This document shows positions 1 through 64,000 of a DNA stretch of 64,000 nt, piece by piece. Within the stretch, counting starts at the first letter, position 1, and every line of letters begins with the position of its first letter. The notes under the pieces are model-generated. The model worked only from the letters and a program-made list of their open reading frames with translations. It made no database searches and was not told where the DNA came from. The position numbers were made by a program, and so were the translations under genes. The DNA comes from Alteromonas aestuariivivens. Lineage in GTDB: Bacteria > Pseudomonadota > Gammaproteobacteria > Enterobacterales > Alteromonadaceae. The DNA lies in contig NZ_QRHA01000005.1 in assembly GCF_003367475.1 (NCBI RefSeq), positions 186,001 through 250,000 on the forward strand, written 5' to 3'.

Positions 1-450
1 CAACGCTCAGTTAGCGTGGATGAGATAACCTATGACAAAAGCGGCAATGTGATCCCGGTGCAACAAACCCTTTCGGGCCCTGAACCTGTCAATGTCACTC
101 AACCTTATGACATCATTCTGGGTGACGCTCAGTTTGATGAAAATGGGATCGCCCGTTTTGAAAACGTCAATATGGGTAGCGGTTATTACTACCTTGACAC
201 GCTCATCGCCAACCCTGAGGAAGTGAGCGGAAAACTCGAAGTCAGGCTTGGTAAACCCGACGGCTACCTCGCCGGCACAATTACCCTCACGCAAAAAAGG
301 GTAACAGAAAGAAACGGATTGGTTGATACTTTCCTCCGAGAAGCAGAAGCAACCCAGGACGTGTTTCTGGTTTACAAACCTGAAACCAGCACCAGTCCCC
401 TTAAGCTGAACAAGGTGCGCCTGTTCGCTGGAGCCCCCAAACCGTTATAG
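1..450 (+). CDS. C-terminal part of a secreted glycan-active enzyme with a CBM6-type module (partial)
   Basis: The frame is open from the first base of the window, so the start lies upstream and only about 149 residues are seen. The first 30 or so residues (SVSVDEITYDKSGN...) resemble the last propeller strand of GH43-type enzymes. The rest resembles a CBM6 beta-sandwich: a YYYLDTLIA strand, then KLEVRLGKPDG, then a YLAGTI strand, then a closing DVFLVY strand. In the family such modules bind polysaccharide chains and are fused to xylosidases, arabinofuranosidases or agarases. It converges on the GH49-like lipoprotein gene, with a rho-independent terminator just after its stop, so it is probably the last gene of a neighbouring glycan-degradation unit. 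The catalytic domain is outside the window, so GH43 is only a suggestion. Confidence 0.55.
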   Translation, partial: QRSVSVDEITYDKSGNVIPVQQTLSGPEPVNVTQPYDIILGDAQFDENGIARFENVNMGSGYYYLDTLIANPEEVSGKLEVRLGKPDGYLAGTITLTQKRVTERNGLVDTFLREAEATQDVFLVYKPETSTSPLKLNKVRLFAGAPKPL

Positions 451-473
451 CAAGCACCAGCCCCCACTAAAAT

Positions 474-506
474 AAGCCGCAACACAACTGTGAACGCGGC
501 TTTTTT
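474..506 (+). terminator. Rho-independent terminator after the CBM6 protein gene
   Basis: A 7-bp stem AAGCCGC/GCGGCTT encloses a 15-base loop that can itself pair CACA with TGTG. It is followed by a run of T. It lies 24 bases after the stop codon of the plus-strand gene. Confidence 0.75.
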
Positions 507-612
507 GTGCCTGCTGGTTTGTATCCGGCACAGGAGAGCTCTCTCCGAAACAAACACTCAGGCTGCTCTGTGCATCCTTCGCGGGGCTGAATACGTCACC
601 GGAACAGAGGGC

Positions 613-640
613 AAAAAAAAGCCAGCGCTTGTGCGCTGGC
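613..640 (-). terminator. Rho-independent terminator of the TonB receptor/lipoprotein operon
   Basis: On the minus strand an 8-bp perfect stem GCCAGCGC/GCGCTGGC with a 4-base loop is followed by eight T. It sits 27 bases downstream of the stop of the GH49-like lipoprotein gene and would end the four-gene minus-strand operon. Bases 451-667 otherwise hold only this and the opposing terminator; I see no gene there. Confidence 0.8.
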
Positions 641-667
641 TTCATGTTTAGGCTTTTCCAATCCCGG

Positions 668-3600
668 CTACAAGCCTATCAGATACTTGATCTCAAACCA
701 GTCAATGTCCATCAGAAAACCGGTATCCGTCGGATGGCTGAATTCCAGTGTCAGCTGATCAATCTGTTGCAGGGCTGCGGTACTTAAGGTCACCGCCAAC
801 TGTTGTTCACCTCCGGTAACCACCTGACCTTCGCCCACGTAAACGCCATCTGCATAGAAGGTAATCACCGACTCAGCCTTGACGTTACTGACCAGCGCCA
901 GCACAACTTCCAGATCTCCGGCCAGGTTATTCAGATTAACATCGTAGGTTACAGAGGTTGAATCTTTGATGTACCCAAGCTTGGTACCTCCACCTGATGC
1001 CCTTGCACCGTCATTCGCCACATAATCCTCAGCTTCAACTATTAACCCTGCATCAATGCTGGGCGTCACACCATACTCCAGTGTAAAGTTGTCAACATCA
1101 AGCAGGAAGCCGGTATCAGTGGCATGAGCAAATGCGAGTGTCAAAGTTCCAACAGGCTTACCATAGGTACTTAGTGTGGTTGACAACGTTTGCGCCCCTG
1201 TGATGGCAGTTTTCGCCTTACCTACACTCACACCGTCTGCCAGCACTTCAATTTCAGCATCGGCCTTAACGTTGCCAGTTAGGTTAAAACTCAAAGTCGC
1301 GTTCGTTGCCAGCGCCGACAGATTGAGGTCATAACTGACCCAGGTTCCGTTTTTAACGTACCCCAGACCATCACCGGCTGCCCTGGCACCAGAGTTAGCT
1401 GCATACTCCTCGGCTTCAACACTGAGTGACACCATTTCAACCGGCAGCACACCATAGCTGAGACGGAATTTATCCAAATCCATCAGGAAACCGGTATCTG
1501 TTGGATGGGTAAATTCCAGTGTCAGTGTGCCGACAGGCCCAATGCCTGCCGTCATCAGAGAGCCTGATAATGTCTGCTCACCGGCCATGGCTACCGTAAG
1601 TTCACCCACAAGTACGTCATCGGCATACACATTAATCACCGAGTCCGCCTTCACATTGGCAACCAAATCCAGTTCTATCTGAGTATTAATCTCAGAAGCC
1701 GGCAGGTTAAGGTCGTAAGAAACCCAGGTGTTGTGTTTGATGTAACCCACCTTGGTTCCACTGGCTACACGGGCACCGCTGTTGGCATCGTAGTTTTCGG
1801 CTTCCACTTCCATATCGAACATTGTGAGCTTGGGCACCGAGTAATTCAGCGTGAACCAGTCGAAATCCATCAGGAAGCCAGTATCCGTTGGGTGCGAGAA
1901 GTTGAATGTCAATTGCGCAATTTCCCCGATATTTTGCGTGAACAATTCAGTCGTCACCGTCTGCGGGCCAGCCAAAGGCACTTCAATCATTCCAACAAAC
2001 ATACCATCGGCGTAGACATCTACAATTGTCCCCTGCTTGACACTGCCACCAACCAGAGACATTTTCAGTACGGCATCAGACAGTGAATTTGGCAGATTCA
2101 CATCGTACGTTACCCAGGCACCGCTCTTGATGAAACCAACCTGGGCGCCGCCACCGGCAACTTTCGCAATATTGGCATCCACAAAGGTTTCGGCTTCAAT
2201 TTGTACATCCACTTCAGTTAACAGCGGGCTCTCAAACACAGGGACGTCTCCCGTATGTTCCGTCACAACAAACTTCTCAGCATCGGAAACCTGACTGCTC
2301 GCGGCATACAGTGGAGCCTCTGCCGTAGCTGACATTTCAATGCGCACAAACAAGCCAGTCGCCTTGGAGTAAAGAGATACTGTGCCATCACCGTTGTCCA
2401 CCCAGATAAACTTGGCATTCTCGGTAATGTCCTTGTCGTCTTCGTCACCGCGACGGCTGTCGGGTTCTGCATGAAGATAACCGTAGCGCCCGGCATCCAC
2501 TTTCAGGTAATAACCACTGGCATCCCGCAATGCAATGAAACCGTCGCCCGCATCAGTCACAATAAAACCCGGATCTTCAGCTGTACCATTGGCCATTGCC
2601 GGGCTCAGCCCTACTGGTACACTCTCATCGGAATGCACGTAGGCACCGTTCGATGCCTGCATGGCAATATACTGGCCAATGGGTGCTGAACTGGATTCCG
2701 GTGCTGTCACTGACTCAGGCATGGAGAACAATGTTAGCGTGGGTAAGACCAAACCTTCGTTGTAATCGAAATACTGCCCGAACATGTCAATGTCATTAAT
2801 GGCCTGATCTTCGATAACAAGGTTGTCAAAATGTATGAAACGAATGTATGCAGCCCGGCCATCAGACATGCCCTGCTGGGTTAACAAACGCTCCTTGACA
2901 TAAGATGCCTCCCGAATGGTGAAGTTGCGGAAGGTTTTATCACCAAATACTGCGATTTTGTCCGGTGTTGAAATACTGTCACTTTGTTCAATATTGATAT
3001 TGAAAATCAGCGACTCGCGACCATAAAAATCAAAATCTTCAAACACACCACCCGAGTGGTTTGTAAGGCCTTCAACGTCAAACCGTGAGTTAAATACACC
3101 ATGATTGTCGCCGTACTTGCCCTCGGCTGCGTTACGTCTGTCGGATGACCACACTGTGTGATTGGTTACCGTTGCAGTGATATCCGGTATGTTGAACGAA
3201 CCCCAGCCAAACTGGAAGCTCGGCCCGTTATGCATGTTGTAACTGGTGTTGTATTCCATCAGGTAGTCTTCATGCGCATACGTGATGTCATCATCGTTGG
3301 TCAGAAGGTTACCCACATAATGGGCTCTGGAGCCAAAGGTCTGATAGGTACTGCCGCCATACCCCACATCTTTGTGGTTAACGATTTTCGAGTTCGCCCC
3401 ATCAACCACAATGCCCATGCGCCCACCAATATTGGTCAGCCCCTGGAACACACTGGGTTGGGCACTGTACTTGCCTTTAAACCAAACGTGGGTTTCCCAT
3501 GCATGGGTTAAGCCCCAAGGGTTACCTTCGATGGAATCCAGGTGAGACCACTGGCTTCGCGCACGGTCACTCCATACATAACCGTATTCGTCACCTTCGT

Positions 3601-5548
3601 CGTCAGTATACAGATTGAACATTTCATCGCTGTATATGCCACGGCCCCAAACTTTGACCGGGTAACTGTTATTGTAAAAAAGAAAACCGTAATGCAAATA
3701 AGCATCGCCGGGAACGTACAATTCGCGCGCAGTCGCATTGCCCTGTATCCCTCCATCTTCCTCTGGAATCAGCCCGGGTTGGTCACCCAGGAACTGATAG
3801 TTCGGATCCGGTAAATGAATGCCTGGGCCATAAACCACCAGCTCACCGTCGTTAAACTCGCGAATTTCGCCTTCAGGTGCGGAAGCCGGAGCAACATGCA
3901 TTGGGTTTACGAATACAAACAGTGGCGCTTCAATGGTAGTGCTGCCTCGGTATTCGGTTAGCGGAGACTCAGACCAGGCTTTACGGTTCACGGCTATTCG
4001 GTAGTGACGGGTGTAATCTGTTGCTCCGGGCAAGCGGACATCAAACGTTTGCTCGTCCACGGCCGTAATGCCCAGAGGAGCCGGGTGGATTTCCAGATCT
4101 CCCATGTCGACAACGCCATGCGCCGGATCAAGAGTTACTCTGACTGTCACGTCTTCTGCGGCATCAAAGTTGGTCCAGTGTTTACTGTGCAAAGAACTGC
4201 CGCTCACCCCTTCCTGGGGCCCGTAATAAGCATACTGATAAGGACGATGCCCGGGCAGGCCGTTGTCTTTCTTGGTATGCCTCACATCATTTTGAGCAAG
4301 GAAATTACGAATCTGAGGCCGTGTTTCATACACCGGCGAACTCAGCACTTCCCCTTCATCAGAAAGAACTTCCACCTTGAAATAGGTTGAAACCCGGGTC
4401 GCCTGCCCCTGTGACGGGTCAATGGGCGTTTGATATTGCATAATGGGGAACGTAATGTTCCGGTTGACCAGATTACCGTCGTCGTCATAAACGTCTTTGG
4501 CTACTGTCATAGTGCGGCCAGAACTGATATCCGCCACCTCAGGATACACTTCCAGCGTATCGGCCGTACCCACAATGCGCAGTGTTTCAGCGTCCTCAGA
4601 AACAAACTCCCCGCGGGTGGCACGAACACGAATGTACTGGGTTTGCTGACGATCAAACTCGGCAATCACTGCCATGGTTTCATCTGCAACAGCCTGGCCG
4701 ATTTGCTGCCAGTCGGAACTGCCATCAAGACTCGACTCTACAATGAACCCATCCTCATTGACGCTTCTGTCGTGCCAGTAAACCGTCAACTGGTCGTAAG
4801 GAGCGGTAGACTTGAAGTACAGCTTGTCCGGGCTGAACAACCAGGCACCATGATCCTCGGCAACGGTCATCATCATTTCGACGACATGGGTCTCGCCCAA
4901 ATCGTCGGTGGCCACGATTTTCAGGCGTCGCTCACCGGCTTCAGGCAGTTCAATGGATACACTAAAATCAGGACCTGTTGTGGACTGAGCGGCCATTTGG
5001 CCGTCAAAGTAATAATCCACCGACGAAATCTGGCCATCCTTGTCCATGGCATGCACGGCAAAATCTACCGTTTCGCCCTGTACCAGTGGTGTCTGGGCAT
5101 CCGGCATCACCAGCGCGATAGTGGGCGGCTTGTTCGGTTCAGTAACCTCAACCAGCAGGCTGGTCTGGGTTTCTGCGCCCTCATCGTCCATAACCACCAC
5201 TGTGATCGTATTGGTTCCCAACGACGCATTTACCGGCACATAAACCGGCGCAGTCTGAAACGGTGCCGACGTCTCTTCACCAATCAGTGAATCGTTCCAG
5301 TAATAACTGACTTTGGCAATATCACCATCGCTGTCGGCCACCACCGAATCGATTTGGATGGGCTCGCCTATAGCGAACACAGAACCTGCCAGCGGCGCCG
5401 TAACACTTACCGTTGGCGCAACGTTTGGAGCAGCCTGACAGTCAGCACCACTGCAGTCCTGCTGACGCTCTTTGGGATCATCACTTCCGCCACAGGCTGA
5501 CAAAGCAAGGAGTGTGCATAAAGTTAAAGTCTTTTTAGTAAAAGTCAT
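668..5548 (-). CDS. Large multidomain surface lipoprotein with GH49-like beta-helix, beta-trefoil and four carbohydrate-binding modules
   Basis: 1626 residues. A lipoprotein signal (LSAC, Cys19) is followed by two Ig-like repeats (about 45-230), an FN3-like domain (about 235-330), a beta-sandwich plus right-handed beta-helix (about 335-945), a fascin-like beta-trefoil (about 955-1100) and four tandem CBM6/CBM35-like modules (about 1110-1626). The core matches my recollection of GH49 dextranase/isopullulanase in order and spacing: a W-x-x-F-D strand, LFVFVNP, a GPGIHL turn, ELYVPGDAYLHYGF (near 609), GRGIYSDEMF, HKDVGYGG (near 724), the acidic triplet D752-D754, and GPSFQFGW (near 772). GH49 enzymes hydrolyse alpha-glucans; here the substrate is unknown and the Asp expected in the QTDG position appears to be Phe. 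It is the last gene of the TonB receptor operon, 43 bases after the preceding lipoprotein gene. A GAGGT ribosome site supports the start. Other beta-helix GH or PL families remain possible. Confidence 0.6.
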   Translation of the reverse strand: MTFTKKTLTLCTLLALSACGGSDDPKERQQDCSGADCQAAPNVAPTVSVTAPLAGSVFAIGEPIQIDSVVADSDGDIAKVSYYWNDSLIGEETSAPFQTAPVYVPVNASLGTNTITVVVMDDEGAETQTSLLVEVTEPNKPPTIALVMPDAQTPLVQGETVDFAVHAMDKDGQISSVDYYFDGQMAAQSTTGPDFSVSIELPEAGERRLKIVATDDLGETHVVEMMMTVAEDHGAWLFSPDKLYFKSTAPYDQLTVYWHDRSVNEDGFIVESSLDGSSDWQQIGQAVADETMAVIAEFDRQQTQYIRVRATRGEFVSEDAETLRIVGTADTLEVYPEVADISSGRTMTVAKDVYDDDGNLVNRNITFPIMQYQTPIDPSQGQATRVSTYFKVEVLSDEGEVLSSPVYETRPQIRNFLAQNDVRHTKKDNGLPGHRPYQYAYYGPQEGVSGSSLHSKHWTNFDAAEDVTVRVTLDPAHGVVDMGDLEIHPAPLGITAVDEQTFDVRLPGATDYTRHYRIAVNRKAWSESPLTEYRGSTTIEAPLFVFVNPMHVAPASAPEGEIREFNDGELVVYGPGIHLPDPNYQFLGDQPGLIPEEDGGIQGNATARELYVPGDAYLHYGFLFYNNSYPVKVWGRGIYSDEMFNLYTDDEGDEYGYVWSDRARSQWSHLDSIEGNPWGLTHAWETHVWFKGKYSAQPSVFQGLTNIGGRMGIVVDGANSKIVNHKDVGYGGSTYQTFGSRAHYVGNLLTNDDDITYAHEDYLMEYNTSYNMHNGPSFQFGWGSFNIPDITATVTNHTVWSSDRRNAAEGKYGDNHGVFNSRFDVEGLTNHSGGVFEDFDFYGRESLIFNINIEQSDSISTPDKIAVFGDKTFRNFTIREASYVKERLLTQQGMSDGRAAYIRFIHFDNLVIEDQAINDIDMFGQYFDYNEGLVLPTLTLFSMPESVTAPESSSAPIGQYIAMQASNGAYVHSDESVPVGLSPAMANGTAEDPGFIVTDAGDGFIALRDASGYYLKVDAGRYGYLHAEPDSRRGDEDDKDITENAKFIWVDNGDGTVSLYSKATGLFVRIEMSATAEAPLYAASSQVSDAEKFVVTEHTGDVPVFESPLLTEVDVQIEAETFVDANIAKVAGGGAQVGFIKSGAWVTYDVNLPNSLSDAVLKMSLVGGSVKQGTIVDVYADGMFVGMIEVPLAGPQTVTTELFTQNIGEIAQLTFNFSHPTDTGFLMDFDWFTLNYSVPKLTMFDMEVEAENYDANSGARVASGTKVGYIKHNTWVSYDLNLPASEINTQIELDLVANVKADSVINVYADDVLVGELTVAMAGEQTLSGSLMTAGIGPVGTLTLEFTHPTDTGFLMDLDKFRLSYGVLPVEMVSLSVEAEEYAANSGARAAGDGLGYVKNGTWVSYDLNLSALATNATLSFNLTGNVKADAEIEVLADGVSVGKAKTAITGAQTLSTTLSTYGKPVGTLTLAFAHATDTGFLLDVDNFTLEYGVTPSIDAGLIVEAEDYVANDGARASGGGTKLGYIKDSTSVTYDVNLNNLAGDLEVVLALVSNVKAESVITFYADGVYVGEGQVVTGGEQQLAVTLSTAALQQIDQLTLEFSHPTDTGFLMDIDWFEIKYLIGL
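677..2205 (-). repeat. Four tandem carbohydrate-binding-module repeats inside the GH49-like lipoprotein gene
   Basis: Four units of about 340-370 bp (roughly 2205-1845, 1815-1455, 1415-1080 and 1045-677, read on the minus strand). Each begins with an (I/V)EAE(T/N/E/D)(F/Y) motif, continues with a GY/FIK...W/S-V-(T/S)-YD(L/V)NL strand, and the first three close with a (H/A)(P/A)TDTGFL(M/L)D(F/L/V)D strand, the fourth with HPTDTGFLMDIDWF. The order of strands fits a CBM6/CBM35 beta-sandwich. Linkers between units are short and similar, which suggests intragenic duplication. Confidence 0.75.
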
Positions 5549-5591
5549 GTTCTGACCTCAATTCTATTTATATTTGTCCGTAGGGCGGCCA

Positions 5592-8480
5592 TTACTTGTT
5601 GGCAGCCTGCAGTAGATACACCACTTCACCGGTAAGATGGTCTATCGCGTAGAGCGCACTCTCGGTCATATCGGTGGCCACCAGATAGGGCAATCCGCCT
5701 TCCATTACCACTGCGCTCAGGCGGCCAATGGTGTTTTCAGAGGAAGACAAGGTCATTACCTGGGTTTCGGTGGTCTGAATCGCCATTCCCCCCTGTGGGC
5801 TGGCTTCAACAATTGACGGTAAGTTGGACAGATCCAATTTCGCTATCTGAGCACCAAAGCTGATGAACGCCGCCTGTGTTTCATCGTCGATCGCAATCGA
5901 GAGGCTGTCCGGCAGTTCTACAGGGTTACCGGAGCTGTCCACCAGGTTCAGTTGGGTCATAGGAACGTTTTCGTCGTAAACGTCCTTTTTGGTGGTCGCG
6001 TATACACGGGCTTTACTGGCGTCATTGCTTTGTACCAGAGTGACAATGTACTCGGTCCGCGCCTCACCTTCGCCGACGTATAGCAAGTCAACGGAGACTG
6101 TACCGCCAAAGTTGGTGGTGTTACCGAATGTCTTGCGTGAAATCCACTTACGATGGGTAGTGGAGTCATTGTTCTGAATTGGGCTTCCTGCAAGGTTGTA
6201 GTTCATGGTAATACGGCCGAGGCCATCGTTCCCGGTAACGTACACTGTATTGCCATCCTCTGACATGGCCGTTTGTCGGGCACTCCAAATGGTATTTCCC
6301 AGGCCTTGCAAGTACGCATCCGGGGTCGCCATAACGGACAGGTTCGGATAGTTCTTGAGATCGGATACTCTCAAATGCGGGCCATCCCAGGCATGGCGTA
6401 TCAAATAATTACCGTCGGTTACCGGACGATAGTTGTTTATGGTGATCCCACCTATTTTCTTTTGCAGCTCAGTGCTGCCGTACAGCGCCAGAGGTGTCGC
6501 CATTTTGTCAATGGAAGAGCCCATAACCAATTCAGTAACCTGCTTACCGGTGTATTCGGCCAGGTAGAAAATTGGGAAACCACCACGTCCATCCACGGCA
6601 ACGTCAACCAGGTCACTGAATGCGCCTGCATCATCCGGGAACAACGTATTCTTCGACTCCAGCTTCTCAACCTGAACTTTGACCGGGCGCAGATTGATCA
6701 AGTCAAACGGAGTAATGGTGCTGTCTACAGCAGACGTCAGAACAAACTCGATCTGTTCTCCTGCACCATAATTACCAATATCCGCTTCGTAGGTCCAAAT
6801 CCCTGTCTCGGGATCGTAGCTGTCTACGGCGTTACCGTTAACCAGAAGTTGATCATTGCTAAGACCATCATTCCCTGTATTCAGGTTCGCCCGCCCCCTC
6901 AGAATAAGCGTATTGGATGCGGTAGCTGAAACCGGCGCAGGGAATTCGATGTTGGCTTCCAACACCGGCAGCTCGGGATCCGCCTTGGTTTTTACCTGCC
7001 ACTCAAAGCTCTGATCGCCTACCGTAAAAGAAGGCCATATTGACGTAACATAATCAGAGGGCATCAGAACCTTGATTTGCAGGGTTTGACCTGGCTCAAT
7101 CAGCGCTTCGGGCTCGTCGGTAAAAAAGCGTCCATCGATGGAATAGAGCACCTGGCCTGTGACTGGAACCTGTTCGCCGGTTTCCGGATCGAGCATCTTC
7201 GCACCCACCGAAACTGGCAGTTTTTCGTTGTAGCCCTGCAGATTAACAGAGTAAACCAGCTCCTCGACCTTTTCTTCAGTACTGATTTTGGCGCCTGAAT
7301 TGCGCGGGTCTTCGCTGAAGATTGCCCCATCGATGGCGTCAAACTCGGTATCCCGCGCTTCGGTTGTGACCTCAAATGGAATTATCTGCGTTTTTGTCTG
7401 GCGGCTTAGCACAACAGGAATGTTGCGCTCATCACGCCTTGGGATCATGACCGCGTTGCCCTGCTCATCCCAAACCGGATTACCGTCATCATCCTGTTGC
7501 TGAATCATGTCATAAACCACTTCTTCGTACGGCCAGGCAATCTGCGCACGGTAAGTTTGGTCGAACACGTAATCAGGCAAGTTAAAGTTAATCCGCAGGT
7601 AGTCACCATTCTGAGCGCACTGGCTATAGGGCTGAAGATCGTTCTTGGTCATCTTGCTGTGACTGAACACTTCGATGGTGGCAACCGGGCGAACTTCCGT
7701 GCTGCCATCATCATTTTCTACGATGTAAGTGTCCTGATCGGAAACCAGCTCAAAGTCGGACTTAAACTGATTACTCAGTCCGCGAATGGGCATGGTAGAG
7801 ACAAAGCTGATGGTTTGGCCGTCTGCAACCGCAATCACTTCACTGCCGTCTTTGGAGAGAATTTCACTGCGGTCGAATTCCAGTGTATCGTCACGCAAGG
7901 TATCACCTGCAGGTGGCGTGACCACCTGGAAATTGTACGTTTGGCCTGCAAAGGTAAGACCGGCTTCAAAGGTCATATCATAAAAACCGCCGGGAATAGC
8001 AAAGTTCAGGGAAAACTCATCGCCATTCAGAACGGAAGTGACCGGATCGCCGCTCGCATGCCCGGAATTGGGCGCCGTAGGATTCACGTTGGCGTACACC
8101 AGACTGTTTTTGTACGGAGTGTCTATCAGGTAATCCGGATCGGCCGGACATTTATCCGGGTCCGGAGCCTGAATGGATTGCGGTGCCGTCAGCGTAAAGT
8201 GATGGGTCTGGAAATCATCCAGCCCGCTTATTACCGGGTTGTCCGGCTTAAACGCAACCGTCAGTGCTTCGCCGTTAAATTCGTTATTTTCCGCAATCAG
8301 TTGGGCTGCGGTGGTGTAGCTCAGTTCAACGCTTGTGCCCGCTTCGGTAAAAGTTAACGGGTTTGGTTCGCCACTGCGATCGTTACTGGGGGTGTCAGTA
8401 TCGCCCCCACCGCACGCAGTAAGAAGTAATGCAGACAATGCTGTGGCGATTGGGCTTAATCTTGGATGCTTCGAAATCAT
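5592..8480 (-). CDS. Large lipoprotein of the TonB receptor operon, paralogue of the next upstream gene (second copy)
   Basis: 962 residues with a lipoprotein signal (LTAC, Cys23, then GGGD, a sequence that favours outer-membrane sorting). The first 600 or so residues are beta-rich and Ig-like, with phrases such as PASNTLILRGRANLNTGNDG. The last 330 or so read like a propeller of NHL/SMP-30 type, with repeated GNTVYVTGNDGLGRI- and AAFISFGAQIAKLDL-like blades. The end (VVMEGGLPYLVATD...) matches the end of the upstream lipoprotein (VIEGGMDYMIISD...), so the two are paralogous at least there. No catalytic motif is visible. Position between a TonB receptor and a glycan enzyme suggests a surface glycan-binding role in place of SusD/SGBP proteins; this is inference. 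A TGGAG ribosome site lies 7 bases before the ATG. Confidence 0.55.
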   Translation of the reverse strand: MISKHPRLSPIATALSALLLTACGGGDTDTPSNDRSGEPNPLTFTEAGTSVELSYTTAAQLIAENNEFNGEALTVAFKPDNPVISGLDDFQTHHFTLTAPQSIQAPDPDKCPADPDYLIDTPYKNSLVYANVNPTAPNSGHASGDPVTSVLNGDEFSLNFAIPGGFYDMTFEAGLTFAGQTYNFQVVTPPAGDTLRDDTLEFDRSEILSKDGSEVIAVADGQTISFVSTMPIRGLSNQFKSDFELVSDQDTYIVENDDGSTEVRPVATIEVFSHSKMTKNDLQPYSQCAQNGDYLRINFNLPDYVFDQTYRAQIAWPYEEVVYDMIQQQDDDGNPVWDEQGNAVMIPRRDERNIPVVLSRQTKTQIIPFEVTTEARDTEFDAIDGAIFSEDPRNSGAKISTEEKVEELVYSVNLQGYNEKLPVSVGAKMLDPETGEQVPVTGQVLYSIDGRFFTDEPEALIEPGQTLQIKVLMPSDYVTSIWPSFTVGDQSFEWQVKTKADPELPVLEANIEFPAPVSATASNTLILRGRANLNTGNDGLSNDQLLVNGNAVDSYDPETGIWTYEADIGNYGAGEQIEFVLTSAVDSTITPFDLINLRPVKVQVEKLESKNTLFPDDAGAFSDLVDVAVDGRGGFPIFYLAEYTGKQVTELVMGSSIDKMATPLALYGSTELQKKIGGITINNYRPVTDGNYLIRHAWDGPHLRVSDLKNYPNLSVMATPDAYLQGLGNTIWSARQTAMSEDGNTVYVTGNDGLGRITMNYNLAGSPIQNNDSTTHRKWISRKTFGNTTNFGGTVSVDLLYVGEGEARTEYIVTLVQSNDASKARVYATTKKDVYDENVPMTQLNLVDSSGNPVELPDSLSIAIDDETQAAFISFGAQIAKLDLSNLPSIVEASPQGGMAIQTTETQVMTLSSSENTIGRLSAVVMEGGLPYLVATDMTESALYAIDHLTGEVVYLLQAANK

Positions 8481-8530
8481 GATCGACTCCAGTGATTTAT
8501 TCTTCTAATAAAGTGAGACCTGAACGCTGA

Positions 8531-11323
8531 TTACTGGTCGCAATGACTCAGTTCAGGGTCGCCCACTATCTGATTGTTGGTCTTGATGATATAGGCCATG
8601 TCATAGGTCTCTAAATCGAACGCCAGTAGCGCGCTATATCCGGGTTTATTGGCAATATCGGAGATGATCATGTAATCCATCCCGCCCTCTATCACCATCG
8701 ACTTAACGTCTCCGATTGGCGGTTGATTTTCCTGTGCCGGGCTAGCCACGACTTTGGCAACCAAGGTATCGGACGTCGCGATTTCGCTGAGATCAATCTC
8801 ATAGATAAGCTTATTTTGGTTATCCGCGACGTATGCCTTTCTGCGTTCGCTGGAGACGGCAATGGCATCTGCCTGGTAGAGCTTCACTGCATCACCAAAC
8901 TCATCAACCAGATTGACGATGGAATGGGATGTTTCAGGAGAATAACTTTCTGAGACCGGCATCTTCCGCAGGTTGGTCAGCCCGTTGTTGCCCATCGTAG
9001 TGTTATCCTTTCCGTCCAGAACCAGTACGTACTCTTCATACTGAGCTTCGGAAGCCGGATCGGTGTTGGGGACACTCAGGATATCAAGACTGACGGCATT
9101 ATTATTCAGGTTCTGAGCATCTTCTGCGGCAGAGGTTTCTTTAGCAACCACACCAATGCCGCTACCAAACCCCTTGAAAACAAAGTCTTCAATTTTGGGC
9201 GTCTTCATGCCCACAATCGCCTGATACTCTTTCTGCTGGTTGAAGTTGGATTTCGAACTCATAAAGAACGTCTGACCATTAGCGGTATACGCCATGTGAC
9301 CAGGCTGCTTGGTGCCTTCCCAGTTGGTCTGGAACTGGCCTTTGTTGGAATAGCTAACGTCGCCATCCAAGTCATCGTCAGAATAGTAGGCCAGGTTACC
9401 CGGCGAACTGCTCACCACTACCCCGCCAATTTCTGGTATTGCATGGTTGAACTGGATACCGTTCACACCGGCATCCTGCCAGGACCAGGGCAGCGTTAGA
9501 CACACCGGCTTGTCTTTTCCGGACAGTGGGTAACGCCAGATGATACCGGGCGCCTGATTGCCCGTTATGTCATCGTTATTGCTACTGCGATCCAACAGGA
9601 ACAGTGCATTGTCACGGGGGTCCCAGGTCAAATCCGCAATGTGCTCCAGCACCGATGTAGTCATGTGTGACGGGAACACATCAATGTTGTCTTCAACACG
9701 CAAAATTTCGGTAACCGATGGCTCACTTTCGGCCACCTGGGTTTCACCGCGCTTGAGGTTGGAATAAGCTTTGACCAGAAACTCGTTCTCGCCGGCGTTC
9801 AATGGTGCTTCGAACTGCCATTGATAAACATTGCGCTTAACCAGTTCTTCGCTGATCGCAGAAGTCACCATTTCCGATGCTTCGGCATCAAGTTCAAACT
9901 GCGTTTGGTCAAGAACCGCAACAAGCACCTCATTACCGGTAATCGGATCAATCGAATACACTTCAATTTTCTCTACCTGGTACTCATCGGGAATGGTCGC
10001 GTCATCCACCTTTCCGTTGTTGCTGAAATCGAGTTGATCCTGAGTAATTTCTACCGAACCGCGCAGCAGCACCGTATTTTTCAGCGTTGCAGAGTTGGAT
10101 ACCGGGTAGTCCCAGGCCAGCTCAGGACCGGGAAGATAATCGATTGGCTGGGTGTGAACCACAGCACTGTCAAACAGTTGTTCAGTACCCTGCTCACCTA
10201 CTGTTACGTGTATTTCCAGCTCTTTATCATAATAAAGAGCTGTATCTTCACCGTCTTTGCTTTGAATTCTCAGGTAGAGTTTCTGCCCTTCACGAACCGT
10301 CAACGATGTCTCGCCTGGGATGTAAGACTGGTAGTCCTCATCGTCGGTGGTATTGATGGCGTACAGAATGTCAAAGTCCTGGTAATCGCCTTTGGTGATC
10401 ACCACCGGCGCATTGGTGTTGTAGCCACCAAATGTAATAGGTGCCATATCGAAATAGCGGCCCGGCTTCAGATTACGTTTGCTGGTCAAAAAATTGGTTT
10501 TCAGATCCAGCTGGCCGTCTCTCACGCCAGTATTAACAATAAATTCATCGGTATGGTTACCAACCTGCAGCACCGCCTGATAGGCCTTCTCCCAGTGGTC
10601 ATCGGTCAAATCAAAGGTAGGGGTAATGTTGGTAAAATAAGTCAGCGTGCCCGGTTCGGCTGTCAGCGCAGCTTCCATACCGAAGTACTGCTGCAAATCC
10701 ACGTCGAGGGTCTTGTCCAGTTCATACTTGAACAGACCTTCACTGGTCACATCGATGGCGTCTTCCAGTGGTACCGGCGTAAAACTCATCAGCTCATAAA
10801 TGTAGGCTTCGTCATCACAGGGTTCCAGCGGCGCATCTTCCGGCTGGGCTGGTACCGGGCGACCATTTTTCTCGGCGTCTTCTTTCTCGGCCTGCCAGTT
10901 ATTCTGGGCCGTCAAATTGGCCGCGGCGGTATTGTCATTTCTGGCGTCACAGCTATCCAGTGTCTGTTCAATACTCTTTGCAACCCTTGGGTCATACACG
11001 GTACCGGAGATATCCATTACACTGACAATCGATACAGGGACTTTGGCATCTTCACTCATCCCGTAGATACCACCACTGCGCATTTTGGTCTGAAAATCCG
11101 CGTCAACGTCGGAACGCTGATAGTAGTACTCAATACCGTTTTCACCCTCACGGGCTTTTCGTATAAAGCCGTAACCGTCCTGATAGATGATTGGCTGAAT
11201 ATTGGTGTTGGTGCCGGTCACAATACCAGCTTGATCTAATTCCGTATCACAGCCCATCAACATGGAGCAAAAGATACCCATGGAGGTAAAAGCCAGCAGT
11301 GTTTTGTGTTCGTTTATTTTCAT
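8531..11323 (-). CDS. Large lipoprotein directly downstream of the TonB receptor (first copy)
   Basis: 930 residues from the ATG at 11323. An ATG nine bases earlier is in frame, but it abuts the CGGGA ribosome site, which is well spaced only for 11323. The signal peptide ends in LMGC (Cys25). A charged segment rich in Asn, Glu and Pro lies near residues 145-170. The middle holds Ig-like strands (for example SATLKNTVLLRGSVEIT, also seen in the paralogue as NTLILRGRANL). The C-terminal third reads as a beta-propeller (DPRDNALFLLDRSSNN, KAYVADNQNKLIYEIDL). The family is not recognised. Shared motifs with the next gene and its place straight after the TonB receptor point to an outer-membrane surface protein that helps capture glycan; the function is inferred from context only. 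Confidence 0.55.
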   Translation of the reverse strand: MKINEHKTLLAFTSMGIFCSMLMGCDTELDQAGIVTGTNTNIQPIIYQDGYGFIRKAREGENGIEYYYQRSDVDADFQTKMRSGGIYGMSEDAKVPVSIVSVMDISGTVYDPRVAKSIEQTLDSCDARNDNTAAANLTAQNNWQAEKEDAEKNGRPVPAQPEDAPLEPCDDEAYIYELMSFTPVPLEDAIDVTSEGLFKYELDKTLDVDLQQYFGMEAALTAEPGTLTYFTNITPTFDLTDDHWEKAYQAVLQVGNHTDEFIVNTGVRDGQLDLKTNFLTSKRNLKPGRYFDMAPITFGGYNTNAPVVITKGDYQDFDILYAINTTDDEDYQSYIPGETSLTVREGQKLYLRIQSKDGEDTALYYDKELEIHVTVGEQGTEQLFDSAVVHTQPIDYLPGPELAWDYPVSNSATLKNTVLLRGSVEITQDQLDFSNNGKVDDATIPDEYQVEKIEVYSIDPITGNEVLVAVLDQTQFELDAEASEMVTSAISEELVKRNVYQWQFEAPLNAGENEFLVKAYSNLKRGETQVAESEPSVTEILRVEDNIDVFPSHMTTSVLEHIADLTWDPRDNALFLLDRSSNNDDITGNQAPGIIWRYPLSGKDKPVCLTLPWSWQDAGVNGIQFNHAIPEIGGVVVSSSPGNLAYYSDDDLDGDVSYSNKGQFQTNWEGTKQPGHMAYTANGQTFFMSSKSNFNQQKEYQAIVGMKTPKIEDFVFKGFGSGIGVVAKETSAAEDAQNLNNNAVSLDILSVPNTDPASEAQYEEYVLVLDGKDNTTMGNNGLTNLRKMPVSESYSPETSHSIVNLVDEFGDAVKLYQADAIAVSSERRKAYVADNQNKLIYEIDLSEIATSDTLVAKVVASPAQENQPPIGDVKSMVIEGGMDYMIISDIANKPGYSALLAFDLETYDMAYIIKTNNQIVGDPELSHCDQ

Positions 11324-11358
11324 TTTATGCATTCCCGATATTCTGTAGCGCGACCTGA

Positions 11359-14300
11359 TTAATCGAAACGGGCTCTGATGCCCAGAGTGTAATAAGGTCC
11401 GGTTTGATTGAGCTGACGCAACAAGTGTTTGGTGTTGTCTACATCACCCACGTAAGAACGTCGGGGTTCGTCCAACACATTCGTTGCCTGCAGAAACACG
11501 GTTACGCCGTTAAAGCGATAACTCATTGAAAGGTCGAGAGTGGCAAATTCATCATTCCATACCGGTACCGACACGCTTTTCTGGCGATAATCGGTCGCAC
11601 CGGTAACGTCGGTAAACGACTCATAAAGAATGGGTTCGGGGCCGGCAGAACTCAGGGATACGAAGGACTCGTCCCTATAGTTATACGCGGCGCGGAAGTT
11701 AAAGCCGTATTTGTCGTAGAACAGGATCAGGTTGGCACTGTTTTCTGATAAGTCCTTGATTGGCAAAACACTGCCATCCAACTCGTTGTAACCTGCAGCC
11801 TGGCTGCTGTCGGTAAAGGTATAGTTGGTTTGCACACCGAAACCACTCAGGAAGCCCGGCAGGTACTCAAACGTATGTGTCGCTGCCAGTTCAACCCCCT
11901 GAACGCTCCCCTCATCACCGTTCACCGGCTGGCGGATGGTAACCGGATCATCGAACAACCCGTTTAGATTTCGGTCAGTTGGTGAGATGTAGTTGGTAAA
12001 GGAGTCGGTCAGGAAATCTTTCAGCTCCTTGTAGTAAATCGCTGCACTGAACTGGTTTACGTCGCTTTGATACCACTCCCAGGAGAGATCATAGTTCGAC
12101 GCCTTTTCAGGCTTAAGCTGCGGATTACCGCGGTTGCCACTGAAACCGAAAGTGGGAACACTGAATGTGGGGCTCAAATCAACCGGGTTGGGCCGGGTCA
12201 TGGTTTTGGAATAAGCAAAACGCAGGAACATGTTCTCAGTCAGTAACAGGTTGAAGTTGAATGATGGCAATACGTTTGCGTAAGACCCCTCGTAACTTAC
12301 CGGCGTATAGTTGGTGGCATTTCGGGTATCGAAATCATCCAGAGGGCGCCAAGTGTCCTCATCCACTATGCGGGTTTTATTCATACCCAATGACGACACC
12401 TCAGTTTCGACGTAACGCACACCAATGTTGCCTGAAAACGGCAGATCAAAAATAACGTTCTCGAAATTGGCTTTGAAGTAAATGGCCTTGGTCGTTTCTT
12501 CGATTAGATAAGGGTAATCCTGATCAGCCAGGTAGGTAGCCGCAGGAATATCCAGTAGGTAGTTATATTCCCGCCAGTTTTCAGGTGTTTCATCACCAAC
12601 AGGATATTCCATTCTATCTGTACAGATGCGCTGGTTATCTTTGTCATACAAAGTACAGTTGCCACCTGAGCGCCCCGGAAACATATCACCAATAAACTGG
12701 GCCAAATCATTGTGGCTCATGGTGCTGCCAAGCCAGCCTGGCAGTGTTTCACCACCGTTTCCTGCAAACGTGTTGGTTACCGGGTTAAGGAATCTGGACA
12801 GGTAGTTGTTAACGCCGTAATGTTCCTCAAACACCTGGTCAGTCCAGGCTATGGTTGGATTGCTCCAGCCAATATTGCCCCCAAGCATGGTTTCGGTTGT
12901 CAGGTCCTGGTCATATGCACGCCAGTTGTCGGAGGTAATTGAAAAGCTATTGGGGGAGTTGTATTCCAGTTCATTGCGTCTGCGGTTGACATTGTTGTTC
13001 GCCAATCGGGCGCCGAACTCTACTTTGGTAAGAAAATCACCATCGACAAAGTAATCAAAATCCAAAGCCAGAGAGTCTTTCTTGTTCTGATGGTATTCAC
13101 GGTTGCCGCCTAATCCAGTGACAGTATAGATATCCGGATTGAGCAAAGCGTTTTTCATCGCTTCAACGCTACCGTCGTCGACGACCACACCAACAGTAGG
13201 CAAATCGCCCGGGCTGGCGTAATCATAGTACACATTAACACTGGACAGGTTTACGCTGGCTTCTTCCTGATTGAGGATTTCCTCATCAACCCTTTGCTGT
13301 ATGACGCCCGCCCCCATATTCATGGAATAGCGCTCAGCTTCCCTCTCCGAACTGGCAAACGCATACACGGCGTTCATAAGCAGGTTGTCGGTGATCTGAT
13401 ATTCCATACCAAACTGGAAGGATTCCTGCACTTCGCTGTCTTCATTGCTGTCAAAACCGACCGAAACCGGAGGGTTATAAAGGTTGCCCACCGGCGTGAC
13501 GGTACCGGTCTGGACAAAATAGCGATCCAACATTCCGTTGTAAGGTGCATATTCTGGCGCCGCTCCTGCAGCCACCTCATCCGGGTTGATCACAATCAGC
13601 TCATTATCCACAGGGTTACGTGACCAGCCAGTCAGAATGCTGGGGCTCTCATCGATAACAGTGCCGTCCAGATCACGGTCCAGAAAATAATTCTTGTCAG
13701 AGTTGGTTCTGAAATTTATGCCCTGCTTGGTGTTAGCTCTGTCCAGTTCCATGCGTATAGCACTGACACTGAATTCCAGATCGGAATTGGGTCGCCACTG
13801 AATGGCGCTGTCGAACGACATCCGATCGTCCTGAAAAGGCTTCTGATCGATAAAAATATTGTCCGGCCGAAAAATAGTCTTTCCGGCAGCTTGCGGGCTG
13901 TGCGCAATTTGGTTTTCGATCATTGGAGCCCAGTTGCTGAAATAGCTGTGGGAGTCCCGGTAGCTGGTTTCAGCCGAAGTGTTGATCAAAAATCCAATCT
14001 CACCCCAACTGTCCAGGTCAAATTTGCTGGTACCCATCAGGGAAAACTTGTGCCCGTTGTCCTCAGCCAGGTCGTCACGGGTGCCCTGACCAGACAGGTT
14101 CACCGTAGTTTTCTTGAAATCGAGGGGCTTGAAAGTATGCAACCGTACCGTAGCGCCTGAGGCACCTTCTACCATATCTGCGGTGGGAGACTTGATAACT
14201 TCAATTCGGGAAAACAGTGACGAATCCACCGCATTAAAGCTATTAGAACGGGAATCGGAGCTGCTGCCCATATCTTGGCCATTGATTTCCACCCGGTTTT

Positions 14301-14646
14301 GAGTGAGGCCACGAACCTGAAAGCCGGAGCCCTGCCCGGTTTCATCGCGGTTGATTTGAACGCCGGTAACCCGTTGCAACGCTTCGGCGATGTTGTTGTC
14401 TGGCAGTTGGCCAATATCTTCGGCAGAAATGGCGTCAAGGATCTGGTCGGCGTTCTTCTTTAAAAAAGCCGCATCGCGTAATGAGCTTCGCACACCCCGT
14501 ACACTGATCACCTCAACGACGTCTTCTTCTTCGTCGGCTTTTTTCTCAGCTTCCTGCGCACTGGCAATTCCACACAAGGGAACCAGCGCTGCAGACAAAA
14601 ACAAGTGATGTCGAATCTGCTTCGTAAGGGATTTTATCTTGAACAT
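11359..14646 (-). CDS. TonB-dependent outer-membrane receptor (Xanthomonas/Caulobacter type)
   Basis: 1095 residues. A signal peptide ends near ASAQEAE and is followed by an acidic stretch and a TonB-box-like VVEVISVRG. The plug domain carries the typical phrases AEDIGQLPDNNIAEALQRV, GVQINRDETG and VRGL. The rest is a long 22-strand-type barrel ending in the aromatic-terminated strand YYTLGIRARFD. This subfamily imports oligosaccharides and other large substrates in Proteobacteria, powered by TonB-ExbBD (not in this window). It is the first gene of a four-gene minus-strand operon and faces the HTCS regulator across a 449-bp gap, which suggests that the regulator controls it. Substrate specificity cannot be read from sequence. 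Confidence 0.9.
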   Translation of the reverse strand: MFKIKSLTKQIRHHLFLSAALVPLCGIASAQEAEKKADEEEDVVEVISVRGVRSSLRDAAFLKKNADQILDAISAEDIGQLPDNNIAEALQRVTGVQINRDETGQGSGFQVRGLTQNRVEINGQDMGSSSDSRSNSFNAVDSSLFSRIEVIKSPTADMVEGASGATVRLHTFKPLDFKKTTVNLSGQGTRDDLAEDNGHKFSLMGTSKFDLDSWGEIGFLINTSAETSYRDSHSYFSNWAPMIENQIAHSPQAAGKTIFRPDNIFIDQKPFQDDRMSFDSAIQWRPNSDLEFSVSAIRMELDRANTKQGINFRTNSDKNYFLDRDLDGTVIDESPSILTGWSRNPVDNELIVINPDEVAAGAAPEYAPYNGMLDRYFVQTGTVTPVGNLYNPPVSVGFDSNEDSEVQESFQFGMEYQITDNLLMNAVYAFASSEREAERYSMNMGAGVIQQRVDEEILNQEEASVNLSSVNVYYDYASPGDLPTVGVVVDDGSVEAMKNALLNPDIYTVTGLGGNREYHQNKKDSLALDFDYFVDGDFLTKVEFGARLANNNVNRRRNELEYNSPNSFSITSDNWRAYDQDLTTETMLGGNIGWSNPTIAWTDQVFEEHYGVNNYLSRFLNPVTNTFAGNGGETLPGWLGSTMSHNDLAQFIGDMFPGRSGGNCTLYDKDNQRICTDRMEYPVGDETPENWREYNYLLDIPAATYLADQDYPYLIEETTKAIYFKANFENVIFDLPFSGNIGVRYVETEVSSLGMNKTRIVDEDTWRPLDDFDTRNATNYTPVSYEGSYANVLPSFNFNLLLTENMFLRFAYSKTMTRPNPVDLSPTFSVPTFGFSGNRGNPQLKPEKASNYDLSWEWYQSDVNQFSAAIYYKELKDFLTDSFTNYISPTDRNLNGLFDDPVTIRQPVNGDEGSVQGVELAATHTFEYLPGFLSGFGVQTNYTFTDSSQAAGYNELDGSVLPIKDLSENSANLILFYDKYGFNFRAAYNYRDESFVSLSSAGPEPILYESFTDVTGATDYRQKSVSVPVWNDEFATLDLSMSYRFNGVTVFLQATNVLDEPRRSYVGDVDNTKHLLRQLNQTGPYYTLGIRARFD

Positions 14647-15095
14647 TCGGTTTTCCCATTTACTTTTGAGTCAACCGCCATCCTAGTTACATTATGTAAA
14701 CATTCACTGACCAAATATCTTTAAATTACTAACATTTTTTCCCGCCGCACAAGATTTCCTCGTCGCTAAAGCCTTAAAAATGTTGCCTACTCCCTTCTCA
14801 GATTAAATTTTTTACTATAATTAACAAACACTTAAACCAACACCATCGTCACCAAACAAGATAGTATTAATATTCCGCTAATAATTGTATTATTTTATTA
14901 CCTTAAAGGGTTGATCAGTGAGCAATTCTTAACCGACAGTTAACAAAAAGGCTCATGCCGGGACAAAAAAAGATGCTTTGTCAGTACCGTGGGGACAAAA
15001 AGACAGTGCGGAAATCTGCGGTTGGAAGCCTTTTTTACCACAGCGAAATCCTCATTCAGCCCCAATTATTGCAAGCGTCTAAAGGGTGATGAACA
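14647..15095 (+). promoter_or_regulatory. Divergent AT-rich control region between the TonB receptor and HTCS genes
   Basis: 449 bases without a gene, clearly richer in A+T than the flanks. It holds the palindrome TTACATTATGTAA at 14687-14699 upstream of the receptor gene, a TATAAT hexamer at 14816-14821 in plus orientation, and a direct repeat GGGACAAAAA at 14960-14969 and 14992-15001, a 32-bp spacing that places the copies on the same helix face. These are candidates for promoter elements and HTCS binding sites, but none has an independent match, and a well-spaced -35 box is not obvious. Confidence 0.4.
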
Positions 15096-18000
15096 ATGCA
15101 TGACAATCGAATACGGGTCCGACATTGCCAGTCTTATGACACAAATAAGCAAACACTTCCCTTTTCATCGGTGAACAATTTGTTAGAATGGCTTAAAAAA
15201 TATGTTGTACCTGTTGTGCCAAAAAATACCTTATTTCTCCTGCTAGCCTGCCTGCTTTACATTTCTTCCAGCGCGGGTGCCAGCAGTTCCTCGCTGTTAC
15301 CCAGCCTGTTTAGCAGCGGGTATCGCTGGCATGACGTTGAAGGTATGAACAATCAAAATATCCGAAATGCAGTATTTGATGAATGGGGAACCTTGTGGAT
15401 TGCCACTACCAATGGTTTAGCCACCTTCGATGGATTAACCCTTACCCCGATTTCGCAGTCTGATGGCAACGCCCCAATGGGTGAAATCCGGGCCATTCAC
15501 TGGGTAAACAGTGATGCAGGATACGCCATTGGTCTTAGAGGCATTTGGTATTTCAGCGATGGCAAGTGGCAACCCATTTCAGATGATCTCACTCTGTTCC
15601 CGTCAAAATATACGCACCAGATTCTGCACCCTCAGCAGGCCTCGGACGGCTCAGTGTGGTTTTCCGCTGAACGGGAGGTGGTCAGATTGTCCGGCCGTCA
15701 GATTCAACGTTTTGCGATTAACCATAGCCGACTGACAAACCTGCTGGTTGATAATAGCGACCGTATCTGGTTGGCCGAAGAACAAACGGGCTCGGTTATC
15801 CGCTATCGGTATCAAAACGGTGTGCTTCAGGAGACAAAACAGTGGCCTGAGCTGTTTCCTACAGATCATACCAAATCCATCCCGGGGATTTCCCAATTCG
15901 TTACAACACCGGGTGGTGATATCTGGCTGATCAACAGCCTGAGCAATTCCGCTCCATTGAGGCTCTCTGCCACCAGCAAAGAATGGCAAGCCATAACCTT
16001 GCCCCAGGTTGTTGGAAGAAATATAAATTTCAGCCTGCTGGCATTAAGCGAGCAGGAATTGCTGATGACTTCCGGCAGTGAAATTTTATACAGCACTGAT
16101 GGTGGCGATACGTGGGACCGGGTCGATCCCAGCTTGCACACAACAAGTTACAGTATGTACGGAAACCTGTTGAGACTCTCTGCGGATAACCGCCTGCTTA
16201 TCATAGAACCAACCATCGGTGTGCAAATGTACTCGTTGCCGGTCGACCAGCCGGTTCACTATGCAAACAAACTCTTTCAGTGTGAAGACGCAAAAGGCCG
16301 ATTACACTTCATCGGGCGGGACAACAGTGTATGGGTTAACACTCCAGCCTCTGAACAATGGAACAGGATCCTTCCCAAGGAAAGCGGTATTGAGCGCCCT
16401 CTGAATGTAATGTGCGCCACCAACGGAACTCTGTGGGTAAGCGGCTCTACAAACAACACTGCGGCAATCAGCTATCGCGAAAATGGCGAATGGCACCCGC
16501 ATAGCTTCCCGGATTTCGGTGAATCCATCCATTACCAGTCCCCCAGGGAAGACCATCAGGGAAGGTTTTATTTTGGCAATAACTACTACTCCAGCCAGAC
16601 TTTCCCTGATGCCAGAAACCTCATTCGGTTTACCCGCATAAATGGCCGCTACGTTCATGAATACCTGCCCATTTCCTATCCAAAAGTTTCCCGGATAATT
16701 CCACTGCACGACGGCAGCCTTGTGCTTGGTGGATTGCAGCTAAGGCATTTATCAGCTCTGGGAATCAAAGATTTTCCTATTCCCTCCACCCAAAATACCA
16801 CCTGGACTGACGATGTGCTCAAAGTGGGGGATGATCATTTCTGGGTAGCACGCTGGGGGGGCGGTATCAACATTTATGACCAGGGTAACTGGCGCGAAAT
16901 TGATACCTACAATCTGCTTGGCACCAAAAAAATTGCCAACTTGATCAGCTTAAACAGTGGTGAAATACTGGCGTTGACCGACAAGGGTCTCGCCCAGTAC
17001 CGGCACAATGAATGGCAAAATCTTACTGCGCTCAATGTGCACGGTGAAAGCCGGGCAACCTCACTGCATCACAGCAGCGATGGCTCTATATGGGTTGGTC
17101 ACTTTGACCGTAAGTGGTGGGCAATTGGTGGCCAGCTTGACACTGGGGATGATTTTCATACTACCCGGATATGGCCGGACAACGACGCACCTCAAACCAG
17201 ACTGATGCCTATCGAGAATAAAAACGATGCTGCCGGGCCATTACTGGTCGAATGGAAAGGTATGGATCTCTGGTCCCAGACGTTAAGCAACCAGCTTGAA
17301 TTCTCCTATCGTTTAAACCGGGAGCCCTGGTCACCTTTTTCCACCGACAATTCCACGATTTTACGCGGACTGCAGGAAGGAGAATACCTTCTTGAAGTGC
17401 GGGCACGGGACGGCCACGGAAATATTGACAGCACGCCAGCAAGTGCAAATTTTGAGGTAGTTCCGCCATTTTATCAAACACGCTGGTTTACCCTGCTGAT
17501 GATATTGACACCGCTTCTGATTGCCTGCCTGTTCTCGTTGCTATTAATGCAGCGACTGCAAACCAGTCGTAAGATTGCCAAAGCTAGGATGCGCTTTCTT
17601 ACCAATATTTCCCATGAAATTCGTACTCCCCTGACGCTTATCATGGGGCCGCTTGAAAAACAGGTGAAACTGGCAGCGGAAAATTCCACTACGCACAAAG
17701 ATCTTACCCTCGCACTCAATAATGCCAATCGGCTTTACGAACTGGTTGAGCAGCTACTGGATTACCGTCGGGTCCGGCACGGAAAACACCTCATCAAACC
17801 CCAACGTAAAGACCTGGTGGCATTTCTGAAAATGCTCATTGCTCACTTCGAGCATCTGGCGGCAAGCCGCCACCAGCGCATTCGGCTGGTCTGCAATCTG
17901 GACCAGTATTATTGCTTTTTTGATCCCGATACGTTCAGCAAGATCCTGGACAATCTGCTGATCAATGCCCTGAAATATTCCGATGAAGGAACTGAAGTTA

Positions 18001-19205
18001 AAGTCATTACCTATCTACCCGTAGTCACACAGAGTATGTCCCAGCTAAATCCGCCCAGGATAGTGGTGGAAGATCAGGGCATGGGCATCCCGGCAGAAAA
18101 TCTGGAACAGATTTTTGACCCTTTCTACAGCGGCAATAAAAAGCTGTCGACCAACCTTTCCAGTTTTGGTGTTGGGCTGGCTCTGGTAAAAGAGCTGGTA
18201 GAACTGCATGAGGGTAAAATCAGCGTTATCAGCCCAACCGGTAAGAAAAATAACAAACCCATTGGTACCCGATTCGAACTTGTTTTTTCCGGGCTAATGC
18301 CGGCGGACTCAGAGAGTAAAATGGATGTTTTTGATCTTACTGCCATACAGAATCCGGATCATGCTGAAACTGAGAATGGCGAAAGTGACAGCACCGATGA
18401 AACCCTGGTATTGCTGGTTGACGACCAGCCCGAGTTGAACGACTTTATTGCTGCTGAACTGGCCGGGTACTTTAACGTCATTACCGCCTTCAACGGCGAT
18501 GAGGGATACCAGTTGGCTGTTCAGCATGTACCCGATGTGGTGATTTCCGATGTGTTGATGCCGGGCGGAATTGATGGCCTGGAACTGTGCTCACGGCTCA
18601 AAGACAACCCGGCCACCAGCCACATCCCCGTTATCCTCCAGACGTCGCTGGCGTCCAGGGAAAATCAGCAGGAAGGGCTCGCAATGGGAGCGATTGACTA
18701 CCTAACCAAACCCGTCTCGATACCCTTGCTGATTAACAAGATCAACAACTATCTCGACCACCGGCGAAAGCTCGCCAGCGTGGTTTCAGGCGGGCTTGCT
18801 CATCCCCAACCAAAGAAAAAGGTGATTGAAAAACTGCCTCAGACCAAGTCTCATCTTGAACCTTCTGAACAGAAATTCATTGATAAATTCCAGTATCTGG
18901 TTGAAGAAAAATATCAAGATGCCTACTTTACTGCTGAAAGCATCGCCAACGAAATCGGCATGAGCCGAAGTGCGTTTTACCGTAAATTCAAAGCCATAGC
19001 GGACCAGTCACCTGCAGAATACATCAAAAATTTCCGCCTACAGAAGGCGATTGTACTTCTTAGTGAGCCGGACTGTGTTATCAACCATATTGCTGAAAAA
19101 ATTGGTTACACCGAACTCAGCCCGTTCTACCGGGCATTCAAGAAAAAATACGGTTGTACTCCAGCCGAATATCGTAAAACTCACCTCCAGACGGAAAGCG
19201 CTTAA
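15096..19205 (+). CDS. Hybrid two-component system (HTCS) glycan sensor-regulator: propeller sensor, histidine kinase, receiver and AraC DNA-binding domain in one protein
   Basis: 1369 residues. The N-terminal 45 residues are polar, then comes a hydrophobic segment (about 45-65) acting as signal/anchor. The periplasmic part has reg_prop propeller repeats (WGTLWIATTNGLATFDG and many like it) and a Y_Y_Y domain (near 720-790). A second membrane segment is near 795-820. The kinase has the H-box FLTNISHEIRTPLT with His840, an N-box (DNLLINALKYS) and G-boxes (DQGMGIP, FGVGLAL). The receiver has the phospho-acceptor Asp1152 in VISDVLMPGG and the conserved K in YLTKP. The C-terminus is an AraC-type double HTH. 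In the family such proteins sense oligosaccharides in the periplasm and activate nearby polysaccharide loci. The ATG at 15096 follows an AAAGGG site; a GTG at 15171 would shorten the cytoplasmic tail but lacks one. Confidence 0.92.
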   Translation: MHDNRIRVRHCQSYDTNKQTLPFSSVNNLLEWLKKYVVPVVPKNTLFLLLACLLYISSSAGASSSSLLPSLFSSGYRWHDVEGMNNQNIRNAVFDEWGTLWIATTNGLATFDGLTLTPISQSDGNAPMGEIRAIHWVNSDAGYAIGLRGIWYFSDGKWQPISDDLTLFPSKYTHQILHPQQASDGSVWFSAEREVVRLSGRQIQRFAINHSRLTNLLVDNSDRIWLAEEQTGSVIRYRYQNGVLQETKQWPELFPTDHTKSIPGISQFVTTPGGDIWLINSLSNSAPLRLSATSKEWQAITLPQVVGRNINFSLLALSEQELLMTSGSEILYSTDGGDTWDRVDPSLHTTSYSMYGNLLRLSADNRLLIIEPTIGVQMYSLPVDQPVHYANKLFQCEDAKGRLHFIGRDNSVWVNTPASEQWNRILPKESGIERPLNVMCATNGTLWVSGSTNNTAAISYRENGEWHPHSFPDFGESIHYQSPREDHQGRFYFGNNYYSSQTFPDARNLIRFTRINGRYVHEYLPISYPKVSRIIPLHDGSLVLGGLQLRHLSALGIKDFPIPSTQNTTWTDDVLKVGDDHFWVARWGGGINIYDQGNWREIDTYNLLGTKKIANLISLNSGEILALTDKGLAQYRHNEWQNLTALNVHGESRATSLHHSSDGSIWVGHFDRKWWAIGGQLDTGDDFHTTRIWPDNDAPQTRLMPIENKNDAAGPLLVEWKGMDLWSQTLSNQLEFSYRLNREPWSPFSTDNSTILRGLQEGEYLLEVRARDGHGNIDSTPASANFEVVPPFYQTRWFTLLMILTPLLIACLFSLLLMQRLQTSRKIAKARMRFLTNISHEIRTPLTLIMGPLEKQVKLAAENSTTHKDLTLALNNANRLYELVEQLLDYRRVRHGKHLIKPQRKDLVAFLKMLIAHFEHLAASRHQRIRLVCNLDQYYCFFDPDTFSKILDNLLINALKYSDEGTEVKVITYLPVVTQSMSQLNPPRIVVEDQGMGIPAENLEQIFDPFYSGNKKLSTNLSSFGVGLALVKELVELHEGKISVISPTGKKNNKPIGTRFELVFSGLMPADSESKMDVFDLTAIQNPDHAETENGESDSTDETLVLLVDDQPELNDFIAAELAGYFNVITAFNGDEGYQLAVQHVPDVVISDVLMPGGIDGLELCSRLKDNPATSHIPVILQTSLASRENQQEGLAMGAIDYLTKPVSIPLLINKINNYLDHRRKLASVVSGGLAHPQPKKKVIEKLPQTKSHLEPSEQKFIDKFQYLVEEKYQDAYFTAESIANEIGMSRSAFYRKFKAIADQSPAEYIKNFRLQKAIVLLSEPDCVINHIAEKIGYTELSPFYRAFKKKYGCTPAEYRKTHLQTESA

Positions 19206-19583
19206 TCTAACCCGGACACTGCCGAACTCTTGCAGGCGGTGTCCGGGGTTCGTCCGGGCCTTTAGACGAACACTCAATACCGAGCTGCTGGCATTTAGTA
19301 ATATAATATTAAATAAATGAAAACAGAATGTGAATATTCGTAAAAAACTCACCGACGTGACAGTGATAACCTCCTTCCCATCGCCCCTGAATGCCTTTTT
19401 TAAATCACCGTAGAAACCTGCTGAAAGATTTTTAAAGGCTGTCGAGCCTGAAATTAAAGCCGACACCAACCCTATCCCTAACTCTGAACCGGCGGATCAA
19501 ATTACGCTCAGTCAGTCAGGAATGCTGTGCCAGGGTGGCGTGAGCAGCAAACATCAAACACATCAATGTGCAGGAATACGGAT
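19206..19583 (+). promoter_or_regulatory. Gap between the HTCS gene and the second GH49-like gene
   Basis: 378 bases with no convincing gene. It starts with a strong hairpin (19209-19250) and then an AT-rich stretch with the palindrome TAATATAATATTA (19299-19311), which contains a TATAAT hexamer. This would suit a separate promoter for the downstream enzyme gene rather than simple read-through. No copy of the TTACATTATGTAA palindrome or of the GGGACAAAAA repeat is seen here. Confidence 0.35.
19209..19250 (+). terminator. Strong GC-rich hairpin after the HTCS gene, possible terminator
   Basis: AACCCGGACACTGCC pairs with GGCGGTGTCCGGGGTT, with one G-T pair and one bulge, around a short loop. 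It begins 4 bases after the HTCS stop codon. The downstream side lacks a clean T run, so it may be a weak terminator or a mRNA 3-prime-end stabiliser. Confidence 0.45.
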
Positions 19584-22500
19584 ATGCGAAAATCACTTTG
19601 TACCTTGCTGGCCCTGGCCAGTTTTATCGCCGCGGCCAACCAGCCGCCGGAAATCACACTGAAGTCCCCCGCCTCTAATGCCGTTATCGGTCGTGGTGGC
19701 AATCTGCACATCACAGCCCTGGCCAGCGATCCTGATGGTAGCGTTGTCAGGGTTGACTTTTATGTCAATGACCAATGGGTTGGCAGCGATGACAGCAACC
19801 CTTACAGCGCATCAGTCACCGGGTTGCCTGAAGGAAGCGCAAGTGTCCGGCTTGTCGCCACCGATAATCTGGGGGCAACCTCTGAAGTAAGTACTGCAGC
19901 ATCAACCCCAAGAGTTGGTGAGCTTAACGTGCCCGGCGATCTGTACTTCTACAATCCTGCACCCTATGACTCATTGCTGTTGTATTGGCGTGACACCAAT
20001 GTCAACGAAATAGGCTATCAGATAGAACAGCGTTTTGAGGATTCCGACTGGGTGGTACTCGCCACCACTGCGGCCGACACCGAAAACTTTGAAGTTAACG
20101 CATACGATCGCACCCAGACCCGTGAATTCCGCATCCGTGCGACCAACATTAACCGGGAATCAGAGTACAGCAATGTGGTGCGGATTGTCGGCAGTGAGGA
20201 TAACCTCGAAGTTTATCCGGAAGTACCCGGTATTCGCACACCAAAAACACTTACGGTTAACGGCATCACGTTTTCAGAATTGCAGGATCAGACCCCTTCT
20301 GATCCCAGTCTGGGTAAAGCAACCCGCTTGTCGACTTTTTTCAGGGCGGAAGTCAGACTGGAACAGGGTACAACCCCACTGCTCAATACCCCTGTGTATG
20401 AAACCCGCCCCCAATTGCGAAACTATCTCGGCCACGATGATCCGGCCCACACTGGCGGACATCACCCCTATGGCTATGCCAACTATGGCCCTAACAGCGA
20501 TAAACCCGAACGCACCCTGCACAATAAGCACTGGACCAATATCGATGCCAATCAGGATGTGGTTGTCCGGGTTACCCTGCTTGAAAGTGCAAGCCTGCCG
20601 GGAAACATCAACCTGGCCGATCTGGAAATACAGCCTGCGCCACTTGACGTGATTCAGGTGGACGAACGCACGGTAGACATAACCCTGCCCGGAGCACCGG
20701 AATTTGCCCGCCATTACCGGGTTGCAATGAACCGCAATGCCTGGTCAGACCGTATCCCCAGAGGTAACGGTAGCGAAGACACCGTAATAGAATCGCCTCT
20801 GTTTATTTTCATAAATCCAGTCCATTTAGCTCCCGCCAGCGCACCTGAAAATGAAATCGTTGAATTTGATAATGGCAGTCTGGTGGCATTCGGATCCGGC
20901 ATCCACCTGCCCAACCCCCACTACCAATTCTTTGGCCCGGGTGAAAACCAATCTGCACGGGAGCTCTATGTCCCCGGCGACGCCTATCTGCATTACGGTT
21001 TTCTGATGAAAAACGACGATTACGCCATCCGGCTCTGGGGGCGTGGTATCTACAGTGATGAGATGTTCGACATTTACCGCAATGTTACACAATATGAATG
21101 GTCCACACCCACACGCACGCCCTGGGCGGATATGACCGCCATTGAAGGTAACGTTTGGGGGATCACACAAAGCTGGGACACCCATGCATGGCTCCGTGGC
21201 AAGTATCAGGCAGAGCCAACTACCATTGAAGGGCTGACCAACATCGGTGCCCGTATGGGCGTAATGTTCCTCGATGGCAATGGCGCCCTTATCAACCACA
21301 AAGACGTTGGCTATGGTGGCGGAACGTACCAGTCAGGTGTCAACAGCAAAACCTATTACAACGGTTGTCTGCTTATCAATGATGATGACATCACCTATGT
21401 GCATCACGACTACCTTATGGAAAACTCCACCACTTATGTAATGCACAACGGGCCGAGTTTCCAGATTGGCTGGGGGGCCTTCAACTCCCCCAACATCAAC
21501 ACCCATGTGCGCAACCATACCGTACTGTCATCCGACCGTCGGGAGTTGAACTACGGAAAAAACCACGGTGTCTTCGACAGCCGTCTGAACGTGGAACAGC
21601 TGAAAAACCACAGTGGTGGACTGTTTGAAGATTTCGAATTCTGGGGTAAGGAAACCATCATTTTCCAAATTCGCATATGGAATGAGAATGCCGCAACACC
21701 GGATACCACCAGTATACTGGGCGATATGACGTTTAAAAATTTCACTATTCGTGAGCGTTCCTACAACCCTGAAATCTTGTACGCAGACAGCAACTACGGG
21801 CTGAATAAACAGGCCTACTTGCGCTTCCTGCATTTTGACAACCTGGTCATAGAGGGCTATCCGGTTTCCCACATCGATGACGGTAACTACTTTGACTACA
21901 ACGAAGGTGCATTGCTGCACACCATTACCTTTTTCAGTTTGCCTGATGCCGTGGCAAATCCTGAAGCCGGTAATGCCCCAATGGGTCAATCGGTCACAGT
22001 AATGTCTGAAATCAACGGATTACACCTGCAACAGGATACCAGCCTGCCCGCCAGTTTTGGCCCCATTACCGCCAATACAACAGAAGCGCTGGACGGTTTC
22101 ACCGTTGTGGATGCCGGCAATGGCTACGTAGCACTCAAATCGTCCAACGGCTACTACCTCAAAGCTGACCCAGCACGCTACGGTTATCTCTATACCTTAC
22201 CGGATACCAGCCGTGGGGATGCAGACACCACAGAAATCACAGAAAACGCCAAATTCGTGTGGGTGGATGTTGGGGAGGACTCCTTCGCCCTGTACTCCAA
22301 AGCCATGGGACTGTACGTTCGCGCCGAACAGAATACCGGCCCGAATGCCCCACTCTATGCCGCCAGCGACTCTGTGGGCGCAGCCGAAACATTTACTGTC
22401 ACCGGCACCATCGAACTGGAGACGCCTGACGAGCCCACAACCATCCGCGTTGAAGCTGAAGACTACAGCGATCAGTTTGGCCTTACCGTTAAACCTGACA

Positions 22501-23594
22501 ACATTGAAGGGATTAAAGACGGCGAGTGGGCTGAATATCAGCTCAACGCCCAAGCCACACACGAAATGACATTCGCAATTAGCGCTGCGGCAGCGGGCAC
22601 CGGCGGCACCATAGAGGTTTACGCTGACAACATTCTTGTGGGCAGTGTCGATATCAGCAATACCGGTGGATGGAACAACTACAGTGAATTTACTACCACC
22701 CTGAACATCGACAACTTGGATATCGGCACCCTGCGATTGGAATTTGTATCCCCGGGCACCGGATTCCTGTTTAACATAGACTGGTTTGAACTTACCCTAA
22801 TCCCCGATGAGCCAGCCACAGACCCGTTGATTAAGGTTGAAGCGGAAGATTTTACTGAACAGTTCGGTCTGACAATAAAACCAAGTACCATTGAAGGAAT
22901 TAAAAACGGCGAATGGGCCAGCTATCTGGTGGATTTTGAGACCGGTTCCGAGGTGACGCTCAGGGTGAGTGCTTCCGCGGCTGGCCAGGGTGGCCGGATA
23001 AATGTGCTTGCCGACGGCACCTTGGTCGGCACCGTTAACGTCAGCAACACAGGTGGCTGGGGTACCTACCAGACGTTTGAGACAACACTGGATATTCCCT
23101 TTCAGACGGTGTCAGAACTGCGTCTTGAGTTTGACTCGGATCACACCGGATTTCTGTTCAATATCGACTGGTTTGAACTGAATATCACTGCCGAGCGTGA
23201 GCCCGAGTTCATCAGCCTGCTGGTCGAAGCGGAGCATCTTATCAGCCAGCAAGGTGTAGCGGTGAAAGACACCACTGTTGAGAGTATTAAAGGCGGAGAC
23301 TGGGCGGAATATCTGTTGAACATTCAGCCCCGCTACGACATTAGCGTAAACGTAAACGCCTCTGCTGCAGGTTTGGGTGGCACCATCAACTTCATTGCCG
23401 GCGGGGTGCTCATCGGCAGTGTGGACATAACCAACACCGGAGGCTGGAGTCAGTATCAAACATTCAGCGCTGTGCTGTCTTTTCCGCCGGAGCAAATTGA
23501 AACCCTGCAACTGGAGTTTGTAGCACAACACACTGGTTTTCTGTTCAACATCGACTGGTTTGAACTGCAATTTATCGGTATTCCAAGCGCCTGA
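19584..23594 (+). CDS. Secreted multidomain GH49-like beta-helix protein with beta-trefoil and three CBM6 modules
   Basis: 1336 residues from the ATG at 19584, which follows an AGGA site and begins a clean signal peptide (MRKSLCTLLALASFIAAA). Longer in-frame starts put 19 polar residues before it. Order of domains: Ig-like (25-115), FN3-like (120-210), beta-sandwich plus beta-helix (about 210-790), fascin-like beta-trefoil (about 795-940) and three CBM6 modules (about 954-1072, 1083-1203, 1214-1329). It parallels the minus-strand lipoprotein through the trefoil, with identical landmark strings (YVPGDAYLHYGF, GRGIYSDEMF, the DDD triplet at 600-602, HNGPSFQ.GWG). Unlike that protein it has no lipobox Cys, so it is expected in the periplasm or outside the cell. 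The activity is inferred to be alpha-glucan hydrolysis if the GH49 likeness holds. Confidence 0.6.
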   Translation: MRKSLCTLLALASFIAAANQPPEITLKSPASNAVIGRGGNLHITALASDPDGSVVRVDFYVNDQWVGSDDSNPYSASVTGLPEGSASVRLVATDNLGATSEVSTAASTPRVGELNVPGDLYFYNPAPYDSLLLYWRDTNVNEIGYQIEQRFEDSDWVVLATTAADTENFEVNAYDRTQTREFRIRATNINRESEYSNVVRIVGSEDNLEVYPEVPGIRTPKTLTVNGITFSELQDQTPSDPSLGKATRLSTFFRAEVRLEQGTTPLLNTPVYETRPQLRNYLGHDDPAHTGGHHPYGYANYGPNSDKPERTLHNKHWTNIDANQDVVVRVTLLESASLPGNINLADLEIQPAPLDVIQVDERTVDITLPGAPEFARHYRVAMNRNAWSDRIPRGNGSEDTVIESPLFIFINPVHLAPASAPENEIVEFDNGSLVAFGSGIHLPNPHYQFFGPGENQSARELYVPGDAYLHYGFLMKNDDYAIRLWGRGIYSDEMFDIYRNVTQYEWSTPTRTPWADMTAIEGNVWGITQSWDTHAWLRGKYQAEPTTIEGLTNIGARMGVMFLDGNGALINHKDVGYGGGTYQSGVNSKTYYNGCLLINDDDITYVHHDYLMENSTTYVMHNGPSFQIGWGAFNSPNINTHVRNHTVLSSDRRELNYGKNHGVFDSRLNVEQLKNHSGGLFEDFEFWGKETIIFQIRIWNENAATPDTTSILGDMTFKNFTIRERSYNPEILYADSNYGLNKQAYLRFLHFDNLVIEGYPVSHIDDGNYFDYNEGALLHTITFFSLPDAVANPEAGNAPMGQSVTVMSEINGLHLQQDTSLPASFGPITANTTEALDGFTVVDAGNGYVALKSSNGYYLKADPARYGYLYTLPDTSRGDADTTEITENAKFVWVDVGEDSFALYSKAMGLYVRAEQNTGPNAPLYAASDSVGAAETFTVTGTIELETPDEPTTIRVEAEDYSDQFGLTVKPDNIEGIKDGEWAEYQLNAQATHEMTFAISAAAAGTGGTIEVYADNILVGSVDISNTGGWNNYSEFTTTLNIDNLDIGTLRLEFVSPGTGFLFNIDWFELTLIPDEPATDPLIKVEAEDFTEQFGLTIKPSTIEGIKNGEWASYLVDFETGSEVTLRVSASAAGQGGRINVLADGTLVGTVNVSNTGGWGTYQTFETTLDIPFQTVSELRLEFDSDHTGFLFNIDWFELNITAEREPEFISLLVEAEHLISQQGVAVKDTTVESIKGGDWAEYLLNIQPRYDISVNVNASAAGLGGTINFIAGGVLIGSVDITNTGGWSQYQTFSAVLSFPPEQIETLQLEFVAQHTGFLFNIDWFELQFIGIPSA
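22441..23571 (+). repeat. Three tandem CBM6 modules in the secreted GH49-like protein gene
   Basis: Three units of about 350-360 bp begin at about 22447, 22832 and 23225. Each starts with VEAE(D/H), has I(E)(G/S)IK.G(D/E)WA.Y, a GG.I.......G.V.(I/V)(S/T)NTGGW strand, and ends with TGFLFNIDWFEL. The NTGGW and NIDWFE motifs are typical of CBM6. They are more canonical than the four modules of the lipoprotein paralogue. Confidence 0.8.
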
Positions 23595-23612
23595 TGTGAA
23601 TCTTTACCCGTC

Positions 23613-23657
23613 TGCGCAACCTTCAATTTAGCGGTATGGAGGTTGCGCATTTTTATT
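23613..23657 (+). terminator. Rho-independent terminator after the secreted GH49-like gene
   Basis: A perfect 10-bp stem TGCGCAACCT/AGGTTGCGCA with a 17-base loop is followed by TTTTTATT. It lies 18 bases after the stop and separates the glycan locus from rimO. Confidence 0.85.
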
Positions 23658-23835
23658 CTTCGAACCAGTTGGCAGCTTCTGACTGACGCAACAATAACTT
23701 GCCACTGGAAGCCATTCAGGTGGTCGTTTTTTAACCTCACCATCTACCATCCGCGCGGCATTCATGTATAATCCGCCCTCTTTTCGCCTCGGCCCAAAAT
23801 AGCCGCCAAGGCCAGTTAAACCGCAGTGAGACACC

Positions 23836-25266
23836 ATGACCGTTAAGACTTTCGTACCCAATCAAACCACTACCCTGAACGCCCCGGCCAAAACTCTGGC
23901 TGAACAGGCTGAGGTAAGAACCCAGGATGCAAAAAGCGGTGCCGGAAGTCGGATCGGATTTGTCTCGTTGGGCTGCCCCAAAAACCTGGTTGACTCTGAG
24001 CGCATTCTGACCCAGCTACGCACTGAAGGCTACGATGTAGTACCAACCTACGACGATGCCGATCTGGTCATCGTCAACACCTGTGGCTTTATCGACTCGG
24101 CGGTACAGGAATCGCTGGACACCATCGGCGAAGCATTGAAAGAGAACGGCCGGGTACTGGTAACCGGCTGTCTGGGTATCAAGGAAGACGAAATCCGAGA
24201 GGTGCACCCCAATGTGCTCGCTATCACAGGCCCCCATGCCTATGAAGCAGTGGTAGAGCAGGTTCATAACCATCTGCCCAAACCCGAACACAACCCGTTT
24301 GAGCACCTGGTACCAAACCACGGCATAAAGCTAACGCCCCGCCACTATGCCTACCTGAAAATTTCAGAAGGCTGCAATCACCGCTGTACCTTTTGCATTA
24401 TCCCGTCCATGCGCGGCGATTTGGTCAGCCGGTCGGTTGGTGAAATTCTGGATGAAGCTAAGCGCTTGCAGGCAGCCGGGGTTAATGAATTGCTGGTGAT
24501 TTCGCAGGACACCAGTGCCTACGGTGTTGACGTAAAACACCGTACCGGATTCTGGAACGGCATGCCGGTAAAAACCCATATGCAGCAACTGTGCGACAAA
24601 CTGGGTGAGATGGGCATGTGGGTGCGCCTGCACTATGTCTACCCCTACCCCCACGTTGATGATCTGATTGAACTGATGGTGGAAGGCAAAATTCTTCCTT
24701 ACCTTGATATTCCGTTCCAGCATGCCAGCAAACGTATTCTGAAACTGATGAAACGCCCGGGCAGTGCTGATCGCACCATTGAGCGCATACGCAAATGGCG
24801 TGAACAGTGCCCTGAACTGATCATCCGCTCTACGTTCATTGTTGGCTTCCCGGGCGAGACCGAGGAGGAATTTGAAGAACTGCTCGACTTCCTGAAAGAA
24901 GCGCAACTGGACAGAGTGGGCTGTTTTGCCTATTCCCCGGTTGAAGGCGCCGCGGCCAATGCGTTGCCAGATCCGGTGCCGGAAGAAATCAAGCAGGCAC
25001 GCCTGGAACGCTTTATGGCTGTACAGAGTGAAATCAGTGCAGCCCGACTGCAACAGCGCATCGGCCAGGAATATCAGGTGGTGATTGACTCGGTAGACAG
25101 TGAAGGCGCGGTAGGCCGAACCTACGCAGACGCACCGGAAGTGGATGGCGTTGTGCACCTTAACGGTGTCTATGATGTTAAGCCCGGCGACAGAGTGTGG
25201 GCAGAAGTGATCCACGCTGACCAGCACGATGTCTGGGCTGTACTGTCGGAAGATCAGGACGACTAA
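23836..25266 (+). CDS. rimO: Ribosomal protein S12 methylthiotransferase RimO
   Basis: 476 residues. This radical-SAM enzyme adds a methylthio group to the conserved aspartate of ribosomal protein S12, using two iron-sulfur clusters. The N-terminal UPF0004 domain starts with [16 protein letters not shown], and its other cluster cysteines are in NTCGF and TGCLG. The radical-SAM motif CxxxCxxC is Cys180-Cys184-Cys187 (GCNHRCTFC). A TRAM domain closes the protein. SLGCPKN and the GDLVSR segment separate RimO from MiaB. It is about 35 residues longer at the N-terminus than typical RimO, a polar Thr/Ala/Lys-rich leader, so a later start is possible although no better ATG precedes the domain. It is a core gene on the border of the accessory locus. 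Confidence 0.96.
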
Positions 25267-25296
25267 ACCGCCTGAGACTTACCAAGTCTCCTCGAC

Positions 25297-25320
25297 GAAT
25301 AAGGCCTTCGGGCCTTATTC
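25297..25320. terminator. Perfect palindromic hairpin between rimO and the convergent minus-strand operon
   Basis: GAATAAGGCC TTCG GGCCTTATTC forms a 10-bp stem with a stable TTCG tetraloop. The symmetry lets it act on either strand. It sits 30 bases after rimO and 23 bases beyond the stop of the kelch-like fragment. A T-rich tail is weak on the plus side and absent on the minus side. Confidence 0.55.
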
Positions 25321-25343
25321 AGGCTCCTTTATCTCAAACCGGC

Positions 25344-25619
25344 TCACGGTACTTCGGGTATTATTGGCGCCGCCATCTGCTCCCACTGCCCGGCCCCTGG
25401 TGCGAGTGTCAATACTGAATCCAGAACCTGGATACCGCCGTCTTCCGTCGACTTCAGGCCACCGGCCACCACAATGCTACCGCCCAGCAATGCAGGATAG
25501 ATTTCCTGTACCGGTTGGGGCAACGCTGGCCCCAATACCCAGTGATAGCGTTCAAAAATGTCTGCCGCAAAGCTGGCAGAGATAACCCAGGTCAGCAAAA
25601 GGCAGAACGCTCTTACCAT
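25344..25619 (-). pseudogene. Truncated kelch-like secreted protein fragment
   Basis: 91 codons. A signal peptide (MVRAFCLLLTWVISASFAA) is followed by about 70 residues that look like the first kelch blade of a beta-propeller: a LPQPVQEIYPALLGGSIVVAGG strand pair and a GGIQVLDSV...W-E-Q strand with the usual spaced Trp. A full kelch propeller needs about 300 residues; here the frame stops after little more than one blade and rimO follows 77 bases later, so the rest seems deleted. It overlaps the end of the SDR gene by 7 bases, so it was probably translated with it. It could also be an intact short gene of unknown role. Confidence 0.45.
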
Positions 25620-26272
25620 GGAAGGACGTCACCGTTGGAATGCACAAACTGGCCACTGCTGCCCAAATCCAGTTCATCTACCCTTTGAACAAGACGCTGT
25701 GCAGCGGTATCAGCGTCAATATCGCCGTTGCCGTTAACCATTTCGGTTTGTACAAAACCAGGATGCAACAAGGCCACCGCAATTCCCTGGCTGCGCAAAT
25801 CGTTGGCCATGGAAACGCCAGCTGCATTCAGCGCGGCCTTCGACATACGGTAACCGTAATAACCACCGGAACCGTTATCCGCCATTGACCCCATTCGGCT
25901 AGTGATAAGGCCAATTTTGGCACCACTTTTCAGTTGCCCCAACAACGCCTGCGTTACCAGCAAGGGGCCCATGGCGTTAACCCTGAACTGATAATCGATA
26001 GTATTGGGCTGCCAGTCGTCTAAAGACTCCGCTGCCAGCACACCGGCATTGTTGATCAGGATGTCAATTTTGACATCCTTGAGGGGTGAAAGCGCGTCTT
26101 TGAGTGTGTCGGGCTGGGAAACGTCCACACCGGATATAACCCTGGCTCCACTGGCGTTGAGTTCATCACTGCTGTTACGGCAGGTAGCGAAAACCTTGTC
26201 ACCACGGGCAAGATAGGCTTTGACCAGCGCCAGCCCGATACCTCGATTTGCTCCGGTAATAACCACATTCAT
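25613..26272 (-). CDS. Short-chain dehydrogenase/reductase (SDR family)
   Basis: 219 residues, a single Rossmann domain. The cofactor loop TGANRGIG is residues 6-13, NNAG follows at about residue 90, and the catalytic pair is Tyr141-Lys145 (YRMSK), with a Ser in ITSRMGS about 20 residues upstream. NAD(P)-dependent oxidoreduction of an unknown substrate is expected; the length matches the short C-factor-like subgroup. It starts 5 bases after kdsB and is probably translated from the LPS-biosynthesis operon, but a role in lipopolysaccharide chemistry is not shown by sequence. The next ORF overlaps its stop. Confidence 0.85.
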   Translation of the reverse strand: MNVVITGANRGIGLALVKAYLARGDKVFATCRNSSDELNASGARVISGVDVSQPDTLKDALSPLKDVKIDILINNAGVLAAESLDDWQPNTIDYQFRVNAMGPLLVTQALLGQLKSGAKIGLITSRMGSMADNGSGGYYGYRMSKAALNAAGVSMANDLRSQGIAVALLHPGFVQTEMVNGNGDIDADTAAQRLVQRVDELDLGSSGQFVHSNGDVLPW

Positions 26273-26277
26273 AACAA

Positions 26278-27042
26278 TTACTCCTGGTTGGTATGATTCA
26301 GATGCTCAAGCAGCGCAACCAGATCTTCAGGCGTATCAATACCCACCGGCGGCGGCGCATTGGCCACTTCGACATGAATGGTATCGCCGTACCAAAGTGC
26401 GCGTAACTGCTCGAGTGATTCGAGCTGTTCCAGTTGCGACGCAGGGTAGCTGACGTAACGGCGCACATAGCCCGCCCGGTAGCCGTAAAGACCAATATGG
26501 CGCAGGTAATGCCGGGGATCCGGGGCCCGGCTTTGATTCATCAGACGATCCCGTTCAAAGGGTATGACAGACCGGGAAAAATACAATGCATGACCCTTTT
26601 CGTTCATCACCACTTTAACCACGTTGGGGTTGCTCACTTCCTCCGGATGGTGAATGGGAGTTGCCAGAGTTGTCATCGATACAGAAGGGCGTAACATCAG
26701 GTTATGGGCAACCTGGCGAATATTGTCTGCCGGTACAAAGGGTTCGTCTCCCTGCACGTTGACCACCACGCTGTCATCATCAAGGCCGGTAATATCCAGC
26801 ACTTGTGCAATCCGCTCCGTTCCGGACGTATGGGTACTGTCAGTCATGCAAACCTCAGTGAAACCCTCAGCAACACGGGCGATGCGTTCATCGTCCGTGG
26901 CCACGATAATCCGCCCTGCTCCGGCCTCGTTAGCCCGCTCAACAACATGCTGGACCATGGGCTTACCCTGGATGTCAGCCAGGGGCTTGCCCGGAAAACG
27001 GGTAGACGCAAAACGCGCCGGTATGACTACGGTAAAAGACAT
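26278..27042 (-). CDS. kdsB: 3-deoxy-manno-octulosonate cytidylyltransferase (CMP-Kdo synthetase)
   Basis: 254 residues, the normal length. The enzyme activates Kdo with CTP to CMP-Kdo for the inner core of lipopolysaccharide, in the cytoplasm. The N-terminal motif [17 protein letters not shown] is diagnostic of the nucleotide-binding site. VNVQGDEPF holds the metal-binding Asp, and RHIGLYGYR is also conserved. It is in the order msbA-lpxK-ycaR-kdsB, 8 bases after the ycaR stop. Confidence 0.97.
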
Positions 27043-27050
27043 ACGCTAAC

Positions 27051-27245
27051 CTATTTCAATGCTTCAATTTCGTCTAGTGTCAACTGGGTAGCCTTTTCTT
27101 CGATCAGAACAGGGATACCTTCCCGGACCGGGTAGCTCAGACGGTCAAAGCGACAGATCAGAGCCTGTTGCTGCGGGTTAAACAGTAGCTTTCCTTTACA
27201 AACCGGACAGGCAACCACATCCAGTAATTTTTTATCAAACGCCAT
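27051..27245 (-). CDS. ycaR: Trm112/YcaR family small zinc-ribbon-like protein
   Basis: 64 residues. It begins [18 protein letters not shown], with the CPxCKG knuckle typical of the family, and ends with the conserved [11 protein letters not shown] segment. The second pair of metal cysteines is reduced to one (ALICR). Members are found between lpxK and kdsB in many gammaproteobacteria, and the eukaryotic relative Trm112 activates methyltransferases; the bacterial role is not settled. It overlaps the end of lpxK by 11 bases, so translation is coupled. Confidence 0.9.
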
Positions 27246-28266
27246 GAGGCTGTCCTTCTTGTTGATTATTGTAGTGTTCGTATGCCGTAAATACCTGCCG
27301 GTAAAACGATGGATTTAACTGGGCTGTCACCGGCAGATACCAGCAATCCTGGTGCGCGAACAGCTGAATTTTTACTGCGTCCTTCTCTGTCATGATCACC
27401 GCGCTTCCCGGCAGGTCCTGGGCAGTAAATGAATGATGATCCGCAAACGCCGTGGGGTGTTCAACCGTCAGCCCCAGAGCGTTCAGATGATGAAAAAAAC
27501 GCTCGGGATTGCCAATTCCCGCAATGGCAGAACATTCGGAATAACGATCCAGAAATTCCGCGACAGAGAGTTTGACAGCCGGATTCCGGACGTTCACCAA
27601 CTCACTGGATATCAACTGCATAGCATATTGAGGCACCACGACACCCGGCAACGCTGGCTGCGTGGAACCGCTCACATTGTGCACAATGCTATGGACAGTA
27701 TTCAGCCGCCAGACGCCTTCGCGCAGCGGCCCCATTGGTAACAGGCGTCCATTACCGTAACGGCGCTCATCCATTACCACAATTTCCATATCACGACTAA
27801 GAGCATAGTGCTGCAGTCCATCATCACAGATGATCACCTGACACTGGAGTTTACCGGCAAGGTAATCGGCACCGCGCTTGCGAACCGGATCGATGACTAC
27901 AGGCACACCGGTACGCGCGGCAATCAACTTAGGTTCATCACCGACCAGCTTTGCGCTGTCGGCATCCGTAACCTGGTGAGGAAAGGCGCTTTGTGCGCCG
28001 CCATAGCCTCGACTCAGCACCCCCACTTTCACATTTCGGCTGAGAAAAAATTCCACCAGCGCAATCACAAGTGGTGTTTTACCGTTTCCGCCCACGCTGA
28101 TGTTGCCCACTACCAGAACAAAGGCCTTTGGCTTGCTGCTGTTCAGCAGGCCGCTGCGATAAAGGGCCCGCCTGCAGGCACTGATCAACGCAAAAAGGAT
28201 TGAAAGCGGCCACAGAAACCACAGCCATGAGGCATTACTGTGCCATGCCTGTTCTATTTTGGTCAC
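27235..28266 (-). CDS. lpxK: Tetraacyldisaccharide 4'-kinase
   Basis: 343 residues. LpxK phosphorylates the 4' position of the lipid A disaccharide precursor at the inner face of the cytoplasmic membrane. An N-terminal amphipathic/hydrophobic helix ([19 protein letters not shown]) anchors it. The P-loop is [13 protein letters not shown] (about residues 54-66), followed by LSRGYGG and the DDGLQHY motif of the family. Its start overlaps the msbA stop by 4 bases (ATGA), so lipid A phosphorylation and lipid A export are coupled in one transcript. Confidence 0.97.
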
Positions 28267-30011
28267 GAAGCTTCACCGAACTGCAGAGCATGCAGTTGAG
28301 CATAATGGCCTTTTTGTTCGAGCAGAGTCTGGTGTTTGCCCTGCTCGATGATCCGCCCATTATCGATGACAAGAATGCAGTCAGCATTCTCGATGGTAGA
28401 CAACCTGTGGGCTACCACCACGCTGGTGCGATTTTTCTGCAGTTGCTCCAGAGCATCCTGAATCAGCCGCTCTGACTCCGTATCCAGAGCCGATGTTGCT
28501 TCATCAAGTATGAGTATGGGGGCGTCGGTCAGAATGGCACGTGCTATGGCAATCCGCTGGCGCTGGCCACCAGACAACATCAGGCCGTTTTCACCAATCA
28601 CAGTATCCAGGCCGTCTGGTAGCTGGTGAAGAAATTCGTCAACATGAGCAATGGAGGCCGCCCGTTCGATTTGTTCGCGAGTAACACTGTGCTGAATACC
28701 ATAAGCTATATTATTGGCAATGGAATCGTTAAACAGGATCACATGTTGCGATACCAGGGCGAACTGCTTGCGCAGCGATTTTAAATCTATCGATTCGAGA
28801 TTGAGATCATCCAGCGTAATAACACCTTGCTGGGGTGAATAAAAGCGTGTCAGCAATGACGATATGGTTGATTTACCACTCCCGGAGCGACCAACCAGCG
28901 CGATTGTCTGTCCCGGCTCAGCGGTAAAACCGATGTGGTTCAATGCGGGGCTGTTCTTGCCAGGGTAGGTAAAGGTCACATCATCAAATCGGATTTTACC
29001 TTTGGCGCGTTCAACAACAATACTACCGCTGTCATTCTCATCCGCCTCATCCAGCACCGCAAAAATACTGCTGCAGGCCGCCATGCCTTTCTGGAACTCA
29101 TTGTTCACCGTTGTCAGTTGCTTAAGCGGTTTCAGCAACATCACCATGCAGAACACCACATTGATGAATACGCCGGCGGTGAGGGTTTCGAGCATTTTGG
29201 GTGAGCTGGCGATATACAGCACCACCGCCAGCGCAATCGAGGCGATGACCTGGATTGAAGAGACACTGAGAATCTGGGTTACCGCCAGCTTCATAGTCTG
29301 CTGGCGATTGGCGTTGTTTTTCTCAGCGAAACGCTGCTGCTCCATCTCCTGGCCACCAAACATAAGTACCACCTTGTGCCCTTTTACCGCCTGCTCGACC
29401 GCGGTGGTAAGGTTACCCATGGCGTGTTGGATATTACGGCTGACTTTGCGAAAGCGTTTGCTGACCACAGAGACAATTACGGCCACGACCGGCCCGATAA
29501 TCAGAAAGATTAATGAAAGCTGCCAGGAATAATAGAACATTACTGCCAGCAATCCGATAACCAGCGCCCCTTCCCTGACCAGGGTCAGCAGTGCACGCCC
29601 GGAGGCATTGGCCACCTGCTCGGTATCAAAGGTCACTTTACTGATCAAATTGCCCACAGAGTGGGTGTCGTGGAAGGTTACCGGTAAATGAATGTATTTG
29701 GCGAACAGTTGCTGACGCATGTTCATAACCACCTGGGAGCCAATCCAGGTCAGCGTGTAGGTGCCCAGAAAATTGAACACACCCCGAATGACAAACAGAG
29801 GAACGATGGCATAGGCTGCCAGGCGCAGGTATTCATGGTCATTGTTGCCCAGCGATTCATCTATCATCGGTTGCAACTGTGCAAATACGAAAGTATCCAC
29901 CGCCGAATAGCCGACCATACCCAGTATGGCCGCGAAGAATGGAAATTTGTACGGGCGGAGATATTGAAGAAACCGGCGCATCTGGGTTGCCGAAGGGTCG
30001 CTTTGTTGCAT
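28263..30011 (-). CDS. msbA: Lipid A export ABC transporter, ATP-binding/permease protein MsbA
   Basis: 582 residues, the typical half-transporter length. Six membrane helices (about residues 15-310) precede the ATPase domain. The Walker A motif GRSGSGKST is near residue 375, the signature LSGGQRQR near 480 and Walker B ILILDEATSALD near 500, followed by the H-loop in VVVAHRLST. MsbA homodimers flip lipid A-core across the inner membrane. It is the first gene of the msbA-lpxK-ycaR-kdsB run, 108 bases after comEC. Confidence 0.97.
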   Translation of the reverse strand: MQQSDPSATQMRRFLQYLRPYKFPFFAAILGMVGYSAVDTFVFAQLQPMIDESLGNNDHEYLRLAAYAIVPLFVIRGVFNFLGTYTLTWIGSQVVMNMRQQLFAKYIHLPVTFHDTHSVGNLISKVTFDTEQVANASGRALLTLVREGALVIGLLAVMFYYSWQLSLIFLIIGPVVAVIVSVVSKRFRKVSRNIQHAMGNLTTAVEQAVKGHKVVLMFGGQEMEQQRFAEKNNANRQQTMKLAVTQILSVSSIQVIASIALAVVLYIASSPKMLETLTAGVFINVVFCMVMLLKPLKQLTTVNNEFQKGMAACSSIFAVLDEADENDSGSIVVERAKGKIRFDDVTFTYPGKNSPALNHIGFTAEPGQTIALVGRSGSGKSTISSLLTRFYSPQQGVITLDDLNLESIDLKSLRKQFALVSQHVILFNDSIANNIAYGIQHSVTREQIERAASIAHVDEFLHQLPDGLDTVIGENGLMLSGGQRQRIAIARAILTDAPILILDEATSALDTESERLIQDALEQLQKNRTSVVVAHRLSTIENADCILVIDNGRIIEQGKHQTLLEQKGHYAQLHALQFGEAS

Positions 30012-30119
30012 GTAATGCCTACATCACCTTATTAGTCTTAGATATTGTACCTGCTCCGGGAAAAATTCCCTAATTTGGCAGACTTACGCCTACAGAAGCT
30101 TGAAGATAGTAACTAACCG

Positions 30120-32492
30120 TTATTTTTCAATCCATACGGGGAAATTAGATCGGTGCAAATACCATTTTGGCCCGATATCCCTTCGATAGGTTTGTAACTT
30201 TATTCCTTCAGTGGGATGAAACTGAAACCGCATGTATCCGTCATGGCTGGTTGTTAAAACGCGGGCTCCCGTTTCCCTATACCTGCGCACAACCTCCCTG
30301 CCAGGAAAGCCCCACTGATTAAGATAACCCTGAGTGAATACTACGTACTTGGGTGACACAGCACGAACAAATGCATTGCCTGATGAGCTGGCACTGCCAT
30401 GGTGTGGGGCAACAATAACATCGGCTTTTAACTCCTCTTTCATGGCCAGCAGGGCGTATTCCGCACTTCGGTCAATGTCGCCCGGCACCAAAACCCTGTG
30501 CTCACCGTCCTCTATCAGGATCACGCAGGAATGATGATTGTCGTTGACAGGATTCCCCGCCAGCGGCCATATCGCCCGCACCAACAGCCCCTGCCACTCA
30601 AAGTTCAGCCCCCGCTGGCAACTGTCGAGATTCGTTATGACGCGAAAATCCGAGAAGCCCTGTCTTTTGACATAATCAGCAATTGCCTGTTTTCCGCCGC
30701 TATGGTCATCGTCGCCATGACTCAGCATCAGCAAATCCAGACGGGCAATGTTTAGCTTCGCCATTAACGGAATGAGCGTTGATTGCGCATAACTGCCCTG
30801 GGGGTAAAAACCTCGCCCGGTATCGACCATGATACTTCGGCTACCTCTGCTTATTAACAGCGCGCTGCCCTGCCCAACATCAGCAACATGCAACAACCAT
30901 CGCTCAGGATTGGCCGGCAACCACTGGGAGAGCAAAGGTAAAAAAGCCAGGGTTATGCCCAGCCGCTGAAATGGTAGGCGCGGTGCGCAAATCATTCCCA
31001 ATGCCAATAAAGCTGCCAGGGCAGCGCCTTTATCTAACGGCGCTGCCCCATTCCCGACCCATTGTTCAGCCCATTGCAGGCCCCTGATAATTGCCCCCAT
31101 GAAGACATCCACGCCCCGCCACAGCCAAGGTATTGGGAATCCAAGCCAACCTGATAACAGCACCAGAAGCGCTAGCGGCAAAAAAATGCTGACCACAGGC
31201 ACAAGCATCAGATTCACCGGTAATGCCAACCACGAGAGGTGATCAAACCACAACAGGGTAACCGGCATCAGCCCGATACTCAGACTTAACTGCAAAATCA
31301 GCAAAGCACGGCATTTCTGCCTGAAGCTGTTCGCTCTCAGCCCGAATCGCCAGATACAGAACCATATCAACAGCACAGCGCCAACACTCAGGTAAAAACT
31401 GGCCGAAAATAAACTGAGCGGAAACAGGAGGATACAGAGGCTTGTCATAAACAGCGCTATGTGACGTAACGACCAGTGACCCAGGTAACGCGACGTTATC
31501 AACCACGCAACAAGCAGTACCCATGCCCGGGTTACTGGCAGTTGCCAGCCTGCCAGGTGCGCATAGGCAGCGGTCACTATTACCAGAGGTAAGCACAGCA
31601 TGCGGTCGAGATTGTGTTGAGGCGAAAAATGGCCTGTCAGTCGCTGAAGCGCTACCAGAACTGTCACCATCATCAGCAAAACACTTGAGGCTACCATGCC
31701 CAGATGCAGGCCGGAAATGCTAAACAGATGTGCGGTACCGGTTACCTTGAGTGTTTGCCAGTCGGCAGCGGTCAGTTCGGAGCGGTCGCCCACCAGCAAT
31801 GCTTTTAGCCAGCGCTGGTTATCCAGTGCGGCCTGCTCAATCACCGCTGCTACTGTAAAGTGAATGCAATCTGTGGGCTCAACCAACCTGAATTCAGCGT
31901 CGGATTGCACTTCCCCGACGGCCACAATTGCCCGGCTCAGTAGCACCTGCTGGGCCAGTGAACCGGCTGGATTTGCCGTCCCCTGCGGAGGTCGAAGCCT
32001 GGCAGTCAAACGCACCTGCTGATGTCGGAACAGCTGCCTTTCTCCTGCCTGCCAGACGAGCCTTATTTTTTTTGCGAACCACAAACTCTGGCCGTCTATT
32101 TCATTTGCGGAAAGCGTAAAGTGCAGCTTGTCATTTTTCAGTTCCAGTTCGTCAATCTGGCCCTTCACAACGACATCCTGACGTATTTTGTGTTCAGGCA
32201 GTTGCCAAGTCAGGTACAGATGCCCTACACTCGCCATCCAAAGTATGCCTGCGAGAACGCCGTGACCAACGCTCAGCCAGAGCGGCCAACGTGACGAGCA
32301 CTTACCATACTTAAATAACCTGTTGGCTGGCAGACACCCTATGAAACGGAGGGCGATCTTCGACACCGACAAAAGCAACAGAATGACCAGCGCCACGCAC
32401 AGCCATTCCATTGCAGGTAAAGAGACCCAAAGGACGGAAGATACGGCACTCAGGATGAAGCCTGACAGCCAAATCATGGTATTATAACGCAT
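30120..32492 (-). CDS. comEC: ComEC/Rec2-type DNA internalisation channel
   Basis: 790 residues. Three expected parts are visible: an N-terminal DUF4131-like segment with membrane helices and a soluble OB-like part (residues 1-200), the competence multi-helix channel domain (about 215-500, beginning LFSISGLHLGM), and a C-terminal metallo-beta-lactamase-like domain with VGQGSALLI, MVDTGRG and the metal motif SHGDDDHSGG, ending with APHHGS. ComEC carries single-stranded DNA through the inner membrane during natural transformation, so the host may be competent. The gene starts 39 bases from the divergent DUF2062 gene and precedes msbA, as ycaI does in E. coli. Confidence 0.95.
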   Translation of the reverse strand: MRYNTMIWLSGFILSAVSSVLWVSLPAMEWLCVALVILLLLSVSKIALRFIGCLPANRLFKYGKCSSRWPLWLSVGHGVLAGILWMASVGHLYLTWQLPEHKIRQDVVVKGQIDELELKNDKLHFTLSANEIDGQSLWFAKKIRLVWQAGERQLFRHQQVRLTARLRPPQGTANPAGSLAQQVLLSRAIVAVGEVQSDAEFRLVEPTDCIHFTVAAVIEQAALDNQRWLKALLVGDRSELTAADWQTLKVTGTAHLFSISGLHLGMVASSVLLMMVTVLVALQRLTGHFSPQHNLDRMLCLPLVIVTAAYAHLAGWQLPVTRAWVLLVAWLITSRYLGHWSLRHIALFMTSLCILLFPLSLFSASFYLSVGAVLLIWFCIWRFGLRANSFRQKCRALLILQLSLSIGLMPVTLLWFDHLSWLALPVNLMLVPVVSIFLPLALLVLLSGWLGFPIPWLWRGVDVFMGAIIRGLQWAEQWVGNGAAPLDKGAALAALLALGMICAPRLPFQRLGITLAFLPLLSQWLPANPERWLLHVADVGQGSALLISRGSRSIMVDTGRGFYPQGSYAQSTLIPLMAKLNIARLDLLMLSHGDDDHSGGKQAIADYVKRQGFSDFRVITNLDSCQRGLNFEWQGLLVRAIWPLAGNPVNDNHHSCVILIEDGEHRVLVPGDIDRSAEYALLAMKEELKADVIVAPHHGSASSSGNAFVRAVSPKYVVFTQGYLNQWGFPGREVVRRYRETGARVLTTSHDGYMRFQFHPTEGIKLQTYRRDIGPKWYLHRSNFPVWIEK

Positions 32493-32531
32493 CTCGTTGC
32501 CCTGGCCCGCGAGAGCGGTCTAAACAGAGTT

Positions 32532-33065
32532 ATGCCAAGAAAATTTATACAGCGGTTGTTGCCCAACCATCAGACCATCAAAAATCAAAGAGCACTTAAA
32601 GTGTTTGGCTCGATATTGCACGAGCCAAATTTGTGGCATCTGAACCGCCGTTCCGCATCAGGAGCGTTTGGGATCGGGTTGTTTTTCGCTTTTTGGCCAG
32701 TCCCTTTTCAGATGTGGTTATCCGCGGCGACTGCCATCCCGATGCGCGCCAACCTGCCGCTTTCCGTAGCCACCGTGTGGATCACAAATCCGTTCACCAT
32801 GCCGCCCATATTTTATGGTGCGTACAAAGTAGGCACCACTGTACTTGGGACTAAAGCGCAGCCATTCAATTTTCAGTTTACCTGGCAATGGGTAATGGAC
32901 AGTATCTATACCATCGGGCCGGCATTTCTGGTCGGTTGCGGGATTTGTTCGGTGGTATTTGGTATTGCAGGCTATTTTGGACTGGATTGGTTATGGCGAT
33001 TTTCGGTGCGAAAAGCCTGGGAAAACCGCCGCATGGCACGATCACAAAAAACCACGCAGGAATGA
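32532..33065 (+). CDS. DUF2062 domain inner-membrane protein
   Basis: 177 residues. The N-terminus (PNLWHLNRRSASGAFGIGLFFAFWPVPFQMWLSA) and the NPFTMPPIFYGAYKVG segment are the signature of DUF2062 proteins. Two to three hydrophobic helices are seen (near 50-75, 80-105 and 130-155), and the tail is basic. The function is unknown in the family. It is divergent from comEC across a 39-bp gap and converges on ligA. Confidence 0.9.
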   Translation: MPRKFIQRLLPNHQTIKNQRALKVFGSILHEPNLWHLNRRSASGAFGIGLFFAFWPVPFQMWLSAATAIPMRANLPLSVATVWITNPFTMPPIFYGAYKVGTTVLGTKAQPFNFQFTWQWVMDSIYTIGPAFLVGCGICSVVFGIAGYFGLDWLWRFSVRKAWENRRMARSQKTTQE

Positions 33066-33149
33066 TAACGCCGTTTCCACAAGGACTTTAACTAAAGAGG
33101 ATAAAGCGGCATTCCGGCCTGCAAGACACAAGCCGGGAGAACGCACAAA

Positions 33150-35219
<2,070 letters not shown>

Positions 35220-35242
35220 TCAGCACCCGGTCCGACGGGGAA

Positions 35243-36565
35243 TTACTGACGGGAAATGAAGCGCTGGCGTTCAAACTCTCGGATTTTTTCCATATATTGT
35301 TGCAATCCCTGTTTTGTCAGCACACTGCGCCGGCCATCCAGAACCTGGGCATTAAACTCCTCGGCTATTTTACGGGCCGCATTGTGCATCATATTGAACA
35401 CCTGATGGGCATCGCCCTCGATGGGCAGGATCATGAACAGGGAAACCCCTTGGGTCATAAAGGTTTCAAGATTGTCGATATCAAAAACACCCGGTTTGAA
35501 CATGTTTGCCAGACTGAACAGGACAGGTCCTTTCCCGTTTGAATTCACATGTCGGTGGAAAATATTCTGGTCGCCAAATTTGAATCCCAGGGTAAGCAAC
35601 AAAGGCAGTAAAGCAGCGCCAGAGATAGGTTCATCCTGTGCCGCCCGCACGTTCAACACCAGCACTTCCTGCTCCGCCAGCGGTGTCTGTTGCCCGTCTT
35701 GCGCCTCGGCGTCGACTGCCCCGGTTTGCTGAGACAAGTCATCGCTTTGATCAGGCTCAAAATCAATCCGCATCTGGTCATCACCAAAGCTGGGTTCCTG
35801 ACGTTTCCTGTGCGGGGCCTGTTTTCGCTTACGGGACACAAACCGTCTGGCCTGCTCACCCAGACCACCGGCTTGTGAAGCTTCACTTTCTGCGATATCC
35901 CAGCGGGCCGTTTCAGCAGGGCCTGCTGGCTGGCTGTCGAGACTGAAATTATCCAGTTCCGGGTCTGCGACCGAAGCTTTCTCAGGGGTCTCCGCTTCAT
36001 CACCAGACTGGCCGGTTTTAAGTAAAAATCCAGGCGGCTCGGGAAAATCCGACTGTTCGGATTTATCAGCCATGTTTCTGGCCGTGGTTTGCATATGAGG
36101 TTTGGGGTTGGTTATCACTGAACCATAAAGCTTCTGCGCTGGTTGTGGCTGTGCTTCAGTAACGGGTTCATTTTCCGGCTGAAAAGTCCCAGGCTGCGTT
36201 TCGGGCTCTTCGGGTTCATCAATGGCCGGGGAATTCTCGTCTGAATCAGGCTGATTCGTTTCAACAGAATGATGGCTGCTGACCACGCGCACTTTTCCAA
36301 GGCCCAGATCGTCGTAATCCGGCTCTTGCATCTCCTCCTGGAAATGCTTTTGCTGGCTGTCAGAAAGCTTTTGTTCATCCCAGGTAATGTCGTCATTGTC
36401 CAGGGGTTCATCGTCATCCTGATTCTGCCATTCACGTGGTTCCATCCGGGTTGATTTCCCGGTCGAATGGTTACCTTTTCGGATCTTCCAGATACCGTGA
36501 GCCAATATGGCTACGATAAAGCAGGATCCTAGCACCAGTAATGACAGACGTAATTCATCTTCCAT
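35243..36565 (-). CDS. zipA: Cell division protein ZipA
   Basis: 440 residues. A single N-terminal helix (LRLSLLVLGSCFIVAILAHGIW) anchors it with its N-terminus outside. A basic-then-acidic, Pro/Gln-rich flexible linker runs from about 30 to 295. The C-terminal ZipA domain (about 300-440, VLVLNVRAAQDEPISGAALL..., FHRHVNSNGKGPVLFSLANM) binds the FtsZ tail. The linker is longer than in E. coli ZipA (328 residues in total). ZipA tethers the Z-ring to the membrane and is limited to Gammaproteobacteria, which supports the taxonomic call. It lies 20 bases after smc. Confidence 0.96.
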   Translation of the reverse strand: MEDELRLSLLVLGSCFIVAILAHGIWKIRKGNHSTGKSTRMEPREWQNQDDDEPLDNDDITWDEQKLSDSQQKHFQEEMQEPDYDDLGLGKVRVVSSHHSVETNQPDSDENSPAIDEPEEPETQPGTFQPENEPVTEAQPQPAQKLYGSVITNPKPHMQTTARNMADKSEQSDFPEPPGFLLKTGQSGDEAETPEKASVADPELDNFSLDSQPAGPAETARWDIAESEASQAGGLGEQARRFVSRKRKQAPHRKRQEPSFGDDQMRIDFEPDQSDDLSQQTGAVDAEAQDGQQTPLAEQEVLVLNVRAAQDEPISGAALLPLLLTLGFKFGDQNIFHRHVNSNGKGPVLFSLANMFKPGVFDIDNLETFMTQGVSLFMILPIEGDAHQVFNMMHNAARKIAEEFNAQVLDGRRSVLTKQGLQQYMEKIREFERQRFISRQ

Positions 36566-36585
36566 TTTAATTCAGTCGCCCTTTT

Positions 36586-39500
36586 TTATGGTTCTGCGAA
36601 CGCCATAGCCTCTTCAACGTCAACCGCGACCATTCTGGATACGCCAGGTTCCGCCATGGTCACCCCGGTAAGATGACTGGCCATTTCCATCGCAATCTTG
36701 TTGTGGGTGATATAAATAAATTGTACCGTACGGGACATTTCCGACACCAGTGCACAAAAACGCCCTACGTTGGCATCATCCAGCGGCGCATCCACTTCAT
36801 CAAGCAGGCAAAATGGCGCCGGATTGAGCCGGAATATTGCAAACACCAATGATAAAGCGGTTAACGCTTTTTCTCCACCGCTTAACAGATGAATTGTACT
36901 GTTTTTCTTGCCGGGAGGCCGCGCCATAATGGTCACCCCGGTTTCCAGCAAATCGTCATCGGTCAGCGCAAGGTACGCCGAACCACCACCGAAGACCTTT
37001 GGAAACAGCTGTTTGAGATCCTCATTCACCCGCTCGAAGGTGTCTGAGAAGCGGCTGCGGGTTTCCTTATCAATTTTACGAATGGCACTTTGCAGAGTTT
37101 CAAGTGCGGTTACCAGGTCCTCGTGCTGGGTATCCAAATGTGCCTTGCGTTCGGCCTGAATGTCGTATTCCTCAACCGCCGCCAGGTTAACGGCCCCCAA
37201 CCGGCCTATGGCAGCCAACGTTTTGTCCAGTTCAGCCTGCCAGCTCTTTTCATCCGCATCATCGGTCAGCTGTTCCAGAATGGGCTTGAGTGACTGGCCA
37301 GTTTCCTGCAACTGTTCCAGTACGGTATTGGCCCGTACCCGGTAACCTTCCATTTCCAGTTTAATGCTGTCGATGGCAGTCTGGCGCTGTTGGATCTGAT
37401 GCTGGATACCCTGCTGATCCTGTTGAGCTTCCTGAATCAGCTTGTGCAAATCGCTCAGCGCTTCCTGGGCCATAACCCGCTGCTCTTCTGCGCCTTCACG
37501 CTGTAGCAGAAGCTCTTCCAGTTGTTCCCGCTGTTGCTCCAGAGGCTGTGCCAGCTCCAGCTTCTCCTGCTCAAGCGCCGTTTCACGGCTGCGGTACTCT
37601 TCGAGCTGAGTTTCGTTGCGGCTCACCTGCTGCCGATACAAATCGCGCTGATTACTGTGCTGCTGAATACTCAGTTCAAGCTGATGTCTTTCTGCAGTTT
37701 GCTGCTCTACTGTGCGTCTGGCGTGAGCAATCTTTTGCTCCAGCTGCTCACGTTCCGTAGCCACATCGGCCTGGTCTGTTTCATGTTCCAGGATCTCGGC
37801 TTCCAGCATTTCGAGTTGCTCAGAGAAAATTTCAAGCTGTTGCTCTTCCTGCACCAGTAACCCACGCTGGTTGTCCAGGTCCTGGGCGATTTTGTCCGCC
37901 CGGCCGCGGCTCTGGTTAAGCTGAAACTCCACCAATGACAGCTGGTTTTGCAGCTGTTCTGCCTGATTACTGGCTCGTTGCAACGCAGACTGATGCTGCT
38001 CTTCCTGCTGCTCAAGCCCATGCAGGGTCTGACGGCACATCTCCACTTCGTCAGCCAGTTCATCAAGCAACGCCTGCTCAACGGTAAGTTGTTCCTGCAA
38101 GCCCTGAATGTGTGCAGCCCGCTGCAATGCGCCCTGTTCCCTGTCGGCCTGGCCTGACATCACCCAGCCCCGCCCCATCCACAGGCCGGATTTCACCACC
38201 ACGCTCTCGTGGTCAGCAAGCCGGGGCAGACGCACCAGCGCCTCTTCTGCCGAATCGAGTGCATGAATATGATTGAACCCTGCCGGAACCAGTGTATCGT
38301 CGAGCAAAGCGGCAAGTGAACCTGCACGTTTCTGATCACTGTAACCCTCCAGCGCCATAATACGATGGCCCTGTGGCAAATTTTTCCAGTTGGCCACCAG
38401 GTCGGTGAGCAACGTCTTTTCCGCCAACATAGGCTCATTTAGCCCAGCCAGAACCTGCTCCACCGCAAGCTCCCATCCGGGAGCCACTGTCAGCGATTGC
38501 CAAAGAGGTCTGATGCCCTCCAATTCAGATTGAGGCTGGCTCTGCGACTTCTGAAGTTGTTCCAGGGCATGCAGTTGAGAACGGATGGTTTGTACACGTT
38601 CCTTTTGCTCATCATGCTTTAGCAAAGCTTCCGACAGGGCTGTGCGCTGCTCCGCAACCCGGGCTTTACTGGCGCTAAAATTTTCTTCCGCCTGCTGTCG
38701 GGTCAGCTGGGCCAGTTCACTGTCCTGAGACAGCTTCTCCAGCTGTAGCTCCAGCTCTCCATGGGCCAGCTCACCTTGTTCCTGCTCTAACTCAGCAATG
38801 CGCTGCGCAGTGCGCAACTGCATGCTCATAGTCGACTGGATCTGGCTGTGGCAGGTCTGTGCCTGTTGCTTAAGCTCGTTGTATTTTTGTTCGTAGACCC
38901 TGGTTCGGGCGTGAAATTCACGTTGTTCCGCCTCAGCCTGGTCCCGATTTTCCTGCGCCTGAACATAGGACGCATCCAGCAGTTCCAGGCGCGGCTCCAT
39001 GTCTTCCAGGCGGTTGAGTGAGAGTTGCAGAGCCTGGTTTGCTTCCTCCAACGAAGCTTTCAACAGGCTGCGCCTGTCTGCTAGTTCATGTAACTCCCGG
39101 CCAATTTGGTTGCTGCGTTGCTGACTGTGTAACTGGTTCTGTTCAATGCGGGTGATGGCTGTGCTGATGGTAAACAATTGTTGCTGAATGTCGTCCAGTT
39201 GCGCTTTGCGCTCTTCTGCCTGTTGCTGGTAACCGAGAATTCCAGCTTCGTCACCCCTCTGCCTGGCAACCAGGGCTTCAAGTTCGCTTTGCTGCAACTG
39301 AATTTGATGCTGCAGTTTTTCTATTTGCTCACTGTGTTTCAGCCATCGGATAGCGGCCAGATCTGCCTTGAGTTGCCGTTCAGTAGCTTTAAGCGCCTTG
39401 TAGCGCCGGGCCGCTGCCGCCTGGCGTTGCAGTTTTTCAAGTTGTTGACCAAGCTCACCGCGCACGTCTTCAAGCCGTTCCAGATTGTCCTGCGTATGCC

Positions 39501-40053
39501 GGATACGGTTTTCGGTTTCGCGCCGACGCTCCTTGTATTTGGAAATACCCGCAGCTTCTTCAATAAATACCCTCAGTTCCTGAGGCTTGGACTCTATGAG
39601 CCTGGAAATCATGCCCTGTTCAATAATGGCGTAGCTGCGGGGCCCCAGACCGGTACCAAGAAAGAGATCGGTCACGTCCCGGCGACGGCATTTGGCGCCA
39701 TTCAGAAAATAATGGGACTGGGCGTCACGGGTAACCAGACGCTTGACCGACAATTCGTTGTATTTGGCGTATTCACCACCAATGCGTCCGGAGCTATTAT
39801 CAAATACCAGCTCTACACTGCACTGGCCCACAGGTTTACGCGCAGAAGACCCGTTAAAAATAACGTCGGTCATGGCGTCACCGCGCAAATTTTTGGCTGA
39901 GCTTTCCCCCAGCACCCAGCGCACCGCATCAATCACATTGGACTTACCACATCCATTCGGACCAACAATGGCCGTCATTTCTCCGGGAAAAGGAATACTG
40001 GTGGGGTCGACAAACGATTTGAATCCGGCGAGCTTAATCTTCTTCAGGCGCAC
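36586..40053 (-). CDS. smc: Chromosome partition protein SMC
   Basis: 1155 residues. The Walker A ATP-binding loop GPNGCGKSN is at about 32-40, two long coiled coils flank a hinge (about 505-660), and the C-terminal head carries the signature LLSGGEKALTAL and Walker B FCLLDEVDAPLDD. The coiled coils are very rich in Gln and Glu. SMC dimers, with ScpA and ScpB, organise and separate chromosomes. The use of SMC rather than MukB excludes Enterobacterales and close relatives. It is the first gene of smc-zipA-ligA and diverges from cysZ across 228 bases. Confidence 0.98.
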   Translation of the reverse strand: MRLKKIKLAGFKSFVDPTSIPFPGEMTAIVGPNGCGKSNVIDAVRWVLGESSAKNLRGDAMTDVIFNGSSARKPVGQCSVELVFDNSSGRIGGEYAKYNELSVKRLVTRDAQSHYFLNGAKCRRRDVTDLFLGTGLGPRSYAIIEQGMISRLIESKPQELRVFIEEAAGISKYKERRRETENRIRHTQDNLERLEDVRGELGQQLEKLQRQAAAARRYKALKATERQLKADLAAIRWLKHSEQIEKLQHQIQLQQSELEALVARQRGDEAGILGYQQQAEERKAQLDDIQQQLFTISTAITRIEQNQLHSQQRSNQIGRELHELADRRSLLKASLEEANQALQLSLNRLEDMEPRLELLDASYVQAQENRDQAEAEQREFHARTRVYEQKYNELKQQAQTCHSQIQSTMSMQLRTAQRIAELEQEQGELAHGELELQLEKLSQDSELAQLTRQQAEENFSASKARVAEQRTALSEALLKHDEQKERVQTIRSQLHALEQLQKSQSQPQSELEGIRPLWQSLTVAPGWELAVEQVLAGLNEPMLAEKTLLTDLVANWKNLPQGHRIMALEGYSDQKRAGSLAALLDDTLVPAGFNHIHALDSAEEALVRLPRLADHESVVVKSGLWMGRGWVMSGQADREQGALQRAAHIQGLQEQLTVEQALLDELADEVEMCRQTLHGLEQQEEQHQSALQRASNQAEQLQNQLSLVEFQLNQSRGRADKIAQDLDNQRGLLVQEEQQLEIFSEQLEMLEAEILEHETDQADVATEREQLEQKIAHARRTVEQQTAERHQLELSIQQHSNQRDLYRQQVSRNETQLEEYRSRETALEQEKLELAQPLEQQREQLEELLLQREGAEEQRVMAQEALSDLHKLIQEAQQDQQGIQHQIQQRQTAIDSIKLEMEGYRVRANTVLEQLQETGQSLKPILEQLTDDADEKSWQAELDKTLAAIGRLGAVNLAAVEEYDIQAERKAHLDTQHEDLVTALETLQSAIRKIDKETRSRFSDTFERVNEDLKQLFPKVFGGGSAYLALTDDDLLETGVTIMARPPGKKNSTIHLLSGGEKALTALSLVFAIFRLNPAPFCLLDEVDAPLDDANVGRFCALVSEMSRTVQFIYITHNKIAMEMASHLTGVTMAEPGVSRMVAVDVEEAMAFAEP

Positions 40054-40281
40054 AGGGAAACTCCGCCTGCCGATACCTTCGGCGCAGAGAGGGCAGCTCT
40101 ACAATTAGCACTGATGTTGTTTGTAGCGTTCACCGAAATGTTTAGCGCATCTGGATATTATTGTTATGCTTTGACTCTACCAAAACTCACACGCTGTAAC
40201 AATTCAGAATTCAATGACCAGGATCGTAATGGGTACAATCCTAAAAACCCGTTCTGTCAATTAGCGTCATAAAGGAGCCTT

Positions 40282-41043
40282 ATGACTACAGCAACACGTC
40301 ATCCCAGCGGTTTCGGATATTTTGCCTTAGGCTTTACACTTATCAGAACCAAAGGCATTAAGCGATTTGTTTTTATTCCTCTGGCGGTCAACCTGATACT
40401 GTTTGCCACCGCATTCTATTTCCTGTTCGGCCAGATTGAATGGGGTATCACCTACCTGATTGACCTCGTTCCACAATGGCTGGGCTGGCTAAAGTCCGCG
40501 CTGGGTTTCGTGCTCTGGCCACTCGCCATCGTAACCGTTCTGCTAGTGTTCGCACTTGTCTTCGGCACCCTGGCCAACTGGATTGCAGCGCCATTTAACG
40601 GCGTCCTGGCTGAAAAGGTCGAACGTCATCTCACTGGCCGCCCCATGGGCGATGACGGACTTTTCAGTCTGCTTAAGGACATTCCACGTACCCTGAGCCG
40701 GGAATTGTCAAAGTTGCTCTGGTATTTACCCAGGGCAATAGGCTTTTTGCTGATATTCCTGTTTCTTCCGGTTTTCGGTCAGGTTATCTGGTTTTTGTTT
40801 AATGCCTGGATGATGGCGATCCAGTACTGCGATTATCCGTATGACAATCATAAAGTACCTTTTGATGTCATGCGTGCCCATCTGGGCAGGCACAAATCCA
40901 AAGCTTTTGGGTTTGGCATTATGGTTAATATTTTCTCGCTGATCCCAGTGGTGAATTTTATTGTCATGCCCGTAGCCATCTGCGGCGCAACCGCGTTTTG
41001 GGTACGTGAACTGAAACCGGAACTGCTGCCGGATGACATCTGA
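40282..41043 (+). CDS. cysZ: Sulfate transporter CysZ
   Basis: 253 residues with four to six hydrophobic helices. The segments RTKGIKRFVFIPLAVNLILF, APFNGVLAEKVE and a C-terminal FIVMPVAICGATAFWV are characteristic of CysZ. It mediates sulfate uptake across the inner membrane for cysteine synthesis. An AAGGAG ribosome site precedes the ATG. The pairing of cysZ opposite smc-zipA also occurs near zipA in other gammaproteobacteria. Confidence 0.95.
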   Translation: MTTATRHPSGFGYFALGFTLIRTKGIKRFVFIPLAVNLILFATAFYFLFGQIEWGITYLIDLVPQWLGWLKSALGFVLWPLAIVTVLLVFALVFGTLANWIAAPFNGVLAEKVERHLTGRPMGDDGLFSLLKDIPRTLSRELSKLLWYLPRAIGFLLIFLFLPVFGQVIWFLFNAWMMAIQYCDYPYDNHKVPFDVMRAHLGRHKSKAFGFGIMVNIFSLIPVVNFIVMPVAICGATAFWVRELKPELLPDDI

Positions 41044-41140
41044 GGCAACAACAGGCGTTTGAGTCAGATTATTTTCGTGACACATGCGCCATCTTGATTA
41101 ACTATTAAACCAACGACAAAAAGGAAATTTACCTTGCCCA

Positions 41141-43672
41141 ATGCTGTTTGAAAACGGACTCCTGGCGGCACTTTTTATGTCTTCATTGTCAATCAATGCT
41201 TTGGCAGTGGGCATTTTTGTTGTCGTTTCACTCAAGTTTTACCGCACCTATTTTGCTGCGGCAGCCGTTTTTGGATTATTAAGTTGTGGCTATCAATATA
41301 CAACCTGGGCCTATCACAGTAGCGCCTCTGTTGCAGACGCACTGTATTGGGTCAGCCTGCAAACCAGTTTTGCCGTCGCGATAATCCCCTTTTACTTTCT
41401 GACGCTGGCCAGCTGGAGTGACTGGCCCGGAACCCGCAGAATATTTTTCATACTGCTGGGAACTGCGGCGTTGGCCATTCTTACCAACGCCCTGCTACCC
41501 AACACCCTTCGATTTGATTCTGTGGAACAACTTGTCAGCGTTGTCGTCAGCGAACAGTTTGCCTACGCCCATCTGGTAGCCAAACAGTCTGTTGCCGGGT
41601 TGGGGTTGCACCTGTTTGGCCTGTTCATGGTCGCAAGTCTGCTGTTGTGCAATTACCGAATGTATCAGAAAAACAAAATGGCTCTTGCCCTGGCACTGAC
41701 TGTTATCCTGCTCATACAGTTACTGTCTATCGGATGGGCCAGTGCGATTGACGCAGGTTCGGTGGACGGGCTCTATCTGGCAGGTTTTGTATTTACGGCA
41801 CTGAATGTGGTGGTATGCGTCCACGTGGCCTACAGTCTCGGGATTTTCAAGCAGCGCTTTGAGCAACGCTCTGAAGACAAAAAGCAGCTTACCAATGTAA
41901 TAAACCAGCTTGCCAAAGGTTTTCGCTCTGAAGACGAAGACAGTTTTTATTTCGAAATGCTGGCCAGTCTTTATTCTATCAGTAAGGCCGATTTGATTTT
42001 TCTGGCCACGGTTTCTGACGATTCGCCACCGTTGGTGCAGACGCGGGTTGCACTCAGCCAGGGCGTGCCGACCGACAATTTTGAGTACACCATCGACAAT
42101 ACTCCCTGCGAACGGATCCTGGAAGAAGCCTCAACCATATACACCCAGTCAATCCAGCAGGATTTTCCCTCTGCCAATACCTCATTAAGCCAGTTCACTG
42201 CCTATATCGGCACCCCAATAAAACTGGGTGGCAAGGTAACAGGGCTGTTTGTGCTGGCCAGCCGTACCCCGTTACCCTTCAGCAACAAGCTGGTGGAAGC
42301 GCTGGAAATCTTTGCGACCAGAGCCAGTGCAGAGATGCACAGGTTCCAGATTGAGCATCGCCTGCGGGATTTGGCCTATCTGGATTACACCACCCAACTG
42401 CCCAATCAGGCCAAACTGATCGAAACCATACACCAAAGCTACCAGTTTGACGTGCAAAGCCACAGTAACACCATTTTGCTATTGATTGATCTGGACAGGT
42501 TTACCGAAATCAACCGTCAAATCGGGTATGACGCTGGCGAATATGTATTGCAGGAACTGGGCAAGCGTTTTCGTCTTTATGCCAGTGAAAATGTGTTTTT
42601 TGCCCGCAAGGCAGGAGACGAATTCGCGGTGGTGATCCAGTCGAATGATACCCCTCCGGAAGAAACTCTCGACTTGCACTGGGAAGCCATTCGAGCGGTA
42701 GTCAAACACCCCATTTGTTTTAAAGATCGTGAAATCAGGCTGGATTTCAGTGCCGGGGCGGTGATATTCCCCCAACAAACCCACACCAACCTGGATGTGA
42801 TCCGGGGTGCAGAAATCGCACTGCGTCAATCCAAAACCGAAGGTCGGGGCCGGTTGCAGGTCTTCGACCCAACCCTGCTCAAAGCGCTCGACAGCCAGCG
42901 CAAACTTGAGCGAATGTTGCGCACTGCCATCCAGAAAAACCAGCAGCTTTCATTGGTCTACCAACCCAAAGTTGACATTGAGGGCCAATGCAAAGGCGCC
43001 GAAGCCCTTTTGCGCTGGGAGCATCCCAACGACGGCAGCATATCCCCAGAGGAATTTATACCGGTGGCAGAGTCCAGTGGCCTGATTGTGCTGCTGGGTG
43101 AACGAGTGATTGAGGAAGTGTGCAAGCAAATTCGTAACTGGCTGAACCAGGGCTGGCTGGGCGAATGCAAAATTGCTATCAACATTGCCAGCCAACAGCT
43201 GGCGGATGATGAATTCAAGCCAAAACTGCTGGCTACACTAAACCAGTACCAGATTCACCCCAACCAGATTGAACTCGAAGTAACAGAAAGCAGCCTGTTG
43301 CACGACATTCAAGGGACGGTGGCCAAACTCAAGGCGCTTCAGCAGGAAGGATTTACCATAGCGCTGGATGATTTTGGAACCGGGTACTCCTCATTGTCTT
43401 ACTTGCAGGAATTACCGCTGGACGTTTTGAAAATCGACAAGTCATTTGTTGAAAAGCTGACCAACCAGAGTGCCAGCGAACTGATTAGTTCCATCATTGC
43501 CATCGGCCTGAATATGGACCTGCAGGTCGTAGCGGAAGGCACTGAAACCGAAAGCCAGGTTACCGCGCTGGCCAACATGAAATGTTCGCTGTTTCAGGGC
43601 TACCATTTTGGCCGCCCTATGCCCGCCGAGGAATTTGCCAACTGGTACCAACGTACCAACGCCGTTCACTGA
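41141..43672 (+). CDS. Membrane-bound GAF-GGDEF-EAL cyclic-di-GMP signalling protein
   Basis: 843 residues. Seven predicted N-terminal helices (about 10-245) are followed by a GAF-like domain (about 270-400), a GGDEF domain with the variant motif A491-G-D-E-F495 (AGDEF), and an EAL domain beginning around 590. The EAL domain has Glu621 in the EALLRW motif, the metal-site DDFGTGYSSL, the Lys in LKIDKSFV, and the VVAEGTET loop, so c-di-GMP phosphodiesterase activity is expected. AGDEF-type cyclases can be active, so a dual or GTP-regulated role is possible. The input is unknown. The 3' end overlaps the convergent metallopeptidase-like gene by 7 bases. The ribosome site (AAGGAAA) is 13 bases from the ATG. 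Confidence 0.9.
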   Translation: MLFENGLLAALFMSSLSINALAVGIFVVVSLKFYRTYFAAAAVFGLLSCGYQYTTWAYHSSASVADALYWVSLQTSFAVAIIPFYFLTLASWSDWPGTRRIFFILLGTAALAILTNALLPNTLRFDSVEQLVSVVVSEQFAYAHLVAKQSVAGLGLHLFGLFMVASLLLCNYRMYQKNKMALALALTVILLIQLLSIGWASAIDAGSVDGLYLAGFVFTALNVVVCVHVAYSLGIFKQRFEQRSEDKKQLTNVINQLAKGFRSEDEDSFYFEMLASLYSISKADLIFLATVSDDSPPLVQTRVALSQGVPTDNFEYTIDNTPCERILEEASTIYTQSIQQDFPSANTSLSQFTAYIGTPIKLGGKVTGLFVLASRTPLPFSNKLVEALEIFATRASAEMHRFQIEHRLRDLAYLDYTTQLPNQAKLIETIHQSYQFDVQSHSNTILLLIDLDRFTEINRQIGYDAGEYVLQELGKRFRLYASENVFFARKAGDEFAVVIQSNDTPPEETLDLHWEAIRAVVKHPICFKDREIRLDFSAGAVIFPQQTHTNLDVIRGAEIALRQSKTEGRGRLQVFDPTLLKALDSQRKLERMLRTAIQKNQQLSLVYQPKVDIEGQCKGAEALLRWEHPNDGSISPEEFIPVAESSGLIVLLGERVIEEVCKQIRNWLNQGWLGECKIAINIASQQLADDEFKPKLLATLNQYQIHPNQIELEVTESSLLHDIQGTVAKLKALQQEGFTIALDDFGTGYSSLSYLQELPLDVLKIDKSFVEKLTNQSASELISSIIAIGLNMDLQVVAEGTETESQVTALANMKCSLFQGYHFGRPMPAEEFANWYQRTNAVH

Positions 43673-45135
43673 ACAGACGAACCCTGCCCGTCTGCCAGCG
43701 CTTCAAGGCCCCCGGCCCGATACTTCTCAAAGATATCCAGCCAAACCCCCGCCTCCGCAGTCTGAGACTGCTTGTGAAAGGCCTGAAACAAATTCATGTA
43801 GATCGGCGTATGGGTTGATGGTTCAACCAAACGCTGTCGCCACAGCTTCAGGTAAACAGGCGGAATTTCACCGCTGTCATGATGTTCCAAAAACGTGATT
43901 CCGCTGCTTGGCTTGTAGGCCTGTATCGCAGCGTTGTCACAGGACTTCGCTGGGTGTATTTCCACGCCAGGTTGCAATTCCTGCCAGTTTTGCGCCGTTT
44001 CCTGCGGTTCAAGCCCTGCTGGGCCTTCGAACACCAGATTCGGAGCATCGCGGCGCTCACAATAACGAGCCGCCAGACGCTGACTCAATGGATATTCATC
44101 GACAAAACCGGAGAAATGCGCGAGTTCATGCACCAGTACCGAATAGGTATCGGTTATGTCCAGATACATCACACCGTTCTCTATGTTGGCTTTACCCTGA
44201 TCCAACACCACTATTGCGTGGGTAAACTCACGCTGCGACACCGCAGCTGCCAGCGGCCTGACATCGCAGCCCAGCCGGCCCGAACCTAACCAGCTCGCCG
44301 AACAGTTAAGTGCATCAGACTTCAGCCAAACCGGAGCTTGTGCACACAACGGCAAATTTGCCAGCCTTGGGTCATTTATAAGTTCCTGATACAGGCTGTG
44401 AGCCCGTTCAATGGCCGACAGCGAGGTGGCAAAGAACTGCAGACGCTGCTGACACTGCGCCGCAGACGGCCACTTAACTGCAGACAATGCGGACAATCTT
44501 TGTATCGGATAACGATCGAACATGCGGGAAAACCTGGTGGCCAGTTCATGCCCCTGCTGCGCAGCCTGCTCAATATACTGACGGCCGCTTTTGGTGTCGC
44601 CCTGTTCCCACAGCATCCGCCCAAGCTGGAAGGTGCTCTGAGTATAGACGGTAGCGGTTTTTTCCAGCCAGGGCCGGGCCAGATCGGGTTTCTGATGCAA
44701 GATGTACCAGTCTGCCAGCGCCGCTTGGGCAGGCAGGTACCCCTGGCGTGCGGAACGCAGTAACCACGTTTCCCGTTTGGCAGGATCGTCAGTAGACAGG
44801 GCAAACTCCAGTTGGGCTTCCGGTACGTTACCCTTTGCCGCCAGCCGCATCAGACGCTCCGTGGTTTCATCGTCTCCCACCAGTTGATAGAGCTGCCAGG
44901 CGGCATCTGCATTGCCAAGCGAAACCAGCCTTTCCAGCCAGTATTGCTGCCCCTGTGCTACAGCAAGCTCAACCAGTCTGCTCTGCGCCAGTTCGCTGCC
45001 CTGCTGGGATGCCTGCCACAACAGACTCTGGGGAAACTTTGCCGATGTTGCATTGCGCACCAACTGTGCGGTGTCCCTGGCCAAATCGCCTGCCAGCAGC
45101 AACATCGCCAGCAGCGCTAAAACGAGTCCACGCAT
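43666..45135 (-). CDS. Exported Sel1-like repeat protein with HExxHxxGxxDEY zinc metallopeptidase motif
   Basis: 489 residues. A signal peptide (MRGLVLALLAMLLLAG) is followed by Sel1/TPR-like helical repeats (about 35-200) with recurrent A-x-W-x-L and A-A-x-x-G phrases. The C-terminal part contains His336-Glu337-Leu-Ala-His340, then Gly343 and DEY from 346, inside a stretch preceded by a beta-strand-like TYSVLV. The pattern HExxHxxGxxDEY recalls M64/metzincin-like peptidases, so a periplasmic protease with a protein-binding repeat arm is plausible. I do not recognise the family as a whole. It lies 12 bases after nlpI and is probably cotranscribed. Confidence 0.65.
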   Translation of the reverse strand: MRGLVLALLAMLLLAGDLARDTAQLVRNATSAKFPQSLLWQASQQGSELAQSRLVELAVAQGQQYWLERLVSLGNADAAWQLYQLVGDDETTERLMRLAAKGNVPEAQLEFALSTDDPAKRETWLLRSARQGYLPAQAALADWYILHQKPDLARPWLEKTATVYTQSTFQLGRMLWEQGDTKSGRQYIEQAAQQGHELATRFSRMFDRYPIQRLSALSAVKWPSAAQCQQRLQFFATSLSAIERAHSLYQELINDPRLANLPLCAQAPVWLKSDALNCSASWLGSGRLGCDVRPLAAAVSQREFTHAIVVLDQGKANIENGVMYLDITDTYSVLVHELAHFSGFVDEYPLSQRLAARYCERRDAPNLVFEGPAGLEPQETAQNWQELQPGVEIHPAKSCDNAAIQAYKPSSGITFLEHHDSGEIPPVYLKLWRQRLVEPSTHTPIYMNLFQAFHKQSQTAEAGVWLDIFEKYRAGGLEALADGQGSSVQ

Positions 45136-45147
45136 AAAAATTCAGTA

Positions 45148-46038
45148 TCAGTTGGGATCTTCGACAGAATCGCGAAGTCGATTGAGTTCGAGTCGTGCAT
45201 AACGGTGCTCGACATAATCATAGACGTTGGTGCTCAGCGCCAGTTTGAAATAATTGGATGCCACTCCGCGCTGGCCCTTGGCACTGTGATATTTCCCAAG
45301 ATAGAAATAGGCCTCACACAAACGATCGGTAAGCTGCTTCTGGCTGCTCACCCCATCTATCAGGGAATTAAGCAGTTCCCGTTCGCTGACCTGTTCCAGA
45401 AACAAGTCCACCAGCCGGGTGGCCCAATGCCTGTCTTCTAGCTGTAACCGGGCACTGGAGAGATACTGCTGAGCCTTGACAGGATCGATATCATAGTGGG
45501 CAAAATATGCCCATAACGCCCGAAATGGGTCCCGCCTATCTTTGGTCTGAAAGGTGACTAAATCTTCGACCGCCAAATCCGCCCTGCCACCATAATACAG
45601 GGCGATACCCCGATTTAAAAAAGCGAAGTCGTAGGTGGGATCAATATCCAGCGTTGAATCAAAGGCTTCATAAGCCTGGATAAAATCCATCTGCTGGATG
45701 TAATGTATACCCATGGAATTATACGCTTCCGCCATATCGGGCTTTAACGCCAGTGCCTGACTGTAATCGTATTGTGCCAGCCCGGACAGCCCCACACTGT
45801 CATAGAGCATGCCTCGTTGATAATACAACTCAGCACGGTCTTTCTCTGCAATCTGGGTACTGGCCAGTATTTGGTTGTACCGGGCGATGGCCATTTGCGA
45901 GCGAGGGTTTACCGGAGCAGGTTCGGCAAGCAACAGATTGCCCATTTCTTCGCGCCCTGTGGGTTCGGGCGTTTGAGCGCAGCCGAATAAGATTACGGGC
46001 AGAAAGGAAACAAGCCAGAGACAAACGAGATTCCGCAT
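45148..46038 (-). CDS. nlpI: TPR lipoprotein NlpI
   Basis: 296 residues from the ATG at 46038. A longer in-frame start adds 16 basic residues before a proper lipoprotein signal (LVCLWLVSFLPVILFGC) and is rejected. TPR repeats include AELYYQRGMLYDSVG, ALALKPDMAEAYNSMG and DIDPTYDFAFLNRG. In E. coli NlpI is an outer-membrane adaptor that brings the protease Prc to the peptidoglycan hydrolase MepS. Length matches (294 in E. coli). Proximity to pnp is conserved. The neighbouring gene encodes a putative protease, which makes the NlpI-protease theme worth noting. Confidence 0.9.
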   Translation of the reverse strand: MRNLVCLWLVSFLPVILFGCAQTPEPTGREEMGNLLLAEPAPVNPRSQMAIARYNQILASTQIAEKDRAELYYQRGMLYDSVGLSGLAQYDYSQALALKPDMAEAYNSMGIHYIQQMDFIQAYEAFDSTLDIDPTYDFAFLNRGIALYYGGRADLAVEDLVTFQTKDRRDPFRALWAYFAHYDIDPVKAQQYLSSARLQLEDRHWATRLVDLFLEQVSERELLNSLIDGVSSQKQLTDRLCEAYFYLGKYHSAKGQRGVASNYFKLALSTNVYDYVEHRYARLELNRLRDSVEDPN

Positions 46039-46290
46039 GATTATATAAAATCGCTTCCTACTAGATGGTGCCGCTGCCCGTCGCAAACAATGAACGGTGC
46101 CCCGCCGATGGACCTGGGTACAGAATACACAAACATCTTAAACACAATGAAGAATGGGCTGCAGCCTGATAGCCGCAACCATCTCGCATTTACCTCAAAA
46201 TGTAAAGCATATCTCAGTAAAATTCAGGCAGATGGCGTATTACATCTGTGCCATCTTTAACAGCTGCGTTCGGGTTAACTGTAACGCCTG

Positions 46291-46584
46291 TCAACCACGG
46301 TTACGCGCTGCGAGCTTGTCGAGCTGTTCCTGGCTGGCAGGAAGCTGGTGCTTTGATTTCCATTCACTGTATGGCATGCCGTAAATACGCTCCCTGGCAT
46401 CTTCATAGTCCACTTCATTACCACGCTCTGCGGCTTCTGCAGAATACCACTTGGCCAGACAGTTGCGGCAAAAATCCGCCAGGATCATCAAGTCTATGTT
46501 CTGCACCTCTTTGTGGGCATCCAGGTGCGCCAGCAGACGACGAAATACGGCCGCTTCTATTTCTGTTTGTGTTTGTTTGTCCAT
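46291..46584 (-). CDS. DUF1244 family small cysteine-containing protein
   Basis: 97 residues from the ATG at 46584. The in-frame frame extends further upstream, but that extension lies in the pnp terminator, so the start at 46584 or 46590 must be used. ADFCRNCLAKWY carries the CxxC pair, and the DARERIYGMPYSEWK segment is the hallmark of DUF1244. The function is unknown. It sits between pnp and nlpI on the same strand. Confidence 0.85.
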   Translation of the reverse strand: MDKQTQTEIEAAVFRRLLAHLDAHKEVQNIDLMILADFCRNCLAKWYSAEAAERGNEVDYEDARERIYGMPYSEWKSKHQLPASQEQLDKLAARNRG

Positions 46585-46598
46585 AACCATTCTCATCA

Positions 46599-46624
46599 TT
46601 AAAAAAGGGAGCAAAAGCTCCCTT
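46599..46624 (-). terminator. Rho-independent terminator of pnp
   Basis: On the minus strand AAGGGAGC TTTT GCTCCCTT is a perfect 8-bp stem with a TTTT loop, running into six T. It is 57 bases after the pnp stop and overlaps the 5' extension of the next frame, which fixes that gene's start downstream of it. Confidence 0.85.
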
Positions 46625-46680
46625 AATGGTGTTCATTAAGCCAGCTGGAACAAACCTCCAGTGCTGGCCTGCCAGTGTGT

Positions 46681-48792
46681 TTACTGGTCGTTGGATTCAG
46701 GAGCCGCCGGCTTTTCCAACAGTTCCTTGATGCTCAGACGTACACGGTTCTGGCGATCAATTTCCATCACTTTTACGTCAACCATCTGGCCTTCAGACAG
46801 GTAGTCCGCAACTTTGTTCACGCGCTCGTGAGCGATTTGTGAAATGTGCACCAAACCTTCTTTGCCCGGCAGCACTTCGACAAACGCACCAAAGTCAACG
46901 ATACGGGTTACCTTACCGTGGTAAGTTTTGCCCACTTCGATTTCTGCAGTCACCTGCTCGATCATGCTGATAGCGATTTCCGCTTTTGCACGCTCGGTGG
47001 CGAAAATTTTGATGGTGCCGTCGTCTTCAATTTCAATGTTGGTGTCAGACGCTTCGGTGATCTGGCGAATCATGGCGCCACCTTTACCGATAACATCGCG
47101 GATCTTGTCCTGGTCAATTTTCAGGGTGTAGATGCGCGGAGCAAATTCACTCAGTTCATCACGGTGACCGGCAATGGCTTCATCCATCACACCCAGAATG
47201 TGCAAGCGGGCTTCTTTAGCCTGCTTAAGCGCGATCTGCATGATTTCTTTGGTGATGCCTTCAATCTTGATGTCCATTTGCAGCGCAGTGATACCGTTGG
47301 TGGTACCAGCCACTTTAAAGTCCATGTCACCCAGGTGATCTTCGTCACCCAGAATGTCAGACAGAACCACAAATTTGTCGTCACTTTTCACCAGACCCAT
47401 GGCAATACCGGCAACAGACGCTTTAATAGGTACACCCGCATCCATCAGAGCCAGAGAGGTACCACAAACAGATGCCATGGAGGAAGAACCGTTAGACTCG
47501 GTGATTTCAGAAACCACACGTACCACGTACGGGAATTCTGCTTCACTTGGCATAACCGCCTGAATACCACGTTTAGCCAAACGTCCGTGACCAATTTCAC
47601 GGCGCTTGGGCGAACCAATCATACCGGTTTCACCCACACAGTATGGAGGGAAGTTGTAGTGCAGCATAAAACGGCTGTCACGCTTGCCCTGCAGTTCGTC
47701 AATCATCTGGGCGTCACGCTCGGTACCCAGAGTAGCAGCAACCAGCGCCTGGGTTTCACCACGGGTGAACAGCGCAGAACCGTGAGTACGAGGCAAGATA
47801 CCGGTCGCAACGTTCAGCGCACGGATCATGGCAGGGTCACGGCCATCAATACGTGGAGCGCCAGACAGGATGCGTGAACGTACTACGTCACTCTCCAGGT
47901 CGTGAAGCAGGTCCAGAACTTCCTTCTCGCTCAGGCTTTCATCTGCCGCGAGAATTTCAGCAGCCGCTTTTTGAGTTACGGCAGTGACGGCGTCTTTGCG
48001 CACCAGCTTGTCAGAGATCTGATAGGCTTCAACCATGCCGCTTTCTGCCAGCGCTTTGATTTTGTCTTTCAGCTCGGTGTTTTCGGCTTTTGGCGCCCAA
48101 TCCCATTTTTCGGTGCCAACCATACCGGCAAAGGTATTTACCGCACTCACCACGGTTTGCATTTGCTCATGGCCAAACATAACCGCACCCAGCATCACGT
48201 CTTCAGACAGGATGTTAGCTTCAGATTCCACCATCAGCACTGCACTTTCGGTACCGGCTACAACCAGGTCCAGATCACTGCTTTCCTGTTCGGAACTGCG
48301 GGTATTCAGCAGGTATTCGCCGTTGGCGTAACCCACTCGGGCTGCACCAATAGGGCCATTGAAAGGGATACCTGAAATGGCCAGCGCCGCTGAAGTACCA
48401 ATCATGGAAATGATATCGGTCGGAATTTCCGGGTTGGCCGACATGACGGTGACGACAACCTGAACTTCGTTCTTGAACCCTTCAGGGAACAGAGGGCGAA
48501 TTGGGCGGTCAATCAATCGGGCGATCAGGGTTTCACCTTCTGAGGGGCGACCTTCACGCTTGAAGAAACCGCCGGGGATTTTACCGGCGGCGTAAGATTT
48601 TTCCTGATAATTTACTGTCAGCGGAAAGAAGTCCTGATCATCTTTGGCTTCTTTCTTACCCACCACAGTAACCAGCACGGCGGTATCGTCCATGCTCGCC
48701 ATAACTGCAGCGGTCGCCTGACGGGCGATAACGCCTGTCTCCAGAGTAACAGTATGCTGACCATACTGAAAAGAATGTGTAATAGGAGTCAC
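46681..48792 (-). CDS. pnp: Polyribonucleotide nucleotidyltransferase (PNPase)
   Basis: 703 residues. PNPase degrades RNA 3' to 5' by phosphorolysis and is a core part of the RNA degradosome. Two RNase PH-like domains are seen (first about 10-220; second about 320-540, starting [13 protein letters not shown]), then a KH domain ([17 protein letters not shown]) and a terminal S1 domain ([27 protein letters not shown]). The usual upstream partner rpsO is missing: only 286 bases separate the start from a divergent gene. The gene is otherwise intact. Confidence 0.98.
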
Positions 48793-49078
48793 TATTTGTC
48801 CTTTAAATTTCTATCTGTATATTTTCGCTTTTCAACGCGGCGCATAGTATAGCTATGAATATCCGCCAATACCATGACCAAATGACACAATCACCGAAAC
48901 CTGCGATATACAGCCCGTACAAAAGAAATCGGTGGCTTACCCTCGCCTGCGCGGAACCGGGTTTTAGCGCAGTGCCACAACACTTTGCGGCGCACAATAG
49001 CGAATAACGGTTAATTCTTCATCAATTCGCAGTGAAAAACAGGTATGCTTGTCAGCATCCGTCAAAGCGGGGCAGACA

Positions 49079-49624
49079 ATGCTGGTACTCAGACTCAATA
49101 AAGCGGGCATGCCGCAGGAATGGATAGACCGGGAGCAGGCCGCCAGGCTATACAGTCAGAACAAGGTATTGTTCGAACTGGGAGAAGACCACTACACAAT
49201 GTACGGGGGCTGGAACCGCTTGGGCCAGCAAAGTACACTGAACCTGGCTTCAATCATTGCCTGTGACGGCAAAATTACGGACGTTAGTGGCAAGATTACG
49301 CTGACGAATACCTACCTTTTTCGTCGCGATAACTGCCTTTGTCTTTACTGCGGAAACACCTTTACACCGTCAGTGTTAACCCGCGATCACATTTTACCCC
49401 GTTCACGCGGCGGCAAGGATTGCTGGACCAATGTGGCCACTGCCTGCCAGCGCTGCAATCACGCAAAAGGGGCACGCACGCCTGAAGAGGCCAACATGCC
49501 TCTGCTTGCCGTGCCTTTCAGCCCGAATCTTTACGAGCGTTTCTACCTTATGAACAGGCGTATTCTGGCCGATCAGATGAATTTTTTAAGCAGTCATTTT
49601 ACCCGGCGACGCCATTGGGGCTAA
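49079..49624 (+). CDS. HNH endonuclease family protein
   Basis: 181 residues from the ATG at 49079, which follows a GGGGCAG purine run; an in-frame start 30 bases earlier lacks support. The HNH core holds two CxxC zinc pairs (CLYCG and CQRCNH) around DHILPRSRGGKDCWTN, giving the metal-binding His of the DH pair and the N and H of the family. The N-terminal half (WIDREQAARLYSQNKVLFELG) resembles the domain that in similar genes precedes HNH. Related stand-alone proteins are widespread in bacteria with uncertain roles. No phage or restriction genes adjoin it. The gene ends 8 bases from the convergent mscS-like gene. Confidence 0.88.
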   Translation: MLVLRLNKAGMPQEWIDREQAARLYSQNKVLFELGEDHYTMYGGWNRLGQQSTLNLASIIACDGKITDVSGKITLTNTYLFRRDNCLCLYCGNTFTPSVLTRDHILPRSRGGKDCWTNVATACQRCNHAKGARTPEEANMPLLAVPFSPNLYERFYLMNRRILADQMNFLSSHFTRRRHWG

Positions 49625-49632
49625 CCGGTTTT

Positions 49633-50535
49633 TCAGCTCGTGGATTCAACCAGTGACACACTGGGTACCGGCGACGGTGCAGATGAGTCCTGCTCGTTGA
49701 GCGCCTTGTACCACAGGTTCATCCAGTCTGCGCTTATCTTCTGCTGAAGGCTGTGCGCCTCGTCAGTGGGGCAGAACAAAGACACTGTTACCACCAGTTT
49801 GGCGAATTGATTGGTTTCAATCACTACATCAGGATCAATATCAATGAACTCAACATCCATGTGCCGCTCAATTACGCTTTTATAGCGCTCTGCCACATCA
49901 CGAAAAAAATCACAGTGGGATTTGGCCCGCGCCACAAATGCCGGTAACAGTGAATACGCATTCACCGTGGGTTCATTGGTGATGGAAAAACTGTGCAGAG
50001 TGTAACGACGCAGGAAGTTCAGATTACGAACCGTTTGCGTAATCAGTTGGCTGTTAGGAAGGTAAACGTGTTTTCCAGTGTAGGTAAATGCCTGCTTATC
50101 CACTTCCAGCAAGGTGGTTTTGGCCCAGTCCATTTCTACCACTTCGCCGACAATGTCGTTCATCTGGATCCAGTCACCGACTCTGAACGGCCGCGCGCTA
50201 AGGTAATAGATAAAGCCCATAAAACACTGAATGAATTCCCGGGTAGCAAAAACGATGGCAACCATAAACGCCGCTATCGAAATGGCCAGACTCTGGATCT
50301 CGGTGGCCCACAATGCCATCAGTAACAGCAGCAACACGGCATTGCCGAGTTGATTGAGCAAGGTGATTTGGTGGCGGCGGTCTTCGCCTCTGCGTTTACT
50401 GCGCTTGCGGATCAGCTTGAGCAAAAACTGCTTGGTGACCATAAACAAGGCGAAAATGAGTAGCGAGGTGATGAATTTGTATTGCTGGGCGAGCAGCAAA
50501 GCCTGCTGCCAGATTGTCACCAAGTCGTCTGTCAC
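49633..50535 (-). CDS. MscS-family small-conductance mechanosensitive channel
   Basis: 300 residues from a GTG at 50535, preceded at the right distance by AGGAGGT, the best ribosome site in this region. A longer TTG-start frame (50601) would begin in the proA terminator and is rejected. Three helices (about 10-85) lead to the pore-lining segment and the beta domain typical of MscS (RPFRVGDWIQMNDIVGEVVEMDW, VYLPNSQLI). MscS-type channels release solutes upon hypo-osmotic shock. The adjacent proline synthesis and uptake genes suggest an osmoregulation neighbourhood. Confidence 0.9.
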   Translation of the reverse strand: MTDDLVTIWQQALLLAQQYKFITSLLIFALFMVTKQFLLKLIRKRSKRRGEDRRHQITLLNQLGNAVLLLLLMALWATEIQSLAISIAAFMVAIVFATREFIQCFMGFIYYLSARPFRVGDWIQMNDIVGEVVEMDWAKTTLLEVDKQAFTYTGKHVYLPNSQLITQTVRNLNFLRRYTLHSFSITNEPTVNAYSLLPAFVARAKSHCDFFRDVAERYKSVIERHMDVEFIDIDPDVVIETNQFAKLVVTVSLFCPTDEAHSLQQKISADWMNLWYKALNEQDSSAPSPVPSVSLVESTS

Positions 50536-50599
50536 GCTGAGTACCTCCTCACCCCTTTGTAACTCCGGTGCCGGTGCATCCTGATATGCCCGGCGAAAC

Positions 50600-50625
50600 A
50601 AAAAACACCGGGCTTAAACCCGGTG
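50600..50625 (-). terminator. Rho-independent terminator of the putP-proB-proA operon
   Basis: A 7-bp perfect stem CACCGGG/CCCGGTG with a 6-base loop is followed by six T on the minus strand, 46 bases after the proA stop. The T tail coincides with the rejected TTG start of the mscS-like gene. Confidence 0.85.
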
Positions 50626-50670
50626 CCTGAAAGTATAACCAATAATGTGGGCTGACACACCCTGTGCGGG

Positions 50671-51918
50671 CTAGTCTCTGACCTGCCCCACTCCATTGAC
50701 CAGATATTTTTCCGTGGTCAGTGATTCCAGCCCCATTGGGCCGTAGGCATGCAACTTTGTGGTAGCAATGCCAATTTCTGCACCCAACCCTAACTGGCTG
50801 CCATCAGAGAAACGCGAGGATGCGTTTACCATAACGACAGAAGCATCCACGGCAAGCTGGAAACGCTGTGCTGCCTGCGAGTCCTCGGTGCAAATCACTT
50901 CAGTGTGATTACTGCCAAAACGGGAAATGTGCGCCATTGCCGCATCCAGATCATCCACCACGCGAACGGCTATCTCCAGCCCTAGATATTCTTCGCCATA
51001 GGCATCTTCACCAATCACGTCGGCAGCATCAAAATACTCTGCCCCACGCGCATTTACATGTATTTTTACATTATGTTCGGCCAGCGCTTTGGCCGCCAGG
51101 GGAAGAAAATCTCCGGCAATAGCCTGATGCACCAGCAAACCTTCCAGCGCATTACAGACTCCGGTACGCTGAGTCTTGCCGTTAAGCAGCAGCGCCATTG
51201 CTTTTTCAAGGTCGGCTTCCTTATCAACATACAGGTGGCAAACCCCTTTAAAGTGCTGAATAACAGGAACTTTGGCATTATCTGTGACGTAGTTAATTAA
51301 ACCTTCGCCACCGCGAGGAATGATCACATCAATCAGGCCACGCTGTTCCATTAACTCCTGCATTAATTCCCGATCAGGGTTGGGAACCACTGTGATCAGG
51401 GCCTTGGGCAAACCATGCTGTTCCAACACATTCTGCATCAGGCCTGCAATTGCCAGGCTGGTATCCAGCGCCTCTTTACCACCACGCAAAATAACCCCAT
51501 TACCGGACTTAAAGCACAAAGCCCCAGCATCCGCTGTTACATTGGGCCGGGCCTCGTAAATCATACACACCACACCAAGGGGAATGCGCATTTTCCTGAT
51601 TTCCAGGCCGTTCGGACGGGTGCCAATTACACGCTCCTGACCAACCGGGTCGCTAAGCTCTATGATGGTTTCAATACCCGCCGCCATGTCTTCAATGCGA
51701 GCATCGTTGAGCACCAGCCGGTCCACCATTGCGGCGTCGAGCTGGTTCTCTTTGGCCCGGGCCACTTCCTTCTCGTTAACCTCTATGATGCTGGCTTTAT
51801 TGACTCTAATGGCCGCCGCCATATCCTTCAGAACGGCATTTTTTTTGGCTTCTGGTAATACCGCCAAAACCTTTGACGCTTCTTTGGCCTGTTGTGCTAA
51901 ATCGGTGATTAAACTCAT
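50671..51918 (-). CDS. proA: Gamma-glutamyl phosphate reductase
   Basis: 415 residues, the normal length. The NADPH-dependent enzyme reduces glutamyl-5-phosphate to the semialdehyde, the second step of proline synthesis. The catalytic cysteine is in the conserved GVCNALEGLL motif (near 255); IPLGVVCMIYEARPNVT and KSGNGVILRGGKEA are aldehyde dehydrogenase family landmarks. It overlaps proB by 4 bases (ATGA), which implies coupled translation of the two enzymes that work in sequence. Confidence 0.97.
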   Translation of the reverse strand: MSLITDLAQQAKEASKVLAVLPEAKKNAVLKDMAAAIRVNKASIIEVNEKEVARAKENQLDAAMVDRLVLNDARIEDMAAGIETIIELSDPVGQERVIGTRPNGLEIRKMRIPLGVVCMIYEARPNVTADAGALCFKSGNGVILRGGKEALDTSLAIAGLMQNVLEQHGLPKALITVVPNPDRELMQELMEQRGLIDVIIPRGGEGLINYVTDNAKVPVIQHFKGVCHLYVDKEADLEKAMALLLNGKTQRTGVCNALEGLLVHQAIAGDFLPLAAKALAEHNVKIHVNARGAEYFDAADVIGEDAYGEEYLGLEIAVRVVDDLDAAMAHISRFGSNHTEVICTEDSQAAQRFQLAVDASVVMVNASSRFSDGSQLGLGAEIGIATTKLHAYGPMGLESLTTEKYLVNGVGQVRD

Positions 51919-53024
51919 TCGTCCTCCAAATTTGCTATATGCTGATTGGAAATGATCGGACCTGTTTTCTGTTCAAATTCTGAAGCAAATTTCTCATTGT
52001 CCTGCTTGGCGATAAAATTCAACAGACAACTGCTGTAATTAGAGCGAGCTTTTACCAGTTTGGTACCGTCATTCTTGCGTACCAAAATGGTGTCTCCCAC
52101 TGAAAACTCGCCTTTTACCGCAACAATTTCACTACTGGTCAATTGTTCTGTATCGAATTCCAACTCGGCATCAAAATCATTTTCCACTATTACTTCACCC
52201 TGAGCATTTGAGGTGTGTCGCATCCAGTGAACATTTTCCTGCATGGGTTGCTCGTGGGCCTGAAAATGGGTGCCCGGATTTTTGCCTTCCAACAACATGT
52301 TAAACGACAACTCGGTAAATCCGTTAACAATAAACGTATCTATTCCATGTGATACTGCTTTTTCTGCAGCCTCAATCTTGGTGCGCATGCCACCGGTGCC
52401 AACTCCGCCCTTAACCGCACCACCTGCCATCTGATAAATGTTCTCATCAATGTTGTCTACCCAGGACAGCAACTGGGCGTCATCATGCTCGTGAGGGTTT
52501 TTGTCATACAACCCATCCACATCGGAACAGATGATCAATGCATCTGCATCGGCCGCCGCGGCGACCATCGCTGACAGATTGTCGTTGTCACCCACTTTGA
52601 GTTTATCGGTTGTAACCGTATCATTTTCGTTGATGATTGGCAGAATGCCGTGTTCGAGCAAGCTGAAAATGGTTTCGCGAATGCTCACATAACGCTCGCG
52701 ATCGCGCAAGTCACCGTGGGTCAACAAAATTTGCGCACAGGAAAAATCGAACAACCTGTCCCAGGTGGCGATCATTTCTGTCTGCCCGGCAGATGCCATG
52801 GCTTTTTTTACTGCAATATCACTTTTTTCCTGCTTGGGAAACAAGTGGGAACCCGCTGCAACGGAACCGGAAGAAACCAGCACTACCTGGGTACCCATGG
52901 CACGGCATTTAACGATAAACTGAGCAATGCTAAGCAAATAATGACTGCTGCAGCCCTGTTTATTGGGTGCGATAAGTGCACTACCCACTTTGACTACAAT
53001 GCGATTCCAATTTGAACGACTCAT
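51915..53024 (-). CDS. proB: Glutamate 5-kinase
   Basis: 369 residues from the ATG at 53024. An in-frame GTG 12 bases earlier abuts its AAGG ribosome site, whereas 53024 is well spaced. The enzyme makes glutamyl-5-phosphate, the committed and proline-inhibited step of proline synthesis. The amino-acid kinase fold starts RIVVKVGSALIAP, then VLVSSGSVAAG and INENDTV. A C-terminal PUA domain follows (ILVRKNDGTKLVKARSNYS). Its ribosome site overlaps the putP stop. Confidence 0.95.
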   Translation of the reverse strand: MSRSNWNRIVVKVGSALIAPNKQGCSSHYLLSIAQFIVKCRAMGTQVVLVSSGSVAAGSHLFPKQEKSDIAVKKAMASAGQTEMIATWDRLFDFSCAQILLTHGDLRDRERYVSIRETIFSLLEHGILPIINENDTVTTDKLKVGDNDNLSAMVAAAADADALIICSDVDGLYDKNPHEHDDAQLLSWVDNIDENIYQMAGGAVKGGVGTGGMRTKIEAAEKAVSHGIDTFIVNGFTELSFNMLLEGKNPGTHFQAHEQPMQENVHWMRHTSNAQGEVIVENDFDAELEFDTEQLTSSEIVAVKGEFSVGDTILVRKNDGTKLVKARSNYSSCLLNFIAKQDNEKFASEFEQKTGPIISNQHIANLEDE

Positions 53025-53037
53025 GTTATCAATCACC

Positions 53038-54537
53038 TTAAGATTGTTGTTTGGCTAATTGCTGACTGGCCTGGTTGTACATAGCCTTAACGTCGCTTGA
53101 AGGCTCATCACCAAACGTCGAGACCAGCCACAGCGCTGCGGTGCTCACAGCGAAGCCGGGAATAATTTCATAAATCACACTGCTGAGGGTCTTTCCGTCG
53201 GCAAGCACCGGTACATAGATCCAAAACAGTACGGTTACAGCACCACTGATGATCCCGGCCAGTGCAGCCGTATGCGTAAGATTCTTTTTATACAGACAAA
53301 ACAGAACCAATGGCCCAAAGGCTGCACCAAAACCGGCCCAGGCGTTACTGACCAGTGACAGAATGGTGTTTGACTGATCCAGTGCCAGCAGCAACGCAAC
53401 AATGGCAACACCACCCACACCAAAACGGCCTATAGTTACGGTTTTCTTGTTGTCAATTTCCTTACCTGATACCACACGATAGATATCTTCTGTCAATGAA
53501 CTGGCAGAAACCAGTAACTGCGATGAGATGGTACTCATGATGGCAGCAAGTATCGCCGCCATAAGAAAACCGCTGATCAACGGATGAAACAGCAATTGCG
53601 AAAACAGGATAAAGATGGTTTCCGGATCACTTACTTCCAAACCAAACTGGTTCGCGTAGGCCACACCGACCAATCCGGTAGCCAGAGCTCCAATGATGGT
53701 CACAATCATCCAGGACATTCCAATGTTTCTTGCTGTGCTGATATCCTGCACGGAGCGTATGGCCATGAAGCGGACAATTATATGTGGCTGGCCAAAGTAA
53801 CCCAGCCCCCAACCCAACGAAGACACCAGAGCAACCAGGGTGAGGTTATGCCAGGATTCTGAAAAGCCAGGCACAGATTGAAAAGCAGCCTGGCTCATTT
53901 GCTGCCACCCGTCAAAATCGCCGAATGCCACGACCGGAACCATGATCAGGGCAACAAACATAATGCAGCCCTGGACAAAATCGGTCATGCTGACCGCCAG
54001 AAACCCGCCCAGCAACGTATAAGACACTACGACACCCAGAGTGATCACAAGCCCGAGCTGGTAGTCCAGCGAAAACGCGCTTTCAAACAGCTTGCCACCG
54101 GCCACGAGGCCCGCTGAGGTGTAGAGTGTAAAGAACAACACAATTATGGCTGCCGAAACCATACGCACGCTGGCACTGGACTGCCCGAAGCGTTTGGCAA
54201 AAAACTCTGGAATGGTAAGCGAGTCCTCGGCAACTTCGGTATACACCCGCAGTTTTGGCGCCACCAACAGGTAATTCGCAAGTGCACCGGCGACCAGACC
54301 AATAGCGATATACATAGCGTCAAACCCTGAAACGTACATTGCCCCGGGCAACCCCATGAGCATCCAGCCGCTCATGTCGGACGCACCGGCAGACAACGCC
54401 GTGACCTGAGGGCTTACCTGACGCCCTCCCAGAATATAACCGGAGATGTCACTGGTAGATTGACGGTATGCAAACAATCCAATCCCCAGCATGGCCAAAA
54501 AATATATCGCCAGTGAAAGGTAGCTTTCAAATTGCAT
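53038..54537 (-). CDS. putP: Sodium/proline symporter
   Basis: 499 residues, a hydrophobic protein of about 13 helices in the SSS family. LGGRQVSPQVTALSAGASDMSGWMLMGLPGA is the signature of PutP and carries residues needed for Na+ and proline. It imports proline as nutrient or osmolyte. The gene lies 13 bases ahead of proB on the same strand, so uptake and synthesis are likely on one transcript. The 650-bp AT-rich gap upstream probably holds its promoter. Confidence 0.95.
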   Translation of the reverse strand: MQFESYLSLAIYFLAMLGIGLFAYRQSTSDISGYILGGRQVSPQVTALSAGASDMSGWMLMGLPGAMYVSGFDAMYIAIGLVAGALANYLLVAPKLRVYTEVAEDSLTIPEFFAKRFGQSSASVRMVSAAIIVLFFTLYTSAGLVAGGKLFESAFSLDYQLGLVITLGVVVSYTLLGGFLAVSMTDFVQGCIMFVALIMVPVVAFGDFDGWQQMSQAAFQSVPGFSESWHNLTLVALVSSLGWGLGYFGQPHIIVRFMAIRSVQDISTARNIGMSWMIVTIIGALATGLVGVAYANQFGLEVSDPETIFILFSQLLFHPLISGFLMAAILAAIMSTISSQLLVSASSLTEDIYRVVSGKEIDNKKTVTIGRFGVGGVAIVALLLALDQSNTILSLVSNAWAGFGAAFGPLVLFCLYKKNLTHTAALAGIISGAVTVLFWIYVPVLADGKTLSSVIYEIIPGFAVSTAALWLVSTFGDEPSSDVKAMYNQASQQLAKQQS

Positions 54538-55187
54538 GGAATACTTTTACCTCTGCGAATTTCACAACGTCGTATCGTGCCCCTGACTCAAACGCACAGA
54601 CAGGGCTACGTAAACTGAATCCTGTTTCAGAAGAACAGGAATTTACGACAGTTAAAATTAATTTGAACTCAAATTATATTCCGATCGGACAGTGAAATGC
54701 AAATCGGGCAAATAGTAAACACCAAAAATACGACAAACGGGTTGAATTTTTATCCAAGATAAAAATTTCTACAATCAAACATATTTAAATACTTTAAAAT
54801 CATGGATTTATTTCATATTTATTGTATGGAAATTACATTTTAATTAGTTGAAATTTGGTTTCAAAAGCCGATATCTATAATGAAGATAAACATTTTTATT
54901 CATTTCACTACTAATATTTATAATATTCATTTCAGAAGAGATTATGTTACTCCACCCGGCTCAGCATGGAGCTTTAGTGGTAGTAAGCTGTGACATTTTC
55001 TCTCGTTCCCGGAATGATGCTGCACTAACAGTAATTGGGAGGAAATAATTCGTAGACGAGGTAATTTTTTGGTCAGGCTAAAGGAGCAGAGTTAAACGGA
55101 CCATGGTGTTGGTAAGTGTAACCGAAATCAACGGGGAATGTATTTGTGGTAAGAAACCCGATAGGCTTAAACTCGGCACATCGAAAC
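54538..55187. other. AT-rich gap upstream of putP with no identified gene
   Basis: 650 bases with much lower G+C than the coding flanks, in particular 54640-54940. No open frame has both a ribosome site and codon bias like the neighbours, no tRNA or CRISPR is seen, and repeats are not obvious. It separates putP from a convergently ordered DUF2878 gene and probably carries the putP promoter; it may also be a scar of past insertion. Confidence 0.5.
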
Positions 55188-55748
55188 TCAGCCCAGCTCC
55201 TGATTCTGAACGGTCATCAGGTGGCTCTCAAAGCCTCGCTCCAGCAGCGAAACCATCATAAAAAATGCAGGCAGTAACCATACCCATATCAATGCCAGTA
55301 ACGCCAGCGTAACCGGAACCGTCATTCCAAAATCCACTGCACCTATGCGCAATCCCGCATAATAACTGGCGGGCCCGGAAATGGCGGCCAGACCGGCACT
55401 CAGAAACCACCGGGACCGCAAGTAACGCATACTGTGGCGCAGGGTAAGAGCGAACGCAATCCAGAGTGTCACCAACCACAGAGGTACGGGAAGCATGCCG
55501 TCGTGCCCGGCAAATTCAAACACACCGGTTAAGGCCAGAACAATATCAATACTGACGCCCGTAAATGCGACGCAGAAGGCAACGGACAAGTCCAGTAGCG
55601 GCCTGCGTGCAACCCCAAAAAAAGCCAGCAGCAACACCACTATGCCCCACAAATACTCGTACTGGGTAAACAGCGCTAACACCCAGATCAACTGAAACCA
55701 CATAAAATTAATCAGGTTACCTAATGTACTGTTACACTTGTTGAACAT
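55188..55748 (-). CDS. DUF2878 domain inner-membrane protein
   Basis: 186 residues from the ATG at 55748, preceded by GGAG; a GTG 15 bases upstream is rejected because it overlaps that site. Five to six membrane helices are predicted. The NFMWFQLIWVLALF start and the WIAFALTLRHSMRYL motif fit DUF2878. The function is unknown in the family. It is divergent from the phosphatase-lipid kinase fusion. Confidence 0.82.
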   Translation of the reverse strand: MFNKCNSTLGNLINFMWFQLIWVLALFTQYEYLWGIVVLLLAFFGVARRPLLDLSVAFCVAFTGVSIDIVLALTGVFEFAGHDGMLPVPLWLVTLWIAFALTLRHSMRYLRSRWFLSAGLAAISGPASYYAGLRIGAVDFGMTVPVTLALLALIWVWLLPAFFMMVSLLERGFESHLMTVQNQELG

Positions 55749-55887
55749 TGTGTTGCACTCCACTCAGCCCACTACTGATGTACCGGGCTTTTAGCGATCA
55801 TTGTTTTATCGTGTTATGTTGGGTACGCACGATGCGCCGGCTGGTTCATTTATAACGGAATATTCGAATTTTCCCGGAGGGCATGCA

Positions 55888-57510
55888 ATGAAAATGATCA
55901 AATACTACCTGCTCGGTGCACTGATACTGTCTGGCATGGCCTGGTGGATTTCTTTCTGGCCCCTAAAGATAGTAGCAGCCTGGGCAGCTTTGTCACTTCT
56001 GGTAGTCAGCAGCGCTTACCTGTTTCGTTACCCTTCATTGTTTCGAAAACGGGAAGATGGCAGCATTCCTTTTTATATCAGATGGTTATTTATTCCTTTT
56101 CTGCTTGGCACCGGAGCTTATAACAGCTGGGCCCGTAAGCATGACAAGGTTCCCCCCGTCCAGCGCATTGATGAAAATCTCTATTTGGCCTGCCGATTGT
56201 TTGGCAAAGATGTTGAGGAGCTGAACAAACTAGGAGTAGATGCCATCCTTGATGTGACGGCAGAATTTGATGGTTTGGACTGGTCTGCGTACCAGTCGGA
56301 TTTTGAATACCTCAACATCCCGGTTCTCGATCATTCCAGCCCAAGTGACGAACAGTTGTTAACTGCGATTAACTGGATACGTCAGCAGCACCAAAAGCAA
56401 AAATGTGTTGTCGTGCACTGTGCGCTGGGTAGGGGCCGCTCGGTGCTGGTGGTTGCTGCCTACCTGCTGGCATGCGACCCTGGCCTGAGCATTGAAAACG
56501 CACTGGAGCGAATACAATCGGTTCGCACCACCGCCCGGCTTAACAAACATCAGTTAAAATCGCTCGCCAGGGTTAAGGATGGCGGGCACCTGAAATTCAG
56601 CCGTCGACTGGCCCTGATTGCCAACCCGGTTGCAGGCGGTGGAAAATGGCCTCAGGAAAAAGGGCTTATCCTGTCACTGCTAAACCCCCACTTTGAAGTC
56701 AGCGTTTTTGAAACAACCAAAGATAAGGATGCAACAGTCCTTGCCCGTAAAGCAATTGAACAGGGCGCTGAAATTGCGGTGGCGTGTGGAGGTGACGGAA
56801 CCATCACCGAAGTAGCCAGCGCCTGTGTTGACAACCAGATCACGTTGGGCGTCATTCCATTGGGAACTGCCAATGCGTTGAGCCAGGTGTTGCATGGATT
56901 GCGCAGCAAGCTGGTGCCCGTCAGCACTGCCTGCGAAACGATAGTGGGTGGTACGGAGATCAACATGGATACCGCTTTGTGCAATGACCGGCTGATGCTT
57001 ATGGTTGCTGCAGTAGGGTTCGAAGAAGAAATGATTGCCAGTGCTGATCGTGAACAGAAAAATGAGGGCGGGCAATTGGCCTACCTTAAAGGGTTGTGGG
57101 AGGCTATCACCAGTAACCAGTCACTCTCACTGGAGGTTGAATTCGACGACAACCAGCAACACACCATTGAAACTCCCAGCTTGGTGATTGCCAATGCGGC
57201 CCCTGTTACCACAGCCCTGGCTCAGGGAGGTGGTGAGCCTGATTTAACGGATGGAAAGCTTGACATAACCTGGCTCAAACCCCAGGAGAGCCCGGACCAG
57301 CAGGTATTGTCGCTGGCGGAGCTGGTTTTTCGGGATACTGACGGCAAAAAGGATTCTGATCGTATTTGCCACACACAGGCAAAAAGCGTTCGGCTTACTC
57401 TGCCTGAGCAACAAAATTACGCTCTGGATGGCGAAATTCAATCCGCCAAAACTATACTGATACAAGCCAGGCCCGCCAGTTTACGCATATTTTCTCGGCC
57501 GAAGCACTGA
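55888..57510 (+). CDS. Membrane-anchored dual-specificity phosphatase fused to a diacylglycerol-kinase domain
   Basis: 540 residues from the ATG at 55888, which follows GGAGG with ideal spacing; the frame stays open 87 bases upstream without support. Two N-terminal hydrophobic stretches (about 5-45 and 65-75) anchor it. A cysteine phosphatase domain (about 85-225) contains the signature H177-Cys178-ALGRG-Arg184, with the preceding catalytic loop containing Asp near residue 150. A DAGK catalytic domain follows (about 235-540): LIANPVAGGG, then G301-G-D-G-T305 and PLGTANAL. Both active sites look complete. DAGK/YegS-type proteins phosphorylate lipids and DSPs dephosphorylate proteins or lipid phosphates, so opposing actions on a membrane lipid are possible. 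The order phosphatase then kinase is uncommon but does occur in some proteobacteria. Confidence 0.85.
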   Translation: MKMIKYYLLGALILSGMAWWISFWPLKIVAAWAALSLLVVSSAYLFRYPSLFRKREDGSIPFYIRWLFIPFLLGTGAYNSWARKHDKVPPVQRIDENLYLACRLFGKDVEELNKLGVDAILDVTAEFDGLDWSAYQSDFEYLNIPVLDHSSPSDEQLLTAINWIRQQHQKQKCVVVHCALGRGRSVLVVAAYLLACDPGLSIENALERIQSVRTTARLNKHQLKSLARVKDGGHLKFSRRLALIANPVAGGGKWPQEKGLILSLLNPHFEVSVFETTKDKDATVLARKAIEQGAEIAVACGGDGTITEVASACVDNQITLGVIPLGTANALSQVLHGLRSKLVPVSTACETIVGGTEINMDTALCNDRLMLMVAAVGFEEEMIASADREQKNEGGQLAYLKGLWEAITSNQSLSLEVEFDDNQQHTIETPSLVIANAAPVTTALAQGGGEPDLTDGKLDITWLKPQESPDQQVLSLAELVFRDTDGKKDSDRICHTQAKSVRLTLPEQQNYALDGEIQSAKTILIQARPASLRIFSRPKH

Positions 57511-57690
57511 GTTTACGTACATCTTCGGCTTAAGTTTTAAAACAGCAGATCGGGTTTTGCCGGTTACCAAGAACAACCATCGGTTCCCGTTCATTGAACC
57601 AGGCAAAAATCCGTTCCGAGAGATGAATTGTAGGCCAAAGCTTTGGCCGCAGCTTTGTGGCTACCGAGTACTCATGATGTGAACTTAACG

Positions 57691-59031
57691 ATGTTACCAA
57701 ACACGCTAAAAACCCGGCTGAATGCCTACATGGAGTCTATCTCAACCAGTTACTGGTTTATACCGACCTGCATGATGGCGCTTTCGATACTGTTGTGCTT
57801 CCTTAGTCTGAGGTACATTCACCGTGCAAACCTTCCCGACGGTGTCCAGAACCTGTTCCCGGACATCACCCAGGAAGGAGCTCAGCAACTTCTCTCAACC
57901 ATTGCCACCTCTATGATATCCGCGACCAGTATCGCATTTTCAATGACCATAGTTGCGCTGACCCTGGCGTCTTCACAATTCGGCTCGCGCCTTCTGCGAA
58001 CCTTTATGCTGGACAAAGGTACCCAGGTAGTCCTTGGTACCCTGGTAGCGACTTTTCTGTTTTGCCTGCTGGCACTGCACCACCTTAGTTCCATTCAGTC
58101 CAATCTGGAAGCCCTATCGCTACTGGCAGGTATTTCAGTACTGCTGGGCCTCATTGATGTATTTGTCATTATCTATTTCATTCATCACCTTTCCAGAGCC
58201 ATACAGGCTGACTCAGTAATTCATCAGTGCTTTCATGAATGCTTGGGAAACCTGGATAACCTGTTGCCTGATCCACAGATACAAACGGAACATAAAACCA
58301 TAACTGAAGAGCTTCCAAAAATCGGCCGCTTTCGTCATACAGTCCGGGCTATGCGCAGTGGATTCATCCAAACCATCACCTATTCCCACCTGACCAAAAA
58401 ACACTTTAACGGCGTTTTCGGCGTCGAAATCAAGGTTCGCAGCGGTGACCATGTTCTGTTGTCTGAACCCCTGTTTGTAATACACAGCACACATCCGATA
58501 TCAGATGATATGCTTAAACCATACAGGCAATGCGTGTTGATAGGCTCAAAGAGAACACCCGTCCAGGATCCTGAATTCGCCATCAGCCAGATTGTTGAAA
58601 TAGCTTTGCGTGCCTTATCACCGGGGATCAACGATCCTCACACCGCAATTACCTGCGTTAACCGCCTTAGTGCAGCATGCGGGCAAATGGCAGAACGCCA
58701 CTTCCCCACTCCCTGCATCATCGACTTACAAAGTAACGTCTGGTTACAACGCCGAACCTTTACGATGGCGAGTATAATCAATAAGGCGTTTGACCAGATA
58801 CGCCAGGCAGGCGCCGGCCACCTCTCTGTGACCTTATGCCTGCTGGAAAACCTGACCAAGCTGTGCAGCTACGTAGAGCCTAAGTATATGGAGCTTCTGG
58901 AGGAACAAGCGAGTGCAACACTGGAGCTCACTTTAATGGGCGATTTATGCAGGCACGACAGGCAAATACTTCGGGTTGCCTACGACCAGTTCCAGAATGC
59001 TCGCGAACAATATAACCTGCACGACTCTTAA
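57691..59031 (+). CDS. DUF2254 family membrane protein
   Basis: 446 residues from the ATG at 57691; a TTG start 48 bases earlier is less likely. Four hydrophobic helices fill the first 160 residues or so (WFIPTCMMALSILLCFLSL, FSMTIVALTLASSQF, GTLVATFLFCLLALH, LLAGISVLLGLIDVFVI), followed by a soluble domain with the family motif RALSPGINDPHTA (near 305). The function of the family is unknown. The gene ends 6 bases from the convergent YqaE-like gene. Confidence 0.88.
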   Translation: MLPNTLKTRLNAYMESISTSYWFIPTCMMALSILLCFLSLRYIHRANLPDGVQNLFPDITQEGAQQLLSTIATSMISATSIAFSMTIVALTLASSQFGSRLLRTFMLDKGTQVVLGTLVATFLFCLLALHHLSSIQSNLEALSLLAGISVLLGLIDVFVIIYFIHHLSRAIQADSVIHQCFHECLGNLDNLLPDPQIQTEHKTITEELPKIGRFRHTVRAMRSGFIQTITYSHLTKKHFNGVFGVEIKVRSGDHVLLSEPLFVIHSTHPISDDMLKPYRQCVLIGSKRTPVQDPEFAISQIVEIALRALSPGINDPHTAITCVNRLSAACGQMAERHFPTPCIIDLQSNVWLQRRTFTMASIINKAFDQIRQAGAGHLSVTLCLLENLTKLCSYVEPKYMELLEEQASATLELTLMGDLCRHDRQILRVAYDQFQNAREQYNLHDS

Positions 59032-59037
59032 CACCGG

Positions 59038-59196
59038 TCATCGTTTGGCGATGATGTAAACCGCATGGATAACCCCGGGGAAATATCCCAGCAGGGTCAA
59101 GAGAATGTTGATCCAGAATTGTGCACCGATACCCACCTGCAGGAAAACTCCAAGTGGCGGAAGCAGGATTGAAAGCAAAATACGAATGAAGTCCAT
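59038..59196 (-). CDS. YqaE/Pmp3 family small membrane protein
   Basis: 52 residues. Two helices: MDFIRILLSILLPPLGVFLQ and QFWINILLTLLGYFPGVIHA, then a basic tail. The PPLGVF turn and GxxPGxIHAxYII are the signature of the YqaE/Pmp3 (UPF0057) family, which in yeast and bacteria affects membrane potential and salt or cold tolerance. An AGGGG ribosome site lies 7 bases before the ATG. It converges on the DUF2254 gene with a 6-base gap and shares the osmotic-stress theme of its neighbourhood. Confidence 0.92.
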   Translation of the reverse strand: MDFIRILLSILLPPLGVFLQVGIGAQFWINILLTLLGYFPGVIHAVYIIAKR

Positions 59197-59289
59197 AAGC
59201 TACCCCTGTTAACGATTCAAGTCAGGCAAAACCACCTGAATACAGGTATAACGCATATACGGGCCAATACAAGCAGCCCGCCTGAAATT

Positions 59290-60042
59290 CTAAAATTGCA
59301 GGGTCAGCCCCAAAACCGGGCCGTGAGTGACAGTGTCATAGCGGTAGTAGCTATCCTCGCCTTTTGTGCCTTCATCATATTCCACCCAGGTTGCTTTGTA
59401 TTTTACGCTCAATTGCATGGATGACTTGATTTCATAAAGTACACCGACAACGAGCTGAGAGGTGAAGTCTGCCTCAATCCCCATCCCGCCTAAATCAGCC
59501 TGAGCTTCTAACTGCCAGTTTTCCGATAGGGGTTGGCGCCATCTGAAGCCGAGAAAAAGATCGACCCAGTCAATATCCCGTCTTAAATGTGCCGGTTCAG
59601 GAACCACCGGACTCTCTACATCAAGACCAAGATTGTTATTCCACCAACGTAACCCAACGGTAGTTTCGAGAGTTCCCAGGGCCAGGAGATTGCGATACAG
59701 CAACGCCCCTTCCAGAACCCCCTGGCGCACATTGGCAACTACCTCATTGTCGCCGGGAAAAGTGGCTTCCGCTTCCAGATCCATATAGGAGTAATCAATC
59801 CAGCCTCCCCAACCAGACACATGATGTGCTTCGAAGCGAAGCATCAAGGTACTTTCAAGATTTTCAAGAATGGTTGATGTCTCAATATCCAGATCGGCGG
59901 TTGGCAATGCACCCAGAGTATTCTCCCCATCAATCATTACTCCCATGAGATAGGGCTGAATTTCAAACGTCCAGTCTTTGGCTTGGGAAATCGAGGAAAG
60001 TGACCAGGAAACAACAAAAAGAATTAACGGAACCTTTGTCAT
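59290..60042 (-). CDS. Outer-membrane beta-barrel protein
   Basis: 250 residues. A signal peptide (MTKVPLILFVVSWSLSSISQAK) precedes an alternating amphipathic strand pattern rich in Tyr, Trp and Gly and ends in LGLTLQF, the aromatic C-terminal signature of outer-membrane barrels. About ten strands can be counted. The sequence resembles small OmpW/OMP-like barrel families but I do not recognise the exact one. Its role is unknown. It is the first gene beyond tRNA-Leu on the minus strand, where rimP-nusA would be expected. Confidence 0.7.
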   Translation of the reverse strand: MTKVPLILFVVSWSLSSISQAKDWTFEIQPYLMGVMIDGENTLGALPTADLDIETSTILENLESTLMLRFEAHHVSGWGGWIDYSYMDLEAEATFPGDNEVVANVRQGVLEGALLYRNLLALGTLETTVGLRWWNNNLGLDVESPVVPEPAHLRRDIDWVDLFLGFRWRQPLSENWQLEAQADLGGMGIEADFTSQLVVGVLYEIKSSMQLSVKYKATWVEYDEGTKGEDSYYRYDTVTHGPVLGLTLQF

Positions 60043-60187
60043 GGAAGGAGCCCCTGTTACAGGAATAAATGACAGGCCAACGACAGGAAATGGCGACTCA
60101 GAGAAAGTGTAGACTGCGCCACCAGGAAGACCAACTTTGTAGGCCTATTGTGGTAACCCGGCTCGAAAATAGGTAGCTGGATGAATA

Positions 60188-60220
60188 CAAAAAAAAGGGC
60201 TTGCGTTGCCACAAGCCCTT
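60188..60220 (-). terminator. Terminator after tRNA-Leu
   Basis: On the minus strand AAGGGCTTG/CAAGCCCTT, a 9-bp perfect stem with an 8-base loop, is followed by T residues. It lies 8 bases after the encoded CCA and ends the tpiA-secG-tRNA transcript. Confidence 0.9.
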
Positions 60221-60227
60221 TTTGGTT

Positions 60228-60313
60228 TGGTGCGGAAGGCGGGACTTGAACCCGCACGAGCTAGGCTCACCACCCCCTCAAGATGGCGTGTCTACCAATT
60301 CCACCACTTCCGC
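60228..60313 (-). tRNA. tRNA-Leu(GAG), CCA encoded
   Basis: 86 bases. The acceptor GCGGAAG pairs with CTTCCGC. The anticodon arm reads CATCTTGAGGGGG with GAG anticodon, for CUC/CUU codons. A long variable arm (GGTGAGCCTAGCTC) and T arm GGGTTCAAGTCCCG are typical of class II tRNA-Leu. Its place after secG is conserved in gammaproteobacteria. Confidence 0.97.
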
Positions 60314-60324
60314 GAAACTTTTAC

Positions 60325-60732
60325 TTAATTTGGTACGTCAGTCGCTGAATCTTCAGCCGCTTCAGGCACATCAGAAACGCTTGATTCTGCCGCCGGAACG
60401 TCTGACGCTGGTTCTTCAGTCACAGGAACATCAATATTCACCGGCTGTTGCTGCTCTACTGGCACTTCAAGATTTTCCCACTCGTCACCGCCTTTTTCGC
60501 GGTTGGAAGAAAGATTACCCAATACCAGGCTGATCAGGAAGAACAGTGTTGCCAGAATACCGGTTGTCTTGGTCATGAAGTTACCAGAACCGGTTGAACC
60601 GAATACGGTATTTGAACCGCCTGAACCAAATGACGCGCCCATATCGGCACCCTTGCCTTGCTGGATCAGCACAAAACCGATCAGCAACAGTGCAACAATC
60701 AAGTATCCGACCAGTAGCACTTCGTAAATCAT
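60325..60732 (-). CDS. secG: Preprotein translocase subunit SecG
   Basis: 135 residues. Two helices (LLVGYLIVALLLIGFVLIQ and TTGILATLFFLISLVL) are separated by the conserved GKGADMGASFGSG loop. A long Pro/Glu/Val-rich acidic tail follows, as in related bacteria. SecG assists SecYEA protein export. The order tpiA-secG-tRNA-Leu is canonical. Confidence 0.97.
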   Translation of the reverse strand: MIYEVLLVGYLIVALLLIGFVLIQQGKGADMGASFGSGGSNTVFGSTGSGNFMTKTTGILATLFFLISLVLGNLSSNREKGGDEWENLEVPVEQQQPVNIDVPVTEEPASDVPAAESSVSDVPEAAEDSATDVPN

Positions 60733-60742
60733 ATCAACCTCA

Positions 60743-61483
60743 TCAGTTTGCCGACTGGCAAATTGCTGTAAAATCTTCGGTAGTCAGGCTTGCTCCACCA
60801 ATCAATCCACCGTCCACATCGGGCTGATTGAACAATTCGGATGCATTGGATGGCTTCACGCTGCCACCATATAAAATTCTGACTTTTTCCGCCACAGAGC
60901 TGCCGACTTTTGCCAGCTCATCACGAATAAACTTATGCACTTCCTGAGCCTGCTCAGGGGAAGCGGTTTTACCGGTCCCAATGGCCCATATTGGCTCATA
61001 GGCAATAACACACTGGCTCAGCAGCTCCGCTGGAATTTTATCAAACAGCGCAGTCAGCTGCTTACCAATAAATTCCTGCTCTTTATTGTCTTCGCGGATG
61101 TCCAAAGGTTCACCGACACACACAATAGGTGTCAGCCCACCAGTCAGGACAGCCAAAGCTTTTTCGGCGACCAGTTCGCTGCTTTCCTGGTGATCTTCAC
61201 GTCGCTCCGAATGGCCAACGATAACATACCTGCAACCCAGTTCTTTGATCATTTCAACAGAATGATCACCCGTATGCGCACCGTTATTCAGATGGCTTAC
61301 GTCCTGGGCACCCAAAGCAAACGATGCCTGGTCAAAATAAGACAAATAACCGCAAGGAGGACATACTACAATATCAACCTGCTCTGAACCGGCTAGTGAT
61401 TTACAGAAATCCTGAACTAATGAACGATTTCCGTTCATTTTCCAGTTACCTGCCACAAGCGGCTTTCTTAGTTCCTTATTCAT
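60743..61483 (-). CDS. tpiA: Triosephosphate isomerase
   Basis: 246 residues, the normal length. It interconverts dihydroxyacetone phosphate and glyceraldehyde-3-phosphate. VAGNWKMNG holds the active-site Asn and Lys, VGHSERR the His (residue 91), and AYEPIWAIGTGK the catalytic Glu with the flexible loop. It is 10 bases ahead of secG. Confidence 0.98.
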   Translation of the reverse strand: MNKELRKPLVAGNWKMNGNRSLVQDFCKSLAGSEQVDIVVCPPCGYLSYFDQASFALGAQDVSHLNNGAHTGDHSVEMIKELGCRYVIVGHSERREDHQESSELVAEKALAVLTGGLTPIVCVGEPLDIREDNKEQEFIGKQLTALFDKIPAELLSQCVIAYEPIWAIGTGKTASPEQAQEVHKFIRDELAKVGSSVAEKVRILYGGSVKPSNASELFNQPDVDGGLIGGASLTTEDFTAICQSAN

Positions 61484-61580
61484 CTTCTTTTTACCTTAGC
61501 CCTGTCCGAGAGCGGGCGTGATATTAACGATTCCCAAAAAAATATACAAGCAGAAATATCGAAATCTGCCACTCTATCAA

Positions 61581-62924
61581 TTAATTGGCCACTTTGCGTA
61601 CAGCATCGGCAATAAACTCAGCCCATTGCAGTGAAGCCTGCTCGTCATCCGACTCGACCATCACACGAATAAGCGGTTCTGTGCCGCTTTTCCGTAGCAG
61701 AACCCGCCCACGTTTCCCCAGCGAATTTTCTGCTTCTTTCACCGCATCCTGAACGGCTTTGCCGTTGACAGGGTTTTCAGTCGATTCCTGATAACGAATA
61801 TTGATCAGCTGTTGGGGGTACATCTCAAACCCGCTGCTTAGCTCATGCAGGTCCATACTGGAGCGCAACATCGCAGCAAGTACCTGCAAGCCCGCTACAA
61901 TACCGTCACCAGTAGACGCAATATTCAGGTTAAGTATATGGCCAGAGCTTTCTCCACCAATAGCCCACCCCTTTTGCTGCAGTAATTCCATCACGTAACG
62001 ATCGCCAACCTTACTGCGCGCGAAAGGCACTCCGAGTTTGCTCAGGGCGTTTTCCAGCCCCAGATTACTCATTTGAGTACCAACAACCCCGCCTTGCATA
62101 CGACCATTTTTCAGTGCATCGCGGGCAACCATATACAGGATTTGATCGCCATCAATGAGGTTGCCCAGATGATCAACCATCATAATCCGGTCACCGTCCC
62201 CATCAAGGCCAAAGCCTAAATCGGCACCGGTTTCCCTGACCTTGTCGATAGTTGCCTGCATGGAGGTTGCCCCAACGCCGTCATTAATATTCAGGCCATT
62301 GGGCGAAGTGCCAATTTCAATAACCTGGGCTCCCAGCTCACGCAGCACGTTTGGCGCAATATGATAGGTCGCACCGTGGGCACAATCCACTACGATCTTT
62401 AACCCGCGCAAAGACAGCTCGGAAGAAAAAGTGGCTTTACAGAATTCAATATAACGGCCGGAGGCATCGGTAACACGGCTGGCCTTGCCCAATTGGTTGG
62501 ACGCCACACACTCCATGGGTTTTTCCATCATCGCCTCGATGGCCAGTTCGATGTCATCCGCGAGTTTAAAACCTTTGGAAGAGAAGAACTTGATGCCATT
62601 GTCGTAGTAGGGATTATGCGATGCGCTAATCACAATACCTGCTTCAGAGCGGAATGTTTTGGTCAGATAGGCAATGGCAGGCGTTGGCATGGGGCCCAGC
62701 AGGCCAATGTTAATTCCGGCTGCAGACAACCCGGCTTCCAGCGCCGACTCAAGCATATAGCCGGATATGCGGGTATCCTTGCCGATAAGGACTTTATTGG
62801 TCCCCTGCCCGGCCAGTACTTTACCGGCGGCCCAACCCAGCTTGGTAACAAATTCCGGGTTAATGGCACTCTCACCAACTTTACCGCGAATTCCATCTGT
62901 ACCAAAATACTTGCGCTGCCCCAT
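61581..62924 (-). CDS. glmM: Phosphoglucosamine mutase
   Basis: 447 residues from the ATG at 62924, preceded by GGAG; the TTG two codons earlier is not needed. GlmM converts glucosamine-6-phosphate to glucosamine-1-phosphate for peptidoglycan and lipopolysaccharide. The phosphoserine is Ser102 in SASHNP; the metal site DGDGDR and sugar site GEQSGH-like GGESSGH follow, and the phosphate loop is RKSGTEP. Confidence 0.98.
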
Positions 62925-62945
62925 GATCAACTCCGTTGTTATTAT

Positions 62946-63776
62946 CTATTTTAATGTATTTAGCTTGTTTACAATGGTGACGGCGTCCACCGTTTCCTTA
63001 ACATCATGAACCCGAATGATATGGGCACCCATTGAGGCGGCAATTGTAGCCAGTGCGACACTTCCCGCCAAGCGCTGTTCCACGCCACGGTTCAATAAAT
63101 TCCCGATCATGGATTTTCGCGACATTCCAACCAGCACCGGAAACCCCATGCTGATTATAGCGGGCAACCCATTCACCAACTGGTAATTGTGGTCCAGGGA
63201 TTTGCCAAATCCGTAACCGGGATCAAGTATTATGTTTTGTTTTGGTATGCCAGCCGCAATACAGGCGTCCACACGCTGCAGCAAAAAGGCCTGGACTTCG
63301 CTGACTACATCATTGTAAAGCGGTGCAGCCTGCATGGTTCTGGGCTGCCCTTGCATGTGCATCAGGCACACTGGTACACCAGTACTCGCAGCTACATCTA
63401 ACGCACCGTCTTCCTGCAGAGCCCGTACATCATTAATCAGTCCGGCACCCGCCTTTACCGCTTCATGCATTACTCGCGCTTTACTGGTATCAACCGAAAT
63501 TATTGCATCAATCTGCCCCGCAAGGGCTTCAACAACCGGAATCACCCGCTCCAGCTCTTCATCCTCGCTTACATCCGGCGCTCCCGGGCGGGTTGACTCC
63601 CCACCAACATCAATAAACCGGGCACCGGCTTCCACCATACGATGTACATGCTCTATAGCGGTTGAAAAGCGGTTATGCCTGCCACCGTCAGAGAATGAGT
63701 CTGGTGTGACATTCAGGATACCCATTACCTGGGGAGTGCTAAAATCTGCGCGTTGGGACTGGAACAACATAATCAT
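62946..63776 (-). CDS. folP: Dihydropteroate synthase
   Basis: 276 residues. The TIM-barrel enzyme joins p-aminobenzoate to dihydropterin pyrophosphate in folate synthesis and is the sulfonamide target. GILNVTPDSFSDGG is the diphosphate-binding loop; GGESTRPG and the DPGYGFGKS segment are also diagnostic. It lies between ftsH and glmM as in E. coli, 21 bases before glmM. Confidence 0.97.
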   Translation of the reverse strand: MIMLFQSQRADFSTPQVMGILNVTPDSFSDGGRHNRFSTAIEHVHRMVEAGARFIDVGGESTRPGAPDVSEDEELERVIPVVEALAGQIDAIISVDTSKARVMHEAVKAGAGLINDVRALQEDGALDVAASTGVPVCLMHMQGQPRTMQAAPLYNDVVSEVQAFLLQRVDACIAAGIPKQNIILDPGYGFGKSLDHNYQLVNGLPAIISMGFPVLVGMSRKSMIGNLLNRGVEQRLAGSVALATIAASMGAHIIRVHDVKETVDAVTIVNKLNTLK

Positions 63777-63854
63777 CTTATTGCTTACGAAAAACCAACC
63801 TGCCAGTGAACAAACTTAAATTCAGAAGAAGATCACGCTGGTATTTAGAGAAGG

Positions 63855-63888
63855 GAATAAAACAGCGCCAGTTGTGCAACTGGCGCTT
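63855..63888 (-). terminator. Terminator after ftsH
   Basis: A perfect 10-bp stem AGCGCCAGTT/AACTGGCGCT with a 4-base loop is followed on the minus strand by GTTTTATT. It begins 8 bases beyond the stop of the partial gene at the window edge, so folP has its own promoter or depends on read-through. Confidence 0.8.
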
Positions 63889-63895
63889 TGAACAA

Positions 63896-64000
63896 TTAAC
63901 CGGGTAAATCACCGGGTTTGCCTACAGAGGGCTTGTCTACACCGTCATCGGTAATTTCACCTTCACGGGCAGGTTTACCTCCAGTAGGTTTATCATCACC
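63896..64000 (-). CDS. ftsH: C-terminal tail of ATP-dependent zinc metalloprotease FtsH (partial)
   Basis: Only the last 34 codons are in the window, open through base 64000. The tail is acidic and rich in Gly, Lys, Pro and Asp (GDDKPTGGKPAREGEI...), as are the C-termini of FtsH proteins in marine gammaproteobacteria. The identification rests mainly on gene order, because ftsH precedes folP-glmM in nearly all gammaproteobacteria. The AAA and protease domains are outside the window. Confidence 0.6.
   Translation of the reverse strand, partial: GDDKPTGGKPAREGEITDDGVDKPSVGKPGDLPG

Follow-up and report, generated by a model that had tools for sequence, protein, structure and literature searches.

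The 64,000-nucleotide window, meaning the whole stretch of DNA analyzed, begins with a cluster of genes built around a TonB-dependent receptor (TBDT). On the minus strand, the TBDT gene (P0004; 11359..14646) is followed by genes for two large lipoproteins, lipo1 (P0003; 8531..11332; 933 aa) and lipo2 (P0002; 5592..8480; 962 aa), whose lipoboxes were read by eye as LMGC and LTAC, and then by a gene for a GH49-like enzyme with a lipoprotein signal (P0001; 668..5548; 1626 aa; lipobox LSAC, also by eye). Divergent from this operon, the plus strand encodes a hybrid two-component regulator (HTCS; 15096..19205) and a secreted GH49-like paralogue (P0006; 19584..23594), while an unstranded candidate control element (14689..14719) lies between the HTCS and TBDT genes. 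The initial annotation had placed these six open reading frames correctly and had given the lipoproteins 930 and 962 residues, of which the latter stands and the former becomes 933. It had overlooked a GH43 gene that belongs to the cluster; the 3′ part of this gene occupies positions 1..449 of the plus strand, and its start lies left of the window at contig position C31:184966 (L033:966-2450), for 494 aa in full. The frame of P0006 is also open from GTG 19527, but ATG 19584 is the more likely start on sequence grounds because a signal-peptide-like stretch begins there. The cluster is bordered by the housekeeping genes rimO, kdsB, lpxK, msbA, and comEC, and its counterpart in Catenovulum maritimum adjoins other housekeeping genes (read by eye). 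Since these neighbors differ and lipo1 was absent from all 35 other genomes of the genus that were searched, the cluster moves, while its composition carries no clear sign of recent transfer (GC content of 50.1% in bases 1-23594 and 51.3% in the rest of the window).

The receptor contains the Plug (4.7e-17) and barrel (1.8e-28) domains, both over the Pfam cut-off, and belongs to TIGR01782 (8.8e-169; 563.5 bits against a cut-off of 310), the Xanthomonas/Caulobacter kind of TBDT and not SusC. Among the NCBIfam families of the window TBDT, the SusC family TIGR04056 had no match. The locus had been described as lacking SusD, and this agrees with the absence of any SusD_RagB/PF07980 match across the window genome. 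When tested for SusD, lipo1 and lipo2 matched no Pfam family at E<=1, and neither falls over the cut-off of a described family in NCBIfam or in Pfam, carbohydrate-binding families included in the latter; a match to a described family with an unrelated role, which the initial annotation had named as refuting its reading, thus did not occur. Profile-profile comparison (99.8% over 579 columns) identifies lipo1 and lipo2 as distant homologues of each other. Searches of PDB sequences with both proteins, singly and as profiles, gave no usable match; the best for lipo2, a designed propeller at 0.005, contained no passing stretch. A structure of lipo2 predicted from a two-sequence alignment was unusable (pLDDT 36, pTM 0.26), which leaves a lid role of lipo2 without fold support; given this model and the PDB searches, beta-propeller ends in lipo1 and lipo2 are a visual guess.

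In the regulator, a Pfam search placed five of six domains over cut-off, namely HisKA, HATPase_c, Response_reg, HTH_18, and Reg_prop, the last through one passing stretch only, while Y_Y_Y stayed below it (15 vs. 26.6 bits). A Reg_prop sensor, HisKA, HATPase_c, a receiver, and an AraC-type HTH thus occur in one chain, with a membrane topology read by eye, as expected of an HTCS. The earlier view of the cluster as an HTCS-linked polysaccharide locus in a proteobacterium-type genome is supported, with a TBDT other than SusC and twin lipoproteins at the place that SusD/SGBP would occupy. The host is probably a marine bacterium. The core of the 31-base control element (14689-14719) is common to the window and C. 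maritimum, matching at 21 of 23 bases where shuffles reached at most 16. Values at the other loci are background (15 and 13 at loci 1 and 2 of genome G477, 14 in C. adriaticum, and 13 and 13 in genome G778), as are those in the gap before P0006 (14) and in the gap upstream of GH43 (13).

The initial annotation regarded the arrangement as unique among loci known to it. A search of other genomes instead found TBDT-lipo1-lipo2 in identical order at all seven loci located, which belong to five genomes with the window included: the window, C. maritimum, a C. adriaticum plasmid, and two loci each in G477 and G778. The C. adriaticum locus appeared twice (as W02 and G513) and, being the same by coordinates, was counted once. 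Cross-matches between lipo1 and lipo2 were removed before counting, and partial matches in G074 (68 residues) and in G047 and G367 (130 and 107 profile positions, with no TBDT or trio match nearby) were left out. In a literature search covering few subscription journals, no published description of the trio was found. Trees of TBDT, lipo1, and lipo2 all divide the loci into types I and II with a support of 1.000, and the branching inside each type disagrees among the three. Identity within type I, within type II, and between the types is 62-66, 63-65, and 45-50% for TBDT, 56-61, 48-52, and 28-30% for lipo1, and 54-61, 39-44, and 25-29% for lipo2. As all three proteins divide into the same types, they travel as a unit. 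Two genomes keep both types, so the substrates of types I and II may differ. GH49-clan genes lie near six of the seven loci, with three in C. adriaticum, and at all four type I loci the gene directly after lipo2 encodes a GH49-like protein with a lipoprotein-type start. HTCS genes were seen at five loci, one locus being unreadable and one without. At locus 2 of G778, the 36 kb read contained no GH49-type gene or HTCS match beside the trio; a 676 aa Trans_reg_C regulator is found there. One SusD-family gene occurs elsewhere in the C. adriaticum genome.

P0001 consists of Big_7 repeats, a GH49-like core, a beta-trefoil-like region, and CBM6-type repeats, and shares 43% identity over 1407 columns with P0006, which has Big_7 and three CBM6-type repeats. 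By eye, P0001 has a lipoprotein signal and P0006 an ordinary signal peptide; a division of the enzymes between cell surface and medium, as proposed earlier, agrees with this difference, its basis being signal peptides only. GH49N scored 13.5 against a cut-off of 21.3 bits in P0001 and was unlisted for P0006, so with neither enzyme reaching the GH49 cut-off, the wording "GH49-like" is correct. PF03718 had no match in the window genome, a search that shows little since its control sequences matched nowhere either. A profile search of PDB sequences returned no GH49 chain, likewise with the P0001 core, and whole P0001 found 6nzs at E=0.14. In a single hhalign comparison, the enzymes were linked to a true GH49 clade at 98.9%. 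A Foldseek search with a model of the GH49-like core placed five GH49 chains (dextranases and isopullulanase) on top at 6.6e-8 to 1.5e-5, the model (pLDDT 46, TM-scores of 0.25-0.35) serving solely to rank matches. GH49 catalysis involves three Asp residues. In the clade of window-type enzymes, clade A, an Asp pair is present in eight of nine proteins, being absent in Cmar_a, and the Asp of KDVG is present in all nine; their correspondence to the GH49 catalytic residues comes from one hhalign alignment. The motif is intact in P0001.

The GH43 protein scores 104.8 bits against a cut-off of 32.2 for PF04616 (7.1e-30), and its nearest solved structure is that of the xylosidase/arabinofuranosidase Xsa43E (2.9e-31). 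GH43 enzymes fit the breakdown of xylan and of arabinan equally. C. maritimum has no close orthologue (best 33%). In Persicobacter, a GH43 homologue (L008:22694-24211) comes directly after a GH49-like gene; in Bacteroidales UBA5342, GH43 homologues flank one. Two of the three type II loci (C. adriaticum and G477) are found amid sulfatases and GH43, with araB/araD/araA 38-46 kb away. The true GH49 of G477, which matches dextranase 6nzs at 1.9e-38, also sits amid GH43, sulfatase, GH27-type, and araBAD genes. In Persicobacter (Bacteroidota), a plasmid carries related GH49-clan, GH43, and sulfatase genes together with SusC (5.8e-272; TIGR04056 at 905 bits), SusD (1.7e-34), HTCS, and araB/araD, with no more than about 33 kb between araB/araD and the clade A and GH43 genes. 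The window genome has a region (C1:603-652 kb) with seven sulfatases among the matches listed, GH43, and GH27-type genes, whose products share as much as 84% identity with the C. adriaticum set, and it has araB/araD/araA on contig C32 at 64/69/63%; both are unlinked to the window. A separate TBDT (35% identical) is encoded in this arabinose-type region, and no lipoprotein gene follows it. Given this separate receptor and the lack of linkage, and as the 23 kb that hold the trio showed no sulfatase, the glycan taken up through the window locus may be a different one.

The tests proposed in the initial annotation suggest an alpha-glucan substrate, and in its dextran form, with the GH49-like enzymes as dextranases and lipo1 and lipo2 binding dextran, this is the least probable reading considered. 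It draws on the Foldseek ranking from the poor core model and on the profile-profile link to the G477 GH49 that itself resembles a dextranase. The enzymes' failure to reach any GH49 cut-off weakens it, and their GH49-clan relatives accompany GH43, sulfatases, GH27-type, and araBAD genes, unneeded for dextran, while no GH66-, GH31- or GH97-type partner was noticed in passing; this context points to a sulfated L-arabinose-containing polysaccharide. It is also improbable, if slightly less so, that lipo1 and lipo2 face the periplasm as TBDT scaffolds or chaperones or as HTCS sensors, with no surface capture. In E. coli, lipoproteins with Asp next to the lipidated Cys are sorted to the inner membrane. 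Window lipo1 has Asp at this position, neither lipoprotein has a carbohydrate-binding family, and surface export of lipoproteins is not known to be general among proteobacteria. Yet six lipo1 orthologues lack the Asp (one lipobox was picked by eye), and linkage is to TBDT at seven of seven loci as against HTCS at the five where it was seen. Unlikely, though the strongest of these rivals, is service to some other arabinose- or xylose-branched glycan (algal xylan, arabinogalactan protein, or galactan) with the arabinan regions as chance neighbors. The lack of a sulfatase in the window cluster, the solved relatives of its GH43, and the possible difference in substrate between the two trio types all suit this reading, whereas the joint occurrence of clade A and GH43 homologues in Persicobacter, near araB/araD, and in Bacteroidales speaks against it.

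With these rivals weighed, the chances are about even that the locus, under HTCS control, captures and imports a sulfated polysaccharide rich in L-arabinose, with lipo1 and lipo2 acting like SusD and a surface glycan-binding protein (SGBP) outside those families. On sensing a periplasmic glycan fragment, the HTCS would turn on the divergent operon from TBDT through the GH49-like lipoprotein, and probably the secreted paralogue as well. At the surface and outside, the GH49-clan enzymes would cleave an L-arabinose-rich, probably sulfated polysaccharide, presumably of the green-algal sulfated arabinan or arabinogalactan type. Outer-membrane lipo1 and lipo2 would bind glycan, sit in a complex with TBDT, and pass it fragments, as SusD and SGBP do. 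GH43 would trim off side chains, leaving the last steps of degradation to araBAD and the sulfatase/GH43/GH27-type region, which lie apart from the window in the genome. That the lipoproteins replace SusD, as first proposed, is made more plausible by their strict co-inheritance with TBDT and by the Persicobacter plasmid, where related enzymes accompany true SusC/SusD. More tentatively, the trio could be a second, independently evolved solution to the SusC/SusD problem: an old three-part outer-membrane importer, with two substrate types and two homologous lipoprotein lids, for selfish uptake of large sulfated polysaccharide fragments in some Gammaproteobacteria-type bacteria, in which a GH49-like lipoprotein of C. 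maritimum, by then inactive, would have become a third binding part.

SusD has been called an invention of the Bacteroidetes (PMC8319329). Another report describes labeled polysaccharide uptake with halo-like staining in Catenovulum cells, in laminarin and xylan incubations, and likens this gammaproteobacterial uptake to that of Bacteroidetes (PMC5520146). In two Catenovulum species, a conserved TBDT and its pair of unassigned lipoproteins offer a concrete candidate for such a route, which makes the uptake question testable by gene deletions; a likely role and substrate would follow for both families of large proteins and for the divergent clade of GH49-type enzymes. The trio may serve its host as the SusC/SusD pair serves Bacteroidota, probably on sulfated arabinose-rich algal polysaccharide.

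Compared with GH49 dextranases and isopullulanases, the window-type enzymes have as likely points in common the profile-profile link, the ranking of GH49 chains first in Foldseek, and the aligned Asp pair and NG..GW motif, but differ in their sub-cut-off Pfam scores, enzyme neighbors, and CBM6 and Big_7 additions. The regulator has the single-chain domain set of a Bacteroidota HTCS (Reg_prop, HisKA, HATPase_c, Response_reg, and AraC-type HTH), but lies in a non-Bacteroidota genome and has one passing Reg_prop stretch and a sub-cut-off Y_Y_Y. BtuG is a beta-propeller. The BtuB/BtuG system of Bacteroides (PMC10404256) likewise pairs a TBDT with a large non-SusD surface lipoprotein, but serves vitamin B12. 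Like the SusC/SusD and SGBP loci of Bacteroidota, the window cluster groups a TBDT gene and the outer-membrane-type lipoprotein genes after it with enzymes and an HTCS, yet its receptor is of TIGR01782 and not TIGR04056, and its lipoproteins are large, mutually homologous, and outside the SusD family.

The gene set proposed in the initial annotation, a TonB-dependent receptor (TBDT, TIGR01782 type), two lipoproteins, paired GH49-like enzymes, and a divergent hybrid two-component regulator (HTCS), is real, and all of its genes are located. Right of a GH43 gene whose 3′ end enters from the left (to 449), the minus strand carries the gene of a GH49-like enzyme bearing a lipoprotein signal (668-5548), lipo2 (962 residues; 5592-8480), lipo1 (933 residues; 8531-11332), and the TBDT (11359-14646). 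Since the intergenic gaps within this run are only 26-50 bases, it is likely an operon. HTCS (15096-19205) and the secreted GH49-like paralogue (start at 19584 or 19527, end at 23594) lie on the plus strand, with rimO, kdsB, lpxK, msbA, and comEC right of the cluster. For lipo1 and lipo2, a Pfam search found zero families at E ≤ 1 and an NCBIfam search found none above cut-off. BLASTP between the two gives one weak alignment (1e-8) and hhalign gives 99.8% over 579 columns; judged by these alignments, they are homologous to each other.

The TBDT-lipo1-lipo2 trio is recurrent and is a new variant of TBDT-plus-lipoprotein uptake. Its gene order is kept at seven loci in five genomes: the window, C. 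maritimum, the C. adriaticum plasmid, and the relatives G477 and G778, twice each. Identity matrices for each trio protein separate type I (window, C. maritimum, G477-1, G778-1) from type II (C. adriaticum, G477-2, G778-2), a split with support of 1.000 in each of the three protein trees, and branching within types differs among these trees. Because two genomes hold both types, either the split is old or both types were acquired. An HTCS homologue is divergent to the trio at five loci (window, C. maritimum, C. adriaticum, and both of G477), and at G778-1 the contig ends before the place where HTCS could show. At G778-2, a 676-residue Trans_reg_C protein is divergent to the TBDT in place of HTCS. 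Trans_reg_C regulators with propeller-like C-terminal parts occur near both G778 trios (L050:8927-10957 and L049:14592-16628), perhaps as an alternative to HTCS. Upstream of the TBDT, the window and C. maritimum alone share a 31-base element.

The system is rare. As a single query, lipo1 matched one of 60 relatives, including 35 other genomes of the genus, and that one was its own genome. With the lipo1 alignment as query, the order gave matches in two of 394 genomes (its own and G778), and the family of C. maritimum in three of 295 (C. maritimum, G477, and G513, judged by coordinates to be C. adriaticum). Among 369 genomes of the class, the lipo2 alignment matched three, with a long match only in its own genome, and the GH49-like core matched two, the second over 68 residues only. 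In the collection of named genomes, this core matched at three places, one in C. maritimum and one each in MAGs of Bacteroidales and Sedimentisphaerales; among plasmids, it matched one, from Persicobacter.

Clade A comprises nine proteins, the two window enzymes and seven relatives. In single profile-profile comparisons with clades picked because they are neighbours, clade A scored 98.9% against the clade holding the true GH49 protein of G477, which matches dextranase 6nzs at 1.9e-38, and 98.0% against another clade, with members from C. adriaticum, G477, and Persicobacter. GH49 chains took the top five Foldseek ranks for a poor model of the secreted paralogue's core. The window enzymes reached no GH49 cut-off in Pfam, and no GH49 chain was among the results of a PDB sequence profile search. 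The Asp pair of the motif NDDD...NGPSFQxGW is kept in eight of nine clade A proteins. In the C. maritimum GH49-like lipoprotein adjoining lipo2 (L005:4544-9037), the motif is broken (NSGD...TGASFQLGT), and its tandem neighbour has it intact; the broken copy is probably a non-catalytic pseudoenzyme, which would fit a surface binding role. After the core, both window enzymes have a region like the beta-trefoil chains 7zoi/7zoh, which belong to a GH18 protein (E 0.0065/0.2 for 668-5548; 0.001/0.0019 for 19584-23594), possibly a further carbohydrate-binding module.

A sulfated L-arabinose-rich polysaccharide is the favoured substrate, because sulfatase, GH43, and ara genes lie near some of the relatives' loci and in the window genome. 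In C. adriaticum, the trio is found at 558-567 kb of a plasmid whose 500-620 kb stretch is annotated with eight family-43 glycosylhydrolases and nine sulfatase-type genes; araA and the genes for ribulokinase and ribulose-5-phosphate 4-epimerase are at 517-521 kb. At G477-2, araB, araD, and araA (72, 79, and 83% identical) are about 46 kb off, with sulfatases and GH43 in between. Two neighbouring sulfatase matches recur in G477 with identical scores and lengths (C1:4811-7389 and C1:2250510-2253088), reflecting either recent duplication or an assembly effect. On the Persicobacter plasmid, GH49-type genes of clades A, B, and C occur together with genes for sulfatases and for GH43, GH2, and GH27-type enzymes, an HTCS, SusC/SusD, and araB and araD (51 and 58%); araA was not seen within the parts that were read. 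Sulfatase matches number 23 in the window genome; among those listed, seven fall at C1:603-652 kb. This genome also carries araB/araD/araA on C32 and, on C33, a clade C relative (63%). Its large sulfatase/GH43/GH27-type region (G000:C1:603000-652000) resembles that of the C. adriaticum plasmid. The region includes counterparts of the C. adriaticum sulfatases and symporter at 65-84% identity, a GH27-type gene at 76%, a clade B relative, and a TBDT of its own (35%) that no lipoprotein genes follow. Codium makes arabinans of the sulfated L-arabinose-rich kind, and the ring configuration of beta-L-arabinopyranose is that of alpha-D-galactose.

The genetic part of the system is observed; most likely, the whole would work as follows. 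HTCS would sense a glycan fragment, after which the trio would be induced; the GH49-type enzymes would cut outside the cell, lipo1 and lipo2 would capture the fragments and cover them on the TBDT, and GH43 and other enzymes would finish the breakdown. In window lipo1, Asp directly follows the Cys, which calls for caution over where this protein is located.

SusD is described as Bacteroidetes-only in PMC8319329. By its sequence match, the one SusD-family gene of the gammaproteobacterial C. adriaticum (G513:C2:253900-254811; PF07980, 5.3e-36) shows an exception, probably acquired from Bacteroidota. It is plausible that lipo1 and lipo2 are a functional swap for SusD: the Persicobacter plasmid has true SusC/SusD beside related GH49-type enzymes, whereas the window locus has lipo1 and lipo2 beside the TBDT.
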